A stretch of 64,000 nt of DNA, taken from positions 1 through 64,000 of IMG/VR virus record IMGVR_UViG_3300044655_001767. One strand, given 5' to 3'. The first letter of the stretch is position 1. The number at the start of each line of letters is the position of its first letter. The translations under genes and the position numbers were made by a program. Positions 1-64,000 of this stretch are shown piece by piece. Source of the DNA: a virus. The notes below the pieces were generated by a model that saw only the letters and a list, made by a program, of their open reading frames with translations, was not told the DNA's origin and did no database searches.

Positions 1-1881
1 GATAATATCAAATTATCTAGACCTTTAATTTTAATTTTTGCTGGTGGATATGGAGATAAATTCACCACTAAAATTGGATTCCAAACATATATAAAGGATA
101 ATGTATTAACTGAATTTGAATATAGATTTAACATATATCTACAACAAATTATTGATAAAATTAAATCTCCTGATTTTGTGTCAAAAGGAACTTCCAATAA
201 TAAATTAACAATTACAAATGGTTATAACGATTTATTAGGTAAATTGGAATTATACAATCACTTTAAGTCGTTTAATGATAAATGGTCGTCTGGAAATTCC
301 ATAGGTCAAAGAGGACTATTGGAAGAGTTTTTATTTATTGATAAAGCCAATAAAGATATTGGTAGTCAAGCTTACATTTCATTAGATAAACTTATAGCAT
401 TAGAAGACCCTAAAAATGACAACGTAGATTTGTATAGTGTTATTGGTATGTTAATTTCAGGAACTGGATTTGATATGAGGGCATTACCTGCATATGTAAA
501 CTTTAACGGAACTAACTTTACAAATAAATCTAAAGTAACTTCATCAAAACAAGTTGCTAAAAATATATTTGGAACATTTTTAGAAGTTGATTACCAAGAA
601 TCCGCACCAAAGATAGTTCTTCAATATACGGGACCAACATCAAAACATTTGGAATTATCTGACATTAGTGAAAAATACAAATTTAAAAATGATAGTGGTA
701 ATTTATTTAATGGACAAGGTGGACCCCTATCAATTACCATACCTGAAGTTTTCAAAACTGGAGATTTAAGTAAATCTAATAAAGTTGTTGCATTTGAAGT
801 TAGTATTGGTGACCAAAATCAAGGAATATTCAAAGGAGTAAAACTTGATCAAAACTCAATTAGAAATACAAGTGAATCGTTCGCCGTATATGAAAATATG
901 GGACGTTCTGAAAGTGGTGGTGCAACATATAATGTTGATATCGGTTTATTTGATGTTTATAGACAAGCTTCATATACCTGTGAAGTTTCATGTATGGGTA
1001 ATGTGATGATTCAACCAACAATGTTTTTCTATTTAAAGAATGTACCAATGTTTAGAGGTTCATATTGGATTACCGAAGTATCACATAGCATTCAAGGAAA
1101 TAAAATCAGTACTTCATTTAAAGGAACAAGAATACCATACGCATCGTTACCTGACCCTAAAGATTCGTTCTTCTCAAGTTATAGGGTTTATTTTGATAAA
1201 ATAACAAACAGTGCGGTGGCTAAAGTAAAACAAGCTGATAGTTTAATAGGTTCTAATAAAAACGAAAAATCAATACAAACAGATATCGGATCCGTTACTG
1301 TTGATAACGGAGGTAAAAGTATTAATGGTGAAACATTAATATATAAAACAGGTATTAGTAGTTTTGGTATTCCATATAATGGATTTGAAGATGAGAAGTA
1401 CATTCAACAAGTAAGTAATAGTGGAATATGGTTAAGAGCAATTGCGGTTGAAATGGGAGGTACAAAAAATCCGTTGGATGATAAAATAGAAATGAGTTTA
1501 TTAAATGGTGTCGATAGATACGGAAATAACCAACTTAATACATTAAAAATAAAACCATTACCATTACTATGGGAGTCAGTTAAAACTGTATCAAATAGTA
1601 AATTATTCTATTCCACAAAGTTCTTATCTAATAAAATAACACCTAATAGAATCATATCTACATCAACGTTATTTAAAAACCCTGAAAACGGAAAAACGGT
1701 AACCGTACCCCCAATTAGTGAATCAGAAATGCGTATTGATAACCTAACAGGTCCGATTAGTGTTGGGCCATCAGTTGCAGGTTATGGCGTTGCATTGTCT
1801 AAAAAATTAATGATAGCATTAGGTTTAAAAGACGGTGACGTGGTGTATTTTAGAGATGATGACCTTCCTTTATACAAATAA
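1..1881 (+). CDS. Baseplate hub-like tail protein (gp27/gpD-like), 5' truncated by window edge
   Basis: The frame is open from base 1, so the gene starts upstream of the window; the GTG at 178 is only an internal codon. The visible product is about 626 residues. The region encoded around 990-1140 (GNVMIQPTMFFYL, then FRGSYWITEVSHSI, then a strand with KISTSFKGTRI) matches the layout of gp27/gpD/VgrG hub domains, in which a 'low point' loop is followed by G-x-Y-x-V-x-x-V-x-H and a T-x-F strand. I infer a baseplate hub or tail-tube cap role. The C-terminal part (VAGYGVALSKKLMIAL, then LGLKDGDVVYFRDDD) is not a domain I recognise. The family call is moderate and no lysozyme domain is visible here. 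Confidence 0.55.
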   Translation, partial: DNIKLSRPLILIFAGGYGDKFTTKIGFQTYIKDNVLTEFEYRFNIYLQQIIDKIKSPDFVSKGTSNNKLTITNGYNDLLGKLELYNHFKSFNDKWSSGNSIGQRGLLEEFLFIDKANKDIGSQAYISLDKLIALEDPKNDNVDLYSVIGMLISGTGFDMRALPAYVNFNGTNFTNKSKVTSSKQVAKNIFGTFLEVDYQESAPKIVLQYTGPTSKHLELSDISEKYKFKNDSGNLFNGQGGPLSITIPEVFKTGDLSKSNKVVAFEVSIGDQNQGIFKGVKLDQNSIRNTSESFAVYENMGRSESGGATYNVDIGLFDVYRQASYTCEVSCMGNVMIQPTMFFYLKNVPMFRGSYWITEVSHSIQGNKISTSFKGTRIPYASLPDPKDSFFSSYRVYFDKITNSAVAKVKQADSLIGSNKNEKSIQTDIGSVTVDNGGKSINGETLIYKTGISSFGIPYNGFEDEKYIQQVSNSGIWLRAIAVEMGGTKNPLDDKIEMSLLNGVDRYGNNQLNTLKIKPLPLLWESVKTVSNSKLFYSTKFLSNKITPNRIISTSTLFKNPENGKTVTVPPISESEMRIDNLTGPISVGPSVAGYGVALSKKLMIALGLKDGDVVYFRDDDLPLYK

Positions 1882-1904
1882 TTGAATAATAACAATATTT
1901 AGGA

Positions 1905-1911
1905 TATTTAT
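1905..1911 (+). promoter_or_regulatory. TATTTAT motif, candidate phage late promoter element
   Basis: TATTTAT lies 18 nt before the ATG at 1930, in a 48-nt gap. It is one of twelve such motifs placed just before structural or late-type units in this window. Promoter function is inferred. Confidence 0.4.
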
Positions 1912-1929
1912 ATTAATAAAAGAAATATT

Positions 1930-2133
1930 ATGGAAAATAATAAATTAAATAATACGGTAGATCAATTCTTAACTCCAAAGAATGTTAAGAGAGTTTCTCA
2001 AGACGGAATGGAAAGAGAAGAATGTGATTTGATGACTGGAGAATGTTATACAATCAGAGAAAAAGACGGAATCGTTGAAAGAATAAATAAAAAATACGTC
2101 ACAAACGACGGTAGACAATTATTACAAGATTAA
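1930..2133 (+). CDS. Small hypothetical protein, 67 aa
   Basis: No family is recognised. The product is charged and soluble-looking, with two Cys (ECDLMTGECY) spaced seven residues apart, and has neither signal peptide nor membrane segment. It follows the hub-like gene after a TATTTAT motif and is followed four bases later by the proline-rich gene, so it is probably in a late virion-assembly operon. ATG start preceded by an A-rich leader. Confidence 0.6.
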   Translation: MENNKLNNTVDQFLTPKNVKRVSQDGMEREECDLMTGECYTIREKDGIVERINKKYVTNDGRQLLQD

Positions 2134-2137
2134 TACT

Positions 2138-2794
2138 ATGTTAGAGCAAAAACTACAAGAAGAATTAAATCGTTACAAAGCCATTAACAAATATGGTAAA
2201 ACGATGATAATGGAGCAAGACGTACCTCCTACAGATGTTCCACCAGCACCAGATGCTGCGGCACCTACGGATGTTCCTCCTCCACCACCGGCTGGCGACG
2301 TTCCTACGGATTTACCACCAACACCTGATGCTGATATGTCTATGGACACTCCACCATCACCTGAAATGGACAGTACGGAAGAAATTGATATTACAGATTT
2401 AGTTGACATGACTAAAAGTATAAAGAGAGATTTAGAGAATAAACAACAAGACCACGGTACTATTGTTAATAAAATGGATGATGTGTTTAGTAAATTAGGT
2501 GAGTTAGAACAAAAACTTGCTCAAATGGATCAAGTAATGGCTAAAATTGACCAATTAGGTGTTGAGGTTCAACAAATCAAACCTGAAACTCCTGTTGAGA
2601 AATTAGAAATGCGTTCTTTAGATTCATACCCATTTAATGAAAAACCAGCAGAATTTTTTGACCACAAACAAGGTGAAATGAGAGCTAGTGGAAAAAATGA
2701 ATACATTTTAACTAAAGATGATGTTGAAAATTATAACCCAACAATAAAGGCATCGTTTAACCCAGAAGAAGAGAAAGATGAATATAGCTACTAA
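2138..2794 (+). CDS. Proline-rich coiled-coil protein, possible assembly factor
   Basis: The 218-aa product has three parts: a short basic N-terminus, a low-complexity segment at about residues 28-80 built from DVPP and PPP/PD units, and an acidic helical segment at about 85-150 with heptad-like L/I spacing. The C-terminus is rich in E and K. Phage scaffold or core proteins can look like this, but no specific family is recognised. It overlaps the next gene by 17 nt, which suggests translational coupling. Confidence 0.6.
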   Translation: MLEQKLQEELNRYKAINKYGKTMIMEQDVPPTDVPPAPDAAAPTDVPPPPPAGDVPTDLPPTPDADMSMDTPPSPEMDSTEEIDITDLVDMTKSIKRDLENKQQDHGTIVNKMDDVFSKLGELEQKLAQMDQVMAKIDQLGVEVQQIKPETPVEKLEMRSLDSYPFNEKPAEFFDHKQGEMRASGKNEYILTKDDVENYNPTIKASFNPEEEKDEYSY

Positions 2795-3149
2795 AGTAAA
2801 GTTCCTCTTGGAGGTTCAAGTACAATTCAGGATTAATCATTGGCAAACTAAAGAGTTCTCAAGACATAATGCATTTGGTGGAATATATGATGCATTAGGA
2901 GATTTAATTGATAGGTTTGTTGAAGAGTCAATGGGAAAATACGGTAGATTCGTTTTAGATGATGAAAGTAAAACAATCAATTTACAGAACTTAGCGGAAC
3001 TTGACCTTAAAGGAATGTTAAAAACAACTAAAGACGCTTTAATTCAATTTACAGAAGAATTTGAATCTACAGATACTAATCTTATGAACATAAGGGACGA
3101 AATCTTAGGTGAAGTAAATAAACTACAATATCTATTAACATTAGAATAA
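2778..3149 (+). CDS. Dps/ferritin-like helical protein (DUF5856-like)
   Basis: The 123-aa product is all-helical by pattern. Its N-terminal signature (Q-x-Q-x-x-x-NHWQT, then SRHNAFGGIYDAL, then DLIDRFVEE) resembles the first helices of Dps/ferritin-like proteins, where H, D and E residues form a metal site. I recall a similar family (DUF5856) in T4-like marine phages. The length is near that of a short four-helix bundle. The role is unknown; iron binding is an inference from H21, H30, D42, D45 and E49-type positions. Cotranscribed with the preceding coiled-coil gene. Confidence 0.5.
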   Translation: MNIATKVKFLLEVQVQFRINHWQTKEFSRHNAFGGIYDALGDLIDRFVEESMGKYGRFVLDDESKTINLQNLAELDLKGMLKTTKDALIQFTEEFESTDTNLMNIRDEILGEVNKLQYLLTLE

Positions 3150-3169
3150 AAATTAAAAAATATTAAAAA

Positions 3170-3397
3170 ATGCAATCAGGATCAGCAGCTAGAACAGCGT
3201 CAAATACATCAACAGGGTCGTTAGCTTATATTGATGGTTTAATATCAGGGGCAACATCTCAAGGACTATATCAAATTACCTTAGACCCAAGATACGTGAA
3301 TGACGCGATAGTAACCACATTAACAAATTATGGTTATAAAATTCAGACTAAGAACAATTTTATGGGTACCAATAACGATTATGTGATTAGTTGGTAA
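3170..3397 (+). CDS. Small hypothetical protein, 75 aa
   Basis: The N-terminus is rich in Ser, Ala and Thr, and is followed by a segment (AYIDGLISGATSQGLYQI, then VNDAIVTTLTNYGYKI) that looks like a small alpha/beta virion protein. No cysteine, signal peptide or membrane segment is seen and no family is recognised. It is the last gene before the terminator at 3423, so it closes the hub-side late operon. Confidence 0.55.
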   Translation: MQSGSAARTASNTSTGSLAYIDGLISGATSQGLYQITLDPRYVNDAIVTTLTNYGYKIQTKNNFMGTNNDYVISW

Positions 3398-3422
3398 TAA
3401 AAAAATACTTTAAAAATAATTC

Positions 3423-3451
3423 AACCCAGATTTCACAGTCTGGGTTTTTTT
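3423..3451 (+). terminator. Rho-independent terminator
   Basis: An 8-bp perfect stem (AACCCAGA at 3423-3430, TCTGGGTT at 3439-3446) with an 8-nt loop is followed by a T tract. It separates the late operon from gp32. Confidence 0.85.
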
Positions 3452-3498
3452 ATGTATATTATATCATAAATGATTATTAAAATTTAAATCAAAATCAC

Positions 3499-4341
3499 AT
3501 GTCTACATTTGACGCAGTACTTGCACAGTACGAGAAAAACAAAAACGCCACAAGTGGCAATAGCAACAAAATGTCCTCAGAGGACAGAATGAAACGTTAT
3601 TTCACAACCGTATTACCTAAGGGTTCTAAGGGTGAAGAAAGACGTATTCGTATTTTACCAACAAAAGACGGTTCTTCTCCGTTTGTTGAGGTTTACTTCC
3701 ACGAAATTCAAGTGGATGGAAAATGGGTTAAATTATATGACCCAAAACAAGAAGGAAAACGTTCACCATTAAATGAGGTTAATGAAGCTTTAATGGGTAC
3801 GGGTGTTGAGGCTGATAGAGAAGCCGCACGTCAATATCGTTCTCGTAAATTCTATATCGTTAAAGTTATAGATAGAGACCACGAATCTGACGGAGTTAAA
3901 TTTTGGAGATTTAAACACAACCATAAAGGTGATGGTGTTATCGACAAAGTATTCCCAATCTTCCGTAATAAAGGTGATGTTACCAATTCTGAAACAGGTC
4001 GTGACTTAATCTTGTCTTTAACCTTAACAAAGGCAGGTACAGGAAAAGAGTACACTGTTATTAATTCAGTATTAAATGATGACCCAAGTCCATTACATAC
4101 TGACGCTGACGTTGCAAAAACGTGGTTAGAAGATGAATTAACTTGGTCTGATGTTTACTCTAAAAAGGGTGAAGATTATTTGGAAATGGTTGCAAGAGGT
4201 GAGGTTCCACGTTGGGACACCGCAAGTAGCAAATGGGTTTCTAATTTGACAACAGAAGAAACTATCGGAGCACCGAAATCTTCTACTCCTGTGGTTGACC
4301 CACAAGACGATGCGGATGTAGATGGAGATCTTCCGTTCTAA
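3499..4341 (+). CDS. 32: Single-stranded DNA-binding protein, T4 gp32-like
   Basis: The 280-aa product starts with a basic N-terminal region, followed by the gp32-type core (RMKRYFTTVLPKG, RRIRILPTKDG, FVEVYFHEIQ), and then FYIVKVIDRDHE and WRFKHNHKGDGV. Length and position directly before uvsX fit gp32, which coats ssDNA at the replication fork and recruits helicase and recombinase. The tail is acidic and ends DDADVDGDLPF. That resembles the D-D-I/L-P-F tip of bacterial SSB more than the T4 gp32 acidic tail. A host-like -7 element (TATATTAT, 3455-3462) lies upstream and a hairpin follows the gene, consistent with high early expression. Confidence 0.85.
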   Translation: MSTFDAVLAQYEKNKNATSGNSNKMSSEDRMKRYFTTVLPKGSKGEERRIRILPTKDGSSPFVEVYFHEIQVDGKWVKLYDPKQEGKRSPLNEVNEALMGTGVEADREAARQYRSRKFYIVKVIDRDHESDGVKFWRFKHNHKGDGVIDKVFPIFRNKGDVTNSETGRDLILSLTLTKAGTGKEYTVINSVLNDDPSPLHTDADVAKTWLEDELTWSDVYSKKGEDYLEMVARGEVPRWDTASSKWVSNLTTEETIGAPKSSTPVVDPQDDADVDGDLPF

Positions 4342-4350
4342 TTATTTAAC

Positions 4351-4378
4351 GGGGTGGTGAAATATCCGCCCCATTTTT
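4351..4378 (+). terminator. Hairpin plus T run between gp32 and uvsX
   Basis: GGGGTGG (4351-4357) pairs with CCGCCCC (4366-4372, one G-T pair) and is followed by five T. It could terminate or attenuate so that gp32 is made in excess over uvsX. Confidence 0.6.
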
Positions 4379-4390
4379 AAAAACAAAAAC

Positions 4391-5371
4391 ATGGCAGGTA
4401 TTAAAAAAACAGATTTTTCAGCAATTAAAAAAAAATTCTCAAAAGAGGCCGAATATAAACCAGACCGTTTCTTTGATTTGGGAGATGCTTTCTTGGATGC
4501 TTGTGGTATTCCAGGTCCTGCAATGGGACACATCAATATGTTATTAGGACATAGTGATACGGGTAAAACTACAGCACTTGTAAAGGCAGCGGTAGATGCA
4601 CAAAAGAAAGGTGTTGTTCCTGTGTTTGTAATTACAGAACAAAAATGGAGTTGGGACCACGCCGAATTAATGGGGTTTAATAAAGACGGAGACTACCTTT
4701 TTAATAGTGATTTTGAGTATATTGAGCAAATTACAGAATATATAAATGAACTATTAGATGCACAAGAAAAAGGTGATTTACCTCACGATTTATTAATTCT
4801 TTGGGATTCGGTTGGTTCAGTTCCATGTAAGATGACATATGATGGTAAAGGTGGTAAACAACACAATGCGTCGGTATTAGCTGACAAAATTGGAATGGGT
4901 ATTAATCAACGTATCTCAGGTTCAAGAAGAACAGATAAACCTTATACAAACACGTTAATCATTGTAAACCAACCTTGGGTAGAATTACCTGACAATCCTT
5001 TTGGACAACCAAAGATTAAAGCAAAGGGCGGTGAAGCAATTTGGTTAAACTCAAGTATTGTATTCTTATTTGGTAATCAAAAAGGAGCGGGAACAACTAA
5101 AATCTCTATCACTAAAGATAAGAGAAAAGTTAAAATTGCAACAAGAACAAAAATCTCAATTATGAAAAACCACATCAATGGTTTAGGATATGAGGATGGA
5201 CGTATCTTGGTTACATCACACGGATTTATGCCAGGTAGAGAAGACGCTGAAGAGAAGAAATCTATCGAGGAATATAAAAAAGAAAGTGGTGATTACATCA
5301 GTAAGATGTTAGGTGTTAATGTTACAGACATCGCAGACGTAGAAGTTGTAACAGAAGAAAGTGATCTATAA
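4391..5371 (+). CDS. uvsX: UvsX/RecA-like recombinase
   Basis: This 326-aa protein catalyses homologous pairing and strand exchange in recombination-dependent phage replication. Walker A is GHSDTGKTT at residues 53-61 and Walker B is LLILWDS at 134-140. The strand ending NTLIIVNQPWVELP and the KAKGGEAIWLNSS segment match the L1/L2 DNA-binding region of UvsX-type RecA proteins. The C-terminus is acidic. It sits between gp32 and the 5' nuclease, the expected partners. An A-rich leader precedes the ATG, with no Shine-Dalgarno sequence. Confidence 0.92.
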   Translation: MAGIKKTDFSAIKKKFSKEAEYKPDRFFDLGDAFLDACGIPGPAMGHINMLLGHSDTGKTTALVKAAVDAQKKGVVPVFVITEQKWSWDHAELMGFNKDGDYLFNSDFEYIEQITEYINELLDAQEKGDLPHDLLILWDSVGSVPCKMTYDGKGGKQHNASVLADKIGMGINQRISGSRRTDKPYTNTLIIVNQPWVELPDNPFGQPKIKAKGGEAIWLNSSIVFLFGNQKGAGTTKISITKDKRKVKIATRTKISIMKNHINGLGYEDGRILVTSHGFMPGREDAEEKKSIEEYKKESGDYISKMLGVNVTDIADVEVVTEESDL

Positions 5372-5381
5372 ATTATTTTAA

Positions 5382-6410
5382 ATGTCGGTTTTACTTGTTG
5401 ATGGAGACAATCTACTCACAATTGGTTTTTACGGTGTCAAAAATGCTTTTCATAAAGGACAACATGTTGGGGGAATATATCATTTCCTTAATACTCTTAG
5501 GAGAGCGTTTGAGTACTACCATTTAGATAAGATTGTAGTATTTTGGGATGGACACGAAGGTTCACAAAACCGAAAGAAAATATACATTCATTACAAGGAA
5601 AACCGACGTTCAAGATTAAGGTCGGAAGAAGAATTACAATCTTATTTAAGTCAAAGAGATAGGGTTAAACAATATCTTGAAGAACTATATGTAAGACAGG
5701 GTGAATATGAATTTTGTGAGACAGATGATAACATTGCTTATTACACACAAAACTCACCAGATGAAAATAAAATAATTTATTCTTCAGACGGAGACCTCAC
5801 CCAATTGGTTTCAGAAAACACACAAATTTACAATCCGTCTCACGGAAAGTTATACAAACAAAATGATACGATAGTTTATGACAAAGAAGACATCTTAATT
5901 GAAAACGTTAGGTTGGTTAAGATGATATGTGGTGATTCGTCAGACAACATTGCAGGAATTAAAGGAATGGGTGTTAAAAGATTTCTATCTTTTTTCCCTG
6001 AACTTAGAACCGAATCAATCTCAGTTCAACAAGTTAAAGAAAGGAGTGAACTTCTTTTTGAACAAGACAAACACAACAAATTAATTACAAATTTACTAAC
6101 AGGTGTTACTAAACACGGAGTATTTGGGGAAGAGTTCTTTGACGTAAACAATCGTATCGTGAGTTTGGATGAACCTTTTTTAAGTGATGAGGCGAAAGAA
6201 AACATTGACCTTCTAATAAACGAGTCATTAGACCAAGAAGGAAGATCTTATAAAAACGCAATGAAAATGATGATGGACGATGGACTGTTCAATATGTTAC
6301 CCAAATCAGATGACGCATGGACAAAGTTTTTAAATCCATTCTTACGTTTAACAAGAAAAGAAAAAAATAAAATAAAAACAAAAACAATTAAAGTAAAAAC
6401 CAATGAGTAG
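5382..6410 (+). CDS. rnh: 5'-3' exonuclease / flap nuclease, T4 RNase H-like
   Basis: This 342-aa PIN/FEN-family nuclease removes RNA primers and 5' flaps on the lagging strand. Signatures in order: VDGDNLL at the N-terminus (first Asp cluster), VVFWDGHEG at about 52-60, YSSDGDLTQLV at about 131-141 (second acidic cluster), and CGDSSDNIAGIKGMGVK, the helix-hairpin-helix region that binds the 5' duplex. The basic C-terminal tail (Lys-rich) may bind DNA or gp32. It lies 10 nt after uvsX and overlaps the next gene by 8 nt. Confidence 0.88.
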   Translation: MSVLLVDGDNLLTIGFYGVKNAFHKGQHVGGIYHFLNTLRRAFEYYHLDKIVVFWDGHEGSQNRKKIYIHYKENRRSRLRSEEELQSYLSQRDRVKQYLEELYVRQGEYEFCETDDNIAYYTQNSPDENKIIYSSDGDLTQLVSENTQIYNPSHGKLYKQNDTIVYDKEDILIENVRLVKMICGDSSDNIAGIKGMGVKRFLSFFPELRTESISVQQVKERSELLFEQDKHNKLITNLLTGVTKHGVFGEEFFDVNNRIVSLDEPFLSDEAKENIDLLINESLDQEGRSYKNAMKMMMDDGLFNMLPKSDDAWTKFLNPFLRLTRKEKNKIKTKTIKVKTNE

Positions 6411-6861
6411 AGATTACCAAAACCAAGACAACATTACGAAATTTGAATTTCTTTTGTCTTTAGAAGGACACATTGTGTGTCAAAGATTTTTTAACGTGAG
6501 AGACCACGTTGACCAAGCGAGACGTTCAATGGACCTTCACTACTATATAAAAAATATTTGTGAAGATATTTCACACGATTTGAAAATAAAAAGTTCCAAC
6601 TATCTATGTGAGAATCAAAACTATATCCTTAATATGGACTCTGTGGAAAGTGATGAAACCAAAGAAAAAGAACATTTTTTAATGGAAATTAAGTTGGGGG
6701 ACGATGTATTTATTCAAAGGATATTCCCCGCATATTATTACCATCCGAAAGTAAGATATACGGTAGACATTCGTCCGAGATTGAAAACAATTTTGTCAGA
6801 TTTAACTGACATTTTATCAACCGAAGAATTAGAGACGAAATATCTACAACACGAGCTATAA
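6403..6861 (+). CDS. Hypothetical protein in the replication operon, 152 aa
   Basis: No family is recognised. The product is mixed alpha/beta and soluble, with no signal or membrane segment. It contains KFEFLLSLEGHIVCQRFF near the N-terminus and a central IRP-type segment (VDIRPRLKTILSDL). It overlaps the 5' nuclease by 8 nt and precedes the gp41-type helicase, so a helicase loader or replication accessory role is possible by position only. T4 gp59 is not evident by sequence. Confidence 0.55.
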   Translation: MSRDYQNQDNITKFEFLLSLEGHIVCQRFFNVRDHVDQARRSMDLHYYIKNICEDISHDLKIKSSNYLCENQNYILNMDSVESDETKEKEHFLMEIKLGDDVFIQRIFPAYYYHPKVRYTVDIRPRLKTILSDLTDILSTEELETKYLQHEL

Positions 6862-6886
6862 TTTAAAACATATATAAAAACAAAAC

Positions 6887-8272
6887 ATGGAAGAAAGGAA
6901 TTTTGGGTATTTGGGATTTTCGTTTCAACAATCCCTAATAAAAGCGATTATTGAAGATAAGAAATATGGTGAGACCATTATTGATGTATTAGAAAGTAAA
7001 TTTTTTGACAACAGTTCATTTAAATTTATTATGGAAAATACAAAGGAATTATATAAGGCATATAATAAAATTCCTGATTACAATACATTGGCACAGAAAA
7101 TTATGGCTGAAGGTGGTAACAAAGACTCTTCCAAAGTTCACGTAGATACATTAGAGGCAATTAAAAATAATGAATCACAAATTGAATATGTAAAAGACAC
7201 TGCACTTAATTTCTGTAAACAACAAAACTTGAAAAGAGAGTTAAAAAACGTACAGAGTATTATTGAAAGTGGTGAATTTGAAGCGTATAATAAGATTGAA
7301 GAAATTATCCAAAAAGCATTACAAGTTGGTATTTCTAATGATGAAACAACTGATGTATTCCACGATATTGATGCAGCGTTAGAACAGGACTTTAGACACC
7401 CATTACCGACAGGCATTGTGGGAATTGACAACTTACTTAAGGGTGGGTTAGGGATAGGAGAATTAGGAGTTGTATTAGCACCTACTGGTACTGGTAAAAC
7501 TACCTTACTTACGAAGTTTGCAAACACGGCTTATAACTTAGGTTATAACGTAGTTCAAATATTTTTTGAAGACAACCCAGGTAATATTAAAAGAAAACAT
7601 TATACTATTTGGTCAGAAATTGCTCCAGACCAACAACCAGAATTTAAAGATATGGTTAAAGAAAAAGTTGAGGAAGCACAAACAAGATCAAAAGGAAGTT
7701 TGAAATTATTGAAATTGGCGAGTGATAATGTAACTGTTTCTGAAATTAAAAATAAAATCAGAAAGATGAATTCAGATGGAATTAAAGTGGATTTATTAGT
7801 GTTAGATTATGTTGATTGTATTTCATCTGACAAATCAACAAATGGTGAAGAATGGAAAGGAGAGGGTTCGGTTATGAGAAGTTTGGAATCTATGACGGGT
7901 GAATTTGAAATGGCAATATGGACGGCAACACAAGGTAACCGTGAATCTATTTCAAGCGAAGTTGTGACTGGTGACCAAATGGGAGGTTCAATTAAGAAGG
8001 CTCAAATTGCTCACGTTATATTATCTATTGGTAAAACATTAGAACAAAAGGAACATAATTTGGCAACACTTACATTATTGAAATCACGTATTGGTAAAGA
8101 TGGTGTGGTATTTCAAAATTGTAAATTTAATAATGAATTTTTAATTATTGATACGGAATCACAAAATACCTTATTAGGTCATGAACAAGACGAGGTACAA
8201 AAAAGAGCTAATAGAGTTGCCGAAGTTTACAAAAAGGCACAAGAGAAGAAGACACAAATAATAAGTAAATAA
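6887..8272 (+). CDS. 41: Replicative DNA helicase, gp41/DnaB-like
   Basis: The 461-aa hexameric helicase unwinds the fork 5'-3'. An N-terminal helical domain (about 1-150) precedes the RecA-like motor. Walker A is APTGTGKTT at 198-206. The Walker B-type strand is VDLLVLDYVDCI. The segment ATQGNRESISSEV followed by DQMGGSIKKAQIAHVI is the typical DnaB-family H3/H4 region. Size and the gp32-uvsX-rnh context match T4 gp41. A-rich leader (AAAAACAAAAC) before the ATG. Confidence 0.9.
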   Translation: MEERNFGYLGFSFQQSLIKAIIEDKKYGETIIDVLESKFFDNSSFKFIMENTKELYKAYNKIPDYNTLAQKIMAEGGNKDSSKVHVDTLEAIKNNESQIEYVKDTALNFCKQQNLKRELKNVQSIIESGEFEAYNKIEEIIQKALQVGISNDETTDVFHDIDAALEQDFRHPLPTGIVGIDNLLKGGLGIGELGVVLAPTGTGKTTLLTKFANTAYNLGYNVVQIFFEDNPGNIKRKHYTIWSEIAPDQQPEFKDMVKEKVEEAQTRSKGSLKLLKLASDNVTVSEIKNKIRKMNSDGIKVDLLVLDYVDCISSDKSTNGEEWKGEGSVMRSLESMTGEFEMAIWTATQGNRESISSEVVTGDQMGGSIKKAQIAHVILSIGKTLEQKEHNLATLTLLKSRIGKDGVVFQNCKFNNEFLIIDTESQNTLLGHEQDEVQKRANRVAEVYKKAQEKKTQIISK

Positions 8273-8291
8273 AAAAAAACAAAGTTTAGAA

Positions 8292-10553
8292 ATGCAGAAA
8301 GGTAAAAAATTTCTGAGTGACTTGAAGTTACACTCGGACTATTTCAAATGGTTGGAAGATAAAGGAAGGTATGAAACATGGGAAGACGCATGTGAAAATA
8401 TCATAGATGGACACAGAAAAAAATATGTGAACTATAAAAAAACGGTGGAACCGTATTTAGAGTCGGCGTTAGAAAGTATGAAAGATCAGGCGGTATTGGC
8501 TTCACAAAGAAATTTACAATACAGACACGAACAAATTATGAAACACAACACGAGAATGTTTAACTGTACATCAGGACACATTGCTCGTAATAGAGTATTT
8601 CAAGAGATATTTTATCTTGCATTATCTGGTTGTGGTTTCGGTGGAGGACTATCAATTCCATTTGTTAATAATTTAAGTAAAATTCAAAAAAGAACTTTAG
8701 GTACTAAAACATATGTAATTGAAGATAGTATTGAAGGATGGGCAAACTCATTGGGAGTTATTATGTCATCATATTTTGTTGATGAACAACCTTTCCCTGA
8801 ATTTGCTGGATATGAAGTAAAATTTGATTATTCACAAATCAGAGAAAAAGGAGCATTCATTAGTGGTGGTTTTAAAGCACCTGGCCCCGAAGGATTAAAA
8901 CAATCTTTAGAAAAGATAGAAGCGTTAATTGAAAAGTGGTTAACTAATGAAGGAAATAAAATCAGACCAATTTTAGCGTTTGATATTATTTGTCATTCGG
9001 CAGATGCTGTATTATCAGGTGGTGTTAGACGTTCAGCGTTGAATATGATTGTTGACCCTAACGATACTGAAATGATTCACGCTAAAACAGGGAATTGGAG
9101 AAATGAAAATCCACAAAGAGGTCGTAGTAATAACTCAGTTTTGTTATTAAGAAGTGAAGTTCAAAAAGAACAATTTAATTACTTGGTACAACTTAATGAT
9201 GGTGCTAACGATATTGGATTCGTATTTGCAAATAGTTGGTTTGATATGTTCAACCCATGTTTTGAAATTTTAAAAATACCTGTATTAGATACTGTAGATT
9301 TTTCTAAAATCAAATATGATGATGTTGAAGAATATGTTAAAAACAATAAAGAAAAATTTGGTATTCAAGGTTGTAACTTAACTGAAATTAATGCGGAGAA
9401 GGCAACTACAAAAGATAAATTTTTAAAGGCTTGTAAAGATGCGTCTATCTTAGGTACACTACAAGCAGGATATACAAGTTTCCCTTACTTAGGTGAAACA
9501 AGTAGAAAGATTTTTGAAAGGGAGGCTTTATTAGGTGTTAGTATTACAGGTTGGATGAACAATCCAAAATTATTCAATGCAGAATTATTAGAAGAAGGTG
9601 CTCAAATGGTAAAAGACACAAATAAAGAAGTTGCTGCGGTTATTGGTATTAACCAAGCTGCAAGAACTACTTGTGTTAAACCTTCAGGTAACGCATCAGT
9701 TGTATTAGGAACCGCTTCAGGTATTCACCCTGAACATTCTGAAAAGTATTTCCGTATTATGCAATTGAATAAAGAAAGTAACACCGCAAAATGGTTAGTT
9801 GACAATATGGGATTCTTATTGGAAGAGAGTGTATGGTCATCAACTAAAAGTGATTACGTTGTTTTTGTTCCTGTTGAAAACCCAAAAGTTGGTTTATTCA
9901 AAAAGGACATGAAAGGAATTAAACATCTTGAATTAATTAAATTAGTTCAACAACATTGGGTAAATGCCGGAACTAATCATGAATTATGTGCTTACAAAGG
10001 AGTTAATCATAATACATCTTGTACCGTCATTATTGATGACAAAGATGCGATTGTTGATTACATTTGGGAAGAAAGAGATTTCTTTACTGCTGTAAGTTTT
10101 ATGTCTGATTACGGAGATAAAGATTTTAACCAAGCACCATTCACTTCAGTATTGAATTTAGAAGATATTATTGAACAATATGGTAAAGGTTCAATTTTAG
10201 CGTCAGGTTTAATCATTGATGGTTTACATTACTTTAATCAAAACTTATGGTTAGCTTGTGATACTTTATTGGATAGAAGTATAACTTTAACAGGAACAAG
10301 AGAACAAGTTTTATTAAAAGAATATTGGTTATCAAGAGCGAAGAAATTTGCAAAGAATTACTTTAAAGGTGATATGAAGAAAATGGTTTATTGTTTAAAA
10401 GACGTCCATTTATTTTATAAGTGGGAAACCATCACTCGTCAATTTAAAGAAGTTAATTTTGGTGAAATTTTAGACAGACCTCAATATAAAGATATTAGTG
10501 ACTTTGCGGCTCAAGCATGTTCTGGTGGAAGTTGTGAAATTACAAGTATCTAA
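8292..10553 (+). CDS. nrdJ: Adenosylcobalamin-dependent ribonucleotide reductase (class II, monomeric NrdJ type)
   Basis: The 753-aa enzyme reduces ribonucleotides to deoxyribonucleotides using a B12 radical. Key parts: MFNCTS with C92 (redox Cys), GCGFGGGLS, FISGGFKAPGPEGL, NPCFEI with C323 and E325 (the radical-site PCxE motif), GCNLTEI with the partner redox Cys, KPSGNASVVLGTASGIHPEHS, and a C-terminal CSGGSC pair that shuttles reducing power. Length matches the single-chain Lactobacillus-type enzyme. No separate NrdB or NrdD is seen. The thioredoxin and glutaredoxin at 58536-59117 are likely electron donors. Confidence 0.9.
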   Translation: MQKGKKFLSDLKLHSDYFKWLEDKGRYETWEDACENIIDGHRKKYVNYKKTVEPYLESALESMKDQAVLASQRNLQYRHEQIMKHNTRMFNCTSGHIARNRVFQEIFYLALSGCGFGGGLSIPFVNNLSKIQKRTLGTKTYVIEDSIEGWANSLGVIMSSYFVDEQPFPEFAGYEVKFDYSQIREKGAFISGGFKAPGPEGLKQSLEKIEALIEKWLTNEGNKIRPILAFDIICHSADAVLSGGVRRSALNMIVDPNDTEMIHAKTGNWRNENPQRGRSNNSVLLLRSEVQKEQFNYLVQLNDGANDIGFVFANSWFDMFNPCFEILKIPVLDTVDFSKIKYDDVEEYVKNNKEKFGIQGCNLTEINAEKATTKDKFLKACKDASILGTLQAGYTSFPYLGETSRKIFEREALLGVSITGWMNNPKLFNAELLEEGAQMVKDTNKEVAAVIGINQAARTTCVKPSGNASVVLGTASGIHPEHSEKYFRIMQLNKESNTAKWLVDNMGFLLEESVWSSTKSDYVVFVPVENPKVGLFKKDMKGIKHLELIKLVQQHWVNAGTNHELCAYKGVNHNTSCTVIIDDKDAIVDYIWEERDFFTAVSFMSDYGDKDFNQAPFTSVLNLEDIIEQYGKGSILASGLIIDGLHYFNQNLWLACDTLLDRSITLTGTREQVLLKEYWLSRAKKFAKNYFKGDMKKMVYCLKDVHLFYKWETITRQFKEVNFGEILDRPQYKDISDFAAQACSGGSCEITSI

Positions 10554-10717
10554 TGGTAGAAGGGGTAGATTATTACATAGATGGGAAGTCAGGACTTATG
10601 GTTCTGACTTCTCTTTTTTTATTAAAGAGAGGGTACTGTTGTGGTAATGGATGTTCAGGATGTCCTTACTTACCTCCACATCAAAAAGGGAATACAAAAA
10701 TAAAAGAAGATACATAA
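10553..10717 (+). CDS. Small Cys-rich protein, DUF5522-like, 54 aa
   Basis: The ATG overlaps the nrdJ stop by one base (TAATG), indicating coupled translation. The product begins MVEGVDYYIDGKSGLM and has the Cys cluster RGYCCGNGCSGCPY at about 26-39. That matches my memory of the DUF5522 family, in which E-G-x-D-Y-Y is followed by an aromatic/Leu strand and RGYCCGNGCRHCPY. Four Cys in this spacing suggest a metal or redox site. Function is unknown; coupling to nrdJ suggests a link to ribonucleotide reduction or cofactor handling, which is an inference. Confidence 0.7.
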   Translation: MVEGVDYYIDGKSGLMVLTSLFLLKRGYCCGNGCSGCPYLPPHQKGNTKIKEDT

Positions 10718-10735
10718 CCATTTTCGTATTGTTTA

Positions 10736-10742
10736 TATTTAT
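10736..10742 (+). promoter_or_regulatory. TATTTAT motif, candidate phage late promoter element
   Basis: TATTTAT lies five nt before the gp25 ATG at 10748. If it acts as a -10 box, the transcript would be almost leaderless. Inferred. Confidence 0.45.
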
Positions 10743-10747
10743 TGAAT

Positions 10748-11200
10748 ATGGCAGCAACCTACGGAATAGATTTCCCATTTAGGGATAGTTTAGAAGGAAA
10801 GTTTTTAAAGATGACTGGTACTCCCGAAAGAGAGATTAGAGCGGATTTAATACACCTCCTATTGACAAAGAAGGGTAGTAGATATTTTTTACCTGATTTT
10901 GGTACTAGATTATATCAATACATCTTTGACCAAAACGATGCGGTTACATTCGGTTTAATTGAAAGTGAAATTCGAGATTCTGTAAAAAAATATATTCCTA
11001 ATTTGGATTTAACCTCAATAGTAGTTGTATCAGCGGAAGATGATCCAGACCAAATTAATTCACTACAAGAAAATGAAGATAATAGACTTTTTAGAGTTTC
11101 AAGCGATTCTGAAAAACCACATACGGCTGTAGTTAAAATTGAATATACAGTAAATAACGGAGCTTTTACGTCTTCGGATTTTATAATACTAAACATTTAA
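10748..11200 (+). CDS. 25: Baseplate wedge protein gp25-like
   Basis: The 150-aa product belongs to the gp25/GpW baseplate family, the small wedge component that seeds sheath assembly. Evidence is the TPEREIRADLIHLLLT helix, KGSRYFLPDFGTRLYQYIFD and a following amphipathic helix, plus its place directly before a gp6-like gene. I chose the ATG at 10748 over the in-frame TTG at 10742 because the TTG overlaps the TATTTAT motif. Confidence 0.85.
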   Translation: MAATYGIDFPFRDSLEGKFLKMTGTPEREIRADLIHLLLTKKGSRYFLPDFGTRLYQYIFDQNDAVTFGLIESEIRDSVKKYIPNLDLTSIVVVSAEDDPDQINSLQENEDNRLFRVSSDSEKPHTAVVKIEYTVNNGAFTSSDFIILNI

Positions 11201-11201
11201 G

Positions 11202-13034
11202 ATGAGTAAAAAAATATCATACGCAACAAGAGATTTTGCAGGTTTAAGAGAAGAGTTAGTAAATCTAACAACACAATATTATCCTGACTTGGTTAAAAAT
11301 ACCAACGACGCATCAATATTTTCAGTATTATTGGATTTAAATGCTGCGGTAGCAGATAACTTACACTTCCATATAGATAGAGTTTGGCAAGAAACAATGT
11401 TAGATTTTGCTCAACAAAGACAATCATTATTTCATATTGCAAAAACTTATGGTATGAAAATACCATGCAAAAGACCTTCAGTTGCGTTATGTGATTTCTC
11501 AATAAATGTACCAGTTAGAGGTGATAAAGAAGATGATAGATATTTGGGAATTATGAGATCAGGAACACAAGTATCAGGAGGAGGACAAATTTTTGAAACC
11601 GTAGAGGATGTAGATTTTTCAGACCCATTTAATAGTAAGGGTGAACCAAATAGATTAAAAATACCAAATTTCAATGCAAATAATTCATTGGTGTCATATA
11701 CAATTACAAAAAGAGAAGCGGTAGTTAATGGGGTTACAAGAATATATAGGAGAGTAATCACATCATTAGACCAAAAGCCATTTTTAAAATTGTATTTACC
11801 CGAACAAGATGTGTTAGGTGTTAGTAGTATTATACATAAAGATGGTACTAACTTTGGTACTAATCCTACTTCAAATGAATTTAGTGATTTAACAAACAAA
11901 TGGTATGAAGTTAAAAGTTTGGTACAGGATAAAGTTTTTGTACCGGACCCGACCGCAGTATCAGATAAAAATAATTTTAAGGCTGGAACTAATAAAATTG
12001 TTACAAATAAATTTATAACTGAATATACACCAGAAGGATATTTTTCAGTTACATTTGGTTCGGGTAATGTTGATCCATTAGACAATTTAGATAGTTATAT
12101 GAATGGTACAATGAAAGTTAATCTTTCAACCTATCTTAATAATATGTCATTGGGGGCAATACCAAAATCAAGTACAACCTTATTCATAAAATACAGAGTT
12201 GGTGGAGGAAAAGATTCCAATTTAGGTGTGAATGTTATCACGAGTATTGATAATGTGGAATTAGATATCAACGGACCTCAATCTACCATTAACACACAAG
12301 TGACACAATCTATGAGGGTTACAAATGTAACTCCAGCTGTCGGTGGGGCAGATCAACCAACGATTGAAGAATTGAGAAACATGATTTCTTATAATTTTGC
12401 TGCACAAAATAGAGCGGTTACTTTAAATGACTATAAATCAATAATTGAGGTGATGCCAGCAACATTTGGAGCACCAGCAAAAGTGAACGTCGTTGAAGAA
12501 GACAATAAGGTAAAAATTAAAATTTTATCCTATGACGATAATGGTAATTTATCTGACACAGTTTCAAATACATTAAAAAGTAATATTATAGAATATCTTT
12601 CTGAATATAGAATGATAAATGATTATATTGACATTGCAAGTGGGGAAGTTATTGACTTATCATTGGAAATGGATATTGTCATCGACAAAAATGAAAACCC
12701 AACAGATGTCGTTAAAACAGCAATTAACGATACAACAGATTTCTTTGACATTTCTAAAAGAAAAATGGGTGACCCATTATTCATTGGAGATTTAATTAGA
12801 CATATTGGTCAAATACCTGGAGTAGTGAATGTAATTGATATCAGGGCGTATAATAAGATTGGTGGGTTATATTCTTCATCAGAAACCGCAATGGCATACA
12901 AAGACACATTAACTAAGGAAATATTACAGTCAGATATGACCATTTTTATGAAGTCTAATCAAATATTCCAAATAAGGTTCCCTAATACTGATATTAGAGT
13001 TAGAACCAAAACATTAGGAACGACTACATATTAA
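11202..13034 (+). CDS. 6: Baseplate wedge protein gp6-like (gpJ family)
   Basis: The 610-aa product starts with YATRDFAGLREELVNLT and continues with DASIFSVLLDLNAAVADNLHFHIDR. This is the gp6/J-type wedge signature, in which the protein dimerises around the baseplate. The middle contains QNRAVTLNDYKSIIEVMP and the C-terminal part PLFIGDLIRHIGQIPGVVNV, both typical of baseplate J-like proteins. It follows gp25 by one base. It clamps neighbouring wedges and is required for inner baseplate assembly in T4; that role is transferred from the family. Confidence 0.85.
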   Translation: MSKKISYATRDFAGLREELVNLTTQYYPDLVKNTNDASIFSVLLDLNAAVADNLHFHIDRVWQETMLDFAQQRQSLFHIAKTYGMKIPCKRPSVALCDFSINVPVRGDKEDDRYLGIMRSGTQVSGGGQIFETVEDVDFSDPFNSKGEPNRLKIPNFNANNSLVSYTITKREAVVNGVTRIYRRVITSLDQKPFLKLYLPEQDVLGVSSIIHKDGTNFGTNPTSNEFSDLTNKWYEVKSLVQDKVFVPDPTAVSDKNNFKAGTNKIVTNKFITEYTPEGYFSVTFGSGNVDPLDNLDSYMNGTMKVNLSTYLNNMSLGAIPKSSTTLFIKYRVGGGKDSNLGVNVITSIDNVELDINGPQSTINTQVTQSMRVTNVTPAVGGADQPTIEELRNMISYNFAAQNRAVTLNDYKSIIEVMPATFGAPAKVNVVEEDNKVKIKILSYDDNGNLSDTVSNTLKSNIIEYLSEYRMINDYIDIASGEVIDLSLEMDIVIDKNENPTDVVKTAINDTTDFFDISKRKMGDPLFIGDLIRHIGQIPGVVNVIDIRAYNKIGGLYSSSETAMAYKDTLTKEILQSDMTIFMKSNQIFQIRFPNTDIRVRTKTLGTTTY

Positions 13035-13074
13035 AATGTTTTTTGTTTATAATAGTAGAAAATCTCCTTTTTTC

Positions 13075-13081
13075 TATTTAT
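13075..13081 (+). promoter_or_regulatory. TATTTAT motif, candidate phage late promoter element
   Basis: TATTTAT lies seven nt before the ATG at 13089. A weak AT-rich inverted repeat (13056-13062 with 13070-13076) overlaps its first bases. Inferred. Confidence 0.4.
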
Positions 13082-13088
13082 TAAAAGA

Positions 13089-16000
13089 ATGATACAGAAG
13101 CATAGAATATCCACAAACATTGGGAAGGACCAAATAGTCAATCTTGAATTAAAACAAGATTTTGATTTTTTGGAAGTTCTATCGTTAAGATTCACTCAAA
13201 AGGATGTTTATTCATCTATGTGTTCGGATTATGGGGTTGTGTGTGGTCGTATTTCAGTTAATAATGGTTTGGGCGTACCAAATGCCAGAGTATCGTTATT
13301 TATTCCACAATTAGAAATTCATTCAAATGACCCAGTTATATCTGCATTATATCCCTATACTGAAATCGGGGGCAAAGATAGTAACAATTATAGATACAAT
13401 TTGTTACCATCAAGAAAACAACATGGCGGACATGAACCCACCGGTACATTCTTTGACCAAGAAGATATTTTAACAAGAGAAGAAGTTTTAGAGGTGTATG
13501 AAACTTATTATTCGTATACAGTTAAAACAAATAGTTCTGGTGATTTTATGATTTGGGGAGTTCCATTAGGACAACAAACAATTCACGTTGATGTTGATTT
13601 GTCCGATATTGGTTGTTTCTCTTTAAGACCTTACGATTTCATGAGACAAGGTGATGGAGTGGATAAATTTAAAAACAAATACACATTTAAATCATCTGAA
13701 GATTTAAGTACGTTACCACAAATTGTTTCATTTGATAAAACAATTGAAGTTTATCCTTTTTGGGGTAATGATGATTTTTGTGAAATTGGTTTAACAAGAA
13801 CTGATTTTGATTTATCAGAGAAAGGAATTAATATAACACCAACAGCATTTATTATTGGTGGAATATACGGTGATAACGGTAAAAGTGCAGTTAATAAAAA
13901 CTGTAGACCCAAAAAGAAAATGGGTAGAAAATGTGATTTGGTTGCCAAATCTGGTAAGATTGAAGCAATTAGATTTACACCAAAAAAAGAGACCATAATA
14001 ATATCCGGAACATCAATTACGGCACCAATATTAGAAGAGGTTAATTTAGAAGAAGATATACCCGACGACGGAGGTTTTGTGTTTCCAATTGAAATGAATA
14101 TGGATTATGTTTATACAAATGAGTTTGGTGAAAATGAAATTACTAATGATCCAAATAAAGGTGTACCAACTTCCGCGTGTTATCGTTTTAGAATCGGTAT
14201 GAACGATAATGATTTAAGTAGAGCAAGAGCTAACGCTGACTACCTAATTCCAAATATTAGAGAATTTAATTCATCTGAAAGTGAGATAGATGCGTCATAT
14301 TATTTCGGTACACAATGGAGTGGATATCCAACAAATGCCGTTAGCACTAATTCTAATTACGGTATTTTATATAGTGAAATGGGAGAATATTATCCAAGAG
14401 ATTATTTTTATAGATTTAATTATAATAAAGTTTATACTGTTTCATCGTTTCATAGTAATTACCAAGTTGGTGGAAATTTTGCAAACATAAATGAATTACA
14501 TCCATCAGAGGAAGAGGATTGTGGAGATAAACTAACACCACCATCAAATTTTGGATTTAAGAATTATACATTTACATTATTAATTGCAGATTTTCTTTTA
14601 TTATTAGATTATGTATTAAAACTTATTATTCTAACAACGTTAAATATTTTAGTAAAAGATATTTTAGGTCCATTTGCGGAATTATTAATTGATATTGGTG
14701 TAACTAAAGGTGCGGGTAGAGATTTAAGAAGATTTGTAAGTAATATGCAAATAGATAACACAACAAAATTATCATTAATAAATTTTCCAGAATGTACTGA
14801 ATGTGCACAAGATGTAAGTATTGTTGCGGAAGAGGGATGTGCATTGTACGACACAGTATATAATGATGCGATAATAACGGGTGTTTATGTTGATAATGGT
14901 ATTGGAGGAAGAACGTATAAACCAAGTCCATCCACCGGTGATAAAGTAGTTGCGACATTATTGGCGGGTGGTGATTCTATGACCCATATACCATTTCCTA
15001 ATTATAGTTCAAATAAAAATATAAGAGATATTGAAAGTGAAGTTTTTAGTAGACTACCAATTCCGGCCAGCCATAGAAGCGAATTTATGAATGGTATTTT
15101 TTATATAGTACCAGGTACTCACACATTGTCTAGATTGATTAAAATAATAAACGAATATTATAGAAGAAAAAGAGTTGGAAAGATGTTTTGTGGTGGAATT
15201 GTGAATTACGCATTTATCGATAATTGGTTATCCGGCTCATTGTATTTCACTCAATTCAAAGCTAAAAGAGTAATAACGGCAATTAATCGTAATAATCAAA
15301 ATACCGCAAATTATTGTAGAGACATTGCACGTCTAGTGGTCGGACAAAAAAGACTATATTATTGTTCGGCCCCAACATCAAATGGGTTATCGTTTAGTGT
15401 AGATAATATAAAAAAACCAACAACATTTGTTGATTTAGGTCCAAGAGATGAATTTATTAAAGAAATTTGTATTGATCCAAAATTAGACCCAAACTGTTCA
15501 GTATCACGTTCAATCGGTGCGACATCATATCAAGATTTAGGTGAATTATTAGGGTTAGCAATTAACTATAGAATGGATGTTGCAAATGCTAACGGCAATT
15601 TAAATATGTTTTTTGATAATAAAGGATTTTCAAGTGGAGTAGGAATATCAAATGTTTTAGATGGTGATATTTTACAACTATTATCTATAAATAATGAAAC
15701 TGGAATTGAAGAATTTGATTTACAAAATCCACAATATCTCGGATACCAATTTAATGTTTTAGATCCGGAAGAATATCCACAAGTTTTTAAAGGAGGAACA
15801 TCAATTTACGGACCATTACCTCTTACATTGGAATTATCAGAAGATGGACAAAGAATTAGATCTTGTTTAAATGAGCCTGGTAGATTAACTGAATCGTCAC
15901 AAAATGTCCCATTTTATTTATGGGATAAAAAAGGAAATGGATTTGGTGATTATGGAACAAATAAAAATAATCAATCATGGGATTATAGTGGAGTACAATC

Positions 16001-16469
16001 ACAACCTTTACAAGGTATGACATATGGATATAGATATACGGAATCACCTAATGACCCATCAGACCAATATCTTTTATTACCGATGACATATACATTTAGC
16101 GGTTTAACTATAACGGGAAATAGTGAAATATCAGGAACAACTATAGAATTTGATGTGATTTCAGATGTTGACGACCATACAAGTTATGACACACAATATC
16201 CTGGATTTACTTATTTATTTGCTAATTCGGAAACAAACCCAACATCAGGAACATTATATACAAGATATGGTGATGCTGGCACTTGGCAATCTACAAATTG
16301 GACTAACACGACATTTACAATTAAAAGAACACAAGATTATTATAGTGGAAATAAACAAATACTTTCAACCCCATTCCAATTTTACTTTGGATTAAATGCG
16401 GGTAAAACAGGTATGGATAAATTTATTGACCTATTTGGTCCAAAGGGAGCATTCCCGTCAGCTGAATAA
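13089..16469 (+). CDS. Large baseplate wedge candidate (gp7 position), 1126 aa
   Basis: No single family is certain. Residues about 50-190 contain VCGRISVNNGLGVPNARVSLF and NSSGDFMIWGVPLGQQTIHV, the two halves of a transthyretin/carboxypeptidase-regulatory-like beta sandwich. A hydrophobic stretch (FTLLIADFLLLLDYVLKLII, about 497-516) is unusual for a soluble virion protein. Several Cys occur in the middle (CTECAQD, EEGCALYD). Position after gp25-gp6 and the size are like T4 gp7 (1032 aa), so I infer a peripheral wedge protein. The C-terminal quarter is rich in Gly, Ser and Thr. The stop overlaps the next ATG by one base. Confidence 0.6.
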   Translation: MIQKHRISTNIGKDQIVNLELKQDFDFLEVLSLRFTQKDVYSSMCSDYGVVCGRISVNNGLGVPNARVSLFIPQLEIHSNDPVISALYPYTEIGGKDSNNYRYNLLPSRKQHGGHEPTGTFFDQEDILTREEVLEVYETYYSYTVKTNSSGDFMIWGVPLGQQTIHVDVDLSDIGCFSLRPYDFMRQGDGVDKFKNKYTFKSSEDLSTLPQIVSFDKTIEVYPFWGNDDFCEIGLTRTDFDLSEKGINITPTAFIIGGIYGDNGKSAVNKNCRPKKKMGRKCDLVAKSGKIEAIRFTPKKETIIISGTSITAPILEEVNLEEDIPDDGGFVFPIEMNMDYVYTNEFGENEITNDPNKGVPTSACYRFRIGMNDNDLSRARANADYLIPNIREFNSSESEIDASYYFGTQWSGYPTNAVSTNSNYGILYSEMGEYYPRDYFYRFNYNKVYTVSSFHSNYQVGGNFANINELHPSEEEDCGDKLTPPSNFGFKNYTFTLLIADFLLLLDYVLKLIILTTLNILVKDILGPFAELLIDIGVTKGAGRDLRRFVSNMQIDNTTKLSLINFPECTECAQDVSIVAEEGCALYDTVYNDAIITGVYVDNGIGGRTYKPSPSTGDKVVATLLAGGDSMTHIPFPNYSSNKNIRDIESEVFSRLPIPASHRSEFMNGIFYIVPGTHTLSRLIKIINEYYRRKRVGKMFCGGIVNYAFIDNWLSGSLYFTQFKAKRVITAINRNNQNTANYCRDIARLVVGQKRLYYCSAPTSNGLSFSVDNIKKPTTFVDLGPRDEFIKEICIDPKLDPNCSVSRSIGATSYQDLGELLGLAINYRMDVANANGNLNMFFDNKGFSSGVGISNVLDGDILQLLSINNETGIEEFDLQNPQYLGYQFNVLDPEEYPQVFKGGTSIYGPLPLTLELSEDGQRIRSCLNEPGRLTESSQNVPFYLWDKKGNGFGDYGTNKNNQSWDYSGVQSQPLQGMTYGYRYTESPNDPSDQYLLLPMTYTFSGLTITGNSEISGTTIEFDVISDVDDHTSYDTQYPGFTYLFANSETNPTSGTLYTRYGDAGTWQSTNWTNTTFTIKRTQDYYSGNKQILSTPFQFYFGLNAGKTGMDKFIDLFGPKGAFPSAE

Positions 16470-18259
16470 TGGAAAAGAAACAAATCATATTACCAAGTAA
16501 AAAATTCGCAAAGGCGGATGACCAAGAATTAGAATTAAAACTAAATCTTGACAATAGTGATACACTTATGCGAATAGGTGAAAGGGACATAATATTAGAT
16601 ATAGATGAACAATATTATAAAGAACGTAATGAAAGTATAAATTATAAGATATATGGAAAGTTAAAAATGGTTTTTCGTAATTTATATTCTGGATCGACAC
16701 CTTATTCTTATTTAAAACAAAGATTATATTTAACGGGTGACGGTAGTAACATACAAGATAGTACTGTTTTTGATGGTTATTTACCATATGACGAATTTGC
16801 ATTTTTAAGAAGAGACGTTTATAGAGAAGTTAATTTACCGGTAACGGGAAATACATTAGGTACCTTTACACCAAACATAGTAAAATCAGGATCAACAGCA
16901 CACACAACCGTAACACCAATATCGGCACCATACCAAAACTGGAATTTATATTTAAGTTATGTTTATAGTGGTGATAGTGAATTTAAAATGGACTATACGC
17001 TAACAGGCGGAACTAAAGTTAGTTTCACCGCTAAAGATGGTATTCCATTTAGAGTCGTGGATTATACCACATATTATGAATTAACATCACCAGTTGAACA
17101 TGGAATGAGCGAAGGTGAACATGTGGTTCTATCTGGTAGTACATTAACAGGATTAACATTAACAGGTAGAACCTTTTATATCAATTCAGTTGGTAATGAA
17201 ACGTTTGATTCTAAAAAATATGTCATTAATATTATAAAGTCACAAATAAAAACGGGAACAACATTCAGTACAATTATGTTAGGTAAAAGATGTAAAGATT
17301 TTAATAACATTGTTGCTTCAACTTCCAAATATTATGTTCACAAACATAAAACATTAACTAATGAAGGTGGATATATAATGGATTCACTTGGATTTGAAAG
17401 TCCAGTGTTTGAAGACGAGAAAAAAATACTATTTGAAAATAGTGTAGGTACAAATGATGTTATAGTTGAAAGAAATAGAATGGAATCTGTTTTATATGAT
17501 TTTAAGGAACCATTAAAATTAAGTGGATTAACAAATAATTTAGGATTTAGTCCAACAAATGTTTTTGTTACTGCAATTTTTAGAAATGGAAATGGATATT
17601 TTAATTATCCACCAAAGGTTGGATATAAATTTCATTTTCACGATACATGGATTGATGAACATTTTAGTGGAACCACATCAAACGAAATTGGATTAACGAG
17701 TACGTCATTTACTGGAAACACAAATTTACCTGGATACACTGGATTTACATTTTTAAGTGGACAAACATTACCAATAGGTTCAATATTAAATGGTGCCTTT
17801 GTTGAATATAACCCAAAAGAAATGACTGAGAGAATTGTAAGTGAATCATTTCATAAAATCACAAATCCAATAACAATATTTAATCACGGACAAACATCGG
17901 GTTCAACATATGCGTCATCAACAAATTTAGAAGGATTAATATATCAACCACATTATAGAATTAAATTAAGGGAATTATCACCATATACCGAAACTGCAAA
18001 TACTAATGATATTTTCAATTTACCTGAAAATGCAAAGTATGACCCATATGATAAAGTTTGGAGATGGAGAGATATATATGATCACGGTTACGTTGATTCC
18101 GATGGATTCGGAACAGATTTTCCTTTTATGAATGGTAATCATTATGTTAAAGCAAACATTAATTTCTATTTAAGAAATGAAAGATATTATAAAAATAAAT
18201 CAAATGGAATAACGAGTTTCATGGATATAAATAATAAAAATAGTAATTCAGATTGTTAA
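16469..18259 (+). CDS. Baseplate/tail structural protein, 596 aa, unassigned
   Basis: No family is recognised. It starts within the stop codon of the preceding gene, so translation is probably coupled. The product is beta-rich with many short Gly/Thr/Ser turns (TGLTLTGRTFYINSVG, TGNTNLPGYTGFTFLSG) and aromatic-rich strands, as in baseplate and receptor-binding proteins. No signal peptide or membrane segment. By order after the gp7-position gene it may play the gp8 role, but this is positional only. Confidence 0.6.
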   Translation: MEKKQIILPSKKFAKADDQELELKLNLDNSDTLMRIGERDIILDIDEQYYKERNESINYKIYGKLKMVFRNLYSGSTPYSYLKQRLYLTGDGSNIQDSTVFDGYLPYDEFAFLRRDVYREVNLPVTGNTLGTFTPNIVKSGSTAHTTVTPISAPYQNWNLYLSYVYSGDSEFKMDYTLTGGTKVSFTAKDGIPFRVVDYTTYYELTSPVEHGMSEGEHVVLSGSTLTGLTLTGRTFYINSVGNETFDSKKYVINIIKSQIKTGTTFSTIMLGKRCKDFNNIVASTSKYYVHKHKTLTNEGGYIMDSLGFESPVFEDEKKILFENSVGTNDVIVERNRMESVLYDFKEPLKLSGLTNNLGFSPTNVFVTAIFRNGNGYFNYPPKVGYKFHFHDTWIDEHFSGTTSNEIGLTSTSFTGNTNLPGYTGFTFLSGQTLPIGSILNGAFVEYNPKEMTERIVSESFHKITNPITIFNHGQTSGSTYASSTNLEGLIYQPHYRIKLRELSPYTETANTNDIFNLPENAKYDPYDKVWRWRDIYDHGYVDSDGFGTDFPFMNGNHYVKANINFYLRNERYYKNKSNGITSFMDINNKNSNSDC

Positions 18260-18260
18260 C

Positions 18261-19079
18261 ATGAAAATATTAAGAAAAGATACTGATTTAAATATATTAT
18301 TAAATACTGAAACTGATTTTCAAACAAATCTCGGTTGGGAAGAAAATTTGAAAGAATTTGAAACCGAAGTGTTAAGTGATATTATTAATCCAATTGAGAA
18401 TTACGAAACGGTTAGATATATCCATAAACCATATTTATCTGATGGTGTAGCGCAAACCGATATTTGGTTTTATTTTTATTTTTTAAGTGATGGAACATAT
18501 ACTCAAGATTATACCCCACAAGGTATAAGTTCACAAGAAAATGAAAGTATGTTGAAACAGGCCACCGAAAGTTTTTTTAGATTGGAATTTTTTAAAACAC
18601 CAGGAACCGTCTCAGGTAATGTATTAACATGTGAACCACCAACAAGACAAAATAGAAAATTAATATTTGCAAAAAATTTGTCGTTACCGTTAGGTGAAAA
18701 AATGTTTTATAATTCACTTAATGGTTATATACATTTACCTGTTTTTAGAGGATCAAATTATAGTAACAAAGAAAATATGTATTTCTTTTGGTTCCAAGAT
18801 GAGAGTGTTTTAACTGAAACAAATTTAAGTGGTACAACGACAAGTAACACCTTTTTTATGACAGCAAAGTTTTATAACGCAAAAGAAGGTACAATTTTAG
18901 ATTTTACAAATGATAGTTATAGTACGAGTCACACTATTACTGAACAAAATGATATGTACTACCAAGTTGATATTGATAAAAGAGATTATTCATACCAAGT
19001 TTACAAATATAACGGAATTAGTAGAGGGACAAAATCAGGAATAACAAATACCCCGATAAAGTTTTATGAAAAGAATTAA
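18261..19079 (+). CDS. Tail/baseplate structural protein, 272 aa, unassigned
   Basis: Unrecognised. It starts one base after the previous stop and overlaps the next gene by 14 nt. The N-terminal third is helical and acidic (WEENLKEFETEVLSDIINP); the rest is beta-rich with aromatic strands (MYFFWFQDESV). The context of consecutive overlapping genes from 13089 to 19938 suggests a single baseplate or short-fibre operon. Confidence 0.6.
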   Translation: MKILRKDTDLNILLNTETDFQTNLGWEENLKEFETEVLSDIINPIENYETVRYIHKPYLSDGVAQTDIWFYFYFLSDGTYTQDYTPQGISSQENESMLKQATESFFRLEFFKTPGTVSGNVLTCEPPTRQNRKLIFAKNLSLPLGEKMFYNSLNGYIHLPVFRGSNYSNKENMYFFWFQDESVLTETNLSGTTTSNTFFMTAKFYNAKEGTILDFTNDSYSTSHTITEQNDMYYQVDIDKRDYSYQVYKYNGISRGTKSGITNTPIKFYEKN

Positions 19080-19938
19080 CCATACCATTAGAAGAAAAAA
19101 AATACCTGAAGTGAAATTAGTTTCATTAACGGGAAAGACATGGTATGATTCTAATGATACGCCGATTTCATGGACGGGAGCGACCGACTTTTTAGCTACC
19201 GGATTTACACCCGACACAGGTTTTTTAGTTTTTAATGTAACAGGTGGTACCGTAACAAGTGGATATTATAAATGGAATACACCAACAACAGGAGACACAT
19301 GGAATTTAATTATTGGTACTGGTACGACAGAACAAGAAATAGAAACACATATTAATAGTCAAGTTTATGACGATTTCCAACTACCATTATTTTTAGAAGC
19401 AACGGCCGATGAAATGGGAGATATGGTTGAGTTTGATAAAAATATTGGACATAATAAAATTAGTGCAAACTTCGCATATGAAAGTGTTTGTACTGAAACT
19501 GGTAGCACAATAACAATTAACAATACAACAACGTATCAATTAGTTAATATCATTTTAGCTAATGATACAAATCCAGACGGAACAACGAATGTAACAGGTG
19601 TTAGAAATTTGACATCTGAATACCCCCAACAAATTAAGAACGAATTGTCTGAATATATAATAATTGACGGACAAGATTTATCAATATCGGGGTCATCATT
19701 TACGGTACATTGGGGAGACGAAACCACATCACCAATTGGAATTAATGGTAGTGTAACAAAATCATTTGATGTTGCTGAAGAGAAAACAATTAGAATAGTT
19801 TTTGAATCACCGTATCTAACAAATCAAGTTGTTAAGGTTGTTAATTGTGGTGAAAGTGCTGCGAGTTATATGAGAATTAATACTGAAGACCTCAATCCTA
19901 TTAAAACTGAAAATAATAATTACATAAATGTCGATTAG
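19066..19938 (+). CDS. Tail/baseplate structural protein, 290 aa, unassigned
   Basis: Unrecognised. The product is beta-rich, with GFLVFNVTGGTVTSGYYKW near residue 50 and SFTVHWGDETTSPIG near residue 208. The latter looks like the strand-turn of a PKD-like sandwich (x-W-G-D-x-T). The start ATG lies within the last codons of the preceding gene. It is the last gene before the TATTTAT motif at 19954. Confidence 0.6.
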   Translation: MKRINHTIRRKKIPEVKLVSLTGKTWYDSNDTPISWTGATDFLATGFTPDTGFLVFNVTGGTVTSGYYKWNTPTTGDTWNLIIGTGTTEQEIETHINSQVYDDFQLPLFLEATADEMGDMVEFDKNIGHNKISANFAYESVCTETGSTITINNTTTYQLVNIILANDTNPDGTTNVTGVRNLTSEYPQQIKNELSEYIIIDGQDLSISGSSFTVHWGDETTSPIGINGSVTKSFDVAEEKTIRIVFESPYLTNQVVKVVNCGESAASYMRINTEDLNPIKTENNNYINVD

Positions 19939-19953
19939 AACCAAAAACTAATA

Positions 19954-19960
19954 TATTTAT
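19954..19960 (+). promoter_or_regulatory. TATTTAT motif, candidate phage late promoter element
   Basis: TATTTAT lies 16 nt before the ATG at 19977, in a 38-nt gap before the first fibre gene. Inferred. Confidence 0.4.
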
Positions 19961-19976
19961 TAGTTAATCAATAGTT

Positions 19977-22307
19977 ATGGCAGGAACAGATATACCAATT
20001 AGTGAATTACCCTTATTTGAGGGAGACATATCAGGTTCATGGTTAATTGTAAATAATTCCGGTCAAACGGTAACGTCTAGAATTAAAAGAGAATTATTTT
20101 TAACTGGATTTAGTGATGGAAGTAATGGTACATCTGGAACATCAGGAATAGGGTCTAGCGGAACAAGTGGTTCAAGTGGAACAAAAGGTGACACGGGAAA
20201 TAATGGAACAAATGGTTCATCAGGTTCATCAGGTATTTCTGGAACAAGTGGAACTTCTGGAACATCAGGTAGTGATGGGGAGGCCGGAGCTCAGGGTAAT
20301 CAAGGAAATCCAGGAACACATGGTACATCAGGTTCTAACGGAACCAACGGTTCTTCAGGTTCTAGTGGTTCTAACGGAACAAATGGTTCTTCAGGGTCTA
20401 ATGGAACCAACGGTTCTTCAGGTACATCAGGTGATTCTTTATTTATATCAGGTGCAGGGTATTATTACACAACAAACAATTTAGAAGTAACAGGTTCATT
20501 TAAAGTTAAAGGTGCGATTACGGCTGACGAACTTTATATGACATATGTTACATCATCTGTTTTATATTCATCAGGTTCAACAAAATTTGGTGATACCAAT
20601 GACGACACACATCAATTCACAGGTTCAATTTATATTACAGGATTAACATCAGGATCAACATCAACAGAAGTTATTGTTTATAATACAACATCAGGTAGAT
20701 TAGAAACAAAAACAAACGCATCAACATCAGGTTCATCTGGTTCTAATGGAACAGATGGTTCTTCTGGTTCTTCAGGTTCTTCAGGTTCATCTGGTTCTAA
20801 TGGAACAGATGGTTCTTCTGGTTCTTCAGGTTCTTCAGGTTCATCTGGTTCTAATGGAACAGATGGTTCTTCAGGTTCTTCAGGTTCTTCAGGTTCATCT
20901 GGTTCTAATGGAACAGATGGTTCTTCTGGTTCTTCAGGTTCTTCAGGTTCATCTGGTTCTAATGGAACAGATGGTTCTTCTGGTTCTTCAGGTTCTTCAG
21001 GTTCATCTGGTTCTAATGGAACAGATGGTTCTTCTGGTTCTTCAGGTTCTAATGGAACTGACGGGTCTTCGGGAAGTAGTGGAAGTAATGGAACAGATGG
21101 TACTTCAGGAACTAGTGGTTCTAACGGAACAGACGGTAGTTCAGGTTCTAATGGTTCATCAGGTTCCAATGGTACTGATGGTAGTTCTGGTACTAGTGGT
21201 TCTAATGGAACAGATGGTACTAGTGGTTCATCAGGTAGTAATGGTACTGACGGGTCTTCAGGGTCTAGTGGTTCTAATGGAACAGACGGAAGTTCAGGAA
21301 CTTCAATTACAACATCAGGTACTAACAATAAAGTAGTTAAATTTACTTCCTCATCAACTGTAGGTGACTCATCAATAACAGATGACGGTACAACAGTTAC
21401 TATTGGTGGTAATTTAATTGTATCTGGCACAACTACAACAATCAATTCAACAACACTTGAAATTGGTGATAATATTATATCGTTAAATGGTTCAGGAGCC
21501 GCAAATGCGGGTTTGGTTGTTAGGGATGCAACTACCGCATCATTAGTATCAGGTTCGTTATTATGGAATACAACAAATGATTATTGGATGGCTGGTCCTT
21601 TGGGGTCCGAATCAAAATTATTAAGATTAACTGATGGTGTAATATCAGGTTCATCACAAATATCATTCACCGGTATTACAGATGTTCCACCAGGTTTGGT
21701 ATCAGGTTCTTCACAAGTATTGGGTGGAACAACTATACATTCAGGTTCATTTTTTAATGGTATAAGTGTAGTGTCCGGTTCAGGTCAAATATCATTCAAT
21801 GGTATTATCGACAAACCATCTTTAGTTTCAGGTAGTTCACAGATTACATATAGCGGTTTGAATGGAATACCTTCAGGTATTGTGTCTAGTTCAATACAAA
21901 TAAAAAATTATGGAGATTTTGCAACAACTGGTTCAAATACATTTAAAGGAAATCAAATAATTTCAGGATCATTATCTGTTACAGGTAGTGTAAGTGCTGC
22001 TGCGTATTACGAAGTATCAGATATTAGATATAAAGATATTATATCAGTTAATCCAAATGTGGATTTATCAACATTAGATGTTATACAATTCACATTAAAA
22101 GGTGATAATCAAGTAAGATATGGTTATTCGGCTCAAAGTGTTAAAGAAGCTTGTTCTGACTTAGTCGTTGGTGATTTACCAATGAGTGTCAACTATAACG
22201 ATGTCCATACTCTCAAAATACATCAATTGGAAAATAAAATAAAACAATTAGAAAATAAAATAGAGTCATTGTATGTCATTATCATGGACAGGGATAACCA
22301 AAAATAA
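19977..22307 (+). CDS. Collagen-like tail fibre with S74 endosialidase-type chaperone domain
   Basis: The 776-aa protein has an N-terminal attachment part (about 1-45), Gly-X-Y repeats at about 49-155 and 245-445 (units such as GSS, GTS, GSN, GTD), and beta-structured spacers. The spacer after the first repeat block contains the FGDTNDDTHQFTGS module. The C-terminus carries SDIRYKD (S681) followed by YGYSAQSVKEA, SVNYNDVHTL and a coiled coil. This matches Peptidase_S74, the intramolecular chaperone that trimerises fibres and then cuts itself off before the Ser. I infer a trimeric receptor-binding fibre. The 3' end overlaps the next gene by 35 nt. Confidence 0.85.
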   Translation: MAGTDIPISELPLFEGDISGSWLIVNNSGQTVTSRIKRELFLTGFSDGSNGTSGTSGIGSSGTSGSSGTKGDTGNNGTNGSSGSSGISGTSGTSGTSGSDGEAGAQGNQGNPGTHGTSGSNGTNGSSGSSGSNGTNGSSGSNGTNGSSGTSGDSLFISGAGYYYTTNNLEVTGSFKVKGAITADELYMTYVTSSVLYSSGSTKFGDTNDDTHQFTGSIYITGLTSGSTSTEVIVYNTTSGRLETKTNASTSGSSGSNGTDGSSGSSGSSGSSGSNGTDGSSGSSGSSGSSGSNGTDGSSGSSGSSGSSGSNGTDGSSGSSGSSGSSGSNGTDGSSGSSGSSGSSGSNGTDGSSGSSGSNGTDGSSGSSGSNGTDGTSGTSGSNGTDGSSGSNGSSGSNGTDGSSGTSGSNGTDGTSGSSGSNGTDGSSGSSGSNGTDGSSGTSITTSGTNNKVVKFTSSSTVGDSSITDDGTTVTIGGNLIVSGTTTTINSTTLEIGDNIISLNGSGAANAGLVVRDATTASLVSGSLLWNTTNDYWMAGPLGSESKLLRLTDGVISGSSQISFTGITDVPPGLVSGSSQVLGGTTIHSGSFFNGISVVSGSGQISFNGIIDKPSLVSGSSQITYSGLNGIPSGIVSSSIQIKNYGDFATTGSNTFKGNQIISGSLSVTGSVSAAAYYEVSDIRYKDIISVNPNVDLSTLDVIQFTLKGDNQVRYGYSAQSVKEACSDLVVGDLPMSVNYNDVHTLKIHQLENKIKQLENKIESLYVIIMDRDNQK
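20730..21047 (+). repeat. 54-bp tandem repeat, about 5.9 copies, in fibre gene
   Basis: Units start at 20730, 20784, 20838, 20892, 20946 and 21000 and begin GGTTCATCTGGTTCTAATGG. Each unit encodes 18 residues (six Gly-X-Y triplets). Units are nearly identical at the DNA level, whereas flanking Gly-X-Y codons differ, which suggests recent duplication. Confidence 0.9.
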
Positions 22308-23568
22308 AATATTAACTGATAGTGATATTAATAGAGCCGCTGAAGATGGTTTTTTAACATCAAAAACAACGATTCCAACAACAGATAAAGGAGTTACAAA
22401 AGAACGTGCACTACAATATATTAATATTAATCCCCTACATGTTTCATATAGTGAAAAATTATCCAATCAATTAATTACTAAAGAAGATATTAAAAAACCT
22501 TGTGACGAATGTACATCATATAATATCGTTATTAATCAGAGTGATTTAAACAATATATCAGGTGAAACCGATAATAAGATTTATTTATATTATTATCCTT
22601 GTGGAACTTATAGTGGTGAGACATCATATCTAACTTTTTCATATCCAGGAACATTTACAGATTATATTTGTGCTCAAAGTTGTGCCGATACAGAACCATA
22701 TTTATTTTCAAATTATGATGGAGGTATGACATTAACAGATTCAAGTTATGTTGAATTAGCGGGCAATTGTGCATTATCAACATTAAGAACAACATTAGTT
22801 TGTTCAGGTTCATTAACATACAATGTTGCGACACAAGGATATAACACCCCAACACAACTTTTTGAATTAAATCAAACTTATGGTAATGTAGATATTACAA
22901 TTAACATTAGTGGAAATACAAACTCAAATAATGAAATATTCGTCGGTAATGTAGCTGAGAGTTATGGTACCACATACGCATTTGGTACGGGGGCTCAAAG
23001 TATATCTGATACGGTAGGTTTCATTAGTAATGACACAAAAACAACATTAGACGTTGTGGTTTATTCAACAACAACGGGTAATACATTTACACCATTTAAT
23101 GTGGTATTTACCGCGTCATGTCCTGACGGTGTTGATTGTTCAAGTGCAACAACAGGTACAACATATTATAGTGGGACAACAATTAACGTAACGGCAATAG
23201 GAAATATTAAATATGATACCATAAATGGATTTGTATTTAGAAATATAACATCAACAGGCACATATACGATTAATGATTGTATATTAATTAATACATTATC
23301 ACCAGGTTATCCACTAATTAGTGTTGCGGCATATAATAATGTAGTAACAGGAAGTAGTTGTAATTCAATTACAGTAGATACGTCAGGTTCAGAAACATCA
23401 TCAACAGGAACAACAGTAAATTGTAGAACCATAACATTTAATGCAAATCAAGAATATAGTGACACCGTATCTTGGATAGATTGTGACGGATTTTTTCAAT
23501 CAAGATTTGTTGAAAGAGGAACCACATTCACAACCACGGCACTAGGGAATTTTTATCAAATATTATAA
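22273..23568 (+). CDS. Virion protein, 431 aa, beta-rich, probably fibre-associated
   Basis: Unrecognised family. The start lies 35 nt inside the fibre gene in another frame. The N-terminal 80 residues are charged and helical (SDINRAAEDGFLT, then PCDEC), followed by Cys-containing beta-rich repeats (YYPCGTYSGETSYLTF, DCILINTL). The many Cys (CDEC, SCADTE, CSG, CPDGVDC) are notable for a cytoplasmically assembled protein. Likely an accessory adhesin or fibre cap produced with the S74 fibre. Confidence 0.6.
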   Translation: MSLSWTGITKNKILTDSDINRAAEDGFLTSKTTIPTTDKGVTKERALQYININPLHVSYSEKLSNQLITKEDIKKPCDECTSYNIVINQSDLNNISGETDNKIYLYYYPCGTYSGETSYLTFSYPGTFTDYICAQSCADTEPYLFSNYDGGMTLTDSSYVELAGNCALSTLRTTLVCSGSLTYNVATQGYNTPTQLFELNQTYGNVDITINISGNTNSNNEIFVGNVAESYGTTYAFGTGAQSISDTVGFISNDTKTTLDVVVYSTTTGNTFTPFNVVFTASCPDGVDCSSATTGTTYYSGTTINVTAIGNIKYDTINGFVFRNITSTGTYTINDCILINTLSPGYPLISVAAYNNVVTGSSCNSITVDTSGSETSSTGTTVNCRTITFNANQEYSDTVSWIDCDGFFQSRFVERGTTFTTTALGNFYQIL

Positions 23569-23569
23569 C

Positions 23570-23866
23570 ATGAGTACAACATATACACCCATACCTGTAA
23601 AACAAATAAGCACCAATTTCGGAACGGTTAATAAAGTTATTTGGTTTGATGTTACAGGTATAACAGGCACGTTTGCGGTTAATTTATTTATCACACCAAA
23701 TCAATCAACAGATATTAATATTGTAATATTTAATAAAGGGAGTAATGAAGAAATGTATAGAAAAACATATAATAAATCATCTGATAGTTCAGTTATAACT
23801 GATACTGTCAAATTAAGACATGTTCCTGGTCAAAAATCGGAAACTTACGGAATTAAAAGTTTATAA
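23570..23866 (+). CDS. Small beta-rich virion protein, 98 aa
   Basis: Unrecognised. It follows the 431-aa gene by one base and precedes the giant 1989-aa gene by two bases. The product is a compact beta-rich protein ([20 protein letters not shown], then [11 protein letters not shown]). It may form an adaptor between neighbouring fibre parts; this rests on position only. Confidence 0.6.
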
Positions 23867-23868
23867 AA

Positions 23869-26800
23869 ATGAGTATAACCGGAGGTACATTTAGTATTGA
23901 TTGTTTAGAAAGTGACGTCACATCATCAACAAACGATTGTGGAGTTCAAAAAACTTTAACATGGTCTAATGCTGGAACTAAATCAAACATACAAAGTTAT
24001 TTCTTCAATTATAATCAATTAAATAACAAAATTCCGGTTTATGTTTTCATAAAACCAAAAGTCAAAAAGTTATTTAAATTTACATTCACACCAGGTTCAA
24101 ATAACGGTTCAAATATTACTATTAATATTAATCAAAAAATAAACGGTGTTTATACGTTAGTAGATGTTGAAAATTTAAATACACTATCTACTGAGACTTC
24201 AAAATATATTACACTTTATTTTGATGAAAATAAAAATGATGACATTTCACTAACTTTAGATATCATTACATCAGGTGGAACGAGTGGACAAATGTATTGT
24301 GAAATTGATTGTGACCCTGTAATAATAAGTGCTGAATTTTGTACTGGATTTACAAGCCCAAGTTATTATTGTACAACATGTCCAACAGTTGTAACATTAT
24401 ATAGGGCTAAAACACCAAATTTACCACCAATAAATGGTATTTTGGATATTAATTCCGGATTTAGTAATTTCTCACCTTTCACGACAGGACCTTGGTATTT
24501 GGATAATGGATTAACAATTGAAGCACCTTCAGGTGTAACATATTCTTATGCTTCTGGAGATATTGAAAAAAGATCAATATACACATATAATCCATCTACA
24601 CATTCTTTTGTATTTCAGTCAAGTTGTATTGGAGCTTCATTAGGTTGTGGTAATAGTTCACAAACACATTATATTAGTGGATATACATACACACATCAAT
24701 ATATTCCAATTGTAAATCCATTAGCAAGCAACGGATTAAAATATTCAGTACAAGATACTATTTTTACTTTAGAATCTAGTTACAGAATTGTTCCAGTAAC
24801 GGTTACATACACAGGTACCGCTGATGACGTTTGTTTTTCAATTGGTGATGGCGTAAATAACAACACTACCGGAAAGGTAAGTTATACCGAATCATATAGT
24901 AGACAACAACCATATTTTATAGGTTTTATCGATGTAACATCAATTAAAATTCCTAAAACATCAAAAACTAAAACAATATATGTTGTAACTAATAGTGGAC
25001 AAGTTAGAGTTAGAATTGCCGTCGGACAAAATAAATCATATAACGGAGCATCAATTACAACATCAATTACTGTCGGATGTGGAGACGAGATTTACGGATA
25101 TGATATGGGAGTTCACCCTTATTCACCATATGACTCATATAACAATCCAATAGCGGTAACTAAATTATGGTCAAATGTATCAATTTCAAATTGGAGTGGA
25201 TCAACAAATAATTACACTATAAAAGGAACTAATGTTTATAATGATAGTTTATTAACATCACTTGCTTTACCGTATTTTTACGGTGATAATGTTAGAACGT
25301 CACCCACAAATAAAGTATATCAAGTTGGAAATATATTAAAAAGAGAATTCGGTACACATACCGACTATAAAGTAACTAAAAAATTATTTGGACCAAGAAA
25401 AACGTCAGACGTGGTTACAGGACCAAAAGATTTTACAAATCTTAAGAATAGAGGCGATGAAACATTAATAGCAAATGAATTATTAGTACCAACAGGTGTT
25501 GAACCGTCAATGACTGGTGTTGGTTTAGTTAATAAAATTTTATCAACATCAGATTATCTACAACCATCGGTTTACAAATATCATTTAGGGTACACTTCGG
25601 GTTATACGGAAACTAACGCTAATAATCCATTTTTCAATGCGTGGAATTTTGCGAATGAAACTTCTTCCGGTATTACAGGTGTACAACATATGGTGATAAA
25701 ACTTAATAAAGGATACATTTTAGGTTCTGGAGTTCCCGAATTATTTAAATTATTAGAAGATGACGCAGGGGTTTATGCGGCTTTAGGTGGATCTGTTTTA
25801 TCTGCGGGATTTGTTTATGGGTTTACGGCAAGTATAATAAAAACTTCGGCTTTAATAAGCGGTGGTGGATCAATAGCAAGTGCCGGAGCATCTGTATTTG
25901 TACCAATTGTTGGTTTAGTTATTGCAGTTGCGGCTTTAGCGTTTTTTTTAATTTTGGCTTTAACAGCACAGACAAAAGATTTTAAAGAAAAATTTAGTTA
26001 TTTTTTCAGTAGATACGCAACAACACCATACATAACAACCGGATCAACAATTTATAAAAAAGACGATTTATCTTCATGGGATAGAGGTATATATAATGAT
26101 GGAGCGTATTTTTATAATATTCCGTCTAATTCAAGTGACGGAAAACCAACAACAAAAACATTATCATATACAACTAAAAATTCCATAAATGAATATTCAC
26201 TAAATGTTATAGATACGTCTAAAACAAATTATATCACAGAAACACTTAAATTGTGGTTTCTATCTTACACTGCGGGATATCCTGTTAAATATACAACAAC
26301 CCCAACCACATACTCAAGTAATTCATTAACAATAACGTACACTCAAGGTAGTTCAATAGTTGGGGAATTAAATAATCCATTACCGATTATATATACTATA
26401 CCTGAAGGATTTATAACATCAACAGTTTCACAAAATGATGCCGATAATCAAGCGGCAGCATATCTTTCTTCACTATCAGGAAACACAATTGATACATTAT
26501 ATTCTTATGAAGAAAAACCCGGCGTTACTGACATAGAATTAAATTTCACACATGAAATAAAATCTGAAAACTTACCAAATTTAACGGTAATAAATTATGA
26601 TAATTCAAATGGATTAGGTATTACTATTGGTAAGAAATTATATTATGACGTTCATGGTGACTCAACAGCATTAAATGGTTATTATTCTTTAGTTGGAACG
26701 AGTCCATTCAGAACCATATACAAAATGGTAAATGGTGTTGTAACCGATGTTTTAATATGGCAAAATAGTAATGATGCGACAGTAACATCGGCAACAACTG

Positions 26801-29800
26801 GTACCCATAACATATCAACAACAAATCTTGATCATACAAGTGCATGGTATATAGACTCATATGATTATAGTTTATTAACTTTAAGTTTAGAAAATAATAT
26901 TGACGGATTAATTACAAATTGGAATACAAATACATTTTACACAGGAGCAACTACTGGTGCAACAGTCAGTAGAGGTTTTGTGGATAATAGAACTGAACCT
27001 ACAAGTTTTTTTCTTTACAATAATAATTTAACCGGAACAGGATATACCGAGGCCTCGGATTCAATTTATAGAGAGATTTTTCCATTTAGTAGTGGTAAAT
27101 TTACATATCGTAATCCTTTTACGATTTTAATTAATGCAGAAGAAATTAGTGACCTTGATAATGATGATAATGGTATAAATTTTTATTTAACCGATATTAG
27201 TGGTAACACTGTACCATCATACGTTGGTGTTACTTTTAATGTTAATATTTTTACAGGGTCAACGAGTTTACTTACATCTGAAAAAATAACAATTGGTCCA
27301 AATGAAACGAATCAGTTTTTATATTTAAATATCCCTCAAACAGGAGGTACACTAACGTCATACAACATAACAGATTATGAATCTGAAAACCCGTTTGATA
27401 AAATAACTTTTATTCAAAGTGGATTTACACAAAGTACGGGTGTGACTGCTTGTGAATATTATACGGGAACAACATATATTGTCGATTCATATGGTTATGT
27501 ACAATACAATAGATTTAATACGATTAATAATGGTTTTATAACTGAAGTTATTTATGTCTCTGAGGCTATATATGAAATTACAGACCCAATTCAATATCAA
27601 TCATTAGTTCCTGTTGTAGATACTGAAACGTATTATCCACCCGCAAATATTAGAATTTTAGAAACAGGAGTTTGTTATGTCGTACCAACACCAACTCCAA
27701 CACCAACTAATACGGTTACACCAACTATAACTCCAACCAATACACCAACTCCAACAGTAAACTGTTCATTCGGTGTTAGTGTTGCAATATTAAGTCCAAC
27801 TCCAACACCTACCAATACACCAACCCCTACTAATACACCAACTAATACGGTTACCCCAACTGTAACTCCAACTAATACTCCAACACCAACTGTAAACTGT
27901 TCATTTGGTATTAGCATTGTTGTGTTAGCACCAACTCCAACACCTACGACAACAAATACGGTAACACCAACTAATACCCCAACTAATACTCCGACCAATA
28001 CGGTAACACCTACTAATACACCTACCAACACACCAACTAATACTCCGACTAATACTGTAACACCAACTAATACTCCGACCAACACACCTACACCAACCAA
28101 TACACCAACACCAACTGTAAACTGTTCATTTGGTATTAGCATTGTTGTGTTAGGACCAACCCCAACCCCAACTGCGACTAATACTGCAACGCCAACCAAC
28201 ACACCAACTAATACTCCGACTAATACTAATACACCAACTAATACTCCTACTAACACACCTACTAACACACCAACCCCTACTAACACACCGACAAATACGC
28301 CAACTAATACCCCAACTAACACACCTACATCGACCAATACCCCTACACCAACTAATACCCCAACACCAACAGTAAACTGTTCATTCGGTATTAGTATTGT
28401 TGTGTTAGGACCAACCCCAACACCTACCCCAACTAATACAGTAACTCCAACCAACACACCTACTAACACACCTACTAACACACCTACTAACACACCAACA
28501 AATACGGTAACACCTACTAACACACCAACTAATACACCAACTAATACTCCGACCAATACACCAACACCAACAAATACTCCGACCAATACTCCAACTAATA
28601 CTCCAACTAATACCCCAACTAACACAGCGACACCAACTAATACTCCTACAGGAACACCAACTCCTACACCATCACTACCGGCATTAACGGTAAGTAGCAG
28701 TTCAACGGTTCAAACATGTTATGATGATAGTACTGCCGCATTTACATTAACCGCAAGTGGTGGTAATGGTGCACCATATGAGTATTCAAGAGATAATGAT
28801 AATTGGCAAGCTAGTGGAACATTTAGTAGTTTAGCTGGAGGCACATACACTGGTTATGCTAGAAATAATAATAGAGTTGGAACTGTAGCTTCAGTTTCAG
28901 TTGGTAACTTAGCAAAAACCGCACCAAATGCGACATTTACAATTACAAATGTAAGTTGTAATGGTGGTTCAAATGGTTCAATAGCGGTAACAGGTGGGTC
29001 AGGTGGGTCAGGAACTGGATACAGCACTTCAATAGATAATGTTACATATTTTGCGTTAGATAAAACATTTAATTCATTAACTGCTGCAGCACATTCAGTT
29101 TATGTTAAAGATAGTTTAGGTTGTGTACATTCATATTCACAAACAATAACACAACCAACAGTACAAACTGCAACAATAACATCGGTAGTTAATGAAACGG
29201 TACCAGGAAACGGATCACTTCAAGTAACCTCAACAGGTGGAGTTTTCCCTAAAACTTATACATTATATAAAGACACCACCGCAACTTCTTACACTGATTA
29301 CGATTATGCAAATGATACTTTAATTGTTAATACACTTAACGTACCAGGATCGTCACCATCAGAGGGATATGCTTCATTAGGTTGTGGTTATTATTACTTA
29401 AGAGTGACAGACGCAAATGGATGTGTTACATATTCATCACATAGTGAAATCATATGTGCATCACAATTCGCATATACCGTTGTATCCGGTACATACCCGG
29501 TAACAAGTAATGGTACCGCGACAATTACAGTAACAAATACTAGTGGTGCAACTAAATATATATGGTTATATGGTAATTCAACATTCGCCAGTTCAGGAAC
29601 GTTATCTGGATATGGAGTGTTAGATCCATCAGGAGCGGCATCCTCATATAGTATTTCAGTGAATATCACCGGTCCTAACCAAACGACATATTCAGGTTAT
29701 TGGGCATTACCTAGTGGAGCAAATTATACTTTCAATGTCAATAAAACTTCACCGTCTTCTGGTGGTGTATTCCAATTACAATATGACGATTCAACTGCGG

Positions 29801-29838
29801 GAACAAATAAACGAAATATTACTCAAATTATAGATTAA
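23869..29838 (+). CDS. Giant tail/fibre protein with hydrophobic segment, Pro-Thr repeats and SprB-like domains, 1989 aa
   Basis: In order: beta-rich N-terminal part with CxxC-like pairs; a Gly/Ala-rich hydrophobic stretch at about 640-700 ([20 protein letters not shown]); further beta-rich regions to about 1270; a Pro-Thr-Asn linker (about 1272-1600) broken by four copies of VNCSFGxSxxxL; then Ig-like domains at about 1604-1765. The last resemble Flavobacterium SprB repeats ([18 protein letters not shown], then YVKDSLGC). SprB is a gliding adhesin of Bacteroidota, so host-surface or polysaccharide contact is likely. Domain roles are inferred; the whole may be a long adhesive fibre or a tail tip. 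Confidence 0.75.
27684..28671 (+). repeat. Pro-Thr-Asn linker repeats with four interspersed Cys modules
   Basis: The DNA is built from 12-nt units encoding P-T-N-T or P-T-P-T. Four modules encoding VNCSFG plus a hydrophobic strand start near 27755, 27892, 28116 and 28372. Codons vary between units, so selection acts on the protein rather than on a recent DNA duplication. Confidence 0.9.
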
Positions 29839-29841
29839 GGA

Positions 29842-29848
29842 TATTTAT
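29842..29848 (+). promoter_or_regulatory. TATTTAT motif, candidate phage late promoter element
   Basis: TATTTAT lies 25 nt before the ATG at 29874. Inferred. Confidence 0.4.
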
Positions 29849-29873
29849 TATAAAAGAAATAAAAATTTAAAAA

Positions 29874-30599
29874 ATGCCAGTATTTTTACCAAGTTCTCAA
29901 GTTAGTGTACAATTAACAGGAACATCATCAGTACCAAATAATTTTACAGTTGAAATCTATAGATGGGATGTCGCAACTGATGCTGCGGTTTATGATAGAA
30001 CCATTGTTACAGGTTTAACTAAAACCGCAACTTCATCGGTAAATGGTGGCACATTACTTAATGGTTATGGAATTTCAGGTATAACAGGTTTAGATAACTA
30101 TGTTAAATTAACAAGTACAACCTCATGTAGTACAACTGCAACACAAGACATTACAACGGCAGCATTAACGGTGTATCAACCAAATACAGGAACATTCACC
30201 AACATATATAACGGTTACCCTACAACAGCACAAGTTAATACTTTTAATCAAACAGGTACAGGTTATACATACAATGGGTTTTCGGAATCTAATGGAAAGA
30301 TTGTAGGTAATTACGTTGTTGGTACTTTTGATACTTTATCATATATAGATGCTACAGGTTTTACATTATCTTATGTGAGTGGAACATCGGGAGGAGTCAC
30401 AGTTTATGGCGATTATCAATACGGACCATTTAGTAGTTTTTCTATCACTAAATCAGGTAAAACGTTTACATTAACGGGTAGTGCTAATACATCATTAGAT
30501 TCTGATCCTGTTTCCATAAAAGGAACCATGAGGTTAACACATAACTCAACAACTAATTATGTTGATTTTGATTATTGGTATATTCCTGCGGCCGTTTAA
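29874..30599 (+). CDS. Beta-rich virion protein, 241 aa, fibre-associated
   Basis: Unrecognised. The N-terminal half looks like an Ig-type sandwich (SVQLTGTSSVPNNFTVEIYR), and the C-terminal half ends in Gly/Ser/Tyr-rich strands (GVTVYGDYQYGPFSSFSI, then NYVDFDYWYIP). No signal peptide or membrane segment. It has its own TATTTAT motif and follows the SprB-like protein, so it probably contributes to the same adhesion device. Confidence 0.6.
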   Translation: MPVFLPSSQVSVQLTGTSSVPNNFTVEIYRWDVATDAAVYDRTIVTGLTKTATSSVNGGTLLNGYGISGITGLDNYVKLTSTTSCSTTATQDITTAALTVYQPNTGTFTNIYNGYPTTAQVNTFNQTGTGYTYNGFSESNGKIVGNYVVGTFDTLSYIDATGFTLSYVSGTSGGVTVYGDYQYGPFSSFSITKSGKTFTLTGSANTSLDSDPVSIKGTMRLTHNSTTNYVDFDYWYIPAAV

Positions 30600-30655
30600 T
30601 CTATCCCTTTATTTACATTAAATTAATCTTTATATTACCTAAAACCTAATAAAGA

Positions 30656-30662
30656 TATTTAT
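30656..30662 (+). promoter_or_regulatory. TATTTAT motif, candidate phage late promoter element
   Basis: TATTTAT lies 17 nt before the ATG at 30680, at the end of an 80-nt gap. A TATATT-type element also occurs in the same gap at about 30630. Inferred. Confidence 0.4.
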
Positions 30663-30679
30663 AGGTGTAAATAATTTAT

Positions 30680-31243
30680 ATGTCAACTTTTTTTGGAACA
30701 CTTACTGGATTCACAATTCCATATACGAACATATCGTCAGACACACTAACACCAAATAGTGGTTCGGATTATTTAAATGACTATGAATATAACCCTGCAA
30801 CGGGTTATACCACAACAGGTTTCACCTATTTAGGTATTGGTGGTAGTAAGTTATCCGAATTAAAAAAATACGGAGCAACAGGATACACACAAACATTAAC
30901 AAGTGGATCAATAACAGGAGGGACAACTTGGACAGGTTATACATTTGATTATACATACAATACAACTGGTTCCACAAGTTTACAATATAGAGATTATTCT
31001 GATGGGTACACCATGATTACAGGTAGCACTACGGGGTTTACCAAGGAGGAAGTGATTAACTATACCCTAACAAGAAACGAACATTTCTTGGGGTTTGTGG
31101 AACAACCAACCGTTTATTCGGACATTTTTGTGGAACGAGGTAAATTGGGAGTTATGGAAAGGAACTTCAGGTTAAGTGAAATTGATAGTATGGGTGAATT
31201 GAGTATATATGGAAATGGGTATTTTAAAGTTAGAAAACAATAA
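30680..31243 (+). CDS. Virion structural protein, 187 aa
   Basis: Unrecognised. Gly/Thr/Tyr-rich beta N-terminal half (NPATGYTTTGFTYLGIGG), then a more conserved-looking C-terminal part: FLGFVEQPTVYSDIFVERGK, then RNFRLSEIDSMGEL. I recall similar endings in T4-like phage baseplate-associated proteins of Bacteroidota phages, but I cannot name a family. Own TATTTAT motif upstream. Confidence 0.6.
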   Translation: MSTFFGTLTGFTIPYTNISSDTLTPNSGSDYLNDYEYNPATGYTTTGFTYLGIGGSKLSELKKYGATGYTQTLTSGSITGGTTWTGYTFDYTYNTTGSTSLQYRDYSDGYTMITGSTTGFTKEEVINYTLTRNEHFLGFVEQPTVYSDIFVERGKLGVMERNFRLSEIDSMGELSIYGNGYFKVRKQ

Positions 31244-31249
31244 GATTTA

Positions 31250-31256
31250 TATTTAT
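31250..31256 (+). promoter_or_regulatory. TATTTAT motif, candidate phage late promoter element
   Basis: TATTTAT lies 12 nt before the ATG at 31269, in a 25-nt gap. Inferred. Confidence 0.45.
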
Positions 31257-31268
31257 TAATAAAAGAAA

Positions 31269-32177
31269 ATGGCAGTAGGATCATATGGTATTGTAAGACC
31301 CGCAGACGTATCACCAGCAGACGTAGAGATATTATATCATTACGTTTCAGATAGAACTGCGAACGTTACACCAACATTAACAAAATTAGACTCGACAGCA
31401 ATATTAACACCGGTGTTTCATAATGAAACGACAGGTGGAGTTGCAAACAAAGAAATTTTAGGTGGATTATATAATTTAAAATTACAAGCAGGACAATTCT
31501 CCGAATTGGGAATTTACACATTACATTTACGTCCTAAACAAGTTAGGACAAATATTATGGATTGTGGAGTTTTAGCTTCACTTCCATCAGTTAGAGGATT
31601 GGTTATTGACATTGGTAATGTACCGGTGGACGACCAAGGAAAATTCACACCACAAGGTTTAGTTGGTTATAGAATTGAATACATTAATAATAATAATAAT
31701 CAAAAAGTTCCAAACTTTTATAGATTGGTAACTTCTTCTTTTTATTGTGTACCAACTACCGCAAATTTATCAAACTCAACAGATAAGGCAATTAGGTATC
31801 AATATACCGATTCCCAATCTAATTTTATATTTTTAACAGTAACACCAAGTTCATCACCATCAAGTAGACCTAATGTGGTTCCATTTATCGGCGAACCAGG
31901 TCAAACTATTATTTTAACAAATACATTTTTCAACCCAACAACGGTTGAAATTGAAATGGTTGAACATGATGCATCAACATTGGCACACGCACTTTACGGT
32001 GACCAAACTAAGGCAATTGCTCCAGGTATTTACACAATCTACGATAAGGATAAAAATATCTATAAACAATACAATCTTTACGAAATTAAAGACCAATTTA
32101 ATGAGACATTATATGAAGTTCGTGAAGAAAGAACAAGCGTTGATGAAACCTTAAATTTAGATAACATAACAGGATAA
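31269..32177 (+). CDS. Baseplate/tail structural protein, 302 aa
   Basis: Unrecognised by name. The product is beta-rich with a conserved-looking core: LGIYTLHLRPKQVRTNIMDC, then LVIDIGNVPVDDQGKF, then YRIEYINN. The C-terminus is helical and acidic (YEIKDQFNETLYEVREERT). The last base of its stop codon is the first base of the next ATG, so it is coupled to the gpI-like gene, consistent with a baseplate component. Confidence 0.6.
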   Translation: MAVGSYGIVRPADVSPADVEILYHYVSDRTANVTPTLTKLDSTAILTPVFHNETTGGVANKEILGGLYNLKLQAGQFSELGIYTLHLRPKQVRTNIMDCGVLASLPSVRGLVIDIGNVPVDDQGKFTPQGLVGYRIEYINNNNNQKVPNFYRLVTSSFYCVPTTANLSNSTDKAIRYQYTDSQSNFIFLTVTPSSSPSSRPNVVPFIGEPGQTIILTNTFFNPTTVEIEMVEHDASTLAHALYGDQTKAIAPGIYTIYDKDKNIYKQYNLYEIKDQFNETLYEVREERTSVDETLNLDNITG

Positions 32178-35100
32178 TGGCTAAAGTAAGATATAAAGTT
32201 CCAAGTGAAGCTGCTAGTGGTGTAGAAACGTTTAGCGATAAATTAGTTGGTACACAGATTACAGATGGTACTAGTCAACTGACTAATACGAACTTTGATA
32301 TTAATAGAGTCATTCCTGAAAAAGATAGCAAAAATTTTAAATCACAACCATTTTCCGATTTCTTAACATTAAAAGATTTAAAAGAAGAGTTAAGTGGTGA
32401 AACAACACAAAATGGTAGTGTAAAGAAAAAAGAAAAAATTAAATTTAAAGGTGGGATTAACGATGCCGGAAAATCTTTATACGGTTCATTAAAACAAAGA
32501 TTACAAGTATCTATATCAAATATTATCACAAACTTTCCTGCAGCTATATTAGTTGATAAAGATAGTCCCATTAAAAGTATTGACGTAACATTATCGGGAA
32601 TAACTTATAGTGAAAATGCAAAGACAACTGAATTTTACATTCAAAAATCAATTTTATTTAATCCTTTTGATATTACACTTATTAAACCATTAAGTAATAC
32701 TTTACCTAATGTGGATAATACAATTAGAAATTTTTATTCATCATATACAAAATACACCATACAACGTTTAGATAATAGTGAATATAGTGGTTTAACATAT
32801 GATATTGTTTCATATACCGAACCTGATAGTTCTAATTTAATTAAATTAAAAGTTAAAGGAAATCCATTTAATGGGTTAACAGGATTTACTGAAAATGTTT
32901 TAATAAGGCCAAATAATGGAATTACCGAAGAATTTTTTAGTGGGTTAGACGAATTAGAAACTCTTTTATTAAATAGAGAAACTAACCCAAAATATCAAGC
33001 AAGTTTTAAGGTACCGAAAGATAGTTTTGATGAAACTAAAACTGAAATTGTTAATGTATATGTTAATTGGCCAACAACGAAAGATGGTTGGAATTTACAA
33101 ATAGTCGGTATTGATTATGCTGATTATATTAGTCAATTAAGTAGTTTAGGTGATGAGATAGATGATTATAAATCTAACTTAATTGTAAGATTTTTAACAG
33201 CACCACAATTATTTGAATTTGATACTGACGACCAAAAGGCACAATCCATCTTTCAATTATATGGTCAATCATTCGATAGAGTAAAAAAATATATTGATAA
33301 TATTGCTTACATGCGTAATGTAAGTTATGATGGAATAAATAATTTTCCTGATATTTTATTGAAGAATCTTTCACAAACATTAGGATTATCAACCATTAAT
33401 TTATTTGATGAAAAATCATTAGAGGATACTTTATACTTAAGACAAGATACTGTGTTTAATGGTATATCATTAGGTAAAACTTTAGTGGAAGCTGAATATG
33501 AATTTTATAGAAGATTATTAGTTAATCTTGCTTACATATATAAATCAAAAGGAACACGAGCGTCTTTGGAATTCTTTTTAAAGTTTATCGGAGCTCCCGA
33601 ACCAATAATTAAAATTAATGAGTTTGTTTATAATGTAACAAAATTACCAAACAACCCTAATTTAGAAACCGATTTATACGACGTAATCCAAGGAACAAAA
33701 GTTGATACAGTAGTTACTGGATATACAATAGGTAGTGGGTTTGAATATACTATGTACGTAAATAGTTCAGGACTTACGGATACAACATCGGGATACACAT
33801 ATCTAACTGGATTAACAATAAGTTCATCAACATTAAGTAGAGATGAATATCCAATTGATGAAAATGGATTACCTAGAAAAACAACAAATACCCAAAGTGA
33901 TATATTTTTTGGAAAAGGTTCTGGTTGGTACGATACAACACTTGACCATAGGTCGTCAGATATAATTGATACAAATTTATCAAGCGGGTCATTTGTAAAC
34001 GGAGTTTTTCAATTAACAGGTCGAACAAAATATATTAAAACAATGTCAAAACCATACACATATGGTGAAGATTATTTTGACACATTTAGAACTTTACCTG
34101 GATTAGATTATGGGTTTGATTTAACATCAAAAATTGATAATAAAAAAGTTAATGTAAATGACCAACAACTTGTTTTAAATAGAAAAAATATTAGTGTCCA
34201 TTTATCACCATCACAAGGAATTGAATATGACGTTTATAGACAATCAAGAAATTTAGAATTATCCTTTGGAGGTTTAACACCACAAACAGGTGTAACATTT
34301 AATGAATATATTGAAAACATATTAAACACATTGGTGATAAATTCAAATACATCAAAATACGATAAATCATATACTGGTTTAACGGAAGTATTTAATAGTT
34401 ACATTACCAACACTAACACAGGATTTACACCATATGATTTCATTTCGATAAATGAATATATAAATAAAATGAGTCCATATTGGGTAAAAGTGGTTGAACA
34501 ATTTGTACCAGCGACAACATTATGGACAGGTGGAAATTTAATTTCTAATACAATATTCAATAGATGTAAATATAAATATCAAAAACCAAGATATGGTTTA
34601 ACAAATCCAGTTGGTATTGATTACAATGATGATCAATATAACTGTTCAAATCCTATACCACAAACACCTAGACCTACACATACTCCAACTAATACACCTA
34701 CCCCAACTATAACACCTACTAAAACACCTACCAATACCCCTACACCTACCAAAACACCTACCAATACTCCTACACCTACTAAAACACCAACTAACACACC
34801 AACTAATACGGTTACACCAACTAATACACCTACTAATACACCTACAAATACACCTACAAATACATCAACTAATACACCGACACCAACACCAACACCAACA
34901 TCAAACGGTTTGACAAATAATTTGGCCGACATTGGCACGACATGTGATTCAGATGGATGTACAAATGGTACAATTATGAGGATATTCCTCGATAGTGTAG
35001 ATTATAATTTATTTGTTGCAAATGGTAATTTATTTAATGGTTTAGGTGGAGGTTCTTCAACAACTTGTACCGCTATAGCTAGAAATAGCATTGGTAATCC

Positions 35101-35188
35101 TATAACAACTAGTTGTTTTATCGATTCGTCTAATACAAGTTGGGAGTTAAATTCGGGAGTATTTAATTACCACATACCACAATGTTAA
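32177..35188 (+). CDS. Baseplate/tail protein with gpI-like region and Pro-Thr linker, 1003 aa
   Basis: Residues about 360-480 contain QSFDRVKKYIDNIAYMRN, EYEFYRRLLVNLAYIYKSKG and TRASLEFFLKFIGAPEPI. This is the pattern of P2 gpI-type tail proteins, where GT-x-x-A/SLxxFLxFxG connects baseplate to fibre. A Pro-Thr-Asn/Lys linker lies at about 829-910, followed by a short C-terminal domain (DIGTTCDSDGCTNGTIMRIF) with paired Cys. I infer an adaptor attaching fibres to the baseplate. The linker is of the same type as in the 1989-aa protein. Confidence 0.65.
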   Translation: MAKVRYKVPSEAASGVETFSDKLVGTQITDGTSQLTNTNFDINRVIPEKDSKNFKSQPFSDFLTLKDLKEELSGETTQNGSVKKKEKIKFKGGINDAGKSLYGSLKQRLQVSISNIITNFPAAILVDKDSPIKSIDVTLSGITYSENAKTTEFYIQKSILFNPFDITLIKPLSNTLPNVDNTIRNFYSSYTKYTIQRLDNSEYSGLTYDIVSYTEPDSSNLIKLKVKGNPFNGLTGFTENVLIRPNNGITEEFFSGLDELETLLLNRETNPKYQASFKVPKDSFDETKTEIVNVYVNWPTTKDGWNLQIVGIDYADYISQLSSLGDEIDDYKSNLIVRFLTAPQLFEFDTDDQKAQSIFQLYGQSFDRVKKYIDNIAYMRNVSYDGINNFPDILLKNLSQTLGLSTINLFDEKSLEDTLYLRQDTVFNGISLGKTLVEAEYEFYRRLLVNLAYIYKSKGTRASLEFFLKFIGAPEPIIKINEFVYNVTKLPNNPNLETDLYDVIQGTKVDTVVTGYTIGSGFEYTMYVNSSGLTDTTSGYTYLTGLTISSSTLSRDEYPIDENGLPRKTTNTQSDIFFGKGSGWYDTTLDHRSSDIIDTNLSSGSFVNGVFQLTGRTKYIKTMSKPYTYGEDYFDTFRTLPGLDYGFDLTSKIDNKKVNVNDQQLVLNRKNISVHLSPSQGIEYDVYRQSRNLELSFGGLTPQTGVTFNEYIENILNTLVINSNTSKYDKSYTGLTEVFNSYITNTNTGFTPYDFISINEYINKMSPYWVKVVEQFVPATTLWTGGNLISNTIFNRCKYKYQKPRYGLTNPVGIDYNDDQYNCSNPIPQTPRPTHTPTNTPTPTITPTKTPTNTPTPTKTPTNTPTPTKTPTNTPTNTVTPTNTPTNTPTNTPTNTSTNTPTPTPTPTSNGLTNNLADIGTTCDSDGCTNGTIMRIFLDSVDYNLFVANGNLFNGLGGGSSTTCTAIARNSIGNPITTSCFIDSSNTSWELNSGVFNYHIPQC
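34661..34902 (+). repeat. Pro-Thr-Asn/Lys linker repeats
   Basis: 12-nt units encode PTNT, PTPT and PTKT. They are related in sequence to the linker at 27684-28671 but contain Lys and no Cys module. Confidence 0.85.
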
Positions 35189-35204
35189 TAAAATAAAAAA
35201 ATAA

Positions 35205-35211
35205 TATTTAT
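35205..35211 (+). promoter_or_regulatory. TATTTAT motif, candidate phage late promoter element
   Basis: TATTTAT lies five nt before the ATG at 35217, in a 28-nt gap. Inferred. Confidence 0.45.
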
Positions 35212-35216
35212 AATAT

Positions 35217-36719
35217 ATGAGCTTTTTAAACCCAACATATTCGGCAACAGTGGCCGCAAGATTAACACAAAAAGGTAGAAATGCAATTGCATCTGGTAAT
35301 TTTAATGTTAGTTATTTTGCAGTTGGTGATTCAGAATATAACTACAGTGGACCAAGTACACAAACTACGTTGGAACCATTTGATAAAGATATAAATGTAA
35401 AATACCCTTTTTGGTATACAAGTGGTAGTACATTTTTTGGTGTTCCAATAAGTAATCAAATAACATCAGTTTGTAGAAATGTTATGACAGACACTGGATG
35501 GACATCAAATGTTGTTTGGGAAAAAAATCCAATTGGCTACGCAACTACTGGATTTACAAATTTTTCAAATAGTAAATATTTGGGAATAAAATCATTTTTT
35601 GGTTATTCATCATCTTCGGGACAAACATCAAATACAGGAACAACAATTACTAATACAATTGGTAATCAAGTTGTAATATCTCCAGAAGAACAAAAAGCAA
35701 TTGCAATTTTACATTATAGTGGTGGTACTGATGTTAATAGTTTCTTTAAATATGATGACTATATTAGTACATATACAGGTGTTACATCACCAAATACAAA
35801 AACCGACAAACAATATTTTAGTGTAACAATACCCGATTTAAAATACCATAGAAGTACGGGAACAACATTTTACATGACAACTGGTAGTTCAAAAACTATA
35901 GTTTCAAATTTAAATAGTAGATTAACAATCGACTATATGGATTTAGTAGACTCAACAGGTAATACTGCGAATGTAGTTGGTAAAATATTTCAAAATCATA
36001 AATTAATAGTTATTGACGATGAAGAAATTGTGGTAGCGTTAGACCAAGCTTCAAGTAGAACTTATACGTTACCTGCACCATTTGTTAATACATTAGTATC
36101 TAATAGTGATCCAATTACAAGTTTAACAACTGGACAAACTCTTTGGATTACATATACCTTAGACACCACTAAATTACCATGTAATTATTTTATGAAAGTA
36201 ACGGGGTCGTCAAATAACGAAGTTGTTACCGTTCAATTTAGTGGTAATAGTTTTAATTATTTAAATAATGGATATACCGGAAATCAATTTAATGTACTTT
36301 ATCAATTCACCACAGGAAATACCCCAAGTCATACTTCATGGAATATAATTAATTTAACAAGTGAATTGAATTCTATAAATGATTTAAAAACAGGATATAC
36401 ATTTACGTTAAATCAAACTAAAATTGCGAGCGGAACACAATATACTTCATCATTAACAACTTTCCCAAATACAAGTGGAACGACATTTGGAACGGTTAAT
36501 TTAGTTAGGGCAAGTGATGTTGAAGAAATGAGTTTTGATTTGAATTTACCCAATGGAGTTTTTGATAAGTCTCAAAACCCAACATATACCACTGGAAATC
36601 CAACGATGACCGAAGTTGCTTTATTGAATAATAATAAAGAAACATTGGTTATGGGTAAATTGGCATCACCAATACCAAGAGTTGGTGCTCAAATTGTGTC
36701 GGTAAAAATTGATTTCTAA
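35217..36719 (+). CDS. Tail/baseplate structural protein, 500 aa
   Basis: The N-terminus (AARLTQKGRNAIASGNFNV, then YFAVGDSEYNY) is a signature I recall at the start of virion proteins of T4-like marine phages, where an 'F-x-VGDSE-x-x-Y' strand follows a short helix. The rest is beta-rich. The last 60 residues (NPTMTEVALLNNNKETLVMG, then IPRVGAQIVSVKIDF) form a compact end domain. Last structural gene before the second DNA-metabolism block. Function within the tail is not known. Confidence 0.65.
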   Translation: MSFLNPTYSATVAARLTQKGRNAIASGNFNVSYFAVGDSEYNYSGPSTQTTLEPFDKDINVKYPFWYTSGSTFFGVPISNQITSVCRNVMTDTGWTSNVVWEKNPIGYATTGFTNFSNSKYLGIKSFFGYSSSSGQTSNTGTTITNTIGNQVVISPEEQKAIAILHYSGGTDVNSFFKYDDYISTYTGVTSPNTKTDKQYFSVTIPDLKYHRSTGTTFYMTTGSSKTIVSNLNSRLTIDYMDLVDSTGNTANVVGKIFQNHKLIVIDDEEIVVALDQASSRTYTLPAPFVNTLVSNSDPITSLTTGQTLWITYTLDTTKLPCNYFMKVTGSSNNEVVTVQFSGNSFNYLNNGYTGNQFNVLYQFTTGNTPSHTSWNIINLTSELNSINDLKTGYTFTLNQTKIASGTQYTSSLTTFPNTSGTTFGTVNLVRASDVEEMSFDLNLPNGVFDKSQNPTYTTGNPTMTEVALLNNNKETLVMGKLASPIPRVGAQIVSVKIDF

Positions 36720-36757
36720 CGATTTACATTTATTTTAATTTACTTTATATTAGAATT

Positions 36758-37369
36758 ATGAGTATAGATGTAAAATTTAAGAATAAGCCAAAGATACTGG
36801 GACTTGATATTAGTACAAAAACCATTGGGTTTGCTTTGTTTGATATTTCAGGTTCTAAATTATTAGAACTAACGCATTTTTCCCCTAAAATTAAACCACA
36901 ACCTGAAGATAAGTTGGAAGAACTTATGATGAAGGCCAATACATTTCAAAGACATTTGGAAGGATATAAAGATATGGGAATCACTCGTGTTATCATTGAG
37001 GAACCATTATTAAATTCTAATAACGTTTATACAGTTGGAACTTTATTGAGATACAATACAATGATATGTAAACTGATTTATGATATTTTTGAGATTGTTC
37101 CAACATTCATTTCAACATATAATGCAAGAAAATATGCATTTCCAGATTTAGTGGGTCCAAATGAAAAAGGACGAAATGTATTGTTTGGTGGATACCCAAA
37201 AGACATTGATAAGAAACAAGTTATTTGGGATCACGTTAATGACGTATGTCCTGATGTTCAATGGTTGTATGATAAGAACGGTAAATTAAAAAAAGAAAAT
37301 TTTGATATGAGTGATGCTGCCACTGCGGTTATTGGTCACTTCAATATGATAAAACAATTGGATAAATAA
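36758..37369 (+). CDS. RuvC-like Holliday junction resolvase
   Basis: The 203-aa product has the RNase H-fold resolvase pattern: GLDISTKTIGFALFD with first Asp D17, VIIEEPLL with the catalytic Glu, and FDMSDAATAV with the late Asp. Phage RuvC-like enzymes resolve recombination junctions before packaging, the role of T4 endonuclease VII (no gp49-type protein is seen here). The leader carries a TATATT element and no TATTTAT. Located at the head of the primase/recombination block. Confidence 0.8.
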   Translation: MSIDVKFKNKPKILGLDISTKTIGFALFDISGSKLLELTHFSPKIKPQPEDKLEELMMKANTFQRHLEGYKDMGITRVIIEEPLLNSNNVYTVGTLLRYNTMICKLIYDIFEIVPTFISTYNARKYAFPDLVGPNEKGRNVLFGGYPKDIDKKQVIWDHVNDVCPDVQWLYDKNGKLKKENFDMSDAATAVIGHFNMIKQLDK

Positions 37370-37460
37370 TATTTGGCAACTTAGATTTTATATTACGATT
37401 TATCAATGATATATTTAATAATAGGACGGGACAAGGGTTAAAAGCCTTGTTTGGTTGGTA

Positions 37461-37495
37461 GGAGGTCAGCGTGGTGTCTGGCCTCCATTTTTTTT
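37461..37495 (+). terminator. Strong Rho-independent terminator
   Basis: GGAGGTCAG (37461-37469) pairs with CTGGCCTCC (37478-37486, one G-T pair), 8-nt loop, then A and a run of nine T. A second small hairpin (ACAAGG 37431-37436 with CCTTGT 37445-37450) precedes it. Confidence 0.85.
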
Positions 37496-37524
37496 TATAA
37501 GATTTTTTTGTTATAATATACAAC

Positions 37525-38466
37525 ATGAACACCCAAGAAGTAGATTATTCCGCAGTATTTGAAATTTTGGAAGACATATTTGGTGACTATAAGAATCATA
37601 ATGATTATAGATACCAAGTTTCTTTTGACTGTCCTGTGTGTTCTCATGAAATCAAAGGGTTAGAAAAAGGTGATGGTAAGGGCAATTTGGAAATCAATTA
37701 CAAATACGGTGTTTATAAGTGTTGGGTATGTGCCGAATCTCACGAAACACACGGTTCAATTTATAAGTTAATTAAGAAGTTTGGTAATCCTAAACAACTT
37801 AAAAAATATATTTTATTAAAACCAGAAGAAGATGAAGATGGGAATAAAAAAGAATATAAACCAGTTAAATTACCAAAAGAATTTATTTCATTTAAAGATG
37901 CAAGTTTTGGAATGAAATTAACACCAGGGTATAAGCAGGCACTCAATTACATCAAAAAAAGAAATATAACAGATTTGATGTTACAACTTTATAATATTGG
38001 ATTTTGTGCAACAGGACCTTATGAAAATAGAATTATCATTCCTTCATATGATGAAAACAGAAGATTGAATTATTTTATTGCCCGTTCTTTTTTAAATAAA
38101 ACAAATAGAAAGTATATGAACCCCGTGGTACAAAAGGAGGTTATTATTTTCAATGAAAGTTTAATTAATTGGGACGAACCTGTTTATATAGTTGAAGGAG
38201 CGTTCGACAGTATTTTCATTCCCAACGCAATCCCAATGTTGGGAAAGTTTATGAGTGAACATTTATTTAAAAAACTATACGATAATGCAAAAAAAATAAT
38301 TATAGTACTTGACCCCGATGCGTGGAACGACCAAGAGAGATTATATCATAGATTGAATTGTGGAAAACTAATGGGGAAAGTTTGGAGTATTAAATTAGAA
38401 GGGGATAAAGACATCGCCGATTTGCAAGGAAACTTAAGTGAATATAAAATGAAACAAATAGAATAA
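37525..38466 (+). CDS. DnaG-type DNA primase
   Basis: The 313-aa primase makes RNA primers for the lagging strand with the gp41-type helicase. A zinc ribbon (CPVC near residue 36, CWVC near 70) is followed by a Toprim core: RIIIPSYDENRRLNYFIARS, PVYIVEGAFDSIFIPNA (the Toprim Glu) and KIIIVLDPDAW (the DxD motif). Similar in size to T4 gp61 (342 aa). The leader has TTATAATATA close to the start codon. It is followed after one base by a PD-(D/E)XK nuclease gene. Confidence 0.85.
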   Translation: MNTQEVDYSAVFEILEDIFGDYKNHNDYRYQVSFDCPVCSHEIKGLEKGDGKGNLEINYKYGVYKCWVCAESHETHGSIYKLIKKFGNPKQLKKYILLKPEEDEDGNKKEYKPVKLPKEFISFKDASFGMKLTPGYKQALNYIKKRNITDLMLQLYNIGFCATGPYENRIIIPSYDENRRLNYFIARSFLNKTNRKYMNPVVQKEVIIFNESLINWDEPVYIVEGAFDSIFIPNAIPMLGKFMSEHLFKKLYDNAKKIIIVLDPDAWNDQERLYHRLNCGKLMGKVWSIKLEGDKDIADLQGNLSEYKMKQIE

Positions 38467-38467
38467 C

Positions 38468-39337
38468 ATGAATTTAAAAGACATCTCATTAGAGATAAAT
38501 GATTTATTAGAAAAGAGAAGACAAGAATTAGAATTAACATTCATAGAAGAAGAACACATTTACTATATGAAAGATGTTGATGGTGAAGTCAAAAAGAACT
38601 TTCCATCTGTATCTAAAATTGTTAAGAAATTTCACAAACCATTTGATGCTGATGGTATGGCACTTAAAATGGCAAAAGGAGACCCTGAAGGACAATCACA
38701 ATTACTTGCTGAATGGAAACAAGCGGGTGACCTATCAACTAATATGGGTAGTCGTGTTCACTTTGAATTGGAATCTGAATTAATTGGTCGTTTTGATAAC
38801 TACAAAGAAGTTAGACAACCAATATTTGAAATCAATGAAGAACAACAACGTAAGAGTGATAACATGATTATTGCGGGAAAACAATTTCTTGATTTAATGT
38901 TAGAACGAGGTGGGGTATTATTAGATACTGAAATCGTATTAGGTGACCCGACAGAACAATACACAGGACAACCTGATAAAGTATGGTTGATGCAAAACAA
39001 AGAGAAAGATGGATTTGGTTTTGTTATTACAGATTGGAAGACGAATCAACCAAAAAACTTTGAGGTTCATCATTACACTGGTAGATTATATCCACCATTC
39101 AACAACTATCACGATAATGCTTTAGGTCATTATTATTTACAATTACCATTATACGGTAGATTGTTGCGTAAGATGTTAGAAGGAACAAAATATGACGACA
39201 CTAAATTATTGGGTAATGTTGTCGTTTTATTAAAAGACGACGCAACATTTGTTGAATATAAAGTCCCATCACAAATTAATAACGCAATCCTACAAATGGA
39301 TTTATCAAAATATATTTCAAGATGGTCAAAAAGATAA
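38468..39337 (+). CDS. PD-(D/E)XK nuclease, RecB/Cas4-like fold
   Basis: The 289-aa product shows the full RecB-type motif series: GSRVHFELE (motif I His), TGQPDKVWL (Asp), VITDWKTNQ (DxK) and QLPLYGRLL (QxxxY). FPSVSKIVKKF near the N-terminus resembles the YxSVTxLI start of phage exonucleases in this family. Probably a DNA exonuclease processing ends for recombination. It starts one base after the primase stop and overlaps the gp47-like gene by 16 nt, so it is part of the same operon. Confidence 0.75.
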   Translation: MNLKDISLEINDLLEKRRQELELTFIEEEHIYYMKDVDGEVKKNFPSVSKIVKKFHKPFDADGMALKMAKGDPEGQSQLLAEWKQAGDLSTNMGSRVHFELESELIGRFDNYKEVRQPIFEINEEQQRKSDNMIIAGKQFLDLMLERGGVLLDTEIVLGDPTEQYTGQPDKVWLMQNKEKDGFGFVITDWKTNQPKNFEVHHYTGRLYPPFNNYHDNALGHYYLQLPLYGRLLRKMLEGTKYDDTKLLGNVVVLLKDDATFVEYKVPSQINNAILQMDLSKYISRWSKR

Positions 39338-40140
39338 TTCACATTGCTGATTTACATATTCGTACAATTCAAATGCATGATTTGTATAGAGAACAATTTG
39401 AAACATTAATTGATGAGATACGAGAACATAATATCGTGTGGCATCAAGAAGGTATTCAGTATGAAGAAATTCGTATAGTTGTTGCGGGGGACATAGCGCA
39501 TCAGAAAATAAATATTTCTAATGAACAGTTATTATTAACAAGTTGGTTCCTAAAAGAATTATCCAAATATGGTAAAGTTGTAATTATACCAGGTAATCAC
39601 GATTTCTTGGAAAATAACACACAACGTATGGATAGTATAACACCAGTGGTTCAGTTATTAGACGACCCAACTATTGTTTATTATAAAGATAGTGGTGATT
39701 ATATGGATGATAATATTCAGTGGGTTGTTTATTCACTATACCAACATAACTCACGTCCTGAGTTTACAAAAGATGAAAGTAAATTAACAGTTGGATTATT
39801 TCACGGACCTATTATGGGGTTATCAACTGATTTAGGATATGAGTTTGAGGATGCGTATGACCAATTAAACTTTGTTGATTTAGATTTATTGTTATGTGGT
39901 GACATTCACAAGAGACAACAATTTACATTACCAAACGGAGGACATGCAATTATGGTTGGCAGTTTAATACAACAAAACTTTGGTGAAACAGTTAAACATC
40001 ACGGGTATGGTATTTATGATATAGAAACAAATGAATATACATTTCACGATTTGGATAATGAACAACCGTTTCTTCATTTCTCAATAAACGATATAAAAGA
40101 CATTGAAGATGGAAAAGAAACACACGTTAATCTTGGATAA
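39322..40140 (+). CDS. 47: Recombination nuclease subunit gp47/SbcD/Mre11-like
   Basis: This 272-aa metallophosphoesterase is the nuclease half of the gp46/gp47 complex that resects DNA ends. Motifs in order: HIADLHI, VVAGDIAH, IIPGNHDF, GLFHGP and LLCGDIHKRQ, giving the two-metal site. It is shorter than T4 gp47 (339 aa) at the C-terminus. Its gp46 partner lies at 42345, separated by four genes, whereas the two genes are usually close together. Confidence 0.85.
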   Translation: MVKKIIHIADLHIRTIQMHDLYREQFETLIDEIREHNIVWHQEGIQYEEIRIVVAGDIAHQKINISNEQLLLTSWFLKELSKYGKVVIIPGNHDFLENNTQRMDSITPVVQLLDDPTIVYYKDSGDYMDDNIQWVVYSLYQHNSRPEFTKDESKLTVGLFHGPIMGLSTDLGYEFEDAYDQLNFVDLDLLLCGDIHKRQQFTLPNGGHAIMVGSLIQQNFGETVKHHGYGIYDIETNEYTFHDLDNEQPFLHFSINDIKDIEDGKETHVNLG

Positions 40141-40648
40141 GGAGTTCACACAATTTTGTGAATTAAATAATATAACAGATATTGATAAACAAGCACAAGA
40201 AACCTTCAATAGAGGGTTTTCTTTGTTAAAATATGGTGAGATACCAAATGGTAATAAAATTAGAGAAATCGTTGAAGTACCCAAAGAAACAATCAAAGAA
40301 GTTATTGTTGAAAAGATAGTTGAACGTATTGTTGAAGTTCCCATTGAAGTCATTAGGGAAGTGATTAAAGAAATAACAATAGAGGTACCTGTGGAGGTTA
40401 TTAAAGAGGTCATCGTTGAAAAGAAAGGTAAGAGTAAAACCGTAACTAAAGAGGTGATTAAAGAGGTTCCTGTTGAGAAAATTGTGGAAGTTGTTAGGGA
40501 GGTGGTTAACAATGATGAGATAGATAGATTAATGAAAGAGAATGAAAAACTTAAGACAGATTTAGATAACATTACAAATTCACTATCCAAGTTAGGGAAG
40601 GGTAGATTAATGAAGAATAGTAATATGAATTCACTGTACGACGAATAA
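40109..40648 (+). CDS. Glu/Val/Pro repeat protein between gp47 and the restriction-modification pair
   Basis: I use the ATG at 40109 rather than the in-frame TTG at 40103. The N-terminal 45 residues are a small helical domain. Residues about 55-135 are repeats of the type I-V-E-V-P-(I/V)-E-V-I-(K/R)-E, and the end is a coiled coil (IDRLMKENEKLKTDLDNI). No family recognised. The alternating E-V pattern may form an extended beta or coiled rod. It overlaps gp47 by 32 nt. Confidence 0.6.
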   Translation: MEKKHTLILDKEFTQFCELNNITDIDKQAQETFNRGFSLLKYGEIPNGNKIREIVEVPKETIKEVIVEKIVERIVEVPIEVIREVIKEITIEVPVEVIKEVIVEKKGKSKTVTKEVIKEVPVEKIVEVVREVVNNDEIDRLMKENEKLKTDLDNITNSLSKLGKGRLMKNSNMNSLYDE

Positions 40649-40707
40649 TTTCCGGCAACTTACTTTTTTTTACGGAATGTTTTATCTATATTTTAAATAA
40701 TAAATTA

Positions 40708-41013
40708 ATGATTATGATGAATTTAATTATGTGGTTGTTTATTTCCTATGGAATGTCAAACATTATGGTGTTTGGTAGTATATTTAATACACCAAGAGAA
40801 TGGATTACAAGAAAATCAGAATGGTTTGGAAAACTGGTGAATTGTATGATGTGTCTACCCTTTTACGTTGGCATTTTTATGTCATTAGTCCTTGGTGGTT
40901 TGACAAATAAATTTTTTCTATGTCCTTGGTATATGTGTCTATTCTTTGACGCCGTTTTAACCAGCGGTTTAGTCTATTCATTTAATGTCTTGGTTGAAAA
41001 ATTAGAAAAATAA
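40708..41013 (+). CDS. Small membrane protein, 101 aa, about three segments
   Basis: Three hydrophobic segments are visible: LIMWLFISYGMSNIMVFGS, then LPFYVGIFMSLVLGG, then CLFFDAVLTSGLVYSFNVL. The motif NCMMCLPFYVG (CxxC before the second segment) is like the short phage membrane family DUF1360; I am not certain. Inner-membrane location likely, role unknown. The start could be 40708, 40714 or 40717. It is preceded by a TATATTTT element at 40687. Confidence 0.55.
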   Translation: MIMMNLIMWLFISYGMSNIMVFGSIFNTPREWITRKSEWFGKLVNCMMCLPFYVGIFMSLVLGGLTNKFFLCPWYMCLFFDAVLTSGLVYSFNVLVEKLEK

Positions 41014-41025
41014 ATCTAATTAATC

Positions 41026-41625
41026 ATGATTTTTAATTTCAAAGATTTTGAAGATTTATTTTTAGAGAAATTTATTGCACCAACTTACGAACAATGGAAA
41101 TGTGAAAAAGGTTCAGGTAAAGATATTGTTGGTAAGAATTTTGAATATTTTAATAAATCATTATATACCACGTTTGATTTGCCCATATTTGAAGAATCAA
41201 AAAAAATCTTAAACACTGAATTCAATCCTGATGTTGTTGTTGGAGAATACTCAAGAATTATTGTTGTTGAAGAAGATAAAGGACATTATTTGGATTCAAC
41301 TTTTATGAAACGTGCAATGGCAAATGCTGGAGAAATAATTTTTGAATGTATAGAACGTAATTACACTATACCATATATTATAATAACTTGCCCAACTACT
41401 TATAATAGATATGATGTTATTTTTAATAAGCAAATAAGATTATTTAATAATGATATTAGAGAAGCGATGAAACAAAAATTAATTTACCAACCATTATGTT
41501 TAAATGACAGAGTACCAGCAAGTAAATATTTTACTTATGGTGGTGAGTCACCATTTAAATTGGATCAAGAATTAGTAGAAAAAAGGATAAACTTTATTTA
41601 TAAAATAAAAAATGAATTTGAATAA
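41026..41625 (+). CDS. Candidate restriction endonuclease (PD-(D/E)XK type), 199 aa
   Basis: No named family is recognised. The central part NPDVVVGEYSRIIVVEEDK has the PD-x(13)-E-x-K arrangement of type II restriction enzymes: D69, E83, K85. The size is typical of an orthodox REase. It overlaps the start of the adjacent DNA methyltransferase by 14 nt, the normal tight linkage of an R-M pair. I infer a cognate endonuclease or a phage-protective homing-type nuclease. A plain hypothetical protein is the alternative. Confidence 0.5.
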   Translation: MIFNFKDFEDLFLEKFIAPTYEQWKCEKGSGKDIVGKNFEYFNKSLYTTFDLPIFEESKKILNTEFNPDVVVGEYSRIIVVEEDKGHYLDSTFMKRAMANAGEIIFECIERNYTIPYIIITCPTTYNRYDVIFNKQIRLFNNDIREAMKQKLIYQPLCLNDRVPASKYFTYGGESPFKLDQELVEKRINFIYKIKNEFE

Positions 41626-42352
41626 AATAATTTTAGGGGAATGTTTGGAAGAGATGAGAAAAATGGATGACGAATCTATTGATATGATATTATGTGATTT
41701 ACCATATGGAACAACACAATGTAAATGGGACACTATAATACCATTTAATGAATTGTGGAAAGAATATAATAGAATAATTAAAAGTAACGGTGCCATTGTT
41801 TTAACGGCAACACAACCATTTACTTCTACATTGGTTATGTCTAATATTAAAATGTTTAGATATTCATTAGTTTGGGAAAAATCAAAATCAACTGGTTATT
41901 TAAATAGTAAAAAGATGCCAATGAGGGCACATGAAGATATTTTAGTTTTTTATAAAAATTTACCAACGTACAACCCACAAAAAACTTTAGGTGACCCATA
42001 TGATAAAGGTAAGGCAAATAGACCAACCGAAGTTTATAGAGAACAAAAGGGTGAGATACATGTTAAAAATGAAGATGGTTTACGTTATCCAAGATCAGTT
42101 CAATATTTTAAAACGGCGGAATCCGAAGGAAAAGTATATCACCCAACACAAAAACCTATATCATTATTTGAATGGTTAATAAAAACGTATAGTAATGAAA
42201 ATGATGTAATATTAGACAATTGTATGGGGTCAGGTACTACCGCAATTGCTTCGATAAGAACAAAAAGAAACTATATTGGAATAGAAAATAACGAAGATTA
42301 TTATAACATAATCTTAAAAAGAATAGAAGAAGAAAATAAAAAAATTGACTAA
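41612..42352 (+). CDS. DNA methyltransferase (amino-MTase, beta-class order)
   Basis: The 246-aa enzyme transfers a methyl group from SAM to an exocyclic amine of A or C. Motif IV is CDLPYG at 28-33, followed by TTQCKWD, WEKSKSTGYLNSKKMP at about 88-103, HPTQKPISLFEWLI at 177-190, and SAM motif I LDNCMGSGTTAIA at 201-213. The order IV then I is the beta class. DLPY in place of DPPY is common in this group. It could protect phage DNA, partner the upstream candidate REase, or both. The end overlaps the TTG start of gp46. Confidence 0.85.
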   Translation: MNLNKIILGECLEEMRKMDDESIDMILCDLPYGTTQCKWDTIIPFNELWKEYNRIIKSNGAIVLTATQPFTSTLVMSNIKMFRYSLVWEKSKSTGYLNSKKMPMRAHEDILVFYKNLPTYNPQKTLGDPYDKGKANRPTEVYREQKGEIHVKNEDGLRYPRSVQYFKTAESEGKVYHPTQKPISLFEWLIKTYSNENDVILDNCMGSGTTAIASIRTKRNYIGIENNEDYYNIILKRIEEENKKID

Positions 42353-44681
42353 TCCATTTATAAAAGTAACATGGGAAGATGTTCCCGAAAATTTCACCCC
42401 TGAGAAAATCAGAAGGGTGAAATCTTATTTTGAGAAAAAATATAATGCAAAGACAGTTCAAGTAATCACTAAAACATTAACTAGTGTTAATCAAACACGA
42501 TTAGAATCGTTAGAGGCTTCCGATAATATCTTAGACCACCAATATCAAAAGAAATTAATGAAAGATTTCATTAAGGACAATGAAATTGATATTAAATGGG
42601 AATTGGTTGATAGGTTGGATAATAAAGTTAATATTCAAATTGATAAGTTAAATGAAAACAAAGTTAGATATAATAAATGGTATATTAGAAAAGTGGAGTT
42701 TTCTAATTTTCTATCATTCGGAGATAATAACGTTATTGATTTTACTGGGTTGGACGGTATTACGGTAATCGAATCTACACCAAAGAACTTCGGTGGTAAA
42801 TCTACATCTTCAGTAGACCTTTTAATGTTCTTATTTTTTAATACAACAACAAAGACAAAAACTAACGGTGAAATTTTTAATAGATTTACCGATAAGAACG
42901 ATGTGAGTGTTCGTGGTGAAATTACTATTGATGGTGACGATTATGTTATTGAAAGAAAGACATCTCGTAAGATGGGTAAGTCTGGTGAGTACACCGTTAA
43001 GAATGAATTGGAGTTTTATAAAAAAACTGAAGATGGTGAAATTGTAAATTTATCTGGTGAACAAAGAAGAGAAACTGAAGTGTTTATATCTTCGGCAATT
43101 GGAACGGAAGAAGATTTCTTATCAACTATATTAACTACTGGTTATAACTTGGAAGAATTAATTGAATCCAAACCAACCGCTCGTGGACAAATTTTAACAA
43201 AGTTCATGGGATTGGAAAACTTAAAAATTAAAGAAGAACTTGCAAAAGAAATTTATAACGATTGGGGTAAGAAATTGGTGTCCAACACATATAACAAAGT
43301 TAGTTTAGAATCTGATAATGAAACGTACAAAGAAAGTATTACCAATTCGGAAAGTGAGATTGTAAAATTAACAAAAGAATTAGGTAAGTTTGAAAAAGAT
43401 TTAGAGAAGTTAGAAAAGAAAAGGGACGATGTATTCTTAAAAAGAAATAATGACGTCGATAAAGAATTACTGAATACAAATCCAACTTTATTACAAAGAG
43501 AAGTTACTTTTCTATTAACTCAAAAAAACGTAAGTCAAACAAACGCCGACGGAGTTAGTGTTGTTGAACCATCACAATTCTATGATGAAGATCAACACAA
43601 AGAGTTAAAAGGTGAAATGGCAAATCTTCAAGGAATTGATGTTGTATCCAAATATGAAAAGACCCAAAGAGAAAAATTAATCAAACAATTTGAAGAAGGA
43701 ACAGTTTGCCCTACTTGTAATCGTGCGTTAGATGAGGTTGACCACACAGATGAAATTGAAAAGATTAAAAAAGAAATTGAAGACATCATAAAGGAAATGG
43801 AATTAAATCAAATACAGTTTGATTTATTAAAAGAACAATCGGAAGGGTTTGATAAATTAAAAACTGAATTTGAAAGTTACGAAAGAAATAAACTTCGTAA
43901 GGAAAGATATGAGTTAGAGATTGAACAAAAACAATTAGAGATTGACGGTAAACAAAAAAGATTAGATAATTACGAAAGTAATAAAAAGAAACTTGAGGAG
44001 AATCAAAAGATTGATGCGGAAGTGATTGCACTTAAAACTAAAATTGAAACAGCAAACGGAGACATTAGACAGACAAACACTAACATTGAAAAACACACCA
44101 ATAACATTTCAAATATGAATGGTAAGGTTGGTATCAATGAGGAGTTAATTAAAAAGATTACGGCGGAGGAAGAATTGGCTGCCGTGTTTAAGATTTATTT
44201 AACCGTTTATGGTAAAAACGGAATATCTAAAATCATTCTTAAAAATATGATTCCATTAATCAATCAGGAATTGTATCGTTTGTTAGTGGATAGTTGTCAT
44301 TTCATTTTAGAGATGAATATAAATGATAAGAATGAGGTTGAATTTATAATGATAGATACAGAGACCCGAATCGTTAAACCCCTTAATGCGGGGTCTGGTT
44401 ATGAAAGAACCATATCCTCATTGGCACTTCGTAGTGTATTAACTAAAATATCTTCATTACCTAAACCTAACATTGTGGTTATGGATGAGGTGTTCGGTAA
44501 AATTGCTGACGAGAACTTGGAAATGGTCGGTGAATTCTTTAAAAAGATTAAAAATTACTTTGACCATATACTTGTCATATCACACAATTCTTTAATACGT
44601 AATTGGTCTGATAATATTGTTATGATTAAGAAAGAAGAAAATGTTTCATCCATAGATTTTATCACAACAAAAATTTCTTAG
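42345..44681 (+). CDS. 46: Recombination nuclease subunit gp46/SbcC/Rad50-like
   Basis: The 778-aa SMC-type ATPase pairs with gp47. N-terminal ATPase half: VEFSNFLSFGDNNVIDF, then the phosphate-binding STPKNFGGKSTS. Long coiled coils flank a zinc hook (VCPTCNRALDEVD). The C-terminal half has LNAGSGYERTISSLALR (signature) and PNIVVMDEVFG (Walker B). The only plausible start is TTG at 42345, overlapping the methyltransferase end by 8 nt; the next in-frame Met is about 70 codons on. About 70 extra residues precede the usual ATPase start. Confidence 0.88.
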   Translation: MTNPFIKVTWEDVPENFTPEKIRRVKSYFEKKYNAKTVQVITKTLTSVNQTRLESLEASDNILDHQYQKKLMKDFIKDNEIDIKWELVDRLDNKVNIQIDKLNENKVRYNKWYIRKVEFSNFLSFGDNNVIDFTGLDGITVIESTPKNFGGKSTSSVDLLMFLFFNTTTKTKTNGEIFNRFTDKNDVSVRGEITIDGDDYVIERKTSRKMGKSGEYTVKNELEFYKKTEDGEIVNLSGEQRRETEVFISSAIGTEEDFLSTILTTGYNLEELIESKPTARGQILTKFMGLENLKIKEELAKEIYNDWGKKLVSNTYNKVSLESDNETYKESITNSESEIVKLTKELGKFEKDLEKLEKKRDDVFLKRNNDVDKELLNTNPTLLQREVTFLLTQKNVSQTNADGVSVVEPSQFYDEDQHKELKGEMANLQGIDVVSKYEKTQREKLIKQFEEGTVCPTCNRALDEVDHTDEIEKIKKEIEDIIKEMELNQIQFDLLKEQSEGFDKLKTEFESYERNKLRKERYELEIEQKQLEIDGKQKRLDNYESNKKKLEENQKIDAEVIALKTKIETANGDIRQTNTNIEKHTNNISNMNGKVGINEELIKKITAEEELAAVFKIYLTVYGKNGISKIILKNMIPLINQELYRLLVDSCHFILEMNINDKNEVEFIMIDTETRIVKPLNAGSGYERTISSLALRSVLTKISSLPKPNIVVMDEVFGKIADENLEMVGEFFKKIKNYFDHILVISHNSLIRNWSDNIVMIKKEENVSSIDFITTKIS

Positions 44682-44697
44682 TTTCAAATATCTTAAT

Positions 44698-44705
44698 TAT
44701 ATTTG
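44698..44705 (+). promoter_or_regulatory. Host-type -7 element before clpP
   Basis: TATATTTG exactly fits the Bacteroidota -7 consensus TAnnTTTG. No convincing -33 TTG at 19-nt spacing was found. Confidence 0.35.
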
Positions 44706-44728
44706 TCCTATAAACTAAATTTACTTTT

Positions 44729-45406
44729 ATGACACCAAAAGATTACCAACAATTTGGACTTTATGCTAAAGACAAAGGGATTAGCTCCTTAGATTTACAT
44801 TATCACAATCAAAAAATTCAAGATAGTTTAACTCCATATATTTTGGAGGAGAGACAAATGAATGTTACAATAATGGATGTGTTCTCAAGATTGATGATGG
44901 AACGTATCATTTGGGTTGCTGGTGGTGTAGATGACCATATGTCGACTATTTGTCAAGCACAATTAATGTTCTTGGATAGTTTAGATCATAATGACATTAC
45001 AATGCACATCGATAGTCCAGGAGGAAGTGTTAAATCGGGTCTATCAATTGTAGATGTTATGGATTATATTACATCTGACATCAGAACCATCAACACAGGT
45101 ATGGCAGCTTCAATGGGTTCGGTCCTATTAGGGGCTGGTACCAAAGGTAAAAGAGGGTCATTGAGGTTTTCCCAAACCATGTTACACCAATCATCAGGTG
45201 GGGCAGTTGGAAACATCCAAGACGCTGAAATCAGCATGATAGAGTGGAGAAAGGTGAATGAAATTCTATTCACATTATTAGGTGAATATTGTGGAAAAAC
45301 CGCAGAACAGGTTAAAAATGACGCTTCAAGGGATTTGTGGTTAAATGCGGAAGACGCACTTTCCTATGGAATTATTGACGAAATAGTTAAAAAGAAGAAA
45401 AAGTAA
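44729..45406 (+). CDS. clpP: ClpP-like serine protease
   Basis: The 225-aa product has the ClpP fold signatures: HIDSPGGSVKSGLSI, GMAASMGSVLLGAG with Ser128, QTMLHQSSGG with His153, and ASRDLWLNAEDALSYGIIDE with Asp202. The Ser-His and His-Asp spacings (25 and 49) equal those of E. coli ClpP (S97, H122, D171). No ClpX-type partner is adjacent. In phages such proteins serve as prohead proteases or modulate host Clp. Here it lies apart from any capsid gene I can name, so the role is open. A hairpin follows the stop. Confidence 0.85.
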   Translation: MTPKDYQQFGLYAKDKGISSLDLHYHNQKIQDSLTPYILEERQMNVTIMDVFSRLMMERIIWVAGGVDDHMSTICQAQLMFLDSLDHNDITMHIDSPGGSVKSGLSIVDVMDYITSDIRTINTGMAASMGSVLLGAGTKGKRGSLRFSQTMLHQSSGGAVGNIQDAEISMIEWRKVNEILFTLLGEYCGKTAEQVKNDASRDLWLNAEDALSYGIIDEIVKKKKK

Positions 45407-45408
45407 GT

Positions 45409-45433
45409 AAAGGGGGATAAAACCCCCTTTCTT
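45409..45433 (+). terminator. Hairpin after clpP, probable terminator
   Basis: AAAGGGGG (45409-45416) pairs perfectly with CCCCCTTT (45423-45430), loop of 6 nt. The T tract is short and broken by C. Confidence 0.6.
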
Positions 45434-45435
45434 CA

Positions 45436-45442
45436 TATTTAT
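45436..45442 (+). promoter_or_regulatory. TATTTAT motif, candidate phage late promoter element
   Basis: TATTTAT lies 14 nt before the ATG at 45457, directly after the clpP hairpin. Inferred. Confidence 0.4.
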
Positions 45443-45456
45443 AATAAAACATAGAT

Positions 45457-45795
45457 ATGAAGATAAATAAATCCAACATTTTATTAGTTATAATTATCGT
45501 TTTGGCCGCTTGGAATATTTTTACAACAAACGGGATTAGAACCGATGTTGCGGGGTACAACCAAAAAATAGATTCAATCCAAAATGAAATAGATTCTGTT
45601 CATTATGAAAATCTTAAATTAAACGAACAAATGGTTATCATCGACAAAGAAATAGATAAAGTCGATGCAAATGTAAATAACGTTACCAAAAACATAACTA
45701 TTATTAAAAACCAAACACATGAAAAAATTGATTCTGTTAACAATTATAACTTTAGTGACCTTGAAAAGTTTTTCTCAGACCGTTACAAAAACTAA
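45457..45795 (+). CDS. Inner-membrane-anchored coiled-coil protein, i-spanin candidate
   Basis: The 112-aa product has an N-terminal membrane segment (NILLVIIIVLAAWNIF, about 7-22) and a periplasmic-type coiled coil (about 35-95) with regular I/V/N spacing. That is the layout of an Rz-type inner-membrane spanin, which brings the two membranes together in the last step of lysis. The next gene starts 77 nt before its end in another frame, reminiscent of Rz/Rz1 nesting. No sequence homology is claimed. First gene after a TATTTAT motif. Confidence 0.6.
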   Translation: MKINKSNILLVIIIVLAAWNIFTTNGIRTDVAGYNQKIDSIQNEIDSVHYENLKLNEQMVIIDKEIDKVDANVNNVTKNITIIKNQTHEKIDSVNNYNFSDLEKFFSDRYKN

Positions 45796-46135
45796 CGTAG
45801 ACACTATCGTAGCATTAAAAGTACCGGTAGCTAAATTAGTTATCAAAGACCTTATGAAAGGTGACGGTGCCGTTGCTGAAGTTGTTGAATTAAATAAAGT
45901 TGTATCATTAAAAGATGAACAAATTGGTTTATACAAACAAAAGGATTCATTAAAAGAACAAAAAATCGGTAATCTTGAATTAATCATCACTAAAAAAGAT
46001 GAGCAATTTGGATTAGAAAGACAAAAATCTGAAAGTTTATTTAAAGAATTAAAAGGACAAAGAAGAAAAACGTTTCTTTATAAGGTTGGAAGTTTTGCAG
46101 GTATAATAATGACATCTCTTTATCTTCTTAAGTAA
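45719..46135 (+). CDS. Secreted coiled-coil protein with C-terminal membrane anchor, spanin/holin candidate
   Basis: The 138-aa product begins with a clear signal peptide (LILLTIITLVTLKSFSQ; cleavage after SFS, typical for Bacteroidota). A segment KLVIKDLMKGDGAVAEVVEL follows, then a coiled coil (about 60-110) and a C-terminal hydrophobic segment (YKVGSFAGIIMTSLYLL). There is no lipobox Cys, so it is not a classical o-spanin lipoprotein. The two ends suggest bridging of envelope layers, like a u-spanin. It overlaps the previous gene by 77 nt in a different frame. Confidence 0.65.
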   Translation: MKKLILLTIITLVTLKSFSQTVTKTNVDTIVALKVPVAKLVIKDLMKGDGAVAEVVELNKVVSLKDEQIGLYKQKDSLKEQKIGNLELIITKKDEQFGLERQKSESLFKELKGQRRKTFLYKVGSFAGIIMTSLYLLK

Positions 46136-46136
46136 A

Positions 46137-46784
46137 ATGAAGAAAATTTTTGACATCAGACATATAATAATATTAATTTTATTATTAATATGTATTTTAG
46201 AATTTCTTAATCCTAAGGGTATAATGCCAAATAGAACGGTTTTAATACGAGATACGGTTGGATTTGAAGTCCCTGTTCATGATACGGTAGAAGTTGAGTC
46301 TCTTGTGGAAGTTGAGATACCCGTAGAAGTACAGATTCCATATGCAGTTCACGATACTGTACCGGTAGATAAACCAATTGACACGACGGCATTATTAAAT
46401 GCAATTGGAATGAAAATGTTTAAGAAAGACGTTCTTAAATTACCAAACAATATAGGAACGGTTACTTTATTTGATACAATATCTAATAGTAGAATAGTCG
46501 GTCGCTCATTTAAAAGTGACGTAAAACAAAAAATTGTTAGAGACACAATGTACACACCAATACCAAGACAGAATGAAATGTACCTCGGTATTGACGCAAA
46601 ATTTGACAAACCGAATGTAATCAATATTGTAGGTATCAGTGTTTTATTTAAAAATAAAGACGATAGACATATGTATAGATTAGGTGTTGGAGTAACGAAT
46701 AGAGTTGATGACGAAGGGACTAATGGAAAATTGGTTCCATTTATCGGTGGAGGTGTTTATTGGAAAGTTAAACTCAAAAAATAA
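46137..46784 (+). CDS. Membrane-anchored periplasmic protein with VPVE repeats, 215 aa
   Basis: An N-terminal membrane segment (IIILILLLICILEFL, about 11-25) precedes an extended Val/Pro/Glu stretch (VEVEIPVEVQIPYAVHDTVP, about 60-80). A C-terminal beta-rich region (MYLGIDAKFDKPNVINIVG, then YRLGVGVTN) has alternating polar and apolar residues like a small beta sheet or barrel. It could cross the periplasm. It starts one base after the preceding gene stops, so it shares the envelope operon. No family recognised. Confidence 0.6.
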   Translation: MKKIFDIRHIIILILLLICILEFLNPKGIMPNRTVLIRDTVGFEVPVHDTVEVESLVEVEIPVEVQIPYAVHDTVPVDKPIDTTALLNAIGMKMFKKDVLKLPNNIGTVTLFDTISNSRIVGRSFKSDVKQKIVRDTMYTPIPRQNEMYLGIDAKFDKPNVINIVGISVLFKNKDDRHMYRLGVGVTNRVDDEGTNGKLVPFIGGGVYWKVKLKK

Positions 46785-46791
46785 CACATAA

Positions 46792-47238
46792 ATGAATACA
46801 TACGTATTATTTATTTTTGGTATGTTCGATGACCATGAGGATATCGAGTATTTTTGTACTGATGTTATAGGTGAAAGCAAGGTCATCAAATCAATTAGAT
46901 TCATTATAGAAAATTCAGAGAATATAATAGTAATATTTGATTCTGAAATGGAACCAATAGAGGTCGACCGAGAATTATATACAATATTAATTGACGAACA
47001 TATTAAATTTTATTTCTTATTCCAAAGAGAAAATATGGTCACGGCTCATCTACCCCAACAAATCAAAGATTTAATTTTCACCCCAACTATTGATAATACG
47101 ATTATTAGGGTAGATTATGAGAAAAATAAAAAAAGGGAAACTTTAGATTTAGACAGATTACTTGAAAAAATAGAAGAATCTGGAATTGAGAGCCTTACAA
47201 TAGAAGAAAAAAACTTCCTTGACAATTTTGAAAATTAA
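46792..47238 (+). CDS. Hypothetical protein, 148 aa
   Basis: Unrecognised. It begins TYVLFIFGMFDDHEDIEYF, an alpha/beta start with an acidic loop, and contains ENIIVIFDSEMEP and, near the C-terminus, an acidic helix. Soluble, no Cys pairs. It is followed by the sigma factor gene, and its 3' end overlaps the candidate host-type promoter at 47219. Confidence 0.55.
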   Translation: MNTYVLFIFGMFDDHEDIEYFCTDVIGESKVIKSIRFIIENSENIIVIFDSEMEPIEVDRELYTILIDEHIKFYFLFQRENMVTAHLPQQIKDLIFTPTIDNTIIRVDYEKNKKRETLDLDRLLEKIEESGIESLTIEEKNFLDNFEN

Positions 47239-47248
47239 GATATATTTC
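47219..47248 (+). promoter_or_regulatory. Host-type promoter for the phage sigma factor
   Basis: TTGACA (47219-47224) is followed by TATATTTC (47241-47248). The distance from TTG to TAnnTTTS is 19 nt, as in Bacteroidota promoters (TTG-N19-TAnnTTTG). It lies 38 nt before the sigma factor ATG. Inferred from sequence only. Confidence 0.5.
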
Positions 47249-47286
47249 ATATCTTAGTACTATCCATCCACTTAAACTTACACCAC

Positions 47287-48102
47287 ATGAAAAAATCCAT
47301 TTTAGTTAATCCAGACGAGATTCAATTGTATATCAAAGATTTACGAAAAATTCCTGTAATGTCACATCAAAGACAGGAAGAAGTTTTTGAATTATTAAAC
47401 AATAAAAAAACAGATAAAGAAACTAGAGGAAAACTTTATAATGAATTGGTTGTTGGTAATTTAAGATTTGTAATATCTGTGGCTAAAATGTTTCAAAATC
47501 AGGGAATGGATTTGTTGGACATTATTTCAGAAGGTAATATTGGTTTAATTAAAGCGGCGGAAAGATTTGACCCGACGACTGGTTTAAAATTTATTTCATA
47601 CGCGGTGTGGTGGGTTAGACAATCAATAATGGCATCTCTAAATGAAAACTGTAGAACAATTCGTATACCTTCAAATTTAGTACAAGATGCTCAAAAACAA
47701 AAGAAAATTGAAATAAGTGAAGAAGATAATTTCTTCATAAACAATGTTGAAGATGAAACACCAATCGGTGTTAATCTCCCATACTGTATTGGTTTATATA
47801 AAGAAATTAATGAAGATGGTGACCAATTAATTGATGTTATACCTAATAGAGAGGCTGAAAGTCCTGACGCCATTCTTAATTCACCGGAAGAAATAAAGAA
47901 AAAAGTTTCAGCAATGTTAAGTGTGTTGGATGATAGAGAAAAAATAATCATTGAAAGATATTATGGGTTAACGGGTATAGAATCTAACTTGGAAGATTTA
48001 GGTGAGGAGTTTGGTTGTACTAAAGAACGTATAAGACAATTACGTGATAAGGCTATTAAGAAACTAAGAAACGAAAGTTTTGGTCTCTTAAACTATTTAT
48101 AA
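47287..48102 (+). CDS. Sigma-70 family RNA polymerase sigma factor
   Basis: The 271-aa product has region 1.2 (IQLYIKDLRKIPVMSHQRQE), region 2 (NLRFVISVAKMFQNQGMDLL, then EGNIGLIKAAERFDPTTGLK and FISYAVWWVRQSIMASLNE), a reduced region 3, and region 4 (VLDDREKIIIERYYGL, then CTKERIRQLRDKAIKKLR, the -35-binding helix-turn-helix). It resembles the short primary sigma factor of Bacteroidota (about 287 aa), with a divergent linker in place of the region 3 helices. I infer that it redirects host RNA polymerase to phage promoters, possibly the TATTTAT motifs, as T4 gp55 does. Confidence 0.88.
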   Translation: MKKSILVNPDEIQLYIKDLRKIPVMSHQRQEEVFELLNNKKTDKETRGKLYNELVVGNLRFVISVAKMFQNQGMDLLDIISEGNIGLIKAAERFDPTTGLKFISYAVWWVRQSIMASLNENCRTIRIPSNLVQDAQKQKKIEISEEDNFFINNVEDETPIGVNLPYCIGLYKEINEDGDQLIDVIPNREAESPDAILNSPEEIKKKVSAMLSVLDDREKIIIERYYGLTGIESNLEDLGEEFGCTKERIRQLRDKAIKKLRNESFGLLNYL

Positions 48103-48105
48103 GGT

Positions 48106-49473
48106 ATGAATAATAATTGGTTAAAGTATTTGGTTGCACTGGCGGCTATTATGATTGCGGGTAGTGCTGCATATTTTTCAGTAACTGGTCTTGGTGTTTT
48201 ATTTAGTGGTGCTGCAATTGCCGTTATGATTATGGCAAGTTCATTAGAATTTGCAAAGTTAGTTACCGCAACTTATTTAAAACAAAAGTGGGAAAAAATA
48301 GAGTTACTTAGTAAAATTTATTTAACCACCTCCGTTGTTATTTTAATGTTAATCACATCTGCAGGTATCTTCGGTTATCTTTCAAATGCATTCCAACAAC
48401 AAAATTTAGGATTACAAAAAATTGAAAGAGACATTGCAGTTTACCAAACACAAATTACTAAAAATGATTTAGAAATATCTCGTTACACCACTCAATTAAA
48501 CAATCAACAAAATATTCGTAATTCACAAGAGACAAATTTAACCAAACAAATTGATAAGGATAAATCAACATCTAGAGTGTCTCAAATGATTAAATCCGCA
48601 GATAAAGAAATTAATTCTATTTCAAAAAGAATTGATGAATTAACAATAAAAAACAACGCATCATTAGATTCAATTAATGTTATTAAAAATAATAATATTG
48701 AATTAGAAAAAGAAGTAGGGGGGTTTCGTTTTGTAGCAGAATCTTTCGGTGTACCACTTAATTCTGTTGTTAAATTCTTTATAATTTTAATTGTGATTGT
48801 GTTTGATCCATTGGCGGTTGCGTTAATTATTTCATTCAATCAATTAACCATGGAAGGTAAGAAGAAAGATGAGGATGAAAAAGAACCATCGTCTCCGGAA
48901 GATTTAAAAAACTTTGTTGATGAAACCACAAGATTACATTTAACTGAAAACGATTTAATGAAGTTAGAAGAAACTTTATTAAATCCACCAAAACCAAATG
49001 ACAATTTAAAATCTGCTGCCGAATATTATAAAATGAAGACAGATATTGAACGTGAAAAACGTGGAGAACTATTAGCGGAGATGATGAAGAACGACCAAGA
49101 ATTAGGTTTATATGACGATACATCAGATTGGGATGTTACTTTAATGGATGGTTTAGAAGATGAAGAACCATTCTTTACTGAAGAAGAAACGGAGAAAATT
49201 TTACAAGAAGAACCAACTGAAGAAGAAATTAAAAGAAATTTTTCCACTATAGAACCTGAAACAGAGAATATTTTACAAGAAGAACCAACAACAACCGCAA
49301 ATAATAAAATATTCACAACAATTGAACAACATAAAAAGAATGGTTATAAAGTAAGTCAAATTCCTAAAGATGACGAAAGAATGAACATTATAGGTCAGAA
49401 TGGAAATGAAGGGTTACATTACGACAATGAAGAAGACACATCATTAGAAAAAAATGATGAAAAAAAAAATTAG
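48106..49473 (+). CDS. Membrane protein with coiled coil and acidic C-terminal tail, 455 aa
   Basis: Two or three membrane segments at about 8-45 and 63-85, a coiled coil at about 95-200, another membrane segment (FFIILIVIVFDPLAVALII, about 224-242), then a long acidic cytoplasmic tail with EEETEKILQEEPTEEE and a similar second copy. Proteins of this design occur in T4-like phages of marine bacteria, but the role is unknown to me. It lies three bases after the sigma gene. The frame stops just after a run of ten A, and a further open frame continues in the -1 frame. Confidence 0.7.
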   Translation: MNNNWLKYLVALAAIMIAGSAAYFSVTGLGVLFSGAAIAVMIMASSLEFAKLVTATYLKQKWEKIELLSKIYLTTSVVILMLITSAGIFGYLSNAFQQQNLGLQKIERDIAVYQTQITKNDLEISRYTTQLNNQQNIRNSQETNLTKQIDKDKSTSRVSQMIKSADKEINSISKRIDELTIKNNASLDSINVIKNNNIELEKEVGGFRFVAESFGVPLNSVVKFFIILIVIVFDPLAVALIISFNQLTMEGKKKDEDEKEPSSPEDLKNFVDETTRLHLTENDLMKLEETLLNPPKPNDNLKSAAEYYKMKTDIEREKRGELLAEMMKNDQELGLYDDTSDWDVTLMDGLEDEEPFFTEEETEKILQEEPTEEEIKRNFSTIEPETENILQEEPTTTANNKIFTTIEQHKKNGYKVSQIPKDDERMNIIGQNGNEGLHYDNEEDTSLEKNDEKKN

Positions 49474-49712
49474 TAGACCCCCAAATTCCAATAACGGAAA
49501 AAAACGTCCCAACGTTAGAATCTCAAGATTCTGATAATTTATATTGGGAAAAAGATGACGTAAATCCAAACCAAGTACTATATGATTTGGAAAATAATAA
49601 GGTTATAATACCAAATGAGGATATAACTCTTAACTCACCACTAACTGATTTAGGTCCTAAATTCATTAAGAAAAATGTTAGTAATACACGAAATAGAAAA
49701 AATAGATTATAA
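49461..49712 (+). other. Startless open frame in -1 frame: frameshift extension of the 48106 gene
   Basis: The preceding gene ends GAA AAA AAA AAT TAG within a ten-A run (49460-49469). A shift to the -1 frame on A-AAA-AAA gives AAA AAA AAA TTA GTA GAC and a further 83 open codons (ESQDSDNLYWEKDDVNPNQV, then KVIIPNEDITLNSPLTDLGP) to a TAA at 49710. No ATG, GTG or TTG begins this frame. Its composition matches the acidic tail upstream. Programmed frameshift, transcriptional slippage or a one-base sequence error could explain it. Confidence 0.55.
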
Positions 49713-50298
49713 TAGTTTAATTATTAATAAAAGAAAATCTAAAAAAACTCAAATATTCCTATACGATACACAAAGAAGATTTGACGACTTTGTTAATAAA
49801 ATTGAACATCGTAATAATGGTAAGTTTGATGACATCCCACATTTTATAGTTACAAAATTAGGTAGTACATATCAATTGTTTGATACCAACTATAGTTCTA
49901 ATACGTTTAATGACTCACAGAACGATAAGAGGATGATTAAAATAGCAATTGAGAACTTGGGTTGGTTGAATAAGAACACCATCACTGGTGTCCTTAATAA
50001 TTGGATTGGAGACCCATATAGGTCAGAACCCCATATACGTAATTGGAGAAACTACTATTTTTGGGATAAGTACACTGAAATCCAAATGAATTCACTATCT
50101 GAACTATGTGATTCCCTATGTGATAAACACGAAATACCAAAACAAACCGTACCGTCCCAAGGATATTTAGAAAACATATCTAATTTCAAAGGAATAGTAT
50201 GTAAATCCAACTTTTCAAGTATTTATACAGATATAAACCCTTCTTTTAATTTTGGGGTCTTTTTTAATTATGCAAATGAAAATGAAAACAGATTATGA
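49675..50298 (+). CDS. Amidase-fold protein (N-acetylmuramoyl-alanine amidase-like), endolysin candidate
   Basis: The 207-aa product has the layout of the amidase_2/T7 lysozyme fold: TQIFLYDTQRR (first strand), DIPHFIVTKLGSTYQLFD (second and third strands), RMIKIAIENLGWL, then KYTEIQMNSLSELCDSLCDK (substrate helix) and FKGIVCKSNFSSIYTDINPS. The zinc positions expected in T7 lysozyme (HxSA-type His, late His and Cys/Asp) are not filled in an obvious way: the first strand has YDT and the late motif CKSN. It may be an unusual lytic enzyme or a non-catalytic cell-wall binder. No signal peptide. Confidence 0.55.
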   Translation: MLVIHEIEKIDYNSLIINKRKSKKTQIFLYDTQRRFDDFVNKIEHRNNGKFDDIPHFIVTKLGSTYQLFDTNYSSNTFNDSQNDKRMIKIAIENLGWLNKNTITGVLNNWIGDPYRSEPHIRNWRNYYFWDKYTEIQMNSLSELCDSLCDKHEIPKQTVPSQGYLENISNFKGIVCKSNFSSIYTDINPSFNFGVFFNYANENENRL

Positions 50299-50797
50299 TG
50301 TAACCAAGAATATGTTAAAGACCATTAGGTCTATAACAGAATCTAAAATATCAAAACAATCAATTAATGAGGTTGCTGAGTTCGAATCTACATTATCTGA
50401 TGATGCAAGTCAAGAACAAAAAAATGACGTTACAGTAATTAATAATGTTGATGTTAAGTTATTATCTACAGATCAAGCTGACATGACATTGAGTGAAACA
50501 CAAAAAACTACAATTTCAGGTTTAATTGATAATTTCAAACAACAAGTTTCACAAATAGCAGAATTTGACCCAGGGATGACCATTAACCAAGACCAAATCA
50601 GATTGGATGGTTATTTACCAGATGAAGATATTAACTTTGTTTTTATCGCTGGAACCGAAAGTGGTGTTTATATTAATGCTGATATGTTGAAACTTGAACA
50701 AAATGTTGCAACAGCGTTAGAAAAATTGGCGAAATTTGATGAAACATTCAAAACATCAATTGAACCATTAATAAATCAAAGAGATAATAACATATAA
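50270..50797 (+). CDS. Hypothetical assembly-type protein, 175 aa
   Basis: The ATG at 50270 is preferred to the in-frame TTG at 50252; Met at 50276 and 50282 are also possible. The product has a helical N-terminus (NMLKTIRSITESKISKQSI), a central acidic linker and a small alpha/beta domain (INFVFIAGTESGVYINADML). It resembles minor head or core proteins by composition, but no family is recognised. It overlaps the amidase-fold gene by 29 nt and the next gene by one base. Confidence 0.55.
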   Translation: MQMKMKTDYDVTKNMLKTIRSITESKISKQSINEVAEFESTLSDDASQEQKNDVTVINNVDVKLLSTDQADMTLSETQKTTISGLIDNFKQQVSQIAEFDPGMTINQDQIRLDGYLPDEDINFVFIAGTESGVYINADMLKLEQNVATALEKLAKFDETFKTSIEPLINQRDNNI

Positions 50798-51036
50798 TGG
50801 CATTAACAGACCAAGATAAAAAAGAAATAGAAAGAATCACCAAAAGGGAGATTAAAGATTTTATGGATTCAACCCAAGCCACAAGAATCGTTGTTAAAAT
50901 GATTCAAGATGAGTTAGGTACCAAAAAAATAGATGATAAAATCGTTGACCTTTCAACTAAAGTGGTTGTTGAACTTTTTAAGACCTTGTGGCAGAGAAAG
51001 GGATTTTGGGAAAGTGCATTAAAAGGTGTGAGATAA
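50797..51036 (+). CDS. Small helical protein, 79 aa
   Basis: The start overlaps the previous stop (TAATG), and its own stop overlaps the next ATG in the same way. The product is helical and charged, with DQDKKEIERITKREIKDFM at the start and an amphipathic second half (VVVELFKTLWQRKGFWESAL). No family recognised. Tight coupling on both sides suggests that it works with its neighbours. Confidence 0.6.
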   Translation: MALTDQDKKEIERITKREIKDFMDSTQATRIVVKMIQDELGTKKIDDKIVDLSTKVVVELFKTLWQRKGFWESALKGVR

Positions 51037-51881
51037 TGAAGTACCTTAAACCAAATATTGACCATGAGTGGATGGAAGCACTTCGTTACCGTGAATTTGA
51101 AAAAATGGGTAAGGATGGTTGGAAAGATATTGCATCAAACGATTACGATATTACCAATTACAATAAGATTAAAGATGTGTTAAAGAATGTTGATTTAGAT
51201 TTTGACACATTAGAAGACGAAAAAAAGGAAAGATTTAATAAAGCATTTAAAAAGGGTAAAGTAGAAATACCAATGGTGGTTAAATTTGGGGATAATGATT
51301 ATCATCTTTTAGGTGGTAATACAAGATTGGCGGGATTAATTGACAAAGGGATTAACCCAAAATTGTGGGTTGTGAATATGACAAAAAAGAAAAAGGAAGA
51401 GGTTAAAGAAACTGGTGCAGACTCTTCAGGATCATTTAGTGGTCCTTTGTTTGGTAAATCAAAAGTGGTTAAAAGACCAATTTCAAGTATACCTAATCTA
51501 AACCTTACTGAAGAGGAAGAGATTAAAGAAGTGACCGCAGGTGACGCTGGACAATTTGATGTTCCGGCATTTGGTAAAACAACTAAAGGTGGACGTAAAA
51601 ATCCATTAAAAATAGACGGACCTAAAAGTATCTACAAAGGTAGAGCGGTTACAGATAGGAATTTCCCTAAATGGGGAGGTCCTGATAGTGTTTTTGTAAA
51701 AGTTAAAGAGAAGTGTAAGAAATTCCCTTATTGTAACCAAGGTGACACTGGTGCAATTGAATTCATACACGAAGACGATGAATTACAAGAATCCATTAAG
51801 GAAATATCAAAAAAATACGGAATTCTACATAAAGATGTGGAAAATATCGTATTAAATGAGATTAACAAGATATTTATTTAA
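51036..51881 (+). CDS. ParB/Srx-like domain protein, 281 aa
   Basis: I chose the ATG at 51036, which overlaps the previous stop as TAATG, over an in-frame GTG at 50988. Residues about 70-110 contain VEIPMVVKFGDNDYHLLGGN followed by TRLAGLIDKG, the GGNTR loop of ParB/sulfiredoxin-like domains that bind nucleotide. Two short related motifs, SGPLFGK and DVPAFGK, lie in the linker. The C-terminal part (KEKCKKFPYCNQGDTGAIEF) has two Cys, and the end is a helix pair. Nuclease or ATP/CTP-binding activity is unproven. Confidence 0.6.
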   Translation: MKYLKPNIDHEWMEALRYREFEKMGKDGWKDIASNDYDITNYNKIKDVLKNVDLDFDTLEDEKKERFNKAFKKGKVEIPMVVKFGDNDYHLLGGNTRLAGLIDKGINPKLWVVNMTKKKKEEVKETGADSSGSFSGPLFGKSKVVKRPISSIPNLNLTEEEEIKEVTAGDAGQFDVPAFGKTTKGGRKNPLKIDGPKSIYKGRAVTDRNFPKWGGPDSVFVKVKEKCKKFPYCNQGDTGAIEFIHEDDELQESIKEISKKYGILHKDVENIVLNEINKIFI

Positions 51882-51883
51882 TT

Positions 51884-53146
51884 ATGAAAGTAAGCGAATT
51901 AACAACAATTATTGAAAACATCGTTTCTAACGAAATTAGAAAGACAATTATGGAAGAGAATAATGGTAAGAAAGAAGTTTATCATATAAAATGTGAAGGT
52001 ATACCTTTAGCAACATTTGAATCTGAAGAAGAAGCGAACGACGCATTACCTGATTATAAGGCTAAACATAAAGATGGTGAACTAATCATCGAAAAAGGAG
52101 TTTATGAAAGTCATGATGATATGATGAATAAACTTGATGAGATGAACGACCAATTAGAAGAAACAGAAAATATGGAAAATACACAAATGGACGAAAAATT
52201 AGTGGGTAATCAAGATAAACTTGATAAAAATCACAATGGTAAGATTGATGGTCAAGATTTTAAAATCATGAAAGGTCAAGATTCATCAGATGAAGAAGAG
52301 TGTGATGAGTGTGGTAGTTCTTCTATGGAAGAAGAGGAAAAAGGTGATGACGATTTTGAAAATATGTTAAGGGGTAGAAGAAAACACAGTTATGTAGATA
52401 AAGGTGAAGAAACACCTGACGAAATGGCTGAAGAAAAGAAATCTTGTGAAAAATGTGATAAAGAAATATGTGAGTGTGGAGGCGGAATGTACGAATCAAA
52501 AAAGAAAACGGTACGTTTAACTGAAACCGAATTAATCAAATTAATCAGTAAGATGGTTAATGAATCAATTCCTGGTTTACAAGCTGCCGAAAAATCACAT
52601 CTTGAAAGTGGTAAAGAAAATAAGGCACATTTAGCTGACGTTGAAACTAAAATGAAAAAATTAGCATCATTTGATGGTAACGACAATCCTGAATTTCCTA
52701 AAGCTATTGGTAAGGGTGAAAAGGTTGCAAGAAAAAATACACCAGAACAAGAAGATGAAATTGCTAAAAACTATGCTGGTTTAGAAAATTTAGAATATGA
52801 TATTGAACCATCAGAACAATTTAAGAAAAGATTGAAGATGGCGATAGAAGGAGATACATTGATGGGTAATGGTAAAGTTACCGAACCTGCAAGTATTAAA
52901 CCATCAAACGGTGCGGAGAAAGGAAAAGAAGCAAAAGAAAAAGAAGGTAATCACATTCAAACTCCTGAAACCGCTAAAAAGATAGAAAAACAAGTTAAAG
53001 ATAGAGAAGAAGATAAAAAGAATAGAGTTTTATATTCTAAAGAAAAGGTTCCAGTTAGTGAATCAAAAGTAAATTTTTCAAGTGTTCTTGACAATGAAAT
53101 CAAGAAAATGAAGAATATTTCAGAATACAATAAAAAAACTCAATAA
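51884..53146 (+). CDS. Acidic protein with EF-hand-like loop and Cys motifs, 420 aa
   Basis: Residues about 113-124 read DKNHNGKIDGQD, which fits the 12-residue EF-hand/dockerin calcium loop (D, N, N, K/I, D, D at 1, 3, 5, 7/8, 9, 12). CxxC pairs follow (CDECG, CEKCDKEICECGG). Helical N-terminus (VSELTTIIENIVSNEI) and a similar helix (VRLTETELIKLISKMV) near residue 210. The rest is Lys/Glu-rich and probably flexible. A scaffold or prohead-core role is possible by composition and by position after the ParB-like gene; not proven. Confidence 0.6.
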   Translation: MKVSELTTIIENIVSNEIRKTIMEENNGKKEVYHIKCEGIPLATFESEEEANDALPDYKAKHKDGELIIEKGVYESHDDMMNKLDEMNDQLEETENMENTQMDEKLVGNQDKLDKNHNGKIDGQDFKIMKGQDSSDEEECDECGSSSMEEEEKGDDDFENMLRGRRKHSYVDKGEETPDEMAEEKKSCEKCDKEICECGGGMYESKKKTVRLTETELIKLISKMVNESIPGLQAAEKSHLESGKENKAHLADVETKMKKLASFDGNDNPEFPKAIGKGEKVARKNTPEQEDEIAKNYAGLENLEYDIEPSEQFKKRLKMAIEGDTLMGNGKVTEPASIKPSNGAEKGKEAKEKEGNHIQTPETAKKIEKQVKDREEDKKNRVLYSKEKVPVSESKVNFSSVLDNEIKKMKNISEYNKKTQ

Positions 53147-53195
53147 TTTCTTTTTTTTAAATTCTTTAATCTTTATATTATAATATAATAAGGTT

Positions 53196-53651
53196 ATGGA
53201 AAATAAAGAAGGTTATTTAGAGTTTGTACATTCCGAAAGTTACAAAAATCAAATTGACGTTTGGTATAGAGCTTACAACATAAGTCGTGAGAAGACAGAA
53301 CTTTTCTATGACTTTCTTATGTCATTATATAATCTTTTACAAGAGACGTATTTGGGACCTGAAGTGTTTGAATTAGAGGAGGACCAAAAAAATCATTTTA
53401 CTTGGTGTTGGGATAAAACCATTGAAAATTTCAATAAAGAAAAGATATTTTTTAAAGAGAGAGGCAATTGTTACGAATACTGTTGGAACTTCTTTTTAGA
53501 GGCGTATTATTTTGCACAACTTGATGATAATCAAATAAAAATAACCCAATATTTTTTTAAATTATTTGATTTTAAACATAGAAAGACCAGGTCCGAATTG
53601 GATATGTTGACCGAAATTTACAAATTGTTTGAACAAAACTTGAAAAAGTAG
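53196..53651 (+). CDS. Hypothetical protein, 151 aa
   Basis: Unrecognised. Helical, aromatic-rich and acidic (EKTELFYDFLMSLYNLLQET; NHFTWCWDKTIENFNK; YYFAQLDDNQIKITQYFFKL). No membrane segment despite the aromatics. It starts a new unit after a gap with a TATATTAT element, so it is probably expressed early. Confidence 0.6.
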   Translation: MENKEGYLEFVHSESYKNQIDVWYRAYNISREKTELFYDFLMSLYNLLQETYLGPEVFELEEDQKNHFTWCWDKTIENFNKEKIFFKERGNCYEYCWNFFLEAYYFAQLDDNQIKITQYFFKLFDFKHRKTRSELDMLTEIYKLFEQNLKK

Positions 53652-53691
53652 ATATTTTTCCGTATATTCATATTAAAAACCGAATAATATT

Positions 53692-53883
53692 ATGGAAACC
53701 TTAAATAAAATAAAGGACCTAGTAGAGAAAATGTCAGTAGATACACAAAAGGTTTATGATAAAGGAAACCGAAGTGCATCAATTAGAGCTAGAAAATACG
53801 CTCAAGAAATTAAATTATTAATTGCCATTTATCGCAAGGACATCCTTGAAGAAATTAAAAAATACGACGATGTACCAAGTTAA
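53692..53883 (+). CDS. Histone H1-like (Hc1-type) protein, 63 aa
   Basis: The product reads IKDLVEKMSVDTQKVYDKGN followed by RSASIRARKYAQEIKLLIAI and a helical end. The GN-(K/R)-x-A-x-x-RARK-x-x-x-E-(I/L)-K pattern is that of the short histone H1-like proteins of Bacteroidota and Chlamydia (Hc1 family). Host members are DNA-binding nucleoid proteins. I infer DNA compaction or interference with host nucleoid organisation. The leader has a TATATTCA element. It overlaps the next gene by 14 nt. Confidence 0.65.
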   Translation: METLNKIKDLVEKMSVDTQKVYDKGNRSASIRARKYAQEIKLLIAIYRKDILEEIKKYDDVPS

Positions 53884-54046
53884 AATATTTTTATTTGTAA
53901 TCAGTATATTATTTTCAATGAGATTAATTACTGAATTTACAATTAAATTATTCCAAGATAATCCTGAACCTTTAGTTTTGTCAAAAATTGAACAGGTTTT
54001 AATATATCTTGCTGTTTCATATATAATAACATTCATATTAACATAA
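53870..54046 (+). CDS. Small membrane protein, 58 aa
   Basis: Start at ATG 53870; an upstream in-frame TTG at 53822 would lie deep inside the histone-like gene. Two hydrophobic segments: VKIFLFVISILFSMRLI and VLIYLAVSYIITFIL, with a short polar loop. No family recognised. A two-segment protein of this size could be a holin, but it sits in an early-type cluster. Confidence 0.55.
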   Translation: MYQVKIFLFVISILFSMRLITEFTIKLFQDNPEPLVLSKIEQVLIYLAVSYIITFILT

Positions 54047-54050
54047 TACC

Positions 54051-54506
54051 GTGTTTGAATCAATAAAATCAATAAGACCATATTTTCATTCGTTAAGAGA
54101 AATTGAAAATAATGTTAGTTTAGATATTAAATTACCATTAAATTGGAAATACGAAGAAATTTTAAAACCGTATCGTTCGGTTGTAGTTAAAATTCAAGAT
54201 AAGAATGAAAAGTTTACGTTAATGTCTTTAATTTCAAGTGCAACACAAGAAGGATATGATGTTGTTTTTGCTTGTGCATTAGAAATATTTAAAGTAAATA
54301 AAGATGAAGAAGAGAAACAAAAACTTTTCCAATCGAAAGTAAAAGAATTACAAGAACTATTTAAGAATGAATCATTAGATAAATTAAAAGGTTTAAATTT
54401 ATTAGATAATTATGGACAAGAGAATACAACAGGGATTGGAGATACTGAGGAAGGAGATAGAGAAGGACTCGTTGGAGATAGAGACGAGCAAGAACAGGAT
54501 GATTGA
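54051..54506 (+). CDS. Hypothetical protein, 151 aa, GTG start
   Basis: Unrecognised. GTG start, four nt after the previous stop. The folded part (IKLPLNWKYEEILKPYRSVV, then NEKFTLMSLISSATQEGYDV) is followed by a coiled coil. The last 30 residues are Gly/Glu/Asp-rich and overlap the start of the next gene by 95 nt. The low-complexity end may be a by-product of that overlap. Confidence 0.55.
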   Translation: MFESIKSIRPYFHSLREIENNVSLDIKLPLNWKYEEILKPYRSVVVKIQDKNEKFTLMSLISSATQEGYDVVFACALEIFKVNKDEEEKQKLFQSKVKELQELFKNESLDKLKGLNLLDNYGQENTTGIGDTEEGDREGLVGDRDEQEQDD

Positions 54507-54615
54507 TGAAATCAAATCACTGGATAAAAATAAAATGTTTCAGCCGAAACCAAAAAAGAAAGTATCTATAATAGATAAGATATTAAAGATATTAGGACAT
54601 GGAAAAAAAAGGTGA
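54412..54615 (+). CDS. Small basic helical protein, 67 aa, start nested in previous gene
   Basis: The product has an amphipathic helix (LEILRKEIEKDSLEIETSKN) and a Pro/Lys-rich C-terminus (FQPKPKKKVSIIDKILKIL). Its first 95 nt are shared with the previous gene in another frame, and its end overlaps the next by 17 nt. The helix and the basic tail look like a real protein rather than a chance frame, but the evidence is limited. Confidence 0.45.
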   Translation: MDKRIQQGLEILRKEIEKDSLEIETSKNRMIDEIKSLDKNKMFQPKPKKKVSIIDKILKILGHGKKR

Positions 54616-54832
54616 GTTATTAAATCAATTAGCTATTATATCGGATTTATTAGAAAAGGTAAACGCCGAGACTAAATCAACAACAATTGTTTTTGAATTA
54701 TCAAATATGGAGTTTGATAGAGTGTTTCAGAGTATACAAAAAAAATATGGAAGTAAATTGGAGAACCCTAAAGGTAAGTTTAATATTACGATAGGGTTAA
54801 TTGATATTGTATTTAATACGAATAATGTCTAA
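54599..54832 (+). CDS. Hypothetical protein, 77 aa
   Basis: Unrecognised small alpha/beta protein (LLNQLAIISDLLEKVNAETK, then FNITIGLIDIVFNTNNV). It is the last + strand gene before a minus-strand pair and overlaps the end of the convergent gene by 20 nt. Confidence 0.55.
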   Translation: MEKKGELLNQLAIISDLLEKVNAETKSTTIVFELSNMEFDRVFQSIQKKYGSKLENPKGKFNITIGLIDIVFNTNNV

Positions 54833-55454
54833 AAAGTTCTTCTTTTTTAAATCCTTTAGATTCTAATAGTTTATATAATAAACTTCTTTGGTGTGTGGTT
54901 ATGTCTTTAACAAAAAAGAAATTACCTTTTTTTCTACTCACCAAATCCTTTTTTACAATTTCAAATAGTCTATTGGCGTCGTTTATATTCTTATTCCCAA
55001 ATAACTTAATATCATCATCAACCTGTACAAATAGTTTATTGTTTAAAGTGAAAATTTGAGCAACCTCTGTTATGGGTAATATTTGTTCCATCATTACATG
55101 ATATCTAATTCTCTTCTTTATTTGGTAATCGTATATCTGTTCTTCTTGCCAATACGGGATTATCTCTTTGATACGAAATTTATCGTTTTCAATTATTGCT
55201 GGTTGATTCCTACCCAAACTATCTCTAACATATGTTGCAGTTGCCCAACGGTTATTTGGGAAGATAAGTGCCAATTCAAAAACTAATTCATTTTTTTTTC
55301 TCTCACCCCCTTGTTGTTTAAGAAAGGGTGGAACTTGTTGGGTCTTAAACTCCCTCCAATATTCATATGCGGTGGTTCTTCTCATACTCCTATGTAATAT
55401 TTTAACCCTTTTTTGGTTACAGAAAAGTACTATAAAATATTTCCCGTTTTTCAT
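54813..55454 (-). CDS. Hypothetical protein on the minus strand, 213 aa
   Basis: The start at 55454 is fixed by a 4-nt ATGA overlap with the upstream minus-strand gene. The product is basic at the N-terminus (KNGKYFIVLFCNQKRVKIL), with AYEYWREFKTQQVPPF and LALIFPNNRWATATYVRDSL, and ends near FFFVKDITTHQRSLLYKLLE. No family I can name. Convergent to the + strand unit with a 20-nt tail overlap. Confidence 0.6.
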   Translation of the reverse strand: MKNGKYFIVLFCNQKRVKILHRSMRRTTAYEYWREFKTQQVPPFLKQQGGERKKNELVFELALIFPNNRWATATYVRDSLGRNQPAIIENDKFRIKEIIPYWQEEQIYDYQIKKRIRYHVMMEQILPITEVAQIFTLNNKLFVQVDDDIKLFGNKNINDANRLFEIVKKDLVSRKKGNFFFVKDITTHQRSLLYKLLESKGFKKEELFRHYSY

Positions 55455-55603
55455 AATAGTTTTATAATTAAAGAATAGAGACCGTAACCACCTAGAATAA
55501 ACCATATAATTGAGAATATAACAATTCCCTTAGGTACAAAATCCCCAGATTTAATTAACTCCTCTTTAATGTTCTTTTTTTCTTTACAAGATGTGCAACT
55601 CAT
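55451..55603 (-). CDS. Small CxxC membrane protein on the minus strand, 50 aa
   Basis: The product begins MSCTSCKEKKNIKEELIKSG and continues with one hydrophobic segment (IVIFSIIWFILGGYGLYSLI). The CxxC and the single membrane segment are typical of small phage envelope proteins. The stop TGA overlaps the ATG of the 213-aa gene by four bases. It is transcribed away from the Dam gene, so the 70-nt gap at 55604-55674 is a divergent promoter region. Confidence 0.65.
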   Translation of the reverse strand: MSCTSCKEKKNIKEELIKSGDFVPKGIVIFSIIWFILGGYGLYSLIIKLL

Positions 55604-55674
55604 ATTAAAATATATACTTTTAATTTCTCTTTATCAATTTTTTTTGTTATATTTTTAAATATAATGAATGATAA

Positions 55675-56517
55675 ATGATTAGTTACATCGGAGGTAAAGC
55701 TCGTATAGGTAAATGGATAGTACCACAAATCCCGACGGATATTGAAACATATGTTGAAGGGTTTAGTGGGATGTTCTGGGTATTTTTTAATATGGATTTA
55801 AGTAAGTTCCCCAATCTTAAAACGGTAGTGTATAATGACTATAATAGGTTAAATGCTAACCTAATGAAATGGTCTAAACAATATGACATTCTATGGGAGG
55901 AGTTAGCAAAATACCCGTGCCAACAATTAGGTGTAATTGATACACCACCCGAATATGCTGAAATGTTTAAAACATACCAAAAAGAGGTATTTAATCCTGA
56001 ATTAGTTATCACCGAAGAAAATAGTTTAGACATTGCGGGGAAGTATGTTTATGTGTTGTGTCAAGTATTCTCAGGATCAAAACCTGAAACTGCCGCTTAC
56101 ACAGATTATAAAGGAAAGTATCGTTGTAAAGTTTTAATCTTTATGGATAAATTAAAACACCCAAAGTATAGAGAACATTTTGATAAGTTAACGTTTGTTG
56201 AGAATATGGATTTTGAGGTGGTTGTTGAAAAATATGATTCACCAACAACTTATTTCTATATGGACCCACCATATTGGAAAACTGAAAATTACTATTCAAA
56301 TCATGACTTTGATGTGAATGATCACACAAGATTGGCGGAGTGTATTAAAAACATTGAAGGTAAATTTAGTTTGTCATATTACGATTTTCCTAAATTGGTT
56401 GAATGGTTTCCAAAAGACCAATATAAATGGAATCAAAAAGATTTTGCTAAAGCAGCTGCGGCTAAAAAAGACGGTAAACAAAATATGGGTACTGAACTTT
56501 TAATAATGAACTATTAA
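55675..56517 (+). CDS. dam: DNA adenine methylase, Dam-like
   Basis: The 280-aa product has the alpha-class D12 layout: motif I region ISYIGGKARIGKWI with YVEGFSGMFWVFF, VVYNDYNRLNANLM, then YFYMDPPYW with DPPY at 197-200, and LSYYDFPKLVEWF. It methylates adenine N6, probably at a GATC-like site by family, and protects phage DNA from host or competing nucleases. The region upstream holds TATATTTT and lies between divergent genes. No R partner is adjacent. Confidence 0.82.
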   Translation: MISYIGGKARIGKWIVPQIPTDIETYVEGFSGMFWVFFNMDLSKFPNLKTVVYNDYNRLNANLMKWSKQYDILWEELAKYPCQQLGVIDTPPEYAEMFKTYQKEVFNPELVITEENSLDIAGKYVYVLCQVFSGSKPETAAYTDYKGKYRCKVLIFMDKLKHPKYREHFDKLTFVENMDFEVVVEKYDSPTTYFYMDPPYWKTENYYSNHDFDVNDHTRLAECIKNIEGKFSLSYYDFPKLVEWFPKDQYKWNQKDFAKAAAAKKDGKQNMGTELLIMNY

Positions 56518-56520
56518 TTA

Positions 56521-56527
56521 TATTTAT
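56521..56527 (+). promoter_or_regulatory. TATTTAT motif, candidate phage late promoter element
   Basis: TATTTAT lies six nt before the ATG at 56534, or twelve before the in-frame ATG at 56540. The gap is only 16 nt. Inferred. Confidence 0.4.
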
Positions 56528-56533
56528 AAAAAA

Positions 56534-57064
56534 ATGAATATGGAAACAGCATGGTATGTGGTAAAAGTTTTACCAGGGAAAGAAAGATCATTAAACGAAC
56601 AATTTAATAAAGACATCGGATTAGGTAGAATTTCTAATATTGTGAGATTCGTATGTCCAACTGAAAAAGAATTGGTAGTTCTTAAAAATAAAAAAGTTTT
56701 AAGAGAGAAAGTATTATATAGTGGATATCTTTATTTTGAATCTATTAAAAGATTACAAGATGATGATTTAAAAGTCATATCTTTGATTCCAAATATTATG
56801 GGTATGATGGGAGATCGGATGCCAATGTTATTAAAAGAAACTGATGTAAGAAGAATATTGAAAGATGATACATTAGAAGAACATATTGATGCAAAGAAAT
56901 TGAAATACATTTCAGGAGAACAAGTTAAAGTAAACGAAGGTCCATTCACATCATTTGAAGGAACCATATCTGAAGTTAAAGGTGACCGAGTTGACGTTGA
57001 AATAAAAATATTTGGGCGTAACACTGCCGTTTCTTTAATGTTATCACAAATAGAAAAGATATAA
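56534..57064 (+). CDS. nusG: NusG/Spt5-like transcription factor
   Basis: The 176-aa product has the NGN domain (TAWYVVKVLPGKERSLNEQF, then KVLREKVLYSGYLYFE) and a C-terminal KOW domain (YISGEQVKVNEGPFTSFEG followed by TISEVKGDRVDVEIKIFGR). This is the size of a full NusG. The ATG at 56540 is also possible. NusG rides on RNA polymerase and affects pausing, termination and coupling. A phage copy may act as an antiterminator or replace host NusG on late transcripts. It starts a TATTTAT-headed unit. Confidence 0.85.
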   Translation: MNMETAWYVVKVLPGKERSLNEQFNKDIGLGRISNIVRFVCPTEKELVVLKNKKVLREKVLYSGYLYFESIKRLQDDDLKVISLIPNIMGMMGDRMPMLLKETDVRRILKDDTLEEHIDAKKLKYISGEQVKVNEGPFTSFEGTISEVKGDRVDVEIKIFGRNTAVSLMLSQIEKI

Positions 57065-57402
57065 TGGATTTATCACCCGAAGTTTTAATTTATGTTCAGT
57101 CAGTTAAAAATTACTTTGCAACAAACAAAGAAGCTGGTGAATATTTTTTAAGTGGAACTAACGAAGAATTATTCTTTAAACATTTAACTGAAATTGCTCA
57201 AAAGAATTTTACTAAGTCAGGAGAATCAATGCTTAATAGAGACCAATTTGAATTATTACGAAAGACAATATTAGCAATAAATGTAATTGAAAAAAAATCA
57301 TTTACAAAAAAAGTGGAAATTAAAAGCGAGGATTTCAATTACGATAATGGAGTTTTTATCGGACTTCCTTTTCCCAATTTTGGTTTAATTTGTCTTAATT
57401 AG
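57064..57402 (+). CDS. Hypothetical protein, 112 aa
   Basis: Unrecognised. The start overlaps the nusG stop (TAATG). Mostly helical (LIYVQSVKNYFATNKEAGEY, then RDQFELLRKTILAINVIE) with a short Gly/Pro/Phe-rich end (GVFIGLPFPNFGLI). Coupling to nusG suggests a shared timing or partnership. Confidence 0.6.
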   Translation: MDLSPEVLIYVQSVKNYFATNKEAGEYFLSGTNEELFFKHLTEIAQKNFTKSGESMLNRDQFELLRKTILAINVIEKKSFTKKVEIKSEDFNYDNGVFIGLPFPNFGLICLN

Positions 57403-57421
57403 TTTTTATTTACAAACATTT

Positions 57422-57428
57422 TATTTAT
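57422..57428 (+). promoter_or_regulatory. TATTTAT motif, candidate phage late promoter element
   Basis: TATTTAT lies nine nt before the ATG at 57438, in a 35-nt gap. Inferred. Confidence 0.4.
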
Positions 57429-57437
57429 ATTTAATCA

Positions 57438-58526
57438 ATGGAAAAATTATTACCCCAAAATTATGCAATTTACGATACTGTATATGGAAGTGAAACACCA
57501 ACTGAACAGTACTATACGATTAAGTATGATAAAATACCTTCTAAATTTTTAGATGGTGGAACATTCTACGACCCAATGATAATAGATGAATTAAAAAAAT
57601 TGGGGTTTGTTGAAGAGGCGAGATGTAACATAAAAAATAAAAGACACGATTCTTCTTCACAATCTTTATTTGTATATGATAGTAAAGAAATTATAATTAG
57701 AGTTTATAGTAGTAACAATAACAACACAAATAAAAAATCTAAAGATGATTTATTATTATTAGATTTTTCATATGACATTAAAAAGGGTGAATTAAAAGAC
57801 CAATTAGATTTAGATGTAATTAAAATACACCAAAGACCAAAAAAGAAAGCGAGTATTCAACTTGTTAAAAGTGACATGGGTCATTTAGATACTGAAGATT
57901 ATGATTTATTTGTTCCACCTACTGATTTAGAATTGAACTATGGTTCTGAGTTTTTAAAAATACACGATGTCATTGTTGATAGATTAAATTCTGAATATGA
58001 TAAGGGAATTATTCTTTTACACGGAGATCCTGGTACAGGTAAGACCTCATACATTAAACATTTGACAAGTTTAGTAAAAGATAAGGATATTTTATTCATC
58101 CCACCATCAATGGCTGAAATGTTATCTGAACCAACAATCATTCCATTTTTAATGGACCATAAGAACTCTATATTGATTATTGAGGATGCTGAAAGAGTTA
58201 TATCAGACAGAGAAGGTAATGGTTCACCTGCGGGAGTTTCTAATATCCTTAACTTAACTGACGGTATTTTAGGTGACTGTTTGAACATTCAAGTTATTGC
58301 AACCTTTAACATGAAGAGAGAGAAGATAGACCAAGCTCTTCTTCGTAAGGGTCGTTTAATTGCTGAACATAAGTTTGAGAAACTTTCAATTGATGACACA
58401 AACAAATTATTAAAACATTTAGAAAAAAATCAAGAAGTTGGGGAAGGTATGGTTTTAGCTGATATTTATAACATAGACACAGAGGTCTATAAAACATCCA
58501 CAAAAGGAAATAAAATAGGATTTTAA
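57438..58526 (+). CDS. AAA+ ATPase, BCS1/Cdc48-like core
   Basis: The 362-aa product has an N-terminal domain of about 170 residues of unknown type and one AAA+ module. Walker A is GDPGTGKT at 196-203, Walker B is ILIIED at 245-250, followed by VIATFNMKREKIDQALLRKG (sensor 1 and arginine finger region). No protease or helicase domain is fused. It could be a remodelling chaperone in tail or DNA assembly; ClpP at 44729 is not an obvious partner, because no IGF loop was noticed. Precedes thioredoxin. Confidence 0.8.
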   Translation: MEKLLPQNYAIYDTVYGSETPTEQYYTIKYDKIPSKFLDGGTFYDPMIIDELKKLGFVEEARCNIKNKRHDSSSQSLFVYDSKEIIIRVYSSNNNNTNKKSKDDLLLLDFSYDIKKGELKDQLDLDVIKIHQRPKKKASIQLVKSDMGHLDTEDYDLFVPPTDLELNYGSEFLKIHDVIVDRLNSEYDKGIILLHGDPGTGKTSYIKHLTSLVKDKDILFIPPSMAEMLSEPTIIPFLMDHKNSILIIEDAERVISDREGNGSPAGVSNILNLTDGILGDCLNIQVIATFNMKREKIDQALLRKGRLIAEHKFEKLSIDDTNKLLKHLEKNQEVGEGMVLADIYNIDTEVYKTSTKGNKIGF

Positions 58527-58535
58527 AATTATAAA

Positions 58536-58841
58536 ATGGAATACGTTACATCCGCACAAGTTGCACAATTACAATCAGAAGGAAAAAAATTATTAGTTCA
58601 GTACACAGCCGATTGGTGTTCACCATGTAAGGCATTAGCACCAAGATTAACAGAATTATCATCAGGATATCCTGACGTTACATTTGTTAAAGTAAATGTT
58701 GATGAAAATCAAGACGCAGTTATGGAGTTAGGTATTAGTACTGTACCTACAATTATGATTTATAATGGAGATGTGTTAGTAAACAGATCACTTGGTGCAA
58801 ATATTGACAGCGTTTATACAAAAATTTTAGACACATTATAG
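58536..58841 (+). CDS. Thioredoxin
   Basis: The 101-aa product has the thioredoxin fold: YTADWCSPCKALAPRL with the WCSPC redox site at 27-31, VTFVKVNVDENQDAV, and the cis-Pro loop STVPTIMIY. SPC in place of GPC is a common variant. It probably reduces the C-terminal Cys pair of the phage ribonucleotide reductase. It lies nine nt after the AAA+ gene and three before glutaredoxin, so it belongs to the same operon. Confidence 0.9.
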   Translation: MEYVTSAQVAQLQSEGKKLLVQYTADWCSPCKALAPRLTELSSGYPDVTFVKVNVDENQDAVMELGISTVPTIMIYNGDVLVNRSLGANIDSVYTKILDTL

Positions 58842-58844
58842 TTT

Positions 58845-59117
58845 ATGGGTAGTAAGGTAATTATTTTTACACTAAATAATTGTTCTCATTGCACTGTTTT
58901 AAAAAATTTATTAAATAAAGAGAAGATAGATTTTGATGAAATAGAAATTGAGGAGAACAAAGAAATATGGGACAAAGTAGTTTCACAAACAGGTCACAAC
59001 GCAGTGCCAACGGTGTTTTTACCCAATGAAGGTACAGATGAAGGGATAGTTTTTGTTCCCGAAAGAGACTATGAAAGTAAGGAAGAACTCATAGAAATGA
59101 TTAAAAAACATATATAA
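58845..59117 (+). CDS. Glutaredoxin-like protein
   Basis: The 90-aa product shows VIIFTLNNCSHCTVLKNLL with a CSHC redox site at 13-16, IDFDEIEIEENKEIWDKV, and the cis-Pro segment NAVPTVFLP. Small dithiol glutaredoxins of T4-type phages supply electrons to ribonucleotide reductase; here a class II enzyme is present. It ends the operon at the terminator at 59121. Confidence 0.85.
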   Translation: MGSKVIIFTLNNCSHCTVLKNLLNKEKIDFDEIEIEENKEIWDKVVSQTGHNAVPTVFLPNEGTDEGIVFVPERDYESKEELIEMIKKHI

Positions 59118-59120
59118 AAA

Positions 59121-59149
59121 AAAAGGGATTAAAAAAAATCCCTTTTTTT
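59121..59149 (+). terminator. Rho-independent terminator after glutaredoxin
   Basis: AAAAGGGATT (59121-59130) pairs with AATCCCTTTT (59137-59146), six-A loop, followed by further T. The T and A flanks make it usable in both directions. Confidence 0.75.
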
Positions 59150-59171
59150 ATGTAATATACCTAAATAAAAG

Positions 59172-59178
59172 TATTTAT
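59172..59178 (+). promoter_or_regulatory. TATTTAT motif, candidate phage late promoter element
   Basis: TATTTAT lies 21 nt before the ATG at 59200, directly downstream of a terminator. Inferred. Confidence 0.45.
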
Positions 59179-59199
59179 CTAAAAGAGTTTACTTTTACA

Positions 59200-62100
59200 A
59201 TGGCATTACAAAAAATAAATTGGACCCAAGTTGATACCGAGAACGTCCCTTCGGGGTCGACAATTAACTTAGGTTCTCCATCTGGTTCATTACATGCGGT
59301 ATATGCGGACAATCTTTATATCTCCGGAACAAGTGTTACAGCTTTAATTGCGGCAGGAGGTACTGGTGGTACCGGTGGATTGTCAGGTTCTTCAGGTACA
59401 AGTGGTTCTTCAGGTGTTGCTGGTACATCAGGAACTTCAGGTTCTAGTGGTACTGGTTCTTCAGGAACTTCAGGTACAAGTGGTACGGGTACGGCAATTA
59501 CGTTAACAGACGGAACAACAACAATTAATAATGTTGATAAAATTACATTTAGTGGTGCTACGGTTACCGATAGTGGTAATGGTGATGTAATAGTTACAAT
59601 AACAGGTGGTACTGGAGGTGGAATAAGTGGTACTTCAGGTTCTAATGGTACAGATGGTACATCAGGTACTAGTGGGTCTAATGGTTCTTCAGGTAGTAAT
59701 GGTTCATCAGGCACAAGTGGTATAAATGGTACATCAGGAACAAGCGGTACTGATGGTACGTCTGGAATTAATGGAAGTGACGGAACAGATGGTACTTCAG
59801 GAACAAGTGGAACAGATGGTACTTCAGGTACAAGTGGAGTTGGAACAAGTGGTACATCAGGCACAAGTGGTATAAATGGTACATCAGGTACAAGTGGATA
59901 TGCAGGATATGAAGGACATTTAGCAATTTGGAGATATAGTGGAAACACAAACACAAGTGTTGATCCAGGAAGTGGATATTTCAATTTAAATTCGGCAGCT
60001 TGGTTAACATCAACAACGAGTATTTCAATAGATAATGTTGCATATTCACCAAATCAAGATTTTGAATCTTATTTAGACGGATTAACTATTGGAACAATTT
60101 TAAAATTAGTTAAAGTAGGGGACGCAACAACATTTAAATTATTAAAAATTGATGTTGTTGACCCATTAGATAGTGGGTATGAAAAATATACAGTTAGTCA
60201 ATTATCAGTCGGTGGAACAACTCCAAATAATAATGATGAGTTTTTAATCATTCCTTTAGGTGTACCTGGTTTGACAGGTACGGCAGGTACTTCAGGTAGT
60301 GATGGTACGGATGGTTCTTCAGGTACATCAGGTTCTAATGGTACGAATGGTAGTTCCGGTACTTCAGGTTCTAATGGTACGGATGGCACTTCAGGTTCTA
60401 ATGGTACCGACGGTTCAAGTGGAACATCAGGTAGTGATGGTACATCGGGTATTTCTGGTGTAGATGGTACGGACGGTTCTTCAGGAACGAGTGGTTCTAA
60501 TGGAACAGATGGAACATCAGGTAGTGATGGTTCTTCAGGAACGAGTGGTTCTAATGGAACAGATGGTACATCAGGAACGTCTGGAACGAGTGGGTCAGAT
60601 GGGGCAATTGGTACTTCAGGTAGTGATGGTTCTTCAGGAACTTCTGGTGATAGTTTATTTGCATTAACAGGTTCAAATTGGTACACAAAAAATGACGTAA
60701 CAATTGATGGTAAATTAACCATTAACGAATTAATAGTATCGTCGTCGGTTACCAACATGACCGTTCAATATGCGAGCGGTTCGACTAATTTCGGTGACAG
60801 TCAAAATGATACACATTTATTTACAGGTTCACTTTTAGTTACAGGGTCAATAACTCTAAAAGGAAATCAAGAAATTACAGGTAGTGAAGTTTTATTAAAC
60901 TCACCTGATGGCAGTGTCAGTAACAAATATGCATTATCGGTATCACAATCAATACATGCTGAAAACATCAACGTAGGTGTTCCAACATCAAATCCATGGC
61001 AATCAAGTTTAAATGGTTCTTATTTTAATAACTTCAATGAAAATACAGATGTTTCTGAAATATTAAGATTTGTTGCTGGTTTATTATCATCTTCAGCACC
61101 TGACGCAGCACCAAATACAAAAACATATAGTTCATATACAACAGTCCCTAATAATAATGCGACGGGAACGGTTACGGTTGGTAGTATACCATTAAACTCA
61201 AGTAATCCAACAATTACTTACTTACAAAGTAAAGGTTTTGCAACCACAGGTTCAACAATCTTCAGTGGTATTTCTCCAATTTATACTAATTCAGGATATT
61301 ACGAAACGTATACGAGTGTTGCCGGTGGTTCTACAATAGTTTCATCATCAGTTGACTCTCAATTATTCGGTTTAGGTACATTAAGTAGTGGAACTCCAAC
61401 TTCATTTAAAGTTTCGGGTTCATTCACCTTTAAATTTAAAGATAATAGTTCTAAAACAGATACGGCAACTTCAAGTTCACAGGCACTCATTACACAAACA
61501 GGTGCTGGTACAACTAACGGAGTTACATTAGCAAAGATTAACACGGCAAATCCTGCTGTTATTCCTGCAGCATATCAAGATGGTAAATATGTAACGGTTT
61601 TCTCACCGGCAATTTATAACGCAGGGGCAACTGCAATTAGTGGAAGTGGTTATTATCATATAACGTCGTCTATTGCAATAGCTAGTGGATCAAGTACATA
61701 TACAACACCACAAACACGTAGTACTGAAATATTTTACGCACCATTAACAACAATATCAACAAACATACCGGCACAGACACCTACATTTAGTGGTGTGAGT
61801 GTTAATGGAATAACCGCAGTGTCTCGTTCATTGAGTGGAGCACCTTATTTAAGTTCGGCAACATATACAATATCGGGTTCAGTATTAGGATTGTTTAATC
61901 CTTTATATTATGCTGGTACGGGTATTGCAACAATTACAGATTCTGATGCGTTAGTAACTGAATCGGGTGGAGTATTAACCGTATCAACTGCGGGAGGAAC
62001 AATACAAACTGCAAACGCAGTTTATGATTCTACAGGTGTAACTGTTAGAAGTACAGGAACGGTTCCTTATGAAACTGATATTGTAAAAGTATATACAACA

Positions 62101-62946
62101 TCTTCATTTGCACCTACAGCGTCTGATGAAAATATAAGTCAAACAGGTTTAGGTACAACATCTTTTTCATTACAAATAAATGGATTAAATAAAGGTGGAA
62201 GTACAACAACAAACACATCAACAGTTTCTTATCATACGGCGGGTACATTTGGACAACCAAGTGCGAGTGGTAGTTTAGCGTATTATGGTAGACCACAAAC
62301 AGGTGATACTGCAACAAATGGTGGGGCATCTAACTCTGAACCATTCCTTGGTGAAAACAATAGAATACAATTAAGTGATAATATTTTATCATTCACAGGA
62401 ACAGCTTGGGATACTGCATTTGGTTTATATAATTTAGGTGCAAACGATTTACAAGTTAAACCTGGTTTCTTAGTTAAACCTGGTGGAGCTTACAAGTATT
62501 GGTTAGAAAATCCAAGTGATACAAGTGATTACAAATATTATGTTAGAAAAGTTACAACCAACGCGGGAGTAAAACTTACAATGACTTTAAACATGGGAAC
62601 GGCACTTGTAAATTGGGACTCAACAACAAGTAATTCTGTTTCATCATTAATTTTATTTGAATCGACAAAGAGTGGTTTATATACACCACCAAGATTTTTT
62701 GACCCATCAAATGCTTTAACAAACTTAGGAACAATTACTGCAAATACTGACGGAACAAATCCATTTGGTTCAAGTATATACGTAAATCGTTGTAACACAA
62801 GTTCAGTTTCAAGTAATACATACACAATACCATTAATTAGTGCGGATGGTATGATACTAAACGCTACATATACTAATATTTATGTAATTGTAAGATACAA
62901 GGGGGACCCAACGCCAATAACATCAATAACAACAACTTTTAGTTAA
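59200..62946 (+). CDS. Collagen-like tail fibre protein, 1248 aa
   Basis: N-terminal attachment part (about 1-50), then Gly-X-Y blocks at about 62-94, 140-236 and 361-484, separated by beta-rich domains. The module YASGSTNFGDSQNDTHLFTG near residue 525 is shared with the S74 fibre at 19977. The large C-terminal half (about 540-1248) is Ser/Thr/Gly-rich and beta-structured with few charged residues, without an S74 chaperone. I infer a long trimeric fibre or receptor-binding protein. The ends LYTPPRFFDPSNAL and IYVIVRYKGD suggest a terminal folded domain. Confidence 0.78.
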   Translation: MALQKINWTQVDTENVPSGSTINLGSPSGSLHAVYADNLYISGTSVTALIAAGGTGGTGGLSGSSGTSGSSGVAGTSGTSGSSGTGSSGTSGTSGTGTAITLTDGTTTINNVDKITFSGATVTDSGNGDVIVTITGGTGGGISGTSGSNGTDGTSGTSGSNGSSGSNGSSGTSGINGTSGTSGTDGTSGINGSDGTDGTSGTSGTDGTSGTSGVGTSGTSGTSGINGTSGTSGYAGYEGHLAIWRYSGNTNTSVDPGSGYFNLNSAAWLTSTTSISIDNVAYSPNQDFESYLDGLTIGTILKLVKVGDATTFKLLKIDVVDPLDSGYEKYTVSQLSVGGTTPNNNDEFLIIPLGVPGLTGTAGTSGSDGTDGSSGTSGSNGTNGSSGTSGSNGTDGTSGSNGTDGSSGTSGSDGTSGISGVDGTDGSSGTSGSNGTDGTSGSDGSSGTSGSNGTDGTSGTSGTSGSDGAIGTSGSDGSSGTSGDSLFALTGSNWYTKNDVTIDGKLTINELIVSSSVTNMTVQYASGSTNFGDSQNDTHLFTGSLLVTGSITLKGNQEITGSEVLLNSPDGSVSNKYALSVSQSIHAENINVGVPTSNPWQSSLNGSYFNNFNENTDVSEILRFVAGLLSSSAPDAAPNTKTYSSYTTVPNNNATGTVTVGSIPLNSSNPTITYLQSKGFATTGSTIFSGISPIYTNSGYYETYTSVAGGSTIVSSSVDSQLFGLGTLSSGTPTSFKVSGSFTFKFKDNSSKTDTATSSSQALITQTGAGTTNGVTLAKINTANPAVIPAAYQDGKYVTVFSPAIYNAGATAISGSGYYHITSSIAIASGSSTYTTPQTRSTEIFYAPLTTISTNIPAQTPTFSGVSVNGITAVSRSLSGAPYLSSATYTISGSVLGLFNPLYYAGTGIATITDSDALVTESGGVLTVSTAGGTIQTANAVYDSTGVTVRSTGTVPYETDIVKVYTTSSFAPTASDENISQTGLGTTSFSLQINGLNKGGSTTTNTSTVSYHTAGTFGQPSASGSLAYYGRPQTGDTATNGGASNSEPFLGENNRIQLSDNILSFTGTAWDTAFGLYNLGANDLQVKPGFLVKPGGAYKYWLENPSDTSDYKYYVRKVTTNAGVKLTMTLNMGTALVNWDSTTSNSVSSLILFESTKSGLYTPPRFFDPSNALTNLGTITANTDGTNPFGSSIYVNRCNTSSVSSNTYTIPLISADGMILNATYTNIYVIVRYKGDPTPITSITTTFS
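59379..60651 (+). repeat. Gly-X-Y (collagen-like) coding repeats in three blocks
   Basis: Blocks at about 59379-59484, 59620-59905 and 60280-60651 encode GTS, GSS, GSN, GTD and GSD triplets with variable codons. They form trimeric triple-helix-like rods in known phage fibres; here no proline is used. Confidence 0.85.
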
Positions 62947-62952
62947 TAAGAA

Positions 62953-64000
62953 ATGTCGATAGATAACAGTAAAAAATCCCCAAGGTTACTCCAAAGTAGA
63001 AGATACACACACGAAACTTTTACCGATGCTCAAGAAGCTTTCACTTCGGTGTTGGATATTAATGCTAATGAGATTTATGTAGATCAAGATTTAATACCAG
63101 TAAGTAGCGTTCCTTTTGGAACAAGTGGAGACAATTTATCAATTTATTCTTCAGGTGGTCAACAAGTAATGAAGTATTACTATCGTTACAAGATGACCAA
63201 ATCAAGTACGAATAACCAAGTTTGGTTTTTTACTACAGGTACTACGGCAGGTATCGATGCTCAATTAATTGATTCCAATCAACAAAAAAACTTCATATCA
63301 CCAAAATATTCAATCCCCTCACTATCTACCGCCAACGCGGAAGACAGTCCAGCGGGTTATGGTGTTAAAGTTTTTGTTTCAACTAACTCATCTTCACCAT
63401 CTGCCGGTGATCAATTAGACCCTACAAAATTTGTATTTGATTATAAAACGGGTGTTCTTCAGTTTGTTTTAACTGCAGATGCCCCTGATAATACAAAATA
63501 TGTTTACATAACGGCATATCAATATGTTGGTAGAACATTAAAAGATGCGTTAGTGACATCTGTAGCATCATCTTCAGGTACATCAGGTACAAGTGGTGCT
63601 GATGGTACTTCAGGTACTTCAGGTAGTGATGGTAGTTCTGGTACAAGTGGTTCATCAGGTTCAAACGGAACCGATGGTTCTTCAGGTACTTCAGGTTCTA
63701 ATGGTACAGACGGAACTTCAGGTTCTAACGGTACCGACGGAAGTTCTGGTACAAGTGGAAGTAATGGTACCGATGGTAGTTCAGGAACTAGTGGTAGTAA
63801 TGGTACCGATGGATCTTCAGGTACTTCAGGTATATCAGGGGTAGATGGTACAGACGGAAGTTCAGGTTCTAACGGAACTGACGGTTCTTCAGGAACTAGT
63901 GGTTCAAATGGAACCGATGGTAGTTCAGGTACTTCAGGAAGTAACGGTACGGATGGTTCTTCAGGAAGTAATGGAACAGATGGTACTTCAGGTAGTAATG
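62953..64000 (+). CDS. Collagen-like fibre protein, 3' truncated by window edge
   Basis: It begins at ATG 62953 and is open to the last base, so the gene continues beyond the window. The N-terminal 200 residues form a folded attachment domain (RYTHETFTDAQEAFTSVLDI, then YYRYKMTKSSTNNQVWFFT, then KFVFDYKTGVLQFVL). From about residue 205 onward, Gly-X-Y repeats of GTS, GSS, GSN and GTD run to the end. The start lies six nt after the preceding fibre gene, so both are cotranscribed. Likely a second fibre or fibre segment. Confidence 0.8.
   Translation, partial: MSIDNSKKSPRLLQSRRYTHETFTDAQEAFTSVLDINANEIYVDQDLIPVSSVPFGTSGDNLSIYSSGGQQVMKYYYRYKMTKSSTNNQVWFFTTGTTAGIDAQLIDSNQQKNFISPKYSIPSLSTANAEDSPAGYGVKVFVSTNSSSPSAGDQLDPTKFVFDYKTGVLQFVLTADAPDNTKYVYITAYQYVGRTLKDALVTSVASSSGTSGTSGADGTSGTSGSDGSSGTSGSSGSNGTDGSSGTSGSNGTDGTSGSNGTDGSSGTSGSNGTDGSSGTSGSNGTDGSSGTSGISGVDGTDGSSGSNGTDGSSGTSGSNGTDGSSGTSGSNGTDGSSGSNGTDGTSGSN

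Follow-up and report, generated by a model that had tools for sequence, protein, structure and literature searches.

In a large group of phages whose hosts are probably for the most part Bacteroidota, an AT-rich box of the form (A)TATTTATA-N3-AAA is very probably the late promoter: a -10-type element with no -35, to which a phage sigma factor (sigma2) would bring the host polymerase core, with transcription starting at the A-run. The core motif, TATTTAT, had been proposed as a late promoter element in a sequence-only reading of the window, the 64,000-nt stretch of viral DNA analyzed here (positions 1 to 64,000 of IMG/VR record IMGVR_UViG_3300044655_001767), and that proposal is well supported in silico by enrichment, the fixed A-run, and gene-class bias. 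Polarity, the absent -35, spacing classes, sigma2 homology, and co-occurrence were likewise computed; the late timing of boxed units we infer.

Enrichment and orientation of TATTTAT

Over both strands of the whole window, TATTTAT was rarer than chance (40 copies observed versus 54.95 expected from dinucleotide shuffles), contrary to the earlier remark that it is frequent by chance in AT-rich DNA. Of 31 plus-strand copies, 16 lay within 45 nt 5' of starts, zones that make up 3.05% of the window (binomial p 1e-16; called gene starts plus 10748 and 45457, added by hand), compared with 1 of 9 copies in the opposite orientation. Across the whole 88.8-kb record, 14 of 30 unit heads (gaps of ≥15 nt; 10748 and 45457 are outside these 30) were boxed, against a shuffled mean of 1.79 and a maximum of 7 in 500 shuffles, and the reverse complement occurred at 0/30. 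The count before starts versus elsewhere and versus shuffles, which the sequence-only reading had called for, thus came out as enrichment.

TATTTAT was the top 7-mer in the intergenic stretch of ≤45 nt before unit heads in all six records compared (the window's record and five related ones). Boxed heads numbered 14/30, 33/84, 31/94, 63/186, 21/40, and 48/123, versus shuffled means of 1.8, 6.5, 5.2, 11.7, 2.8, and 7.5; the reverse complement, ATAAATA, was found at 0/30, 3/84, 4/94, 9/186, 2/40, and 17/123 heads. The motif ranked second rather than top in Flavobacterium phage immuto (26/90 heads), and at least one boxed head was present in 71 of 75 loci around sigma2 relatives. The A+T content of the gaps (81 to 84%) lends some plausibility to chance as the explanation, but none of 500 dinucleotide shuffles of the same gaps matched the observed count in any of the six records, and other arrangements of the motif's letters were rarer in those gaps. 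Chance was rejected and is regarded as next to impossible.

All 12 copies listed in the sequence-only reading were present, with 5 to 25 nt between box end and start codon (Table 1). The list was incomplete, as the copies before 48106 and 51884 were missed, along with doubtful copies before 41612 and 50252. The spacing of 5 to 7 nt before the 13089-type gene recurred in 12 of 12 related loci among those listed, of 74. A G/C-rich inverted repeat with a T-run, read from the printed sequence, lies directly 5' of the box at 45436.

Table 1. TATTTAT copies and the sigma1 gene in the window
Feature	Coordinates	Strand	Remark
TATTTAT box	1905..1911	+	18 nt before ATG 1930
TATTTAT box	10736..10742	+	5 nt before ATG 10748 (baseplate gp25-like); predicted leaderless
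TATTTAT box	13075..13081	+	7 nt before ATG 13089 (1126-aa protein)
TATTTAT box	19954..19960	+	16 nt before ATG 19977 (tail fibre)
TATTTAT box	29842..29848	+	25 nt before ATG 29874
TATTTAT box	30656..30662	+	17 nt before ATG 30680
TATTTAT box	31250..31256	+	12 nt before ATG 31269
TATTTAT box	35205..35211	+	5 nt before ATG 35217; predicted leaderless
TATTTAT, doubtful as promoter	41595..41601	+	within preceding gene; 10 nt before 41612 (DNA methylase)
TATTTAT box	45436..45442	+	14 nt before ATG 45457
Sigma1, sigma factor with regions 2 and 4	47287..48102	+	judged not the reader of the box
TATTTAT box	48094..48100	+	5 nt before ATG 48106; overlaps sigma1 gene end
TATTTAT, start uncertain	50220..50226	+	25 nt before called TTG start 50252
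TATTTAT box	51871..51877	+	6 nt before ATG 51884; overlaps end of preceding gene
TATTTAT box	56521..56527	+	6 nt before ATG 56534 (NusG-like protein)
TATTTAT box	57422..57428	+	9 nt before ATG 57438 (ATPase)
TATTTAT box	59172..59178	+	21 nt before ATG 59200 (tail fibre)

Architecture of the box and predicted start sites

The box behaves as a promoter in its fixed A-run, its absent -35, and the clustering of ATGs at the A-run position. Among 192 pairs with spacers of 11 to 30 nt, A occupied nucleotides 5, 6, and 7 after the box in 78, 82, and 75% of cases. The A-run kept this position behind the box whatever the distance to the ATG, across all spacer classes between 11 and 22; it persisted when genes were called without any bonus for A-rich upstream sequence and was missing from 189 genic copies of TATTTAT. 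No -35 box was detected 20 to 45 nt upstream of 228 boxes, where every position carried ≤0.11 bit. The full promoter would read (A)TATTTATA-N3-AAA, a -10-type element without a -35, and a single box of this kind with no conserved -35 is the T4-type late arrangement.

In 326 deduplicated box-ATG pairs, spacers of 4, 5, and 6 nt accounted for 29, 41, and 18 pairs and spacers of 9 and 10 nt for 1 each, with a second hump at 11 to 18. At T4-type late promoters, transcription starts about 13 nt downstream of the box's first base. Transcription here would begin at the A-run, 5 to 7 nt past TATTTAT; because ATGs cluster where the A-run would be, leaderless mRNAs are predicted, with the start point falling on the A of the ATG in 88/326 pairs (27%) and a leader of about 5 to 14 nt in 137/326. 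Exact start sites and leaderless translation are deduced from sequence. In Mel-JY01, 5 of 9 boxed units had the same box 33 to 37 nt from the ATG, and in all five an SD-like GGAG or AGAGG lay between box and ATG.

Genes preceded by the box

Heads of virion or late-type genes were boxed in 29 of 46 cases in five related records, versus 1 of 21 DNA-metabolism heads; one member of the structural set, PhoH, is no virion protein, and leaving out its 4 heads (3 boxed) gives 26/42. In immuto, 9 of 12 structural heads were boxed versus 1 of 7 DNA, nucleotide, or chaperone heads, with gene sets chosen by product name after motif positions were known. No exact TATTTAT lay within 60 nt of the other 17 of the 46 structural-set heads, including the hub gene (5/5) and full-length MCP (3/3). 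The unboxed TerL in G012 is a start-calling error.

As the sequence-only reading had stated, no TATTTAT occurred in the 50 nt 5' of 3499 (gp32), 4391 (uvsX), 6887 (helicase), 36758 (ruvC), 37525 (primase), 40708, 44729, 47287 (sigma1), or 55675 (methylase). Its assignment of the box to structural heads held for many of them, but the non-structural NusG-like (56534) and ATPase (57438) genes were boxed too. Placement before virion genes is thus of the T4 type, the exceptions being non-structural boxed units and the unboxed hub and MCP genes.

In the head module of G002, boxes preceded the terminase, portal, prohead protease, and the gene before MCP, with none before MCP; bS21, on the other strand, was also boxed. 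This placement fits the RNA pattern published for such phages, in which the head module does not form a single operon and MCP may be grouped with the preceding gene (PMC9723584). By published description, the head modules of the bS21-encoding Bacteroidetes phages in that report are ordered like those of G002 and G004, where bS21 lies on the reverse strand, and late co-expression is reported for those phages (PMC9723584). A PF01165 search detected bS21 in 3 of 12 records.

A gp55-like sigma factor as candidate reader

The likely reader of the box, judged from sequence and fold comparisons, is a gp55-like phage sigma encoded outside the window (sigma2, 232 to 260 aa), which would direct the host RNA polymerase core to it. 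T4 gp55 matched sigma2 at E values of 5.7e-6 to 8.1e-6 in three records. A sigma2 profile had T4 gp55 as its best PDB match (E 0.0065), and the fold match to gp55 ranked second (Z 10.7, 120 aligned, rmsd 5.6), both modest values for a helical protein; taken together, sigma2 resembles gp55 domain 2 in sequence and fold. Against the gp55 PHROG (phrog_234), the sigma2 of G001 scored E 4.7e-4, and those of G012 and immuto, searched alone, gave no match. T4 gp55 holds A-12 and A-8 in deep pockets (PMC7892883). The residue that stacks on A-12, Y97, was Y in 47/47 sigma2 sequences; F86 was F in 43/47, L54 was I or L in 47/47, and R57 was retained in 34/47, but G stood at the place of T99 in 42/47 and at that of N13 in 32/47.

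The C terminus of sigma2 differs from that of gp55, with no clear match by eye to the clamp-binding tail. Considered as a possible sigma region 4 fold, its C-terminal domain alone gave only Z values of ≤5.5 (sigma-E region 4, 5.1; SigA region 4, 5.1; sigma-54, 5.5, equaled by an unrelated viral protein), with no gp33 among the matches listed. Whole-chain alignments to full sigmas covered both halves, mostly at rmsd 8 to 15.

The box was present in 6 of 7 sigma2-bearing sets; the exception, LR756508, had 2/56 boxed heads in the 100 of 484 kb covered. The box was lacking in three Bacteroidota phages that have no sigma2, with 0/19, 1/23, and 0/30 boxed heads in the parts examined (50,000/102,679, 50,000/100,418, and 47,000/47,142 bases). 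The link is a correlation, and the identity of the reading sigma is deduced from it and from homology. Relatives of sigma2 are encoded on at least 584 viral-contig stretches. The window's own record lacks sigma2; we put this down to the fragmentary, 88.8-kb nature of the record, since G001, which has identical versions of the two proteins compared, encodes it. The connection to gp55 made in the sequence-only reading is supported, except that the gp55-like sigma is a gene separate from the window's sigma, and all its copies came from other records.

Sigma1, the window's own sigma, is an unlikely reader even though it is a genuine sigma factor found in 11 of 15 records tested. It was set aside since immuto has the box before virion genes and sigma2 (gp118) but no sigma1 homologue (phmmer best E 0.19). 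Moreover, sigma1 has region 4 whereas the promoter has no -35, and its cellular relatives in one scan were mostly Ignavibacteria/Bacteroidota sigma genes, most at 36 to 44% identity. An unmodified host sigma reading the box as a variant of the host -7 element (TANNTTTG) is more improbable. Host polymerase probably does the work, a phage-encoded RNA polymerase having been rejected (beta subunit PF00562 in 0/11 records, control 14/14), and the box occupies the place of the -7 element at a similar distance from the start (4 to 5 nt; PMC6847099). The same host core would be expected at Bacteroidota -33/-7 promoters (TTTG/TANNTTTG); TATTTATA, however, lacks their near-invariant T-7 and G-5 and their upstream element, the parts examined of the phages without sigma2 were essentially unboxed, and host-type promoters with a second upstream box occur in the same genomes (TATATTTG in G012, TTATATT in G001). 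Other genes would use these two-box promoters. In G001, TTATATT overlaps some TATTTAT boxes and also precedes some structural genes, and it was not counted as proof of an early class.

It is highly improbable that the box acts at the RNA level, either as a signal for translation or as a site of processing. The box is close to start codons, and Bacteroidota are described as lacking Shine-Dalgarno sequences (PMC6847099), but the A-run keeps its place behind the box whereas the ATG lies anywhere from 4 to >30 nt away, and in five Mel-JY01 units the box lies far upstream of the SD-like site. At spacings of 4 to 6 nt, the promoter reading places the box outside the mRNA.

Comparison with T4 late transcription

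T4 late promoters carry a short AT-rich box, TATAAATA, read by gp55. The box described here looks like a two-letter variant of it: on its own strand, TATTTATA shares 6 of 8 bases with TATAAATA, including A-12 and A-8, with TT in place of AA at -10/-9. The sequence-only reading had called TATTTAT the reverse complement core of TATAAATA, which is literally true but misleading because promoters are read with polarity and the sense-strand TATTTATA is TATAAATA with two changes. The consensus TATAAATA itself was not the leading motif in the six records, where TATTTAT was; in the T4 control the top 7-mer was ATAAATA. TATTTAT at T4's own heads (4/19) was rejected as the same box, because these copies are TATAAATA read from the opposite strand, in two gaps between divergent genes.

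Shared with T4 are a single -10-type box roughly one turn ahead of the start, the lack of a -35, placement before virion genes, and a gp55-like sigma. In contrast to T4, where nine TATAAATA boxes in the region tested stood 14 to 28 nt before the ATG, the predicted start here often falls on the ATG itself, and sigma2 is 47 to 75 residues longer than gp55. In Aeromonas phage Aeh1, a variant of the T4 late consensus has also been proposed in silico, varying at -13/-12 (a/gC) (PMC2988020) rather than at -10/-9.

Searches for gp33 (phrog_254; a short and divergent protein) and for the gp45 clamp (phrog_223; a divergent clamp could escape) were each negative in 7 of 7 records and positive in the T4 control. 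The phrog_223 profile replaced PF02916, which matched 0/11 records but was silent in the controls as well. Clamp loader matches (phrog_168) were weak apart from T4 and are ambiguous. Assignment of T4 gp59/gp33 by position beside gp32 was rejected, the sizes being tempting but without homology. One tentative possibility is that these phages run a late switch of the T4 type but lack its split components: the C-terminal helical domain of sigma2 would replace gp33 at the polymerase flap, no gp45 clamp would be needed, and sigma2 would read TATTTATA. Many late mRNAs would be leaderless in Bacteroidota, where ribosomes disregard Shine-Dalgarno sites, with the box shifted in a cyanophage relative to 30-odd nt 5' of a site resembling an SD. 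If so, sigma2 would be a natural gp55-gp33-like fusion, of a kind not found so far according to a T4 review (PMC2988020).

Implications

No mapped late promoter for this phage group was found in the open-licence literature searched, and an earlier report elsewhere is possible. Among the open-licence papers listed, none appeared from its title to treat TATTTAT or TATTTATA as a phage late promoter; the main text of PMC9723584 mentions neither "promoter" nor "sigma," and the motif is absent from the passages of PMC7824862 examined. For this widespread phage group, the results give an explicit promoter consensus together with a candidate sigma, make its late genes predictable from sequence, and offer a case for how a gp55-type sigma changes box specificity. 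Leaderless translation is also predicted to be widespread late in infection, in hosts whose own mRNAs mostly carry leaders; in Flavobacterium johnsoniae, 87% of predicted transcripts have leaders of >10 nt (PMC6847099). As immuto is an isolate with a named host, Flavobacterium sp. LMO8, the prediction is testable.

Placement of TATTTAT

The window covers the first 64 kb of a virus record of 88,802 bases. All 12 copies of TATTTAT reported by the sequence-only reading were found at their positions before start codons. Both strands of the whole window contained 40 copies, compared to 55 expected; the overall frequency of the motif therefore says nothing, and its placement is informative. Within 45 nt upstream of starts (3% of the window) lay 16 of the 31 plus-strand copies and 1 of the 9 copies in the opposite orientation.

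Five related records were fetched, and genes were called with a simple codon-usage caller, which missed or misplaced some starts. Counts were made in intergenic DNA ≤45 nt from unit heads (the first genes after gaps of ≥15 nt). TATTTAT was the top-ranked 7-mer in 6/6 records (the window's record and five relatives, which are interrelated and not six independent tests), and its count was reached by none of 500 dinucleotide shuffles per record. Its reverse complement was far rarer near heads in the six records. The window's record and its relative G001 shared 100% identity in both proteins compared and are, by this measure, nearly one phage. Loci around further relatives of sigma2, a gp55-like sigma factor encoded outside the window, contained at least one head preceded by the box (boxed head) in 71 of 75 cases.

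Candidate promoter architecture and predicted transcription start

No position exceeded 0.11 bit in a search for an upstream element 20 to 45 nt before 228 boxes. Spacing from the box end to the ATG was two-humped in 326 deduplicated pairs, with 88 pairs at 4 to 6 nt, 137 at 11 to 18 nt, and only 2 at 9 to 10 nt. Among pairs with spacings of 11 to 30 nt, A occupied nucleotides 5, 6, and 7 past the box in 78, 82, and 75%, respectively. This A-run was present in each spacing class from 11 to 22 nt, fell to about 60% at 23 to 45 nt, persisted with a caller giving no reward for A-rich upstream sequence, and was not seen after 189 genic TATTTAT copies. Because it was stable across spacings and callers and absent after genic copies, it is tied to the box rather than to the start codon, in the manner of an initiator.

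In the first hump, the A of the ATG falls exactly on nucleotides 5 to 7 after the box. The simplest reading would place predicted transcription starts at these nucleotides, with mRNAs of the first class leaderless, starting at the ATG itself, and those of the second class carrying leaders of some 5 to 14 nt. Start codons of the first class appear right where tested: the portal proteins of the related records G002 and G004 (spacing, 5 nt) start from the same residue as orthologues in the relative G012 (22 nt) and Flavobacterium phage immuto (17 nt). The protein encoded from 13089 had a spacing of 5 to 7 nt in 12 of 12 loci among those listed.

Gene classes carrying the box

In immuto, with product names as deposited, the box preceded 9/12 structural heads and 1/7 DNA, nucleotide, and chaperone heads, namely, groES (Fisher test, P = 0.02, with gene sets picked when the motif positions had already been established). 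Immuto proteins served as markers in the five related records, where 29/46 heads of the structural set (26/42 without PhoH) were boxed, versus 1/21 in the DNA-metabolism set (P = 4e-6, with records not phylogenetically independent). Boxed genes of the G002 head module were those for terminase, portal, prohead protease, and the protein preceding the major capsid protein (MCP); no box lay directly before MCP. The boxed bS21 genes of G002 and G004 are on the strand opposite to the head module, and TATTTAT was absent before the bS21 gene in locus L268.

According to parts of a metatranscriptomic study of bS21-encoding Bacteroidetes phages (PMC9723584), the head module is not one operon, MCP may share a transcript with the preceding gene, and bS21 is expressed late, with virion genes; the comparison is with this published expression pattern. 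Boxed genes are probably expressed late. The whole case for a late promoter rests on sequence analysis, as do the putative hosts of these phages.

Among other genes of the window, that for a NusG-like elongation factor (56534 to 57064) was the first of its unit, under a late-type box, and a 123-aa protein (2778 to 3149) matched phrog_858 (named starvation-inducible transcriptional regulator; E = 9.6e-17).

Genes for sigma2 and bS21
Gene	Source	Location	Strand	Features
sigma2	G001	G001:C1:207879-208577 (L099:7879-8577)	+	gp55-like, extra C-terminal helical domain
sigma2	immuto	NC_055915 78174-78872		gp55-like, extra C-terminal helical domain, annotated hypothetical
bS21	G002	L266:1486-1677	+	box 5 nt before ATG, host-type TATATTTG upstream
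bS21	G004	L267:1471-1662	-	box 5 nt before ATG, host-type TATATTTG upstream

Candidate reader of the box

The window's own sigma factor, sigma1 (47287 to 48102, plus strand), contained regions 2 and 4, and its cellular relatives in one scan were mostly Ignavibacteria and Bacteroidota. In G001, G002, and G004, the best match of T4 gp55 was a second sigma, sigma2 (E = 5.7e-6 to 8.1e-6), which the Pfam region 2 model also matched, below its cutoff. The sigma2 profile matched in G012 (1.9e-55), immuto (8e-18), Microcystis phage Mel-JY01, and LR756508, and sigma2 relatives were encoded on at least 584 viral-contig stretches. The best PDB sequence for this profile was T4 gp55 (E = 0.0065), with SigA behind it (0.023). 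The AlphaFold model of sigma2 (pLDDT, 83; pTM, 0.47) matched T4 gp55 at rank second (Z = 10.7, 120 residues, rmsd 5.6), a Z score that for helical proteins is no proof alone. Immuto has the box without sigma1; sigma2 is therefore favored as the reader, and sigma1 is disfavored. The evidence points to sigma2, through a sigma-box link that is correlative, and the gp55 connection drawn in the sequence-only reading was supported for sigma2 in the relatives rather than for the window's own sigma. No box was found in the 130 nt upstream of the sigma2 gene in five genomes.

A sigma2 profile search of the whole records of the Bacteroidota phages crAss001, phi14:2, and FCL-2 found no match, and boxed heads in parts of these records numbered 0/19, 1/23, and 0/30, respectively. 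The box was enriched in six of seven sigma2-bearing sets (G001, G002, G004, G012, immuto, and Mel-JY01). The exception was LR756508: in the 100 kb covered (LR756508.1:85001-185000), the box preceded 2/56 heads, and A/G-rich k-mers, such as GAAGAG, preceded its genes, which suggests starts of the Shine-Dalgarno type and a late box that may be different. In Mel-JY01, 9/37 heads were boxed (PP395634 1-50000), with 5 of the 9 boxes 33 to 37 nt from the ATG and Shine-Dalgarno-like GGAG or AGAGG between. Judged from these spacings, Mel-JY01 is a natural experiment in which the box is unchanged and the spacing suits the translation initiation of the host. Its annotation includes S21.

In T4 DNA, the top-ranked motif was the core of TATAAATA, the consensus of the T4 late promoter. 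TATTTAT had been read as the reverse complement of the T4 core; kinship with the T4 box stood, but on the same strand, where TATTTATA departs from TATAAATA at -10 and -9 only (numbering of the T4 box, -13 to -6, after PMC2988020). T4 gp55, as described in part of PMC7892883, takes A-12 and A-8 in deep pockets and A-9 in a shallow one. The tyrosine stacking on A-12 was kept in 47/47 sigma2 relatives, and the threonine bonding A-8 was not conserved across them; a specificity change at -10/-9 with the main contact retained is plausible. Families gp45 and gp33 were detected in T4 itself but in 0/7 related records, where divergent versions are possible. The extra C-terminal domain of sigma2 (model pLDDT, 84; pTM, 0.73) gave weak and mixed best structural matches. 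A passage of a T4 review (PMC2988020) asks why a fused gp55-gp33 sigma is unknown, and sigma2 may be considered a candidate for one.

Putative second promoter class

Heads without the box were enriched in TATATTTG (G012) and TTATATT (G001), and the aligned sites (12 and 29) had T-rich or TTTG-like sequence about 20 to 24 nt upstream. By their motifs, these sites with an upstream TTTG/TT element are putative promoters of the Bacteroidota two-box type. In G001, some overlapped TATTTAT boxes or boxed units. Early and middle genes would use this two-box type.
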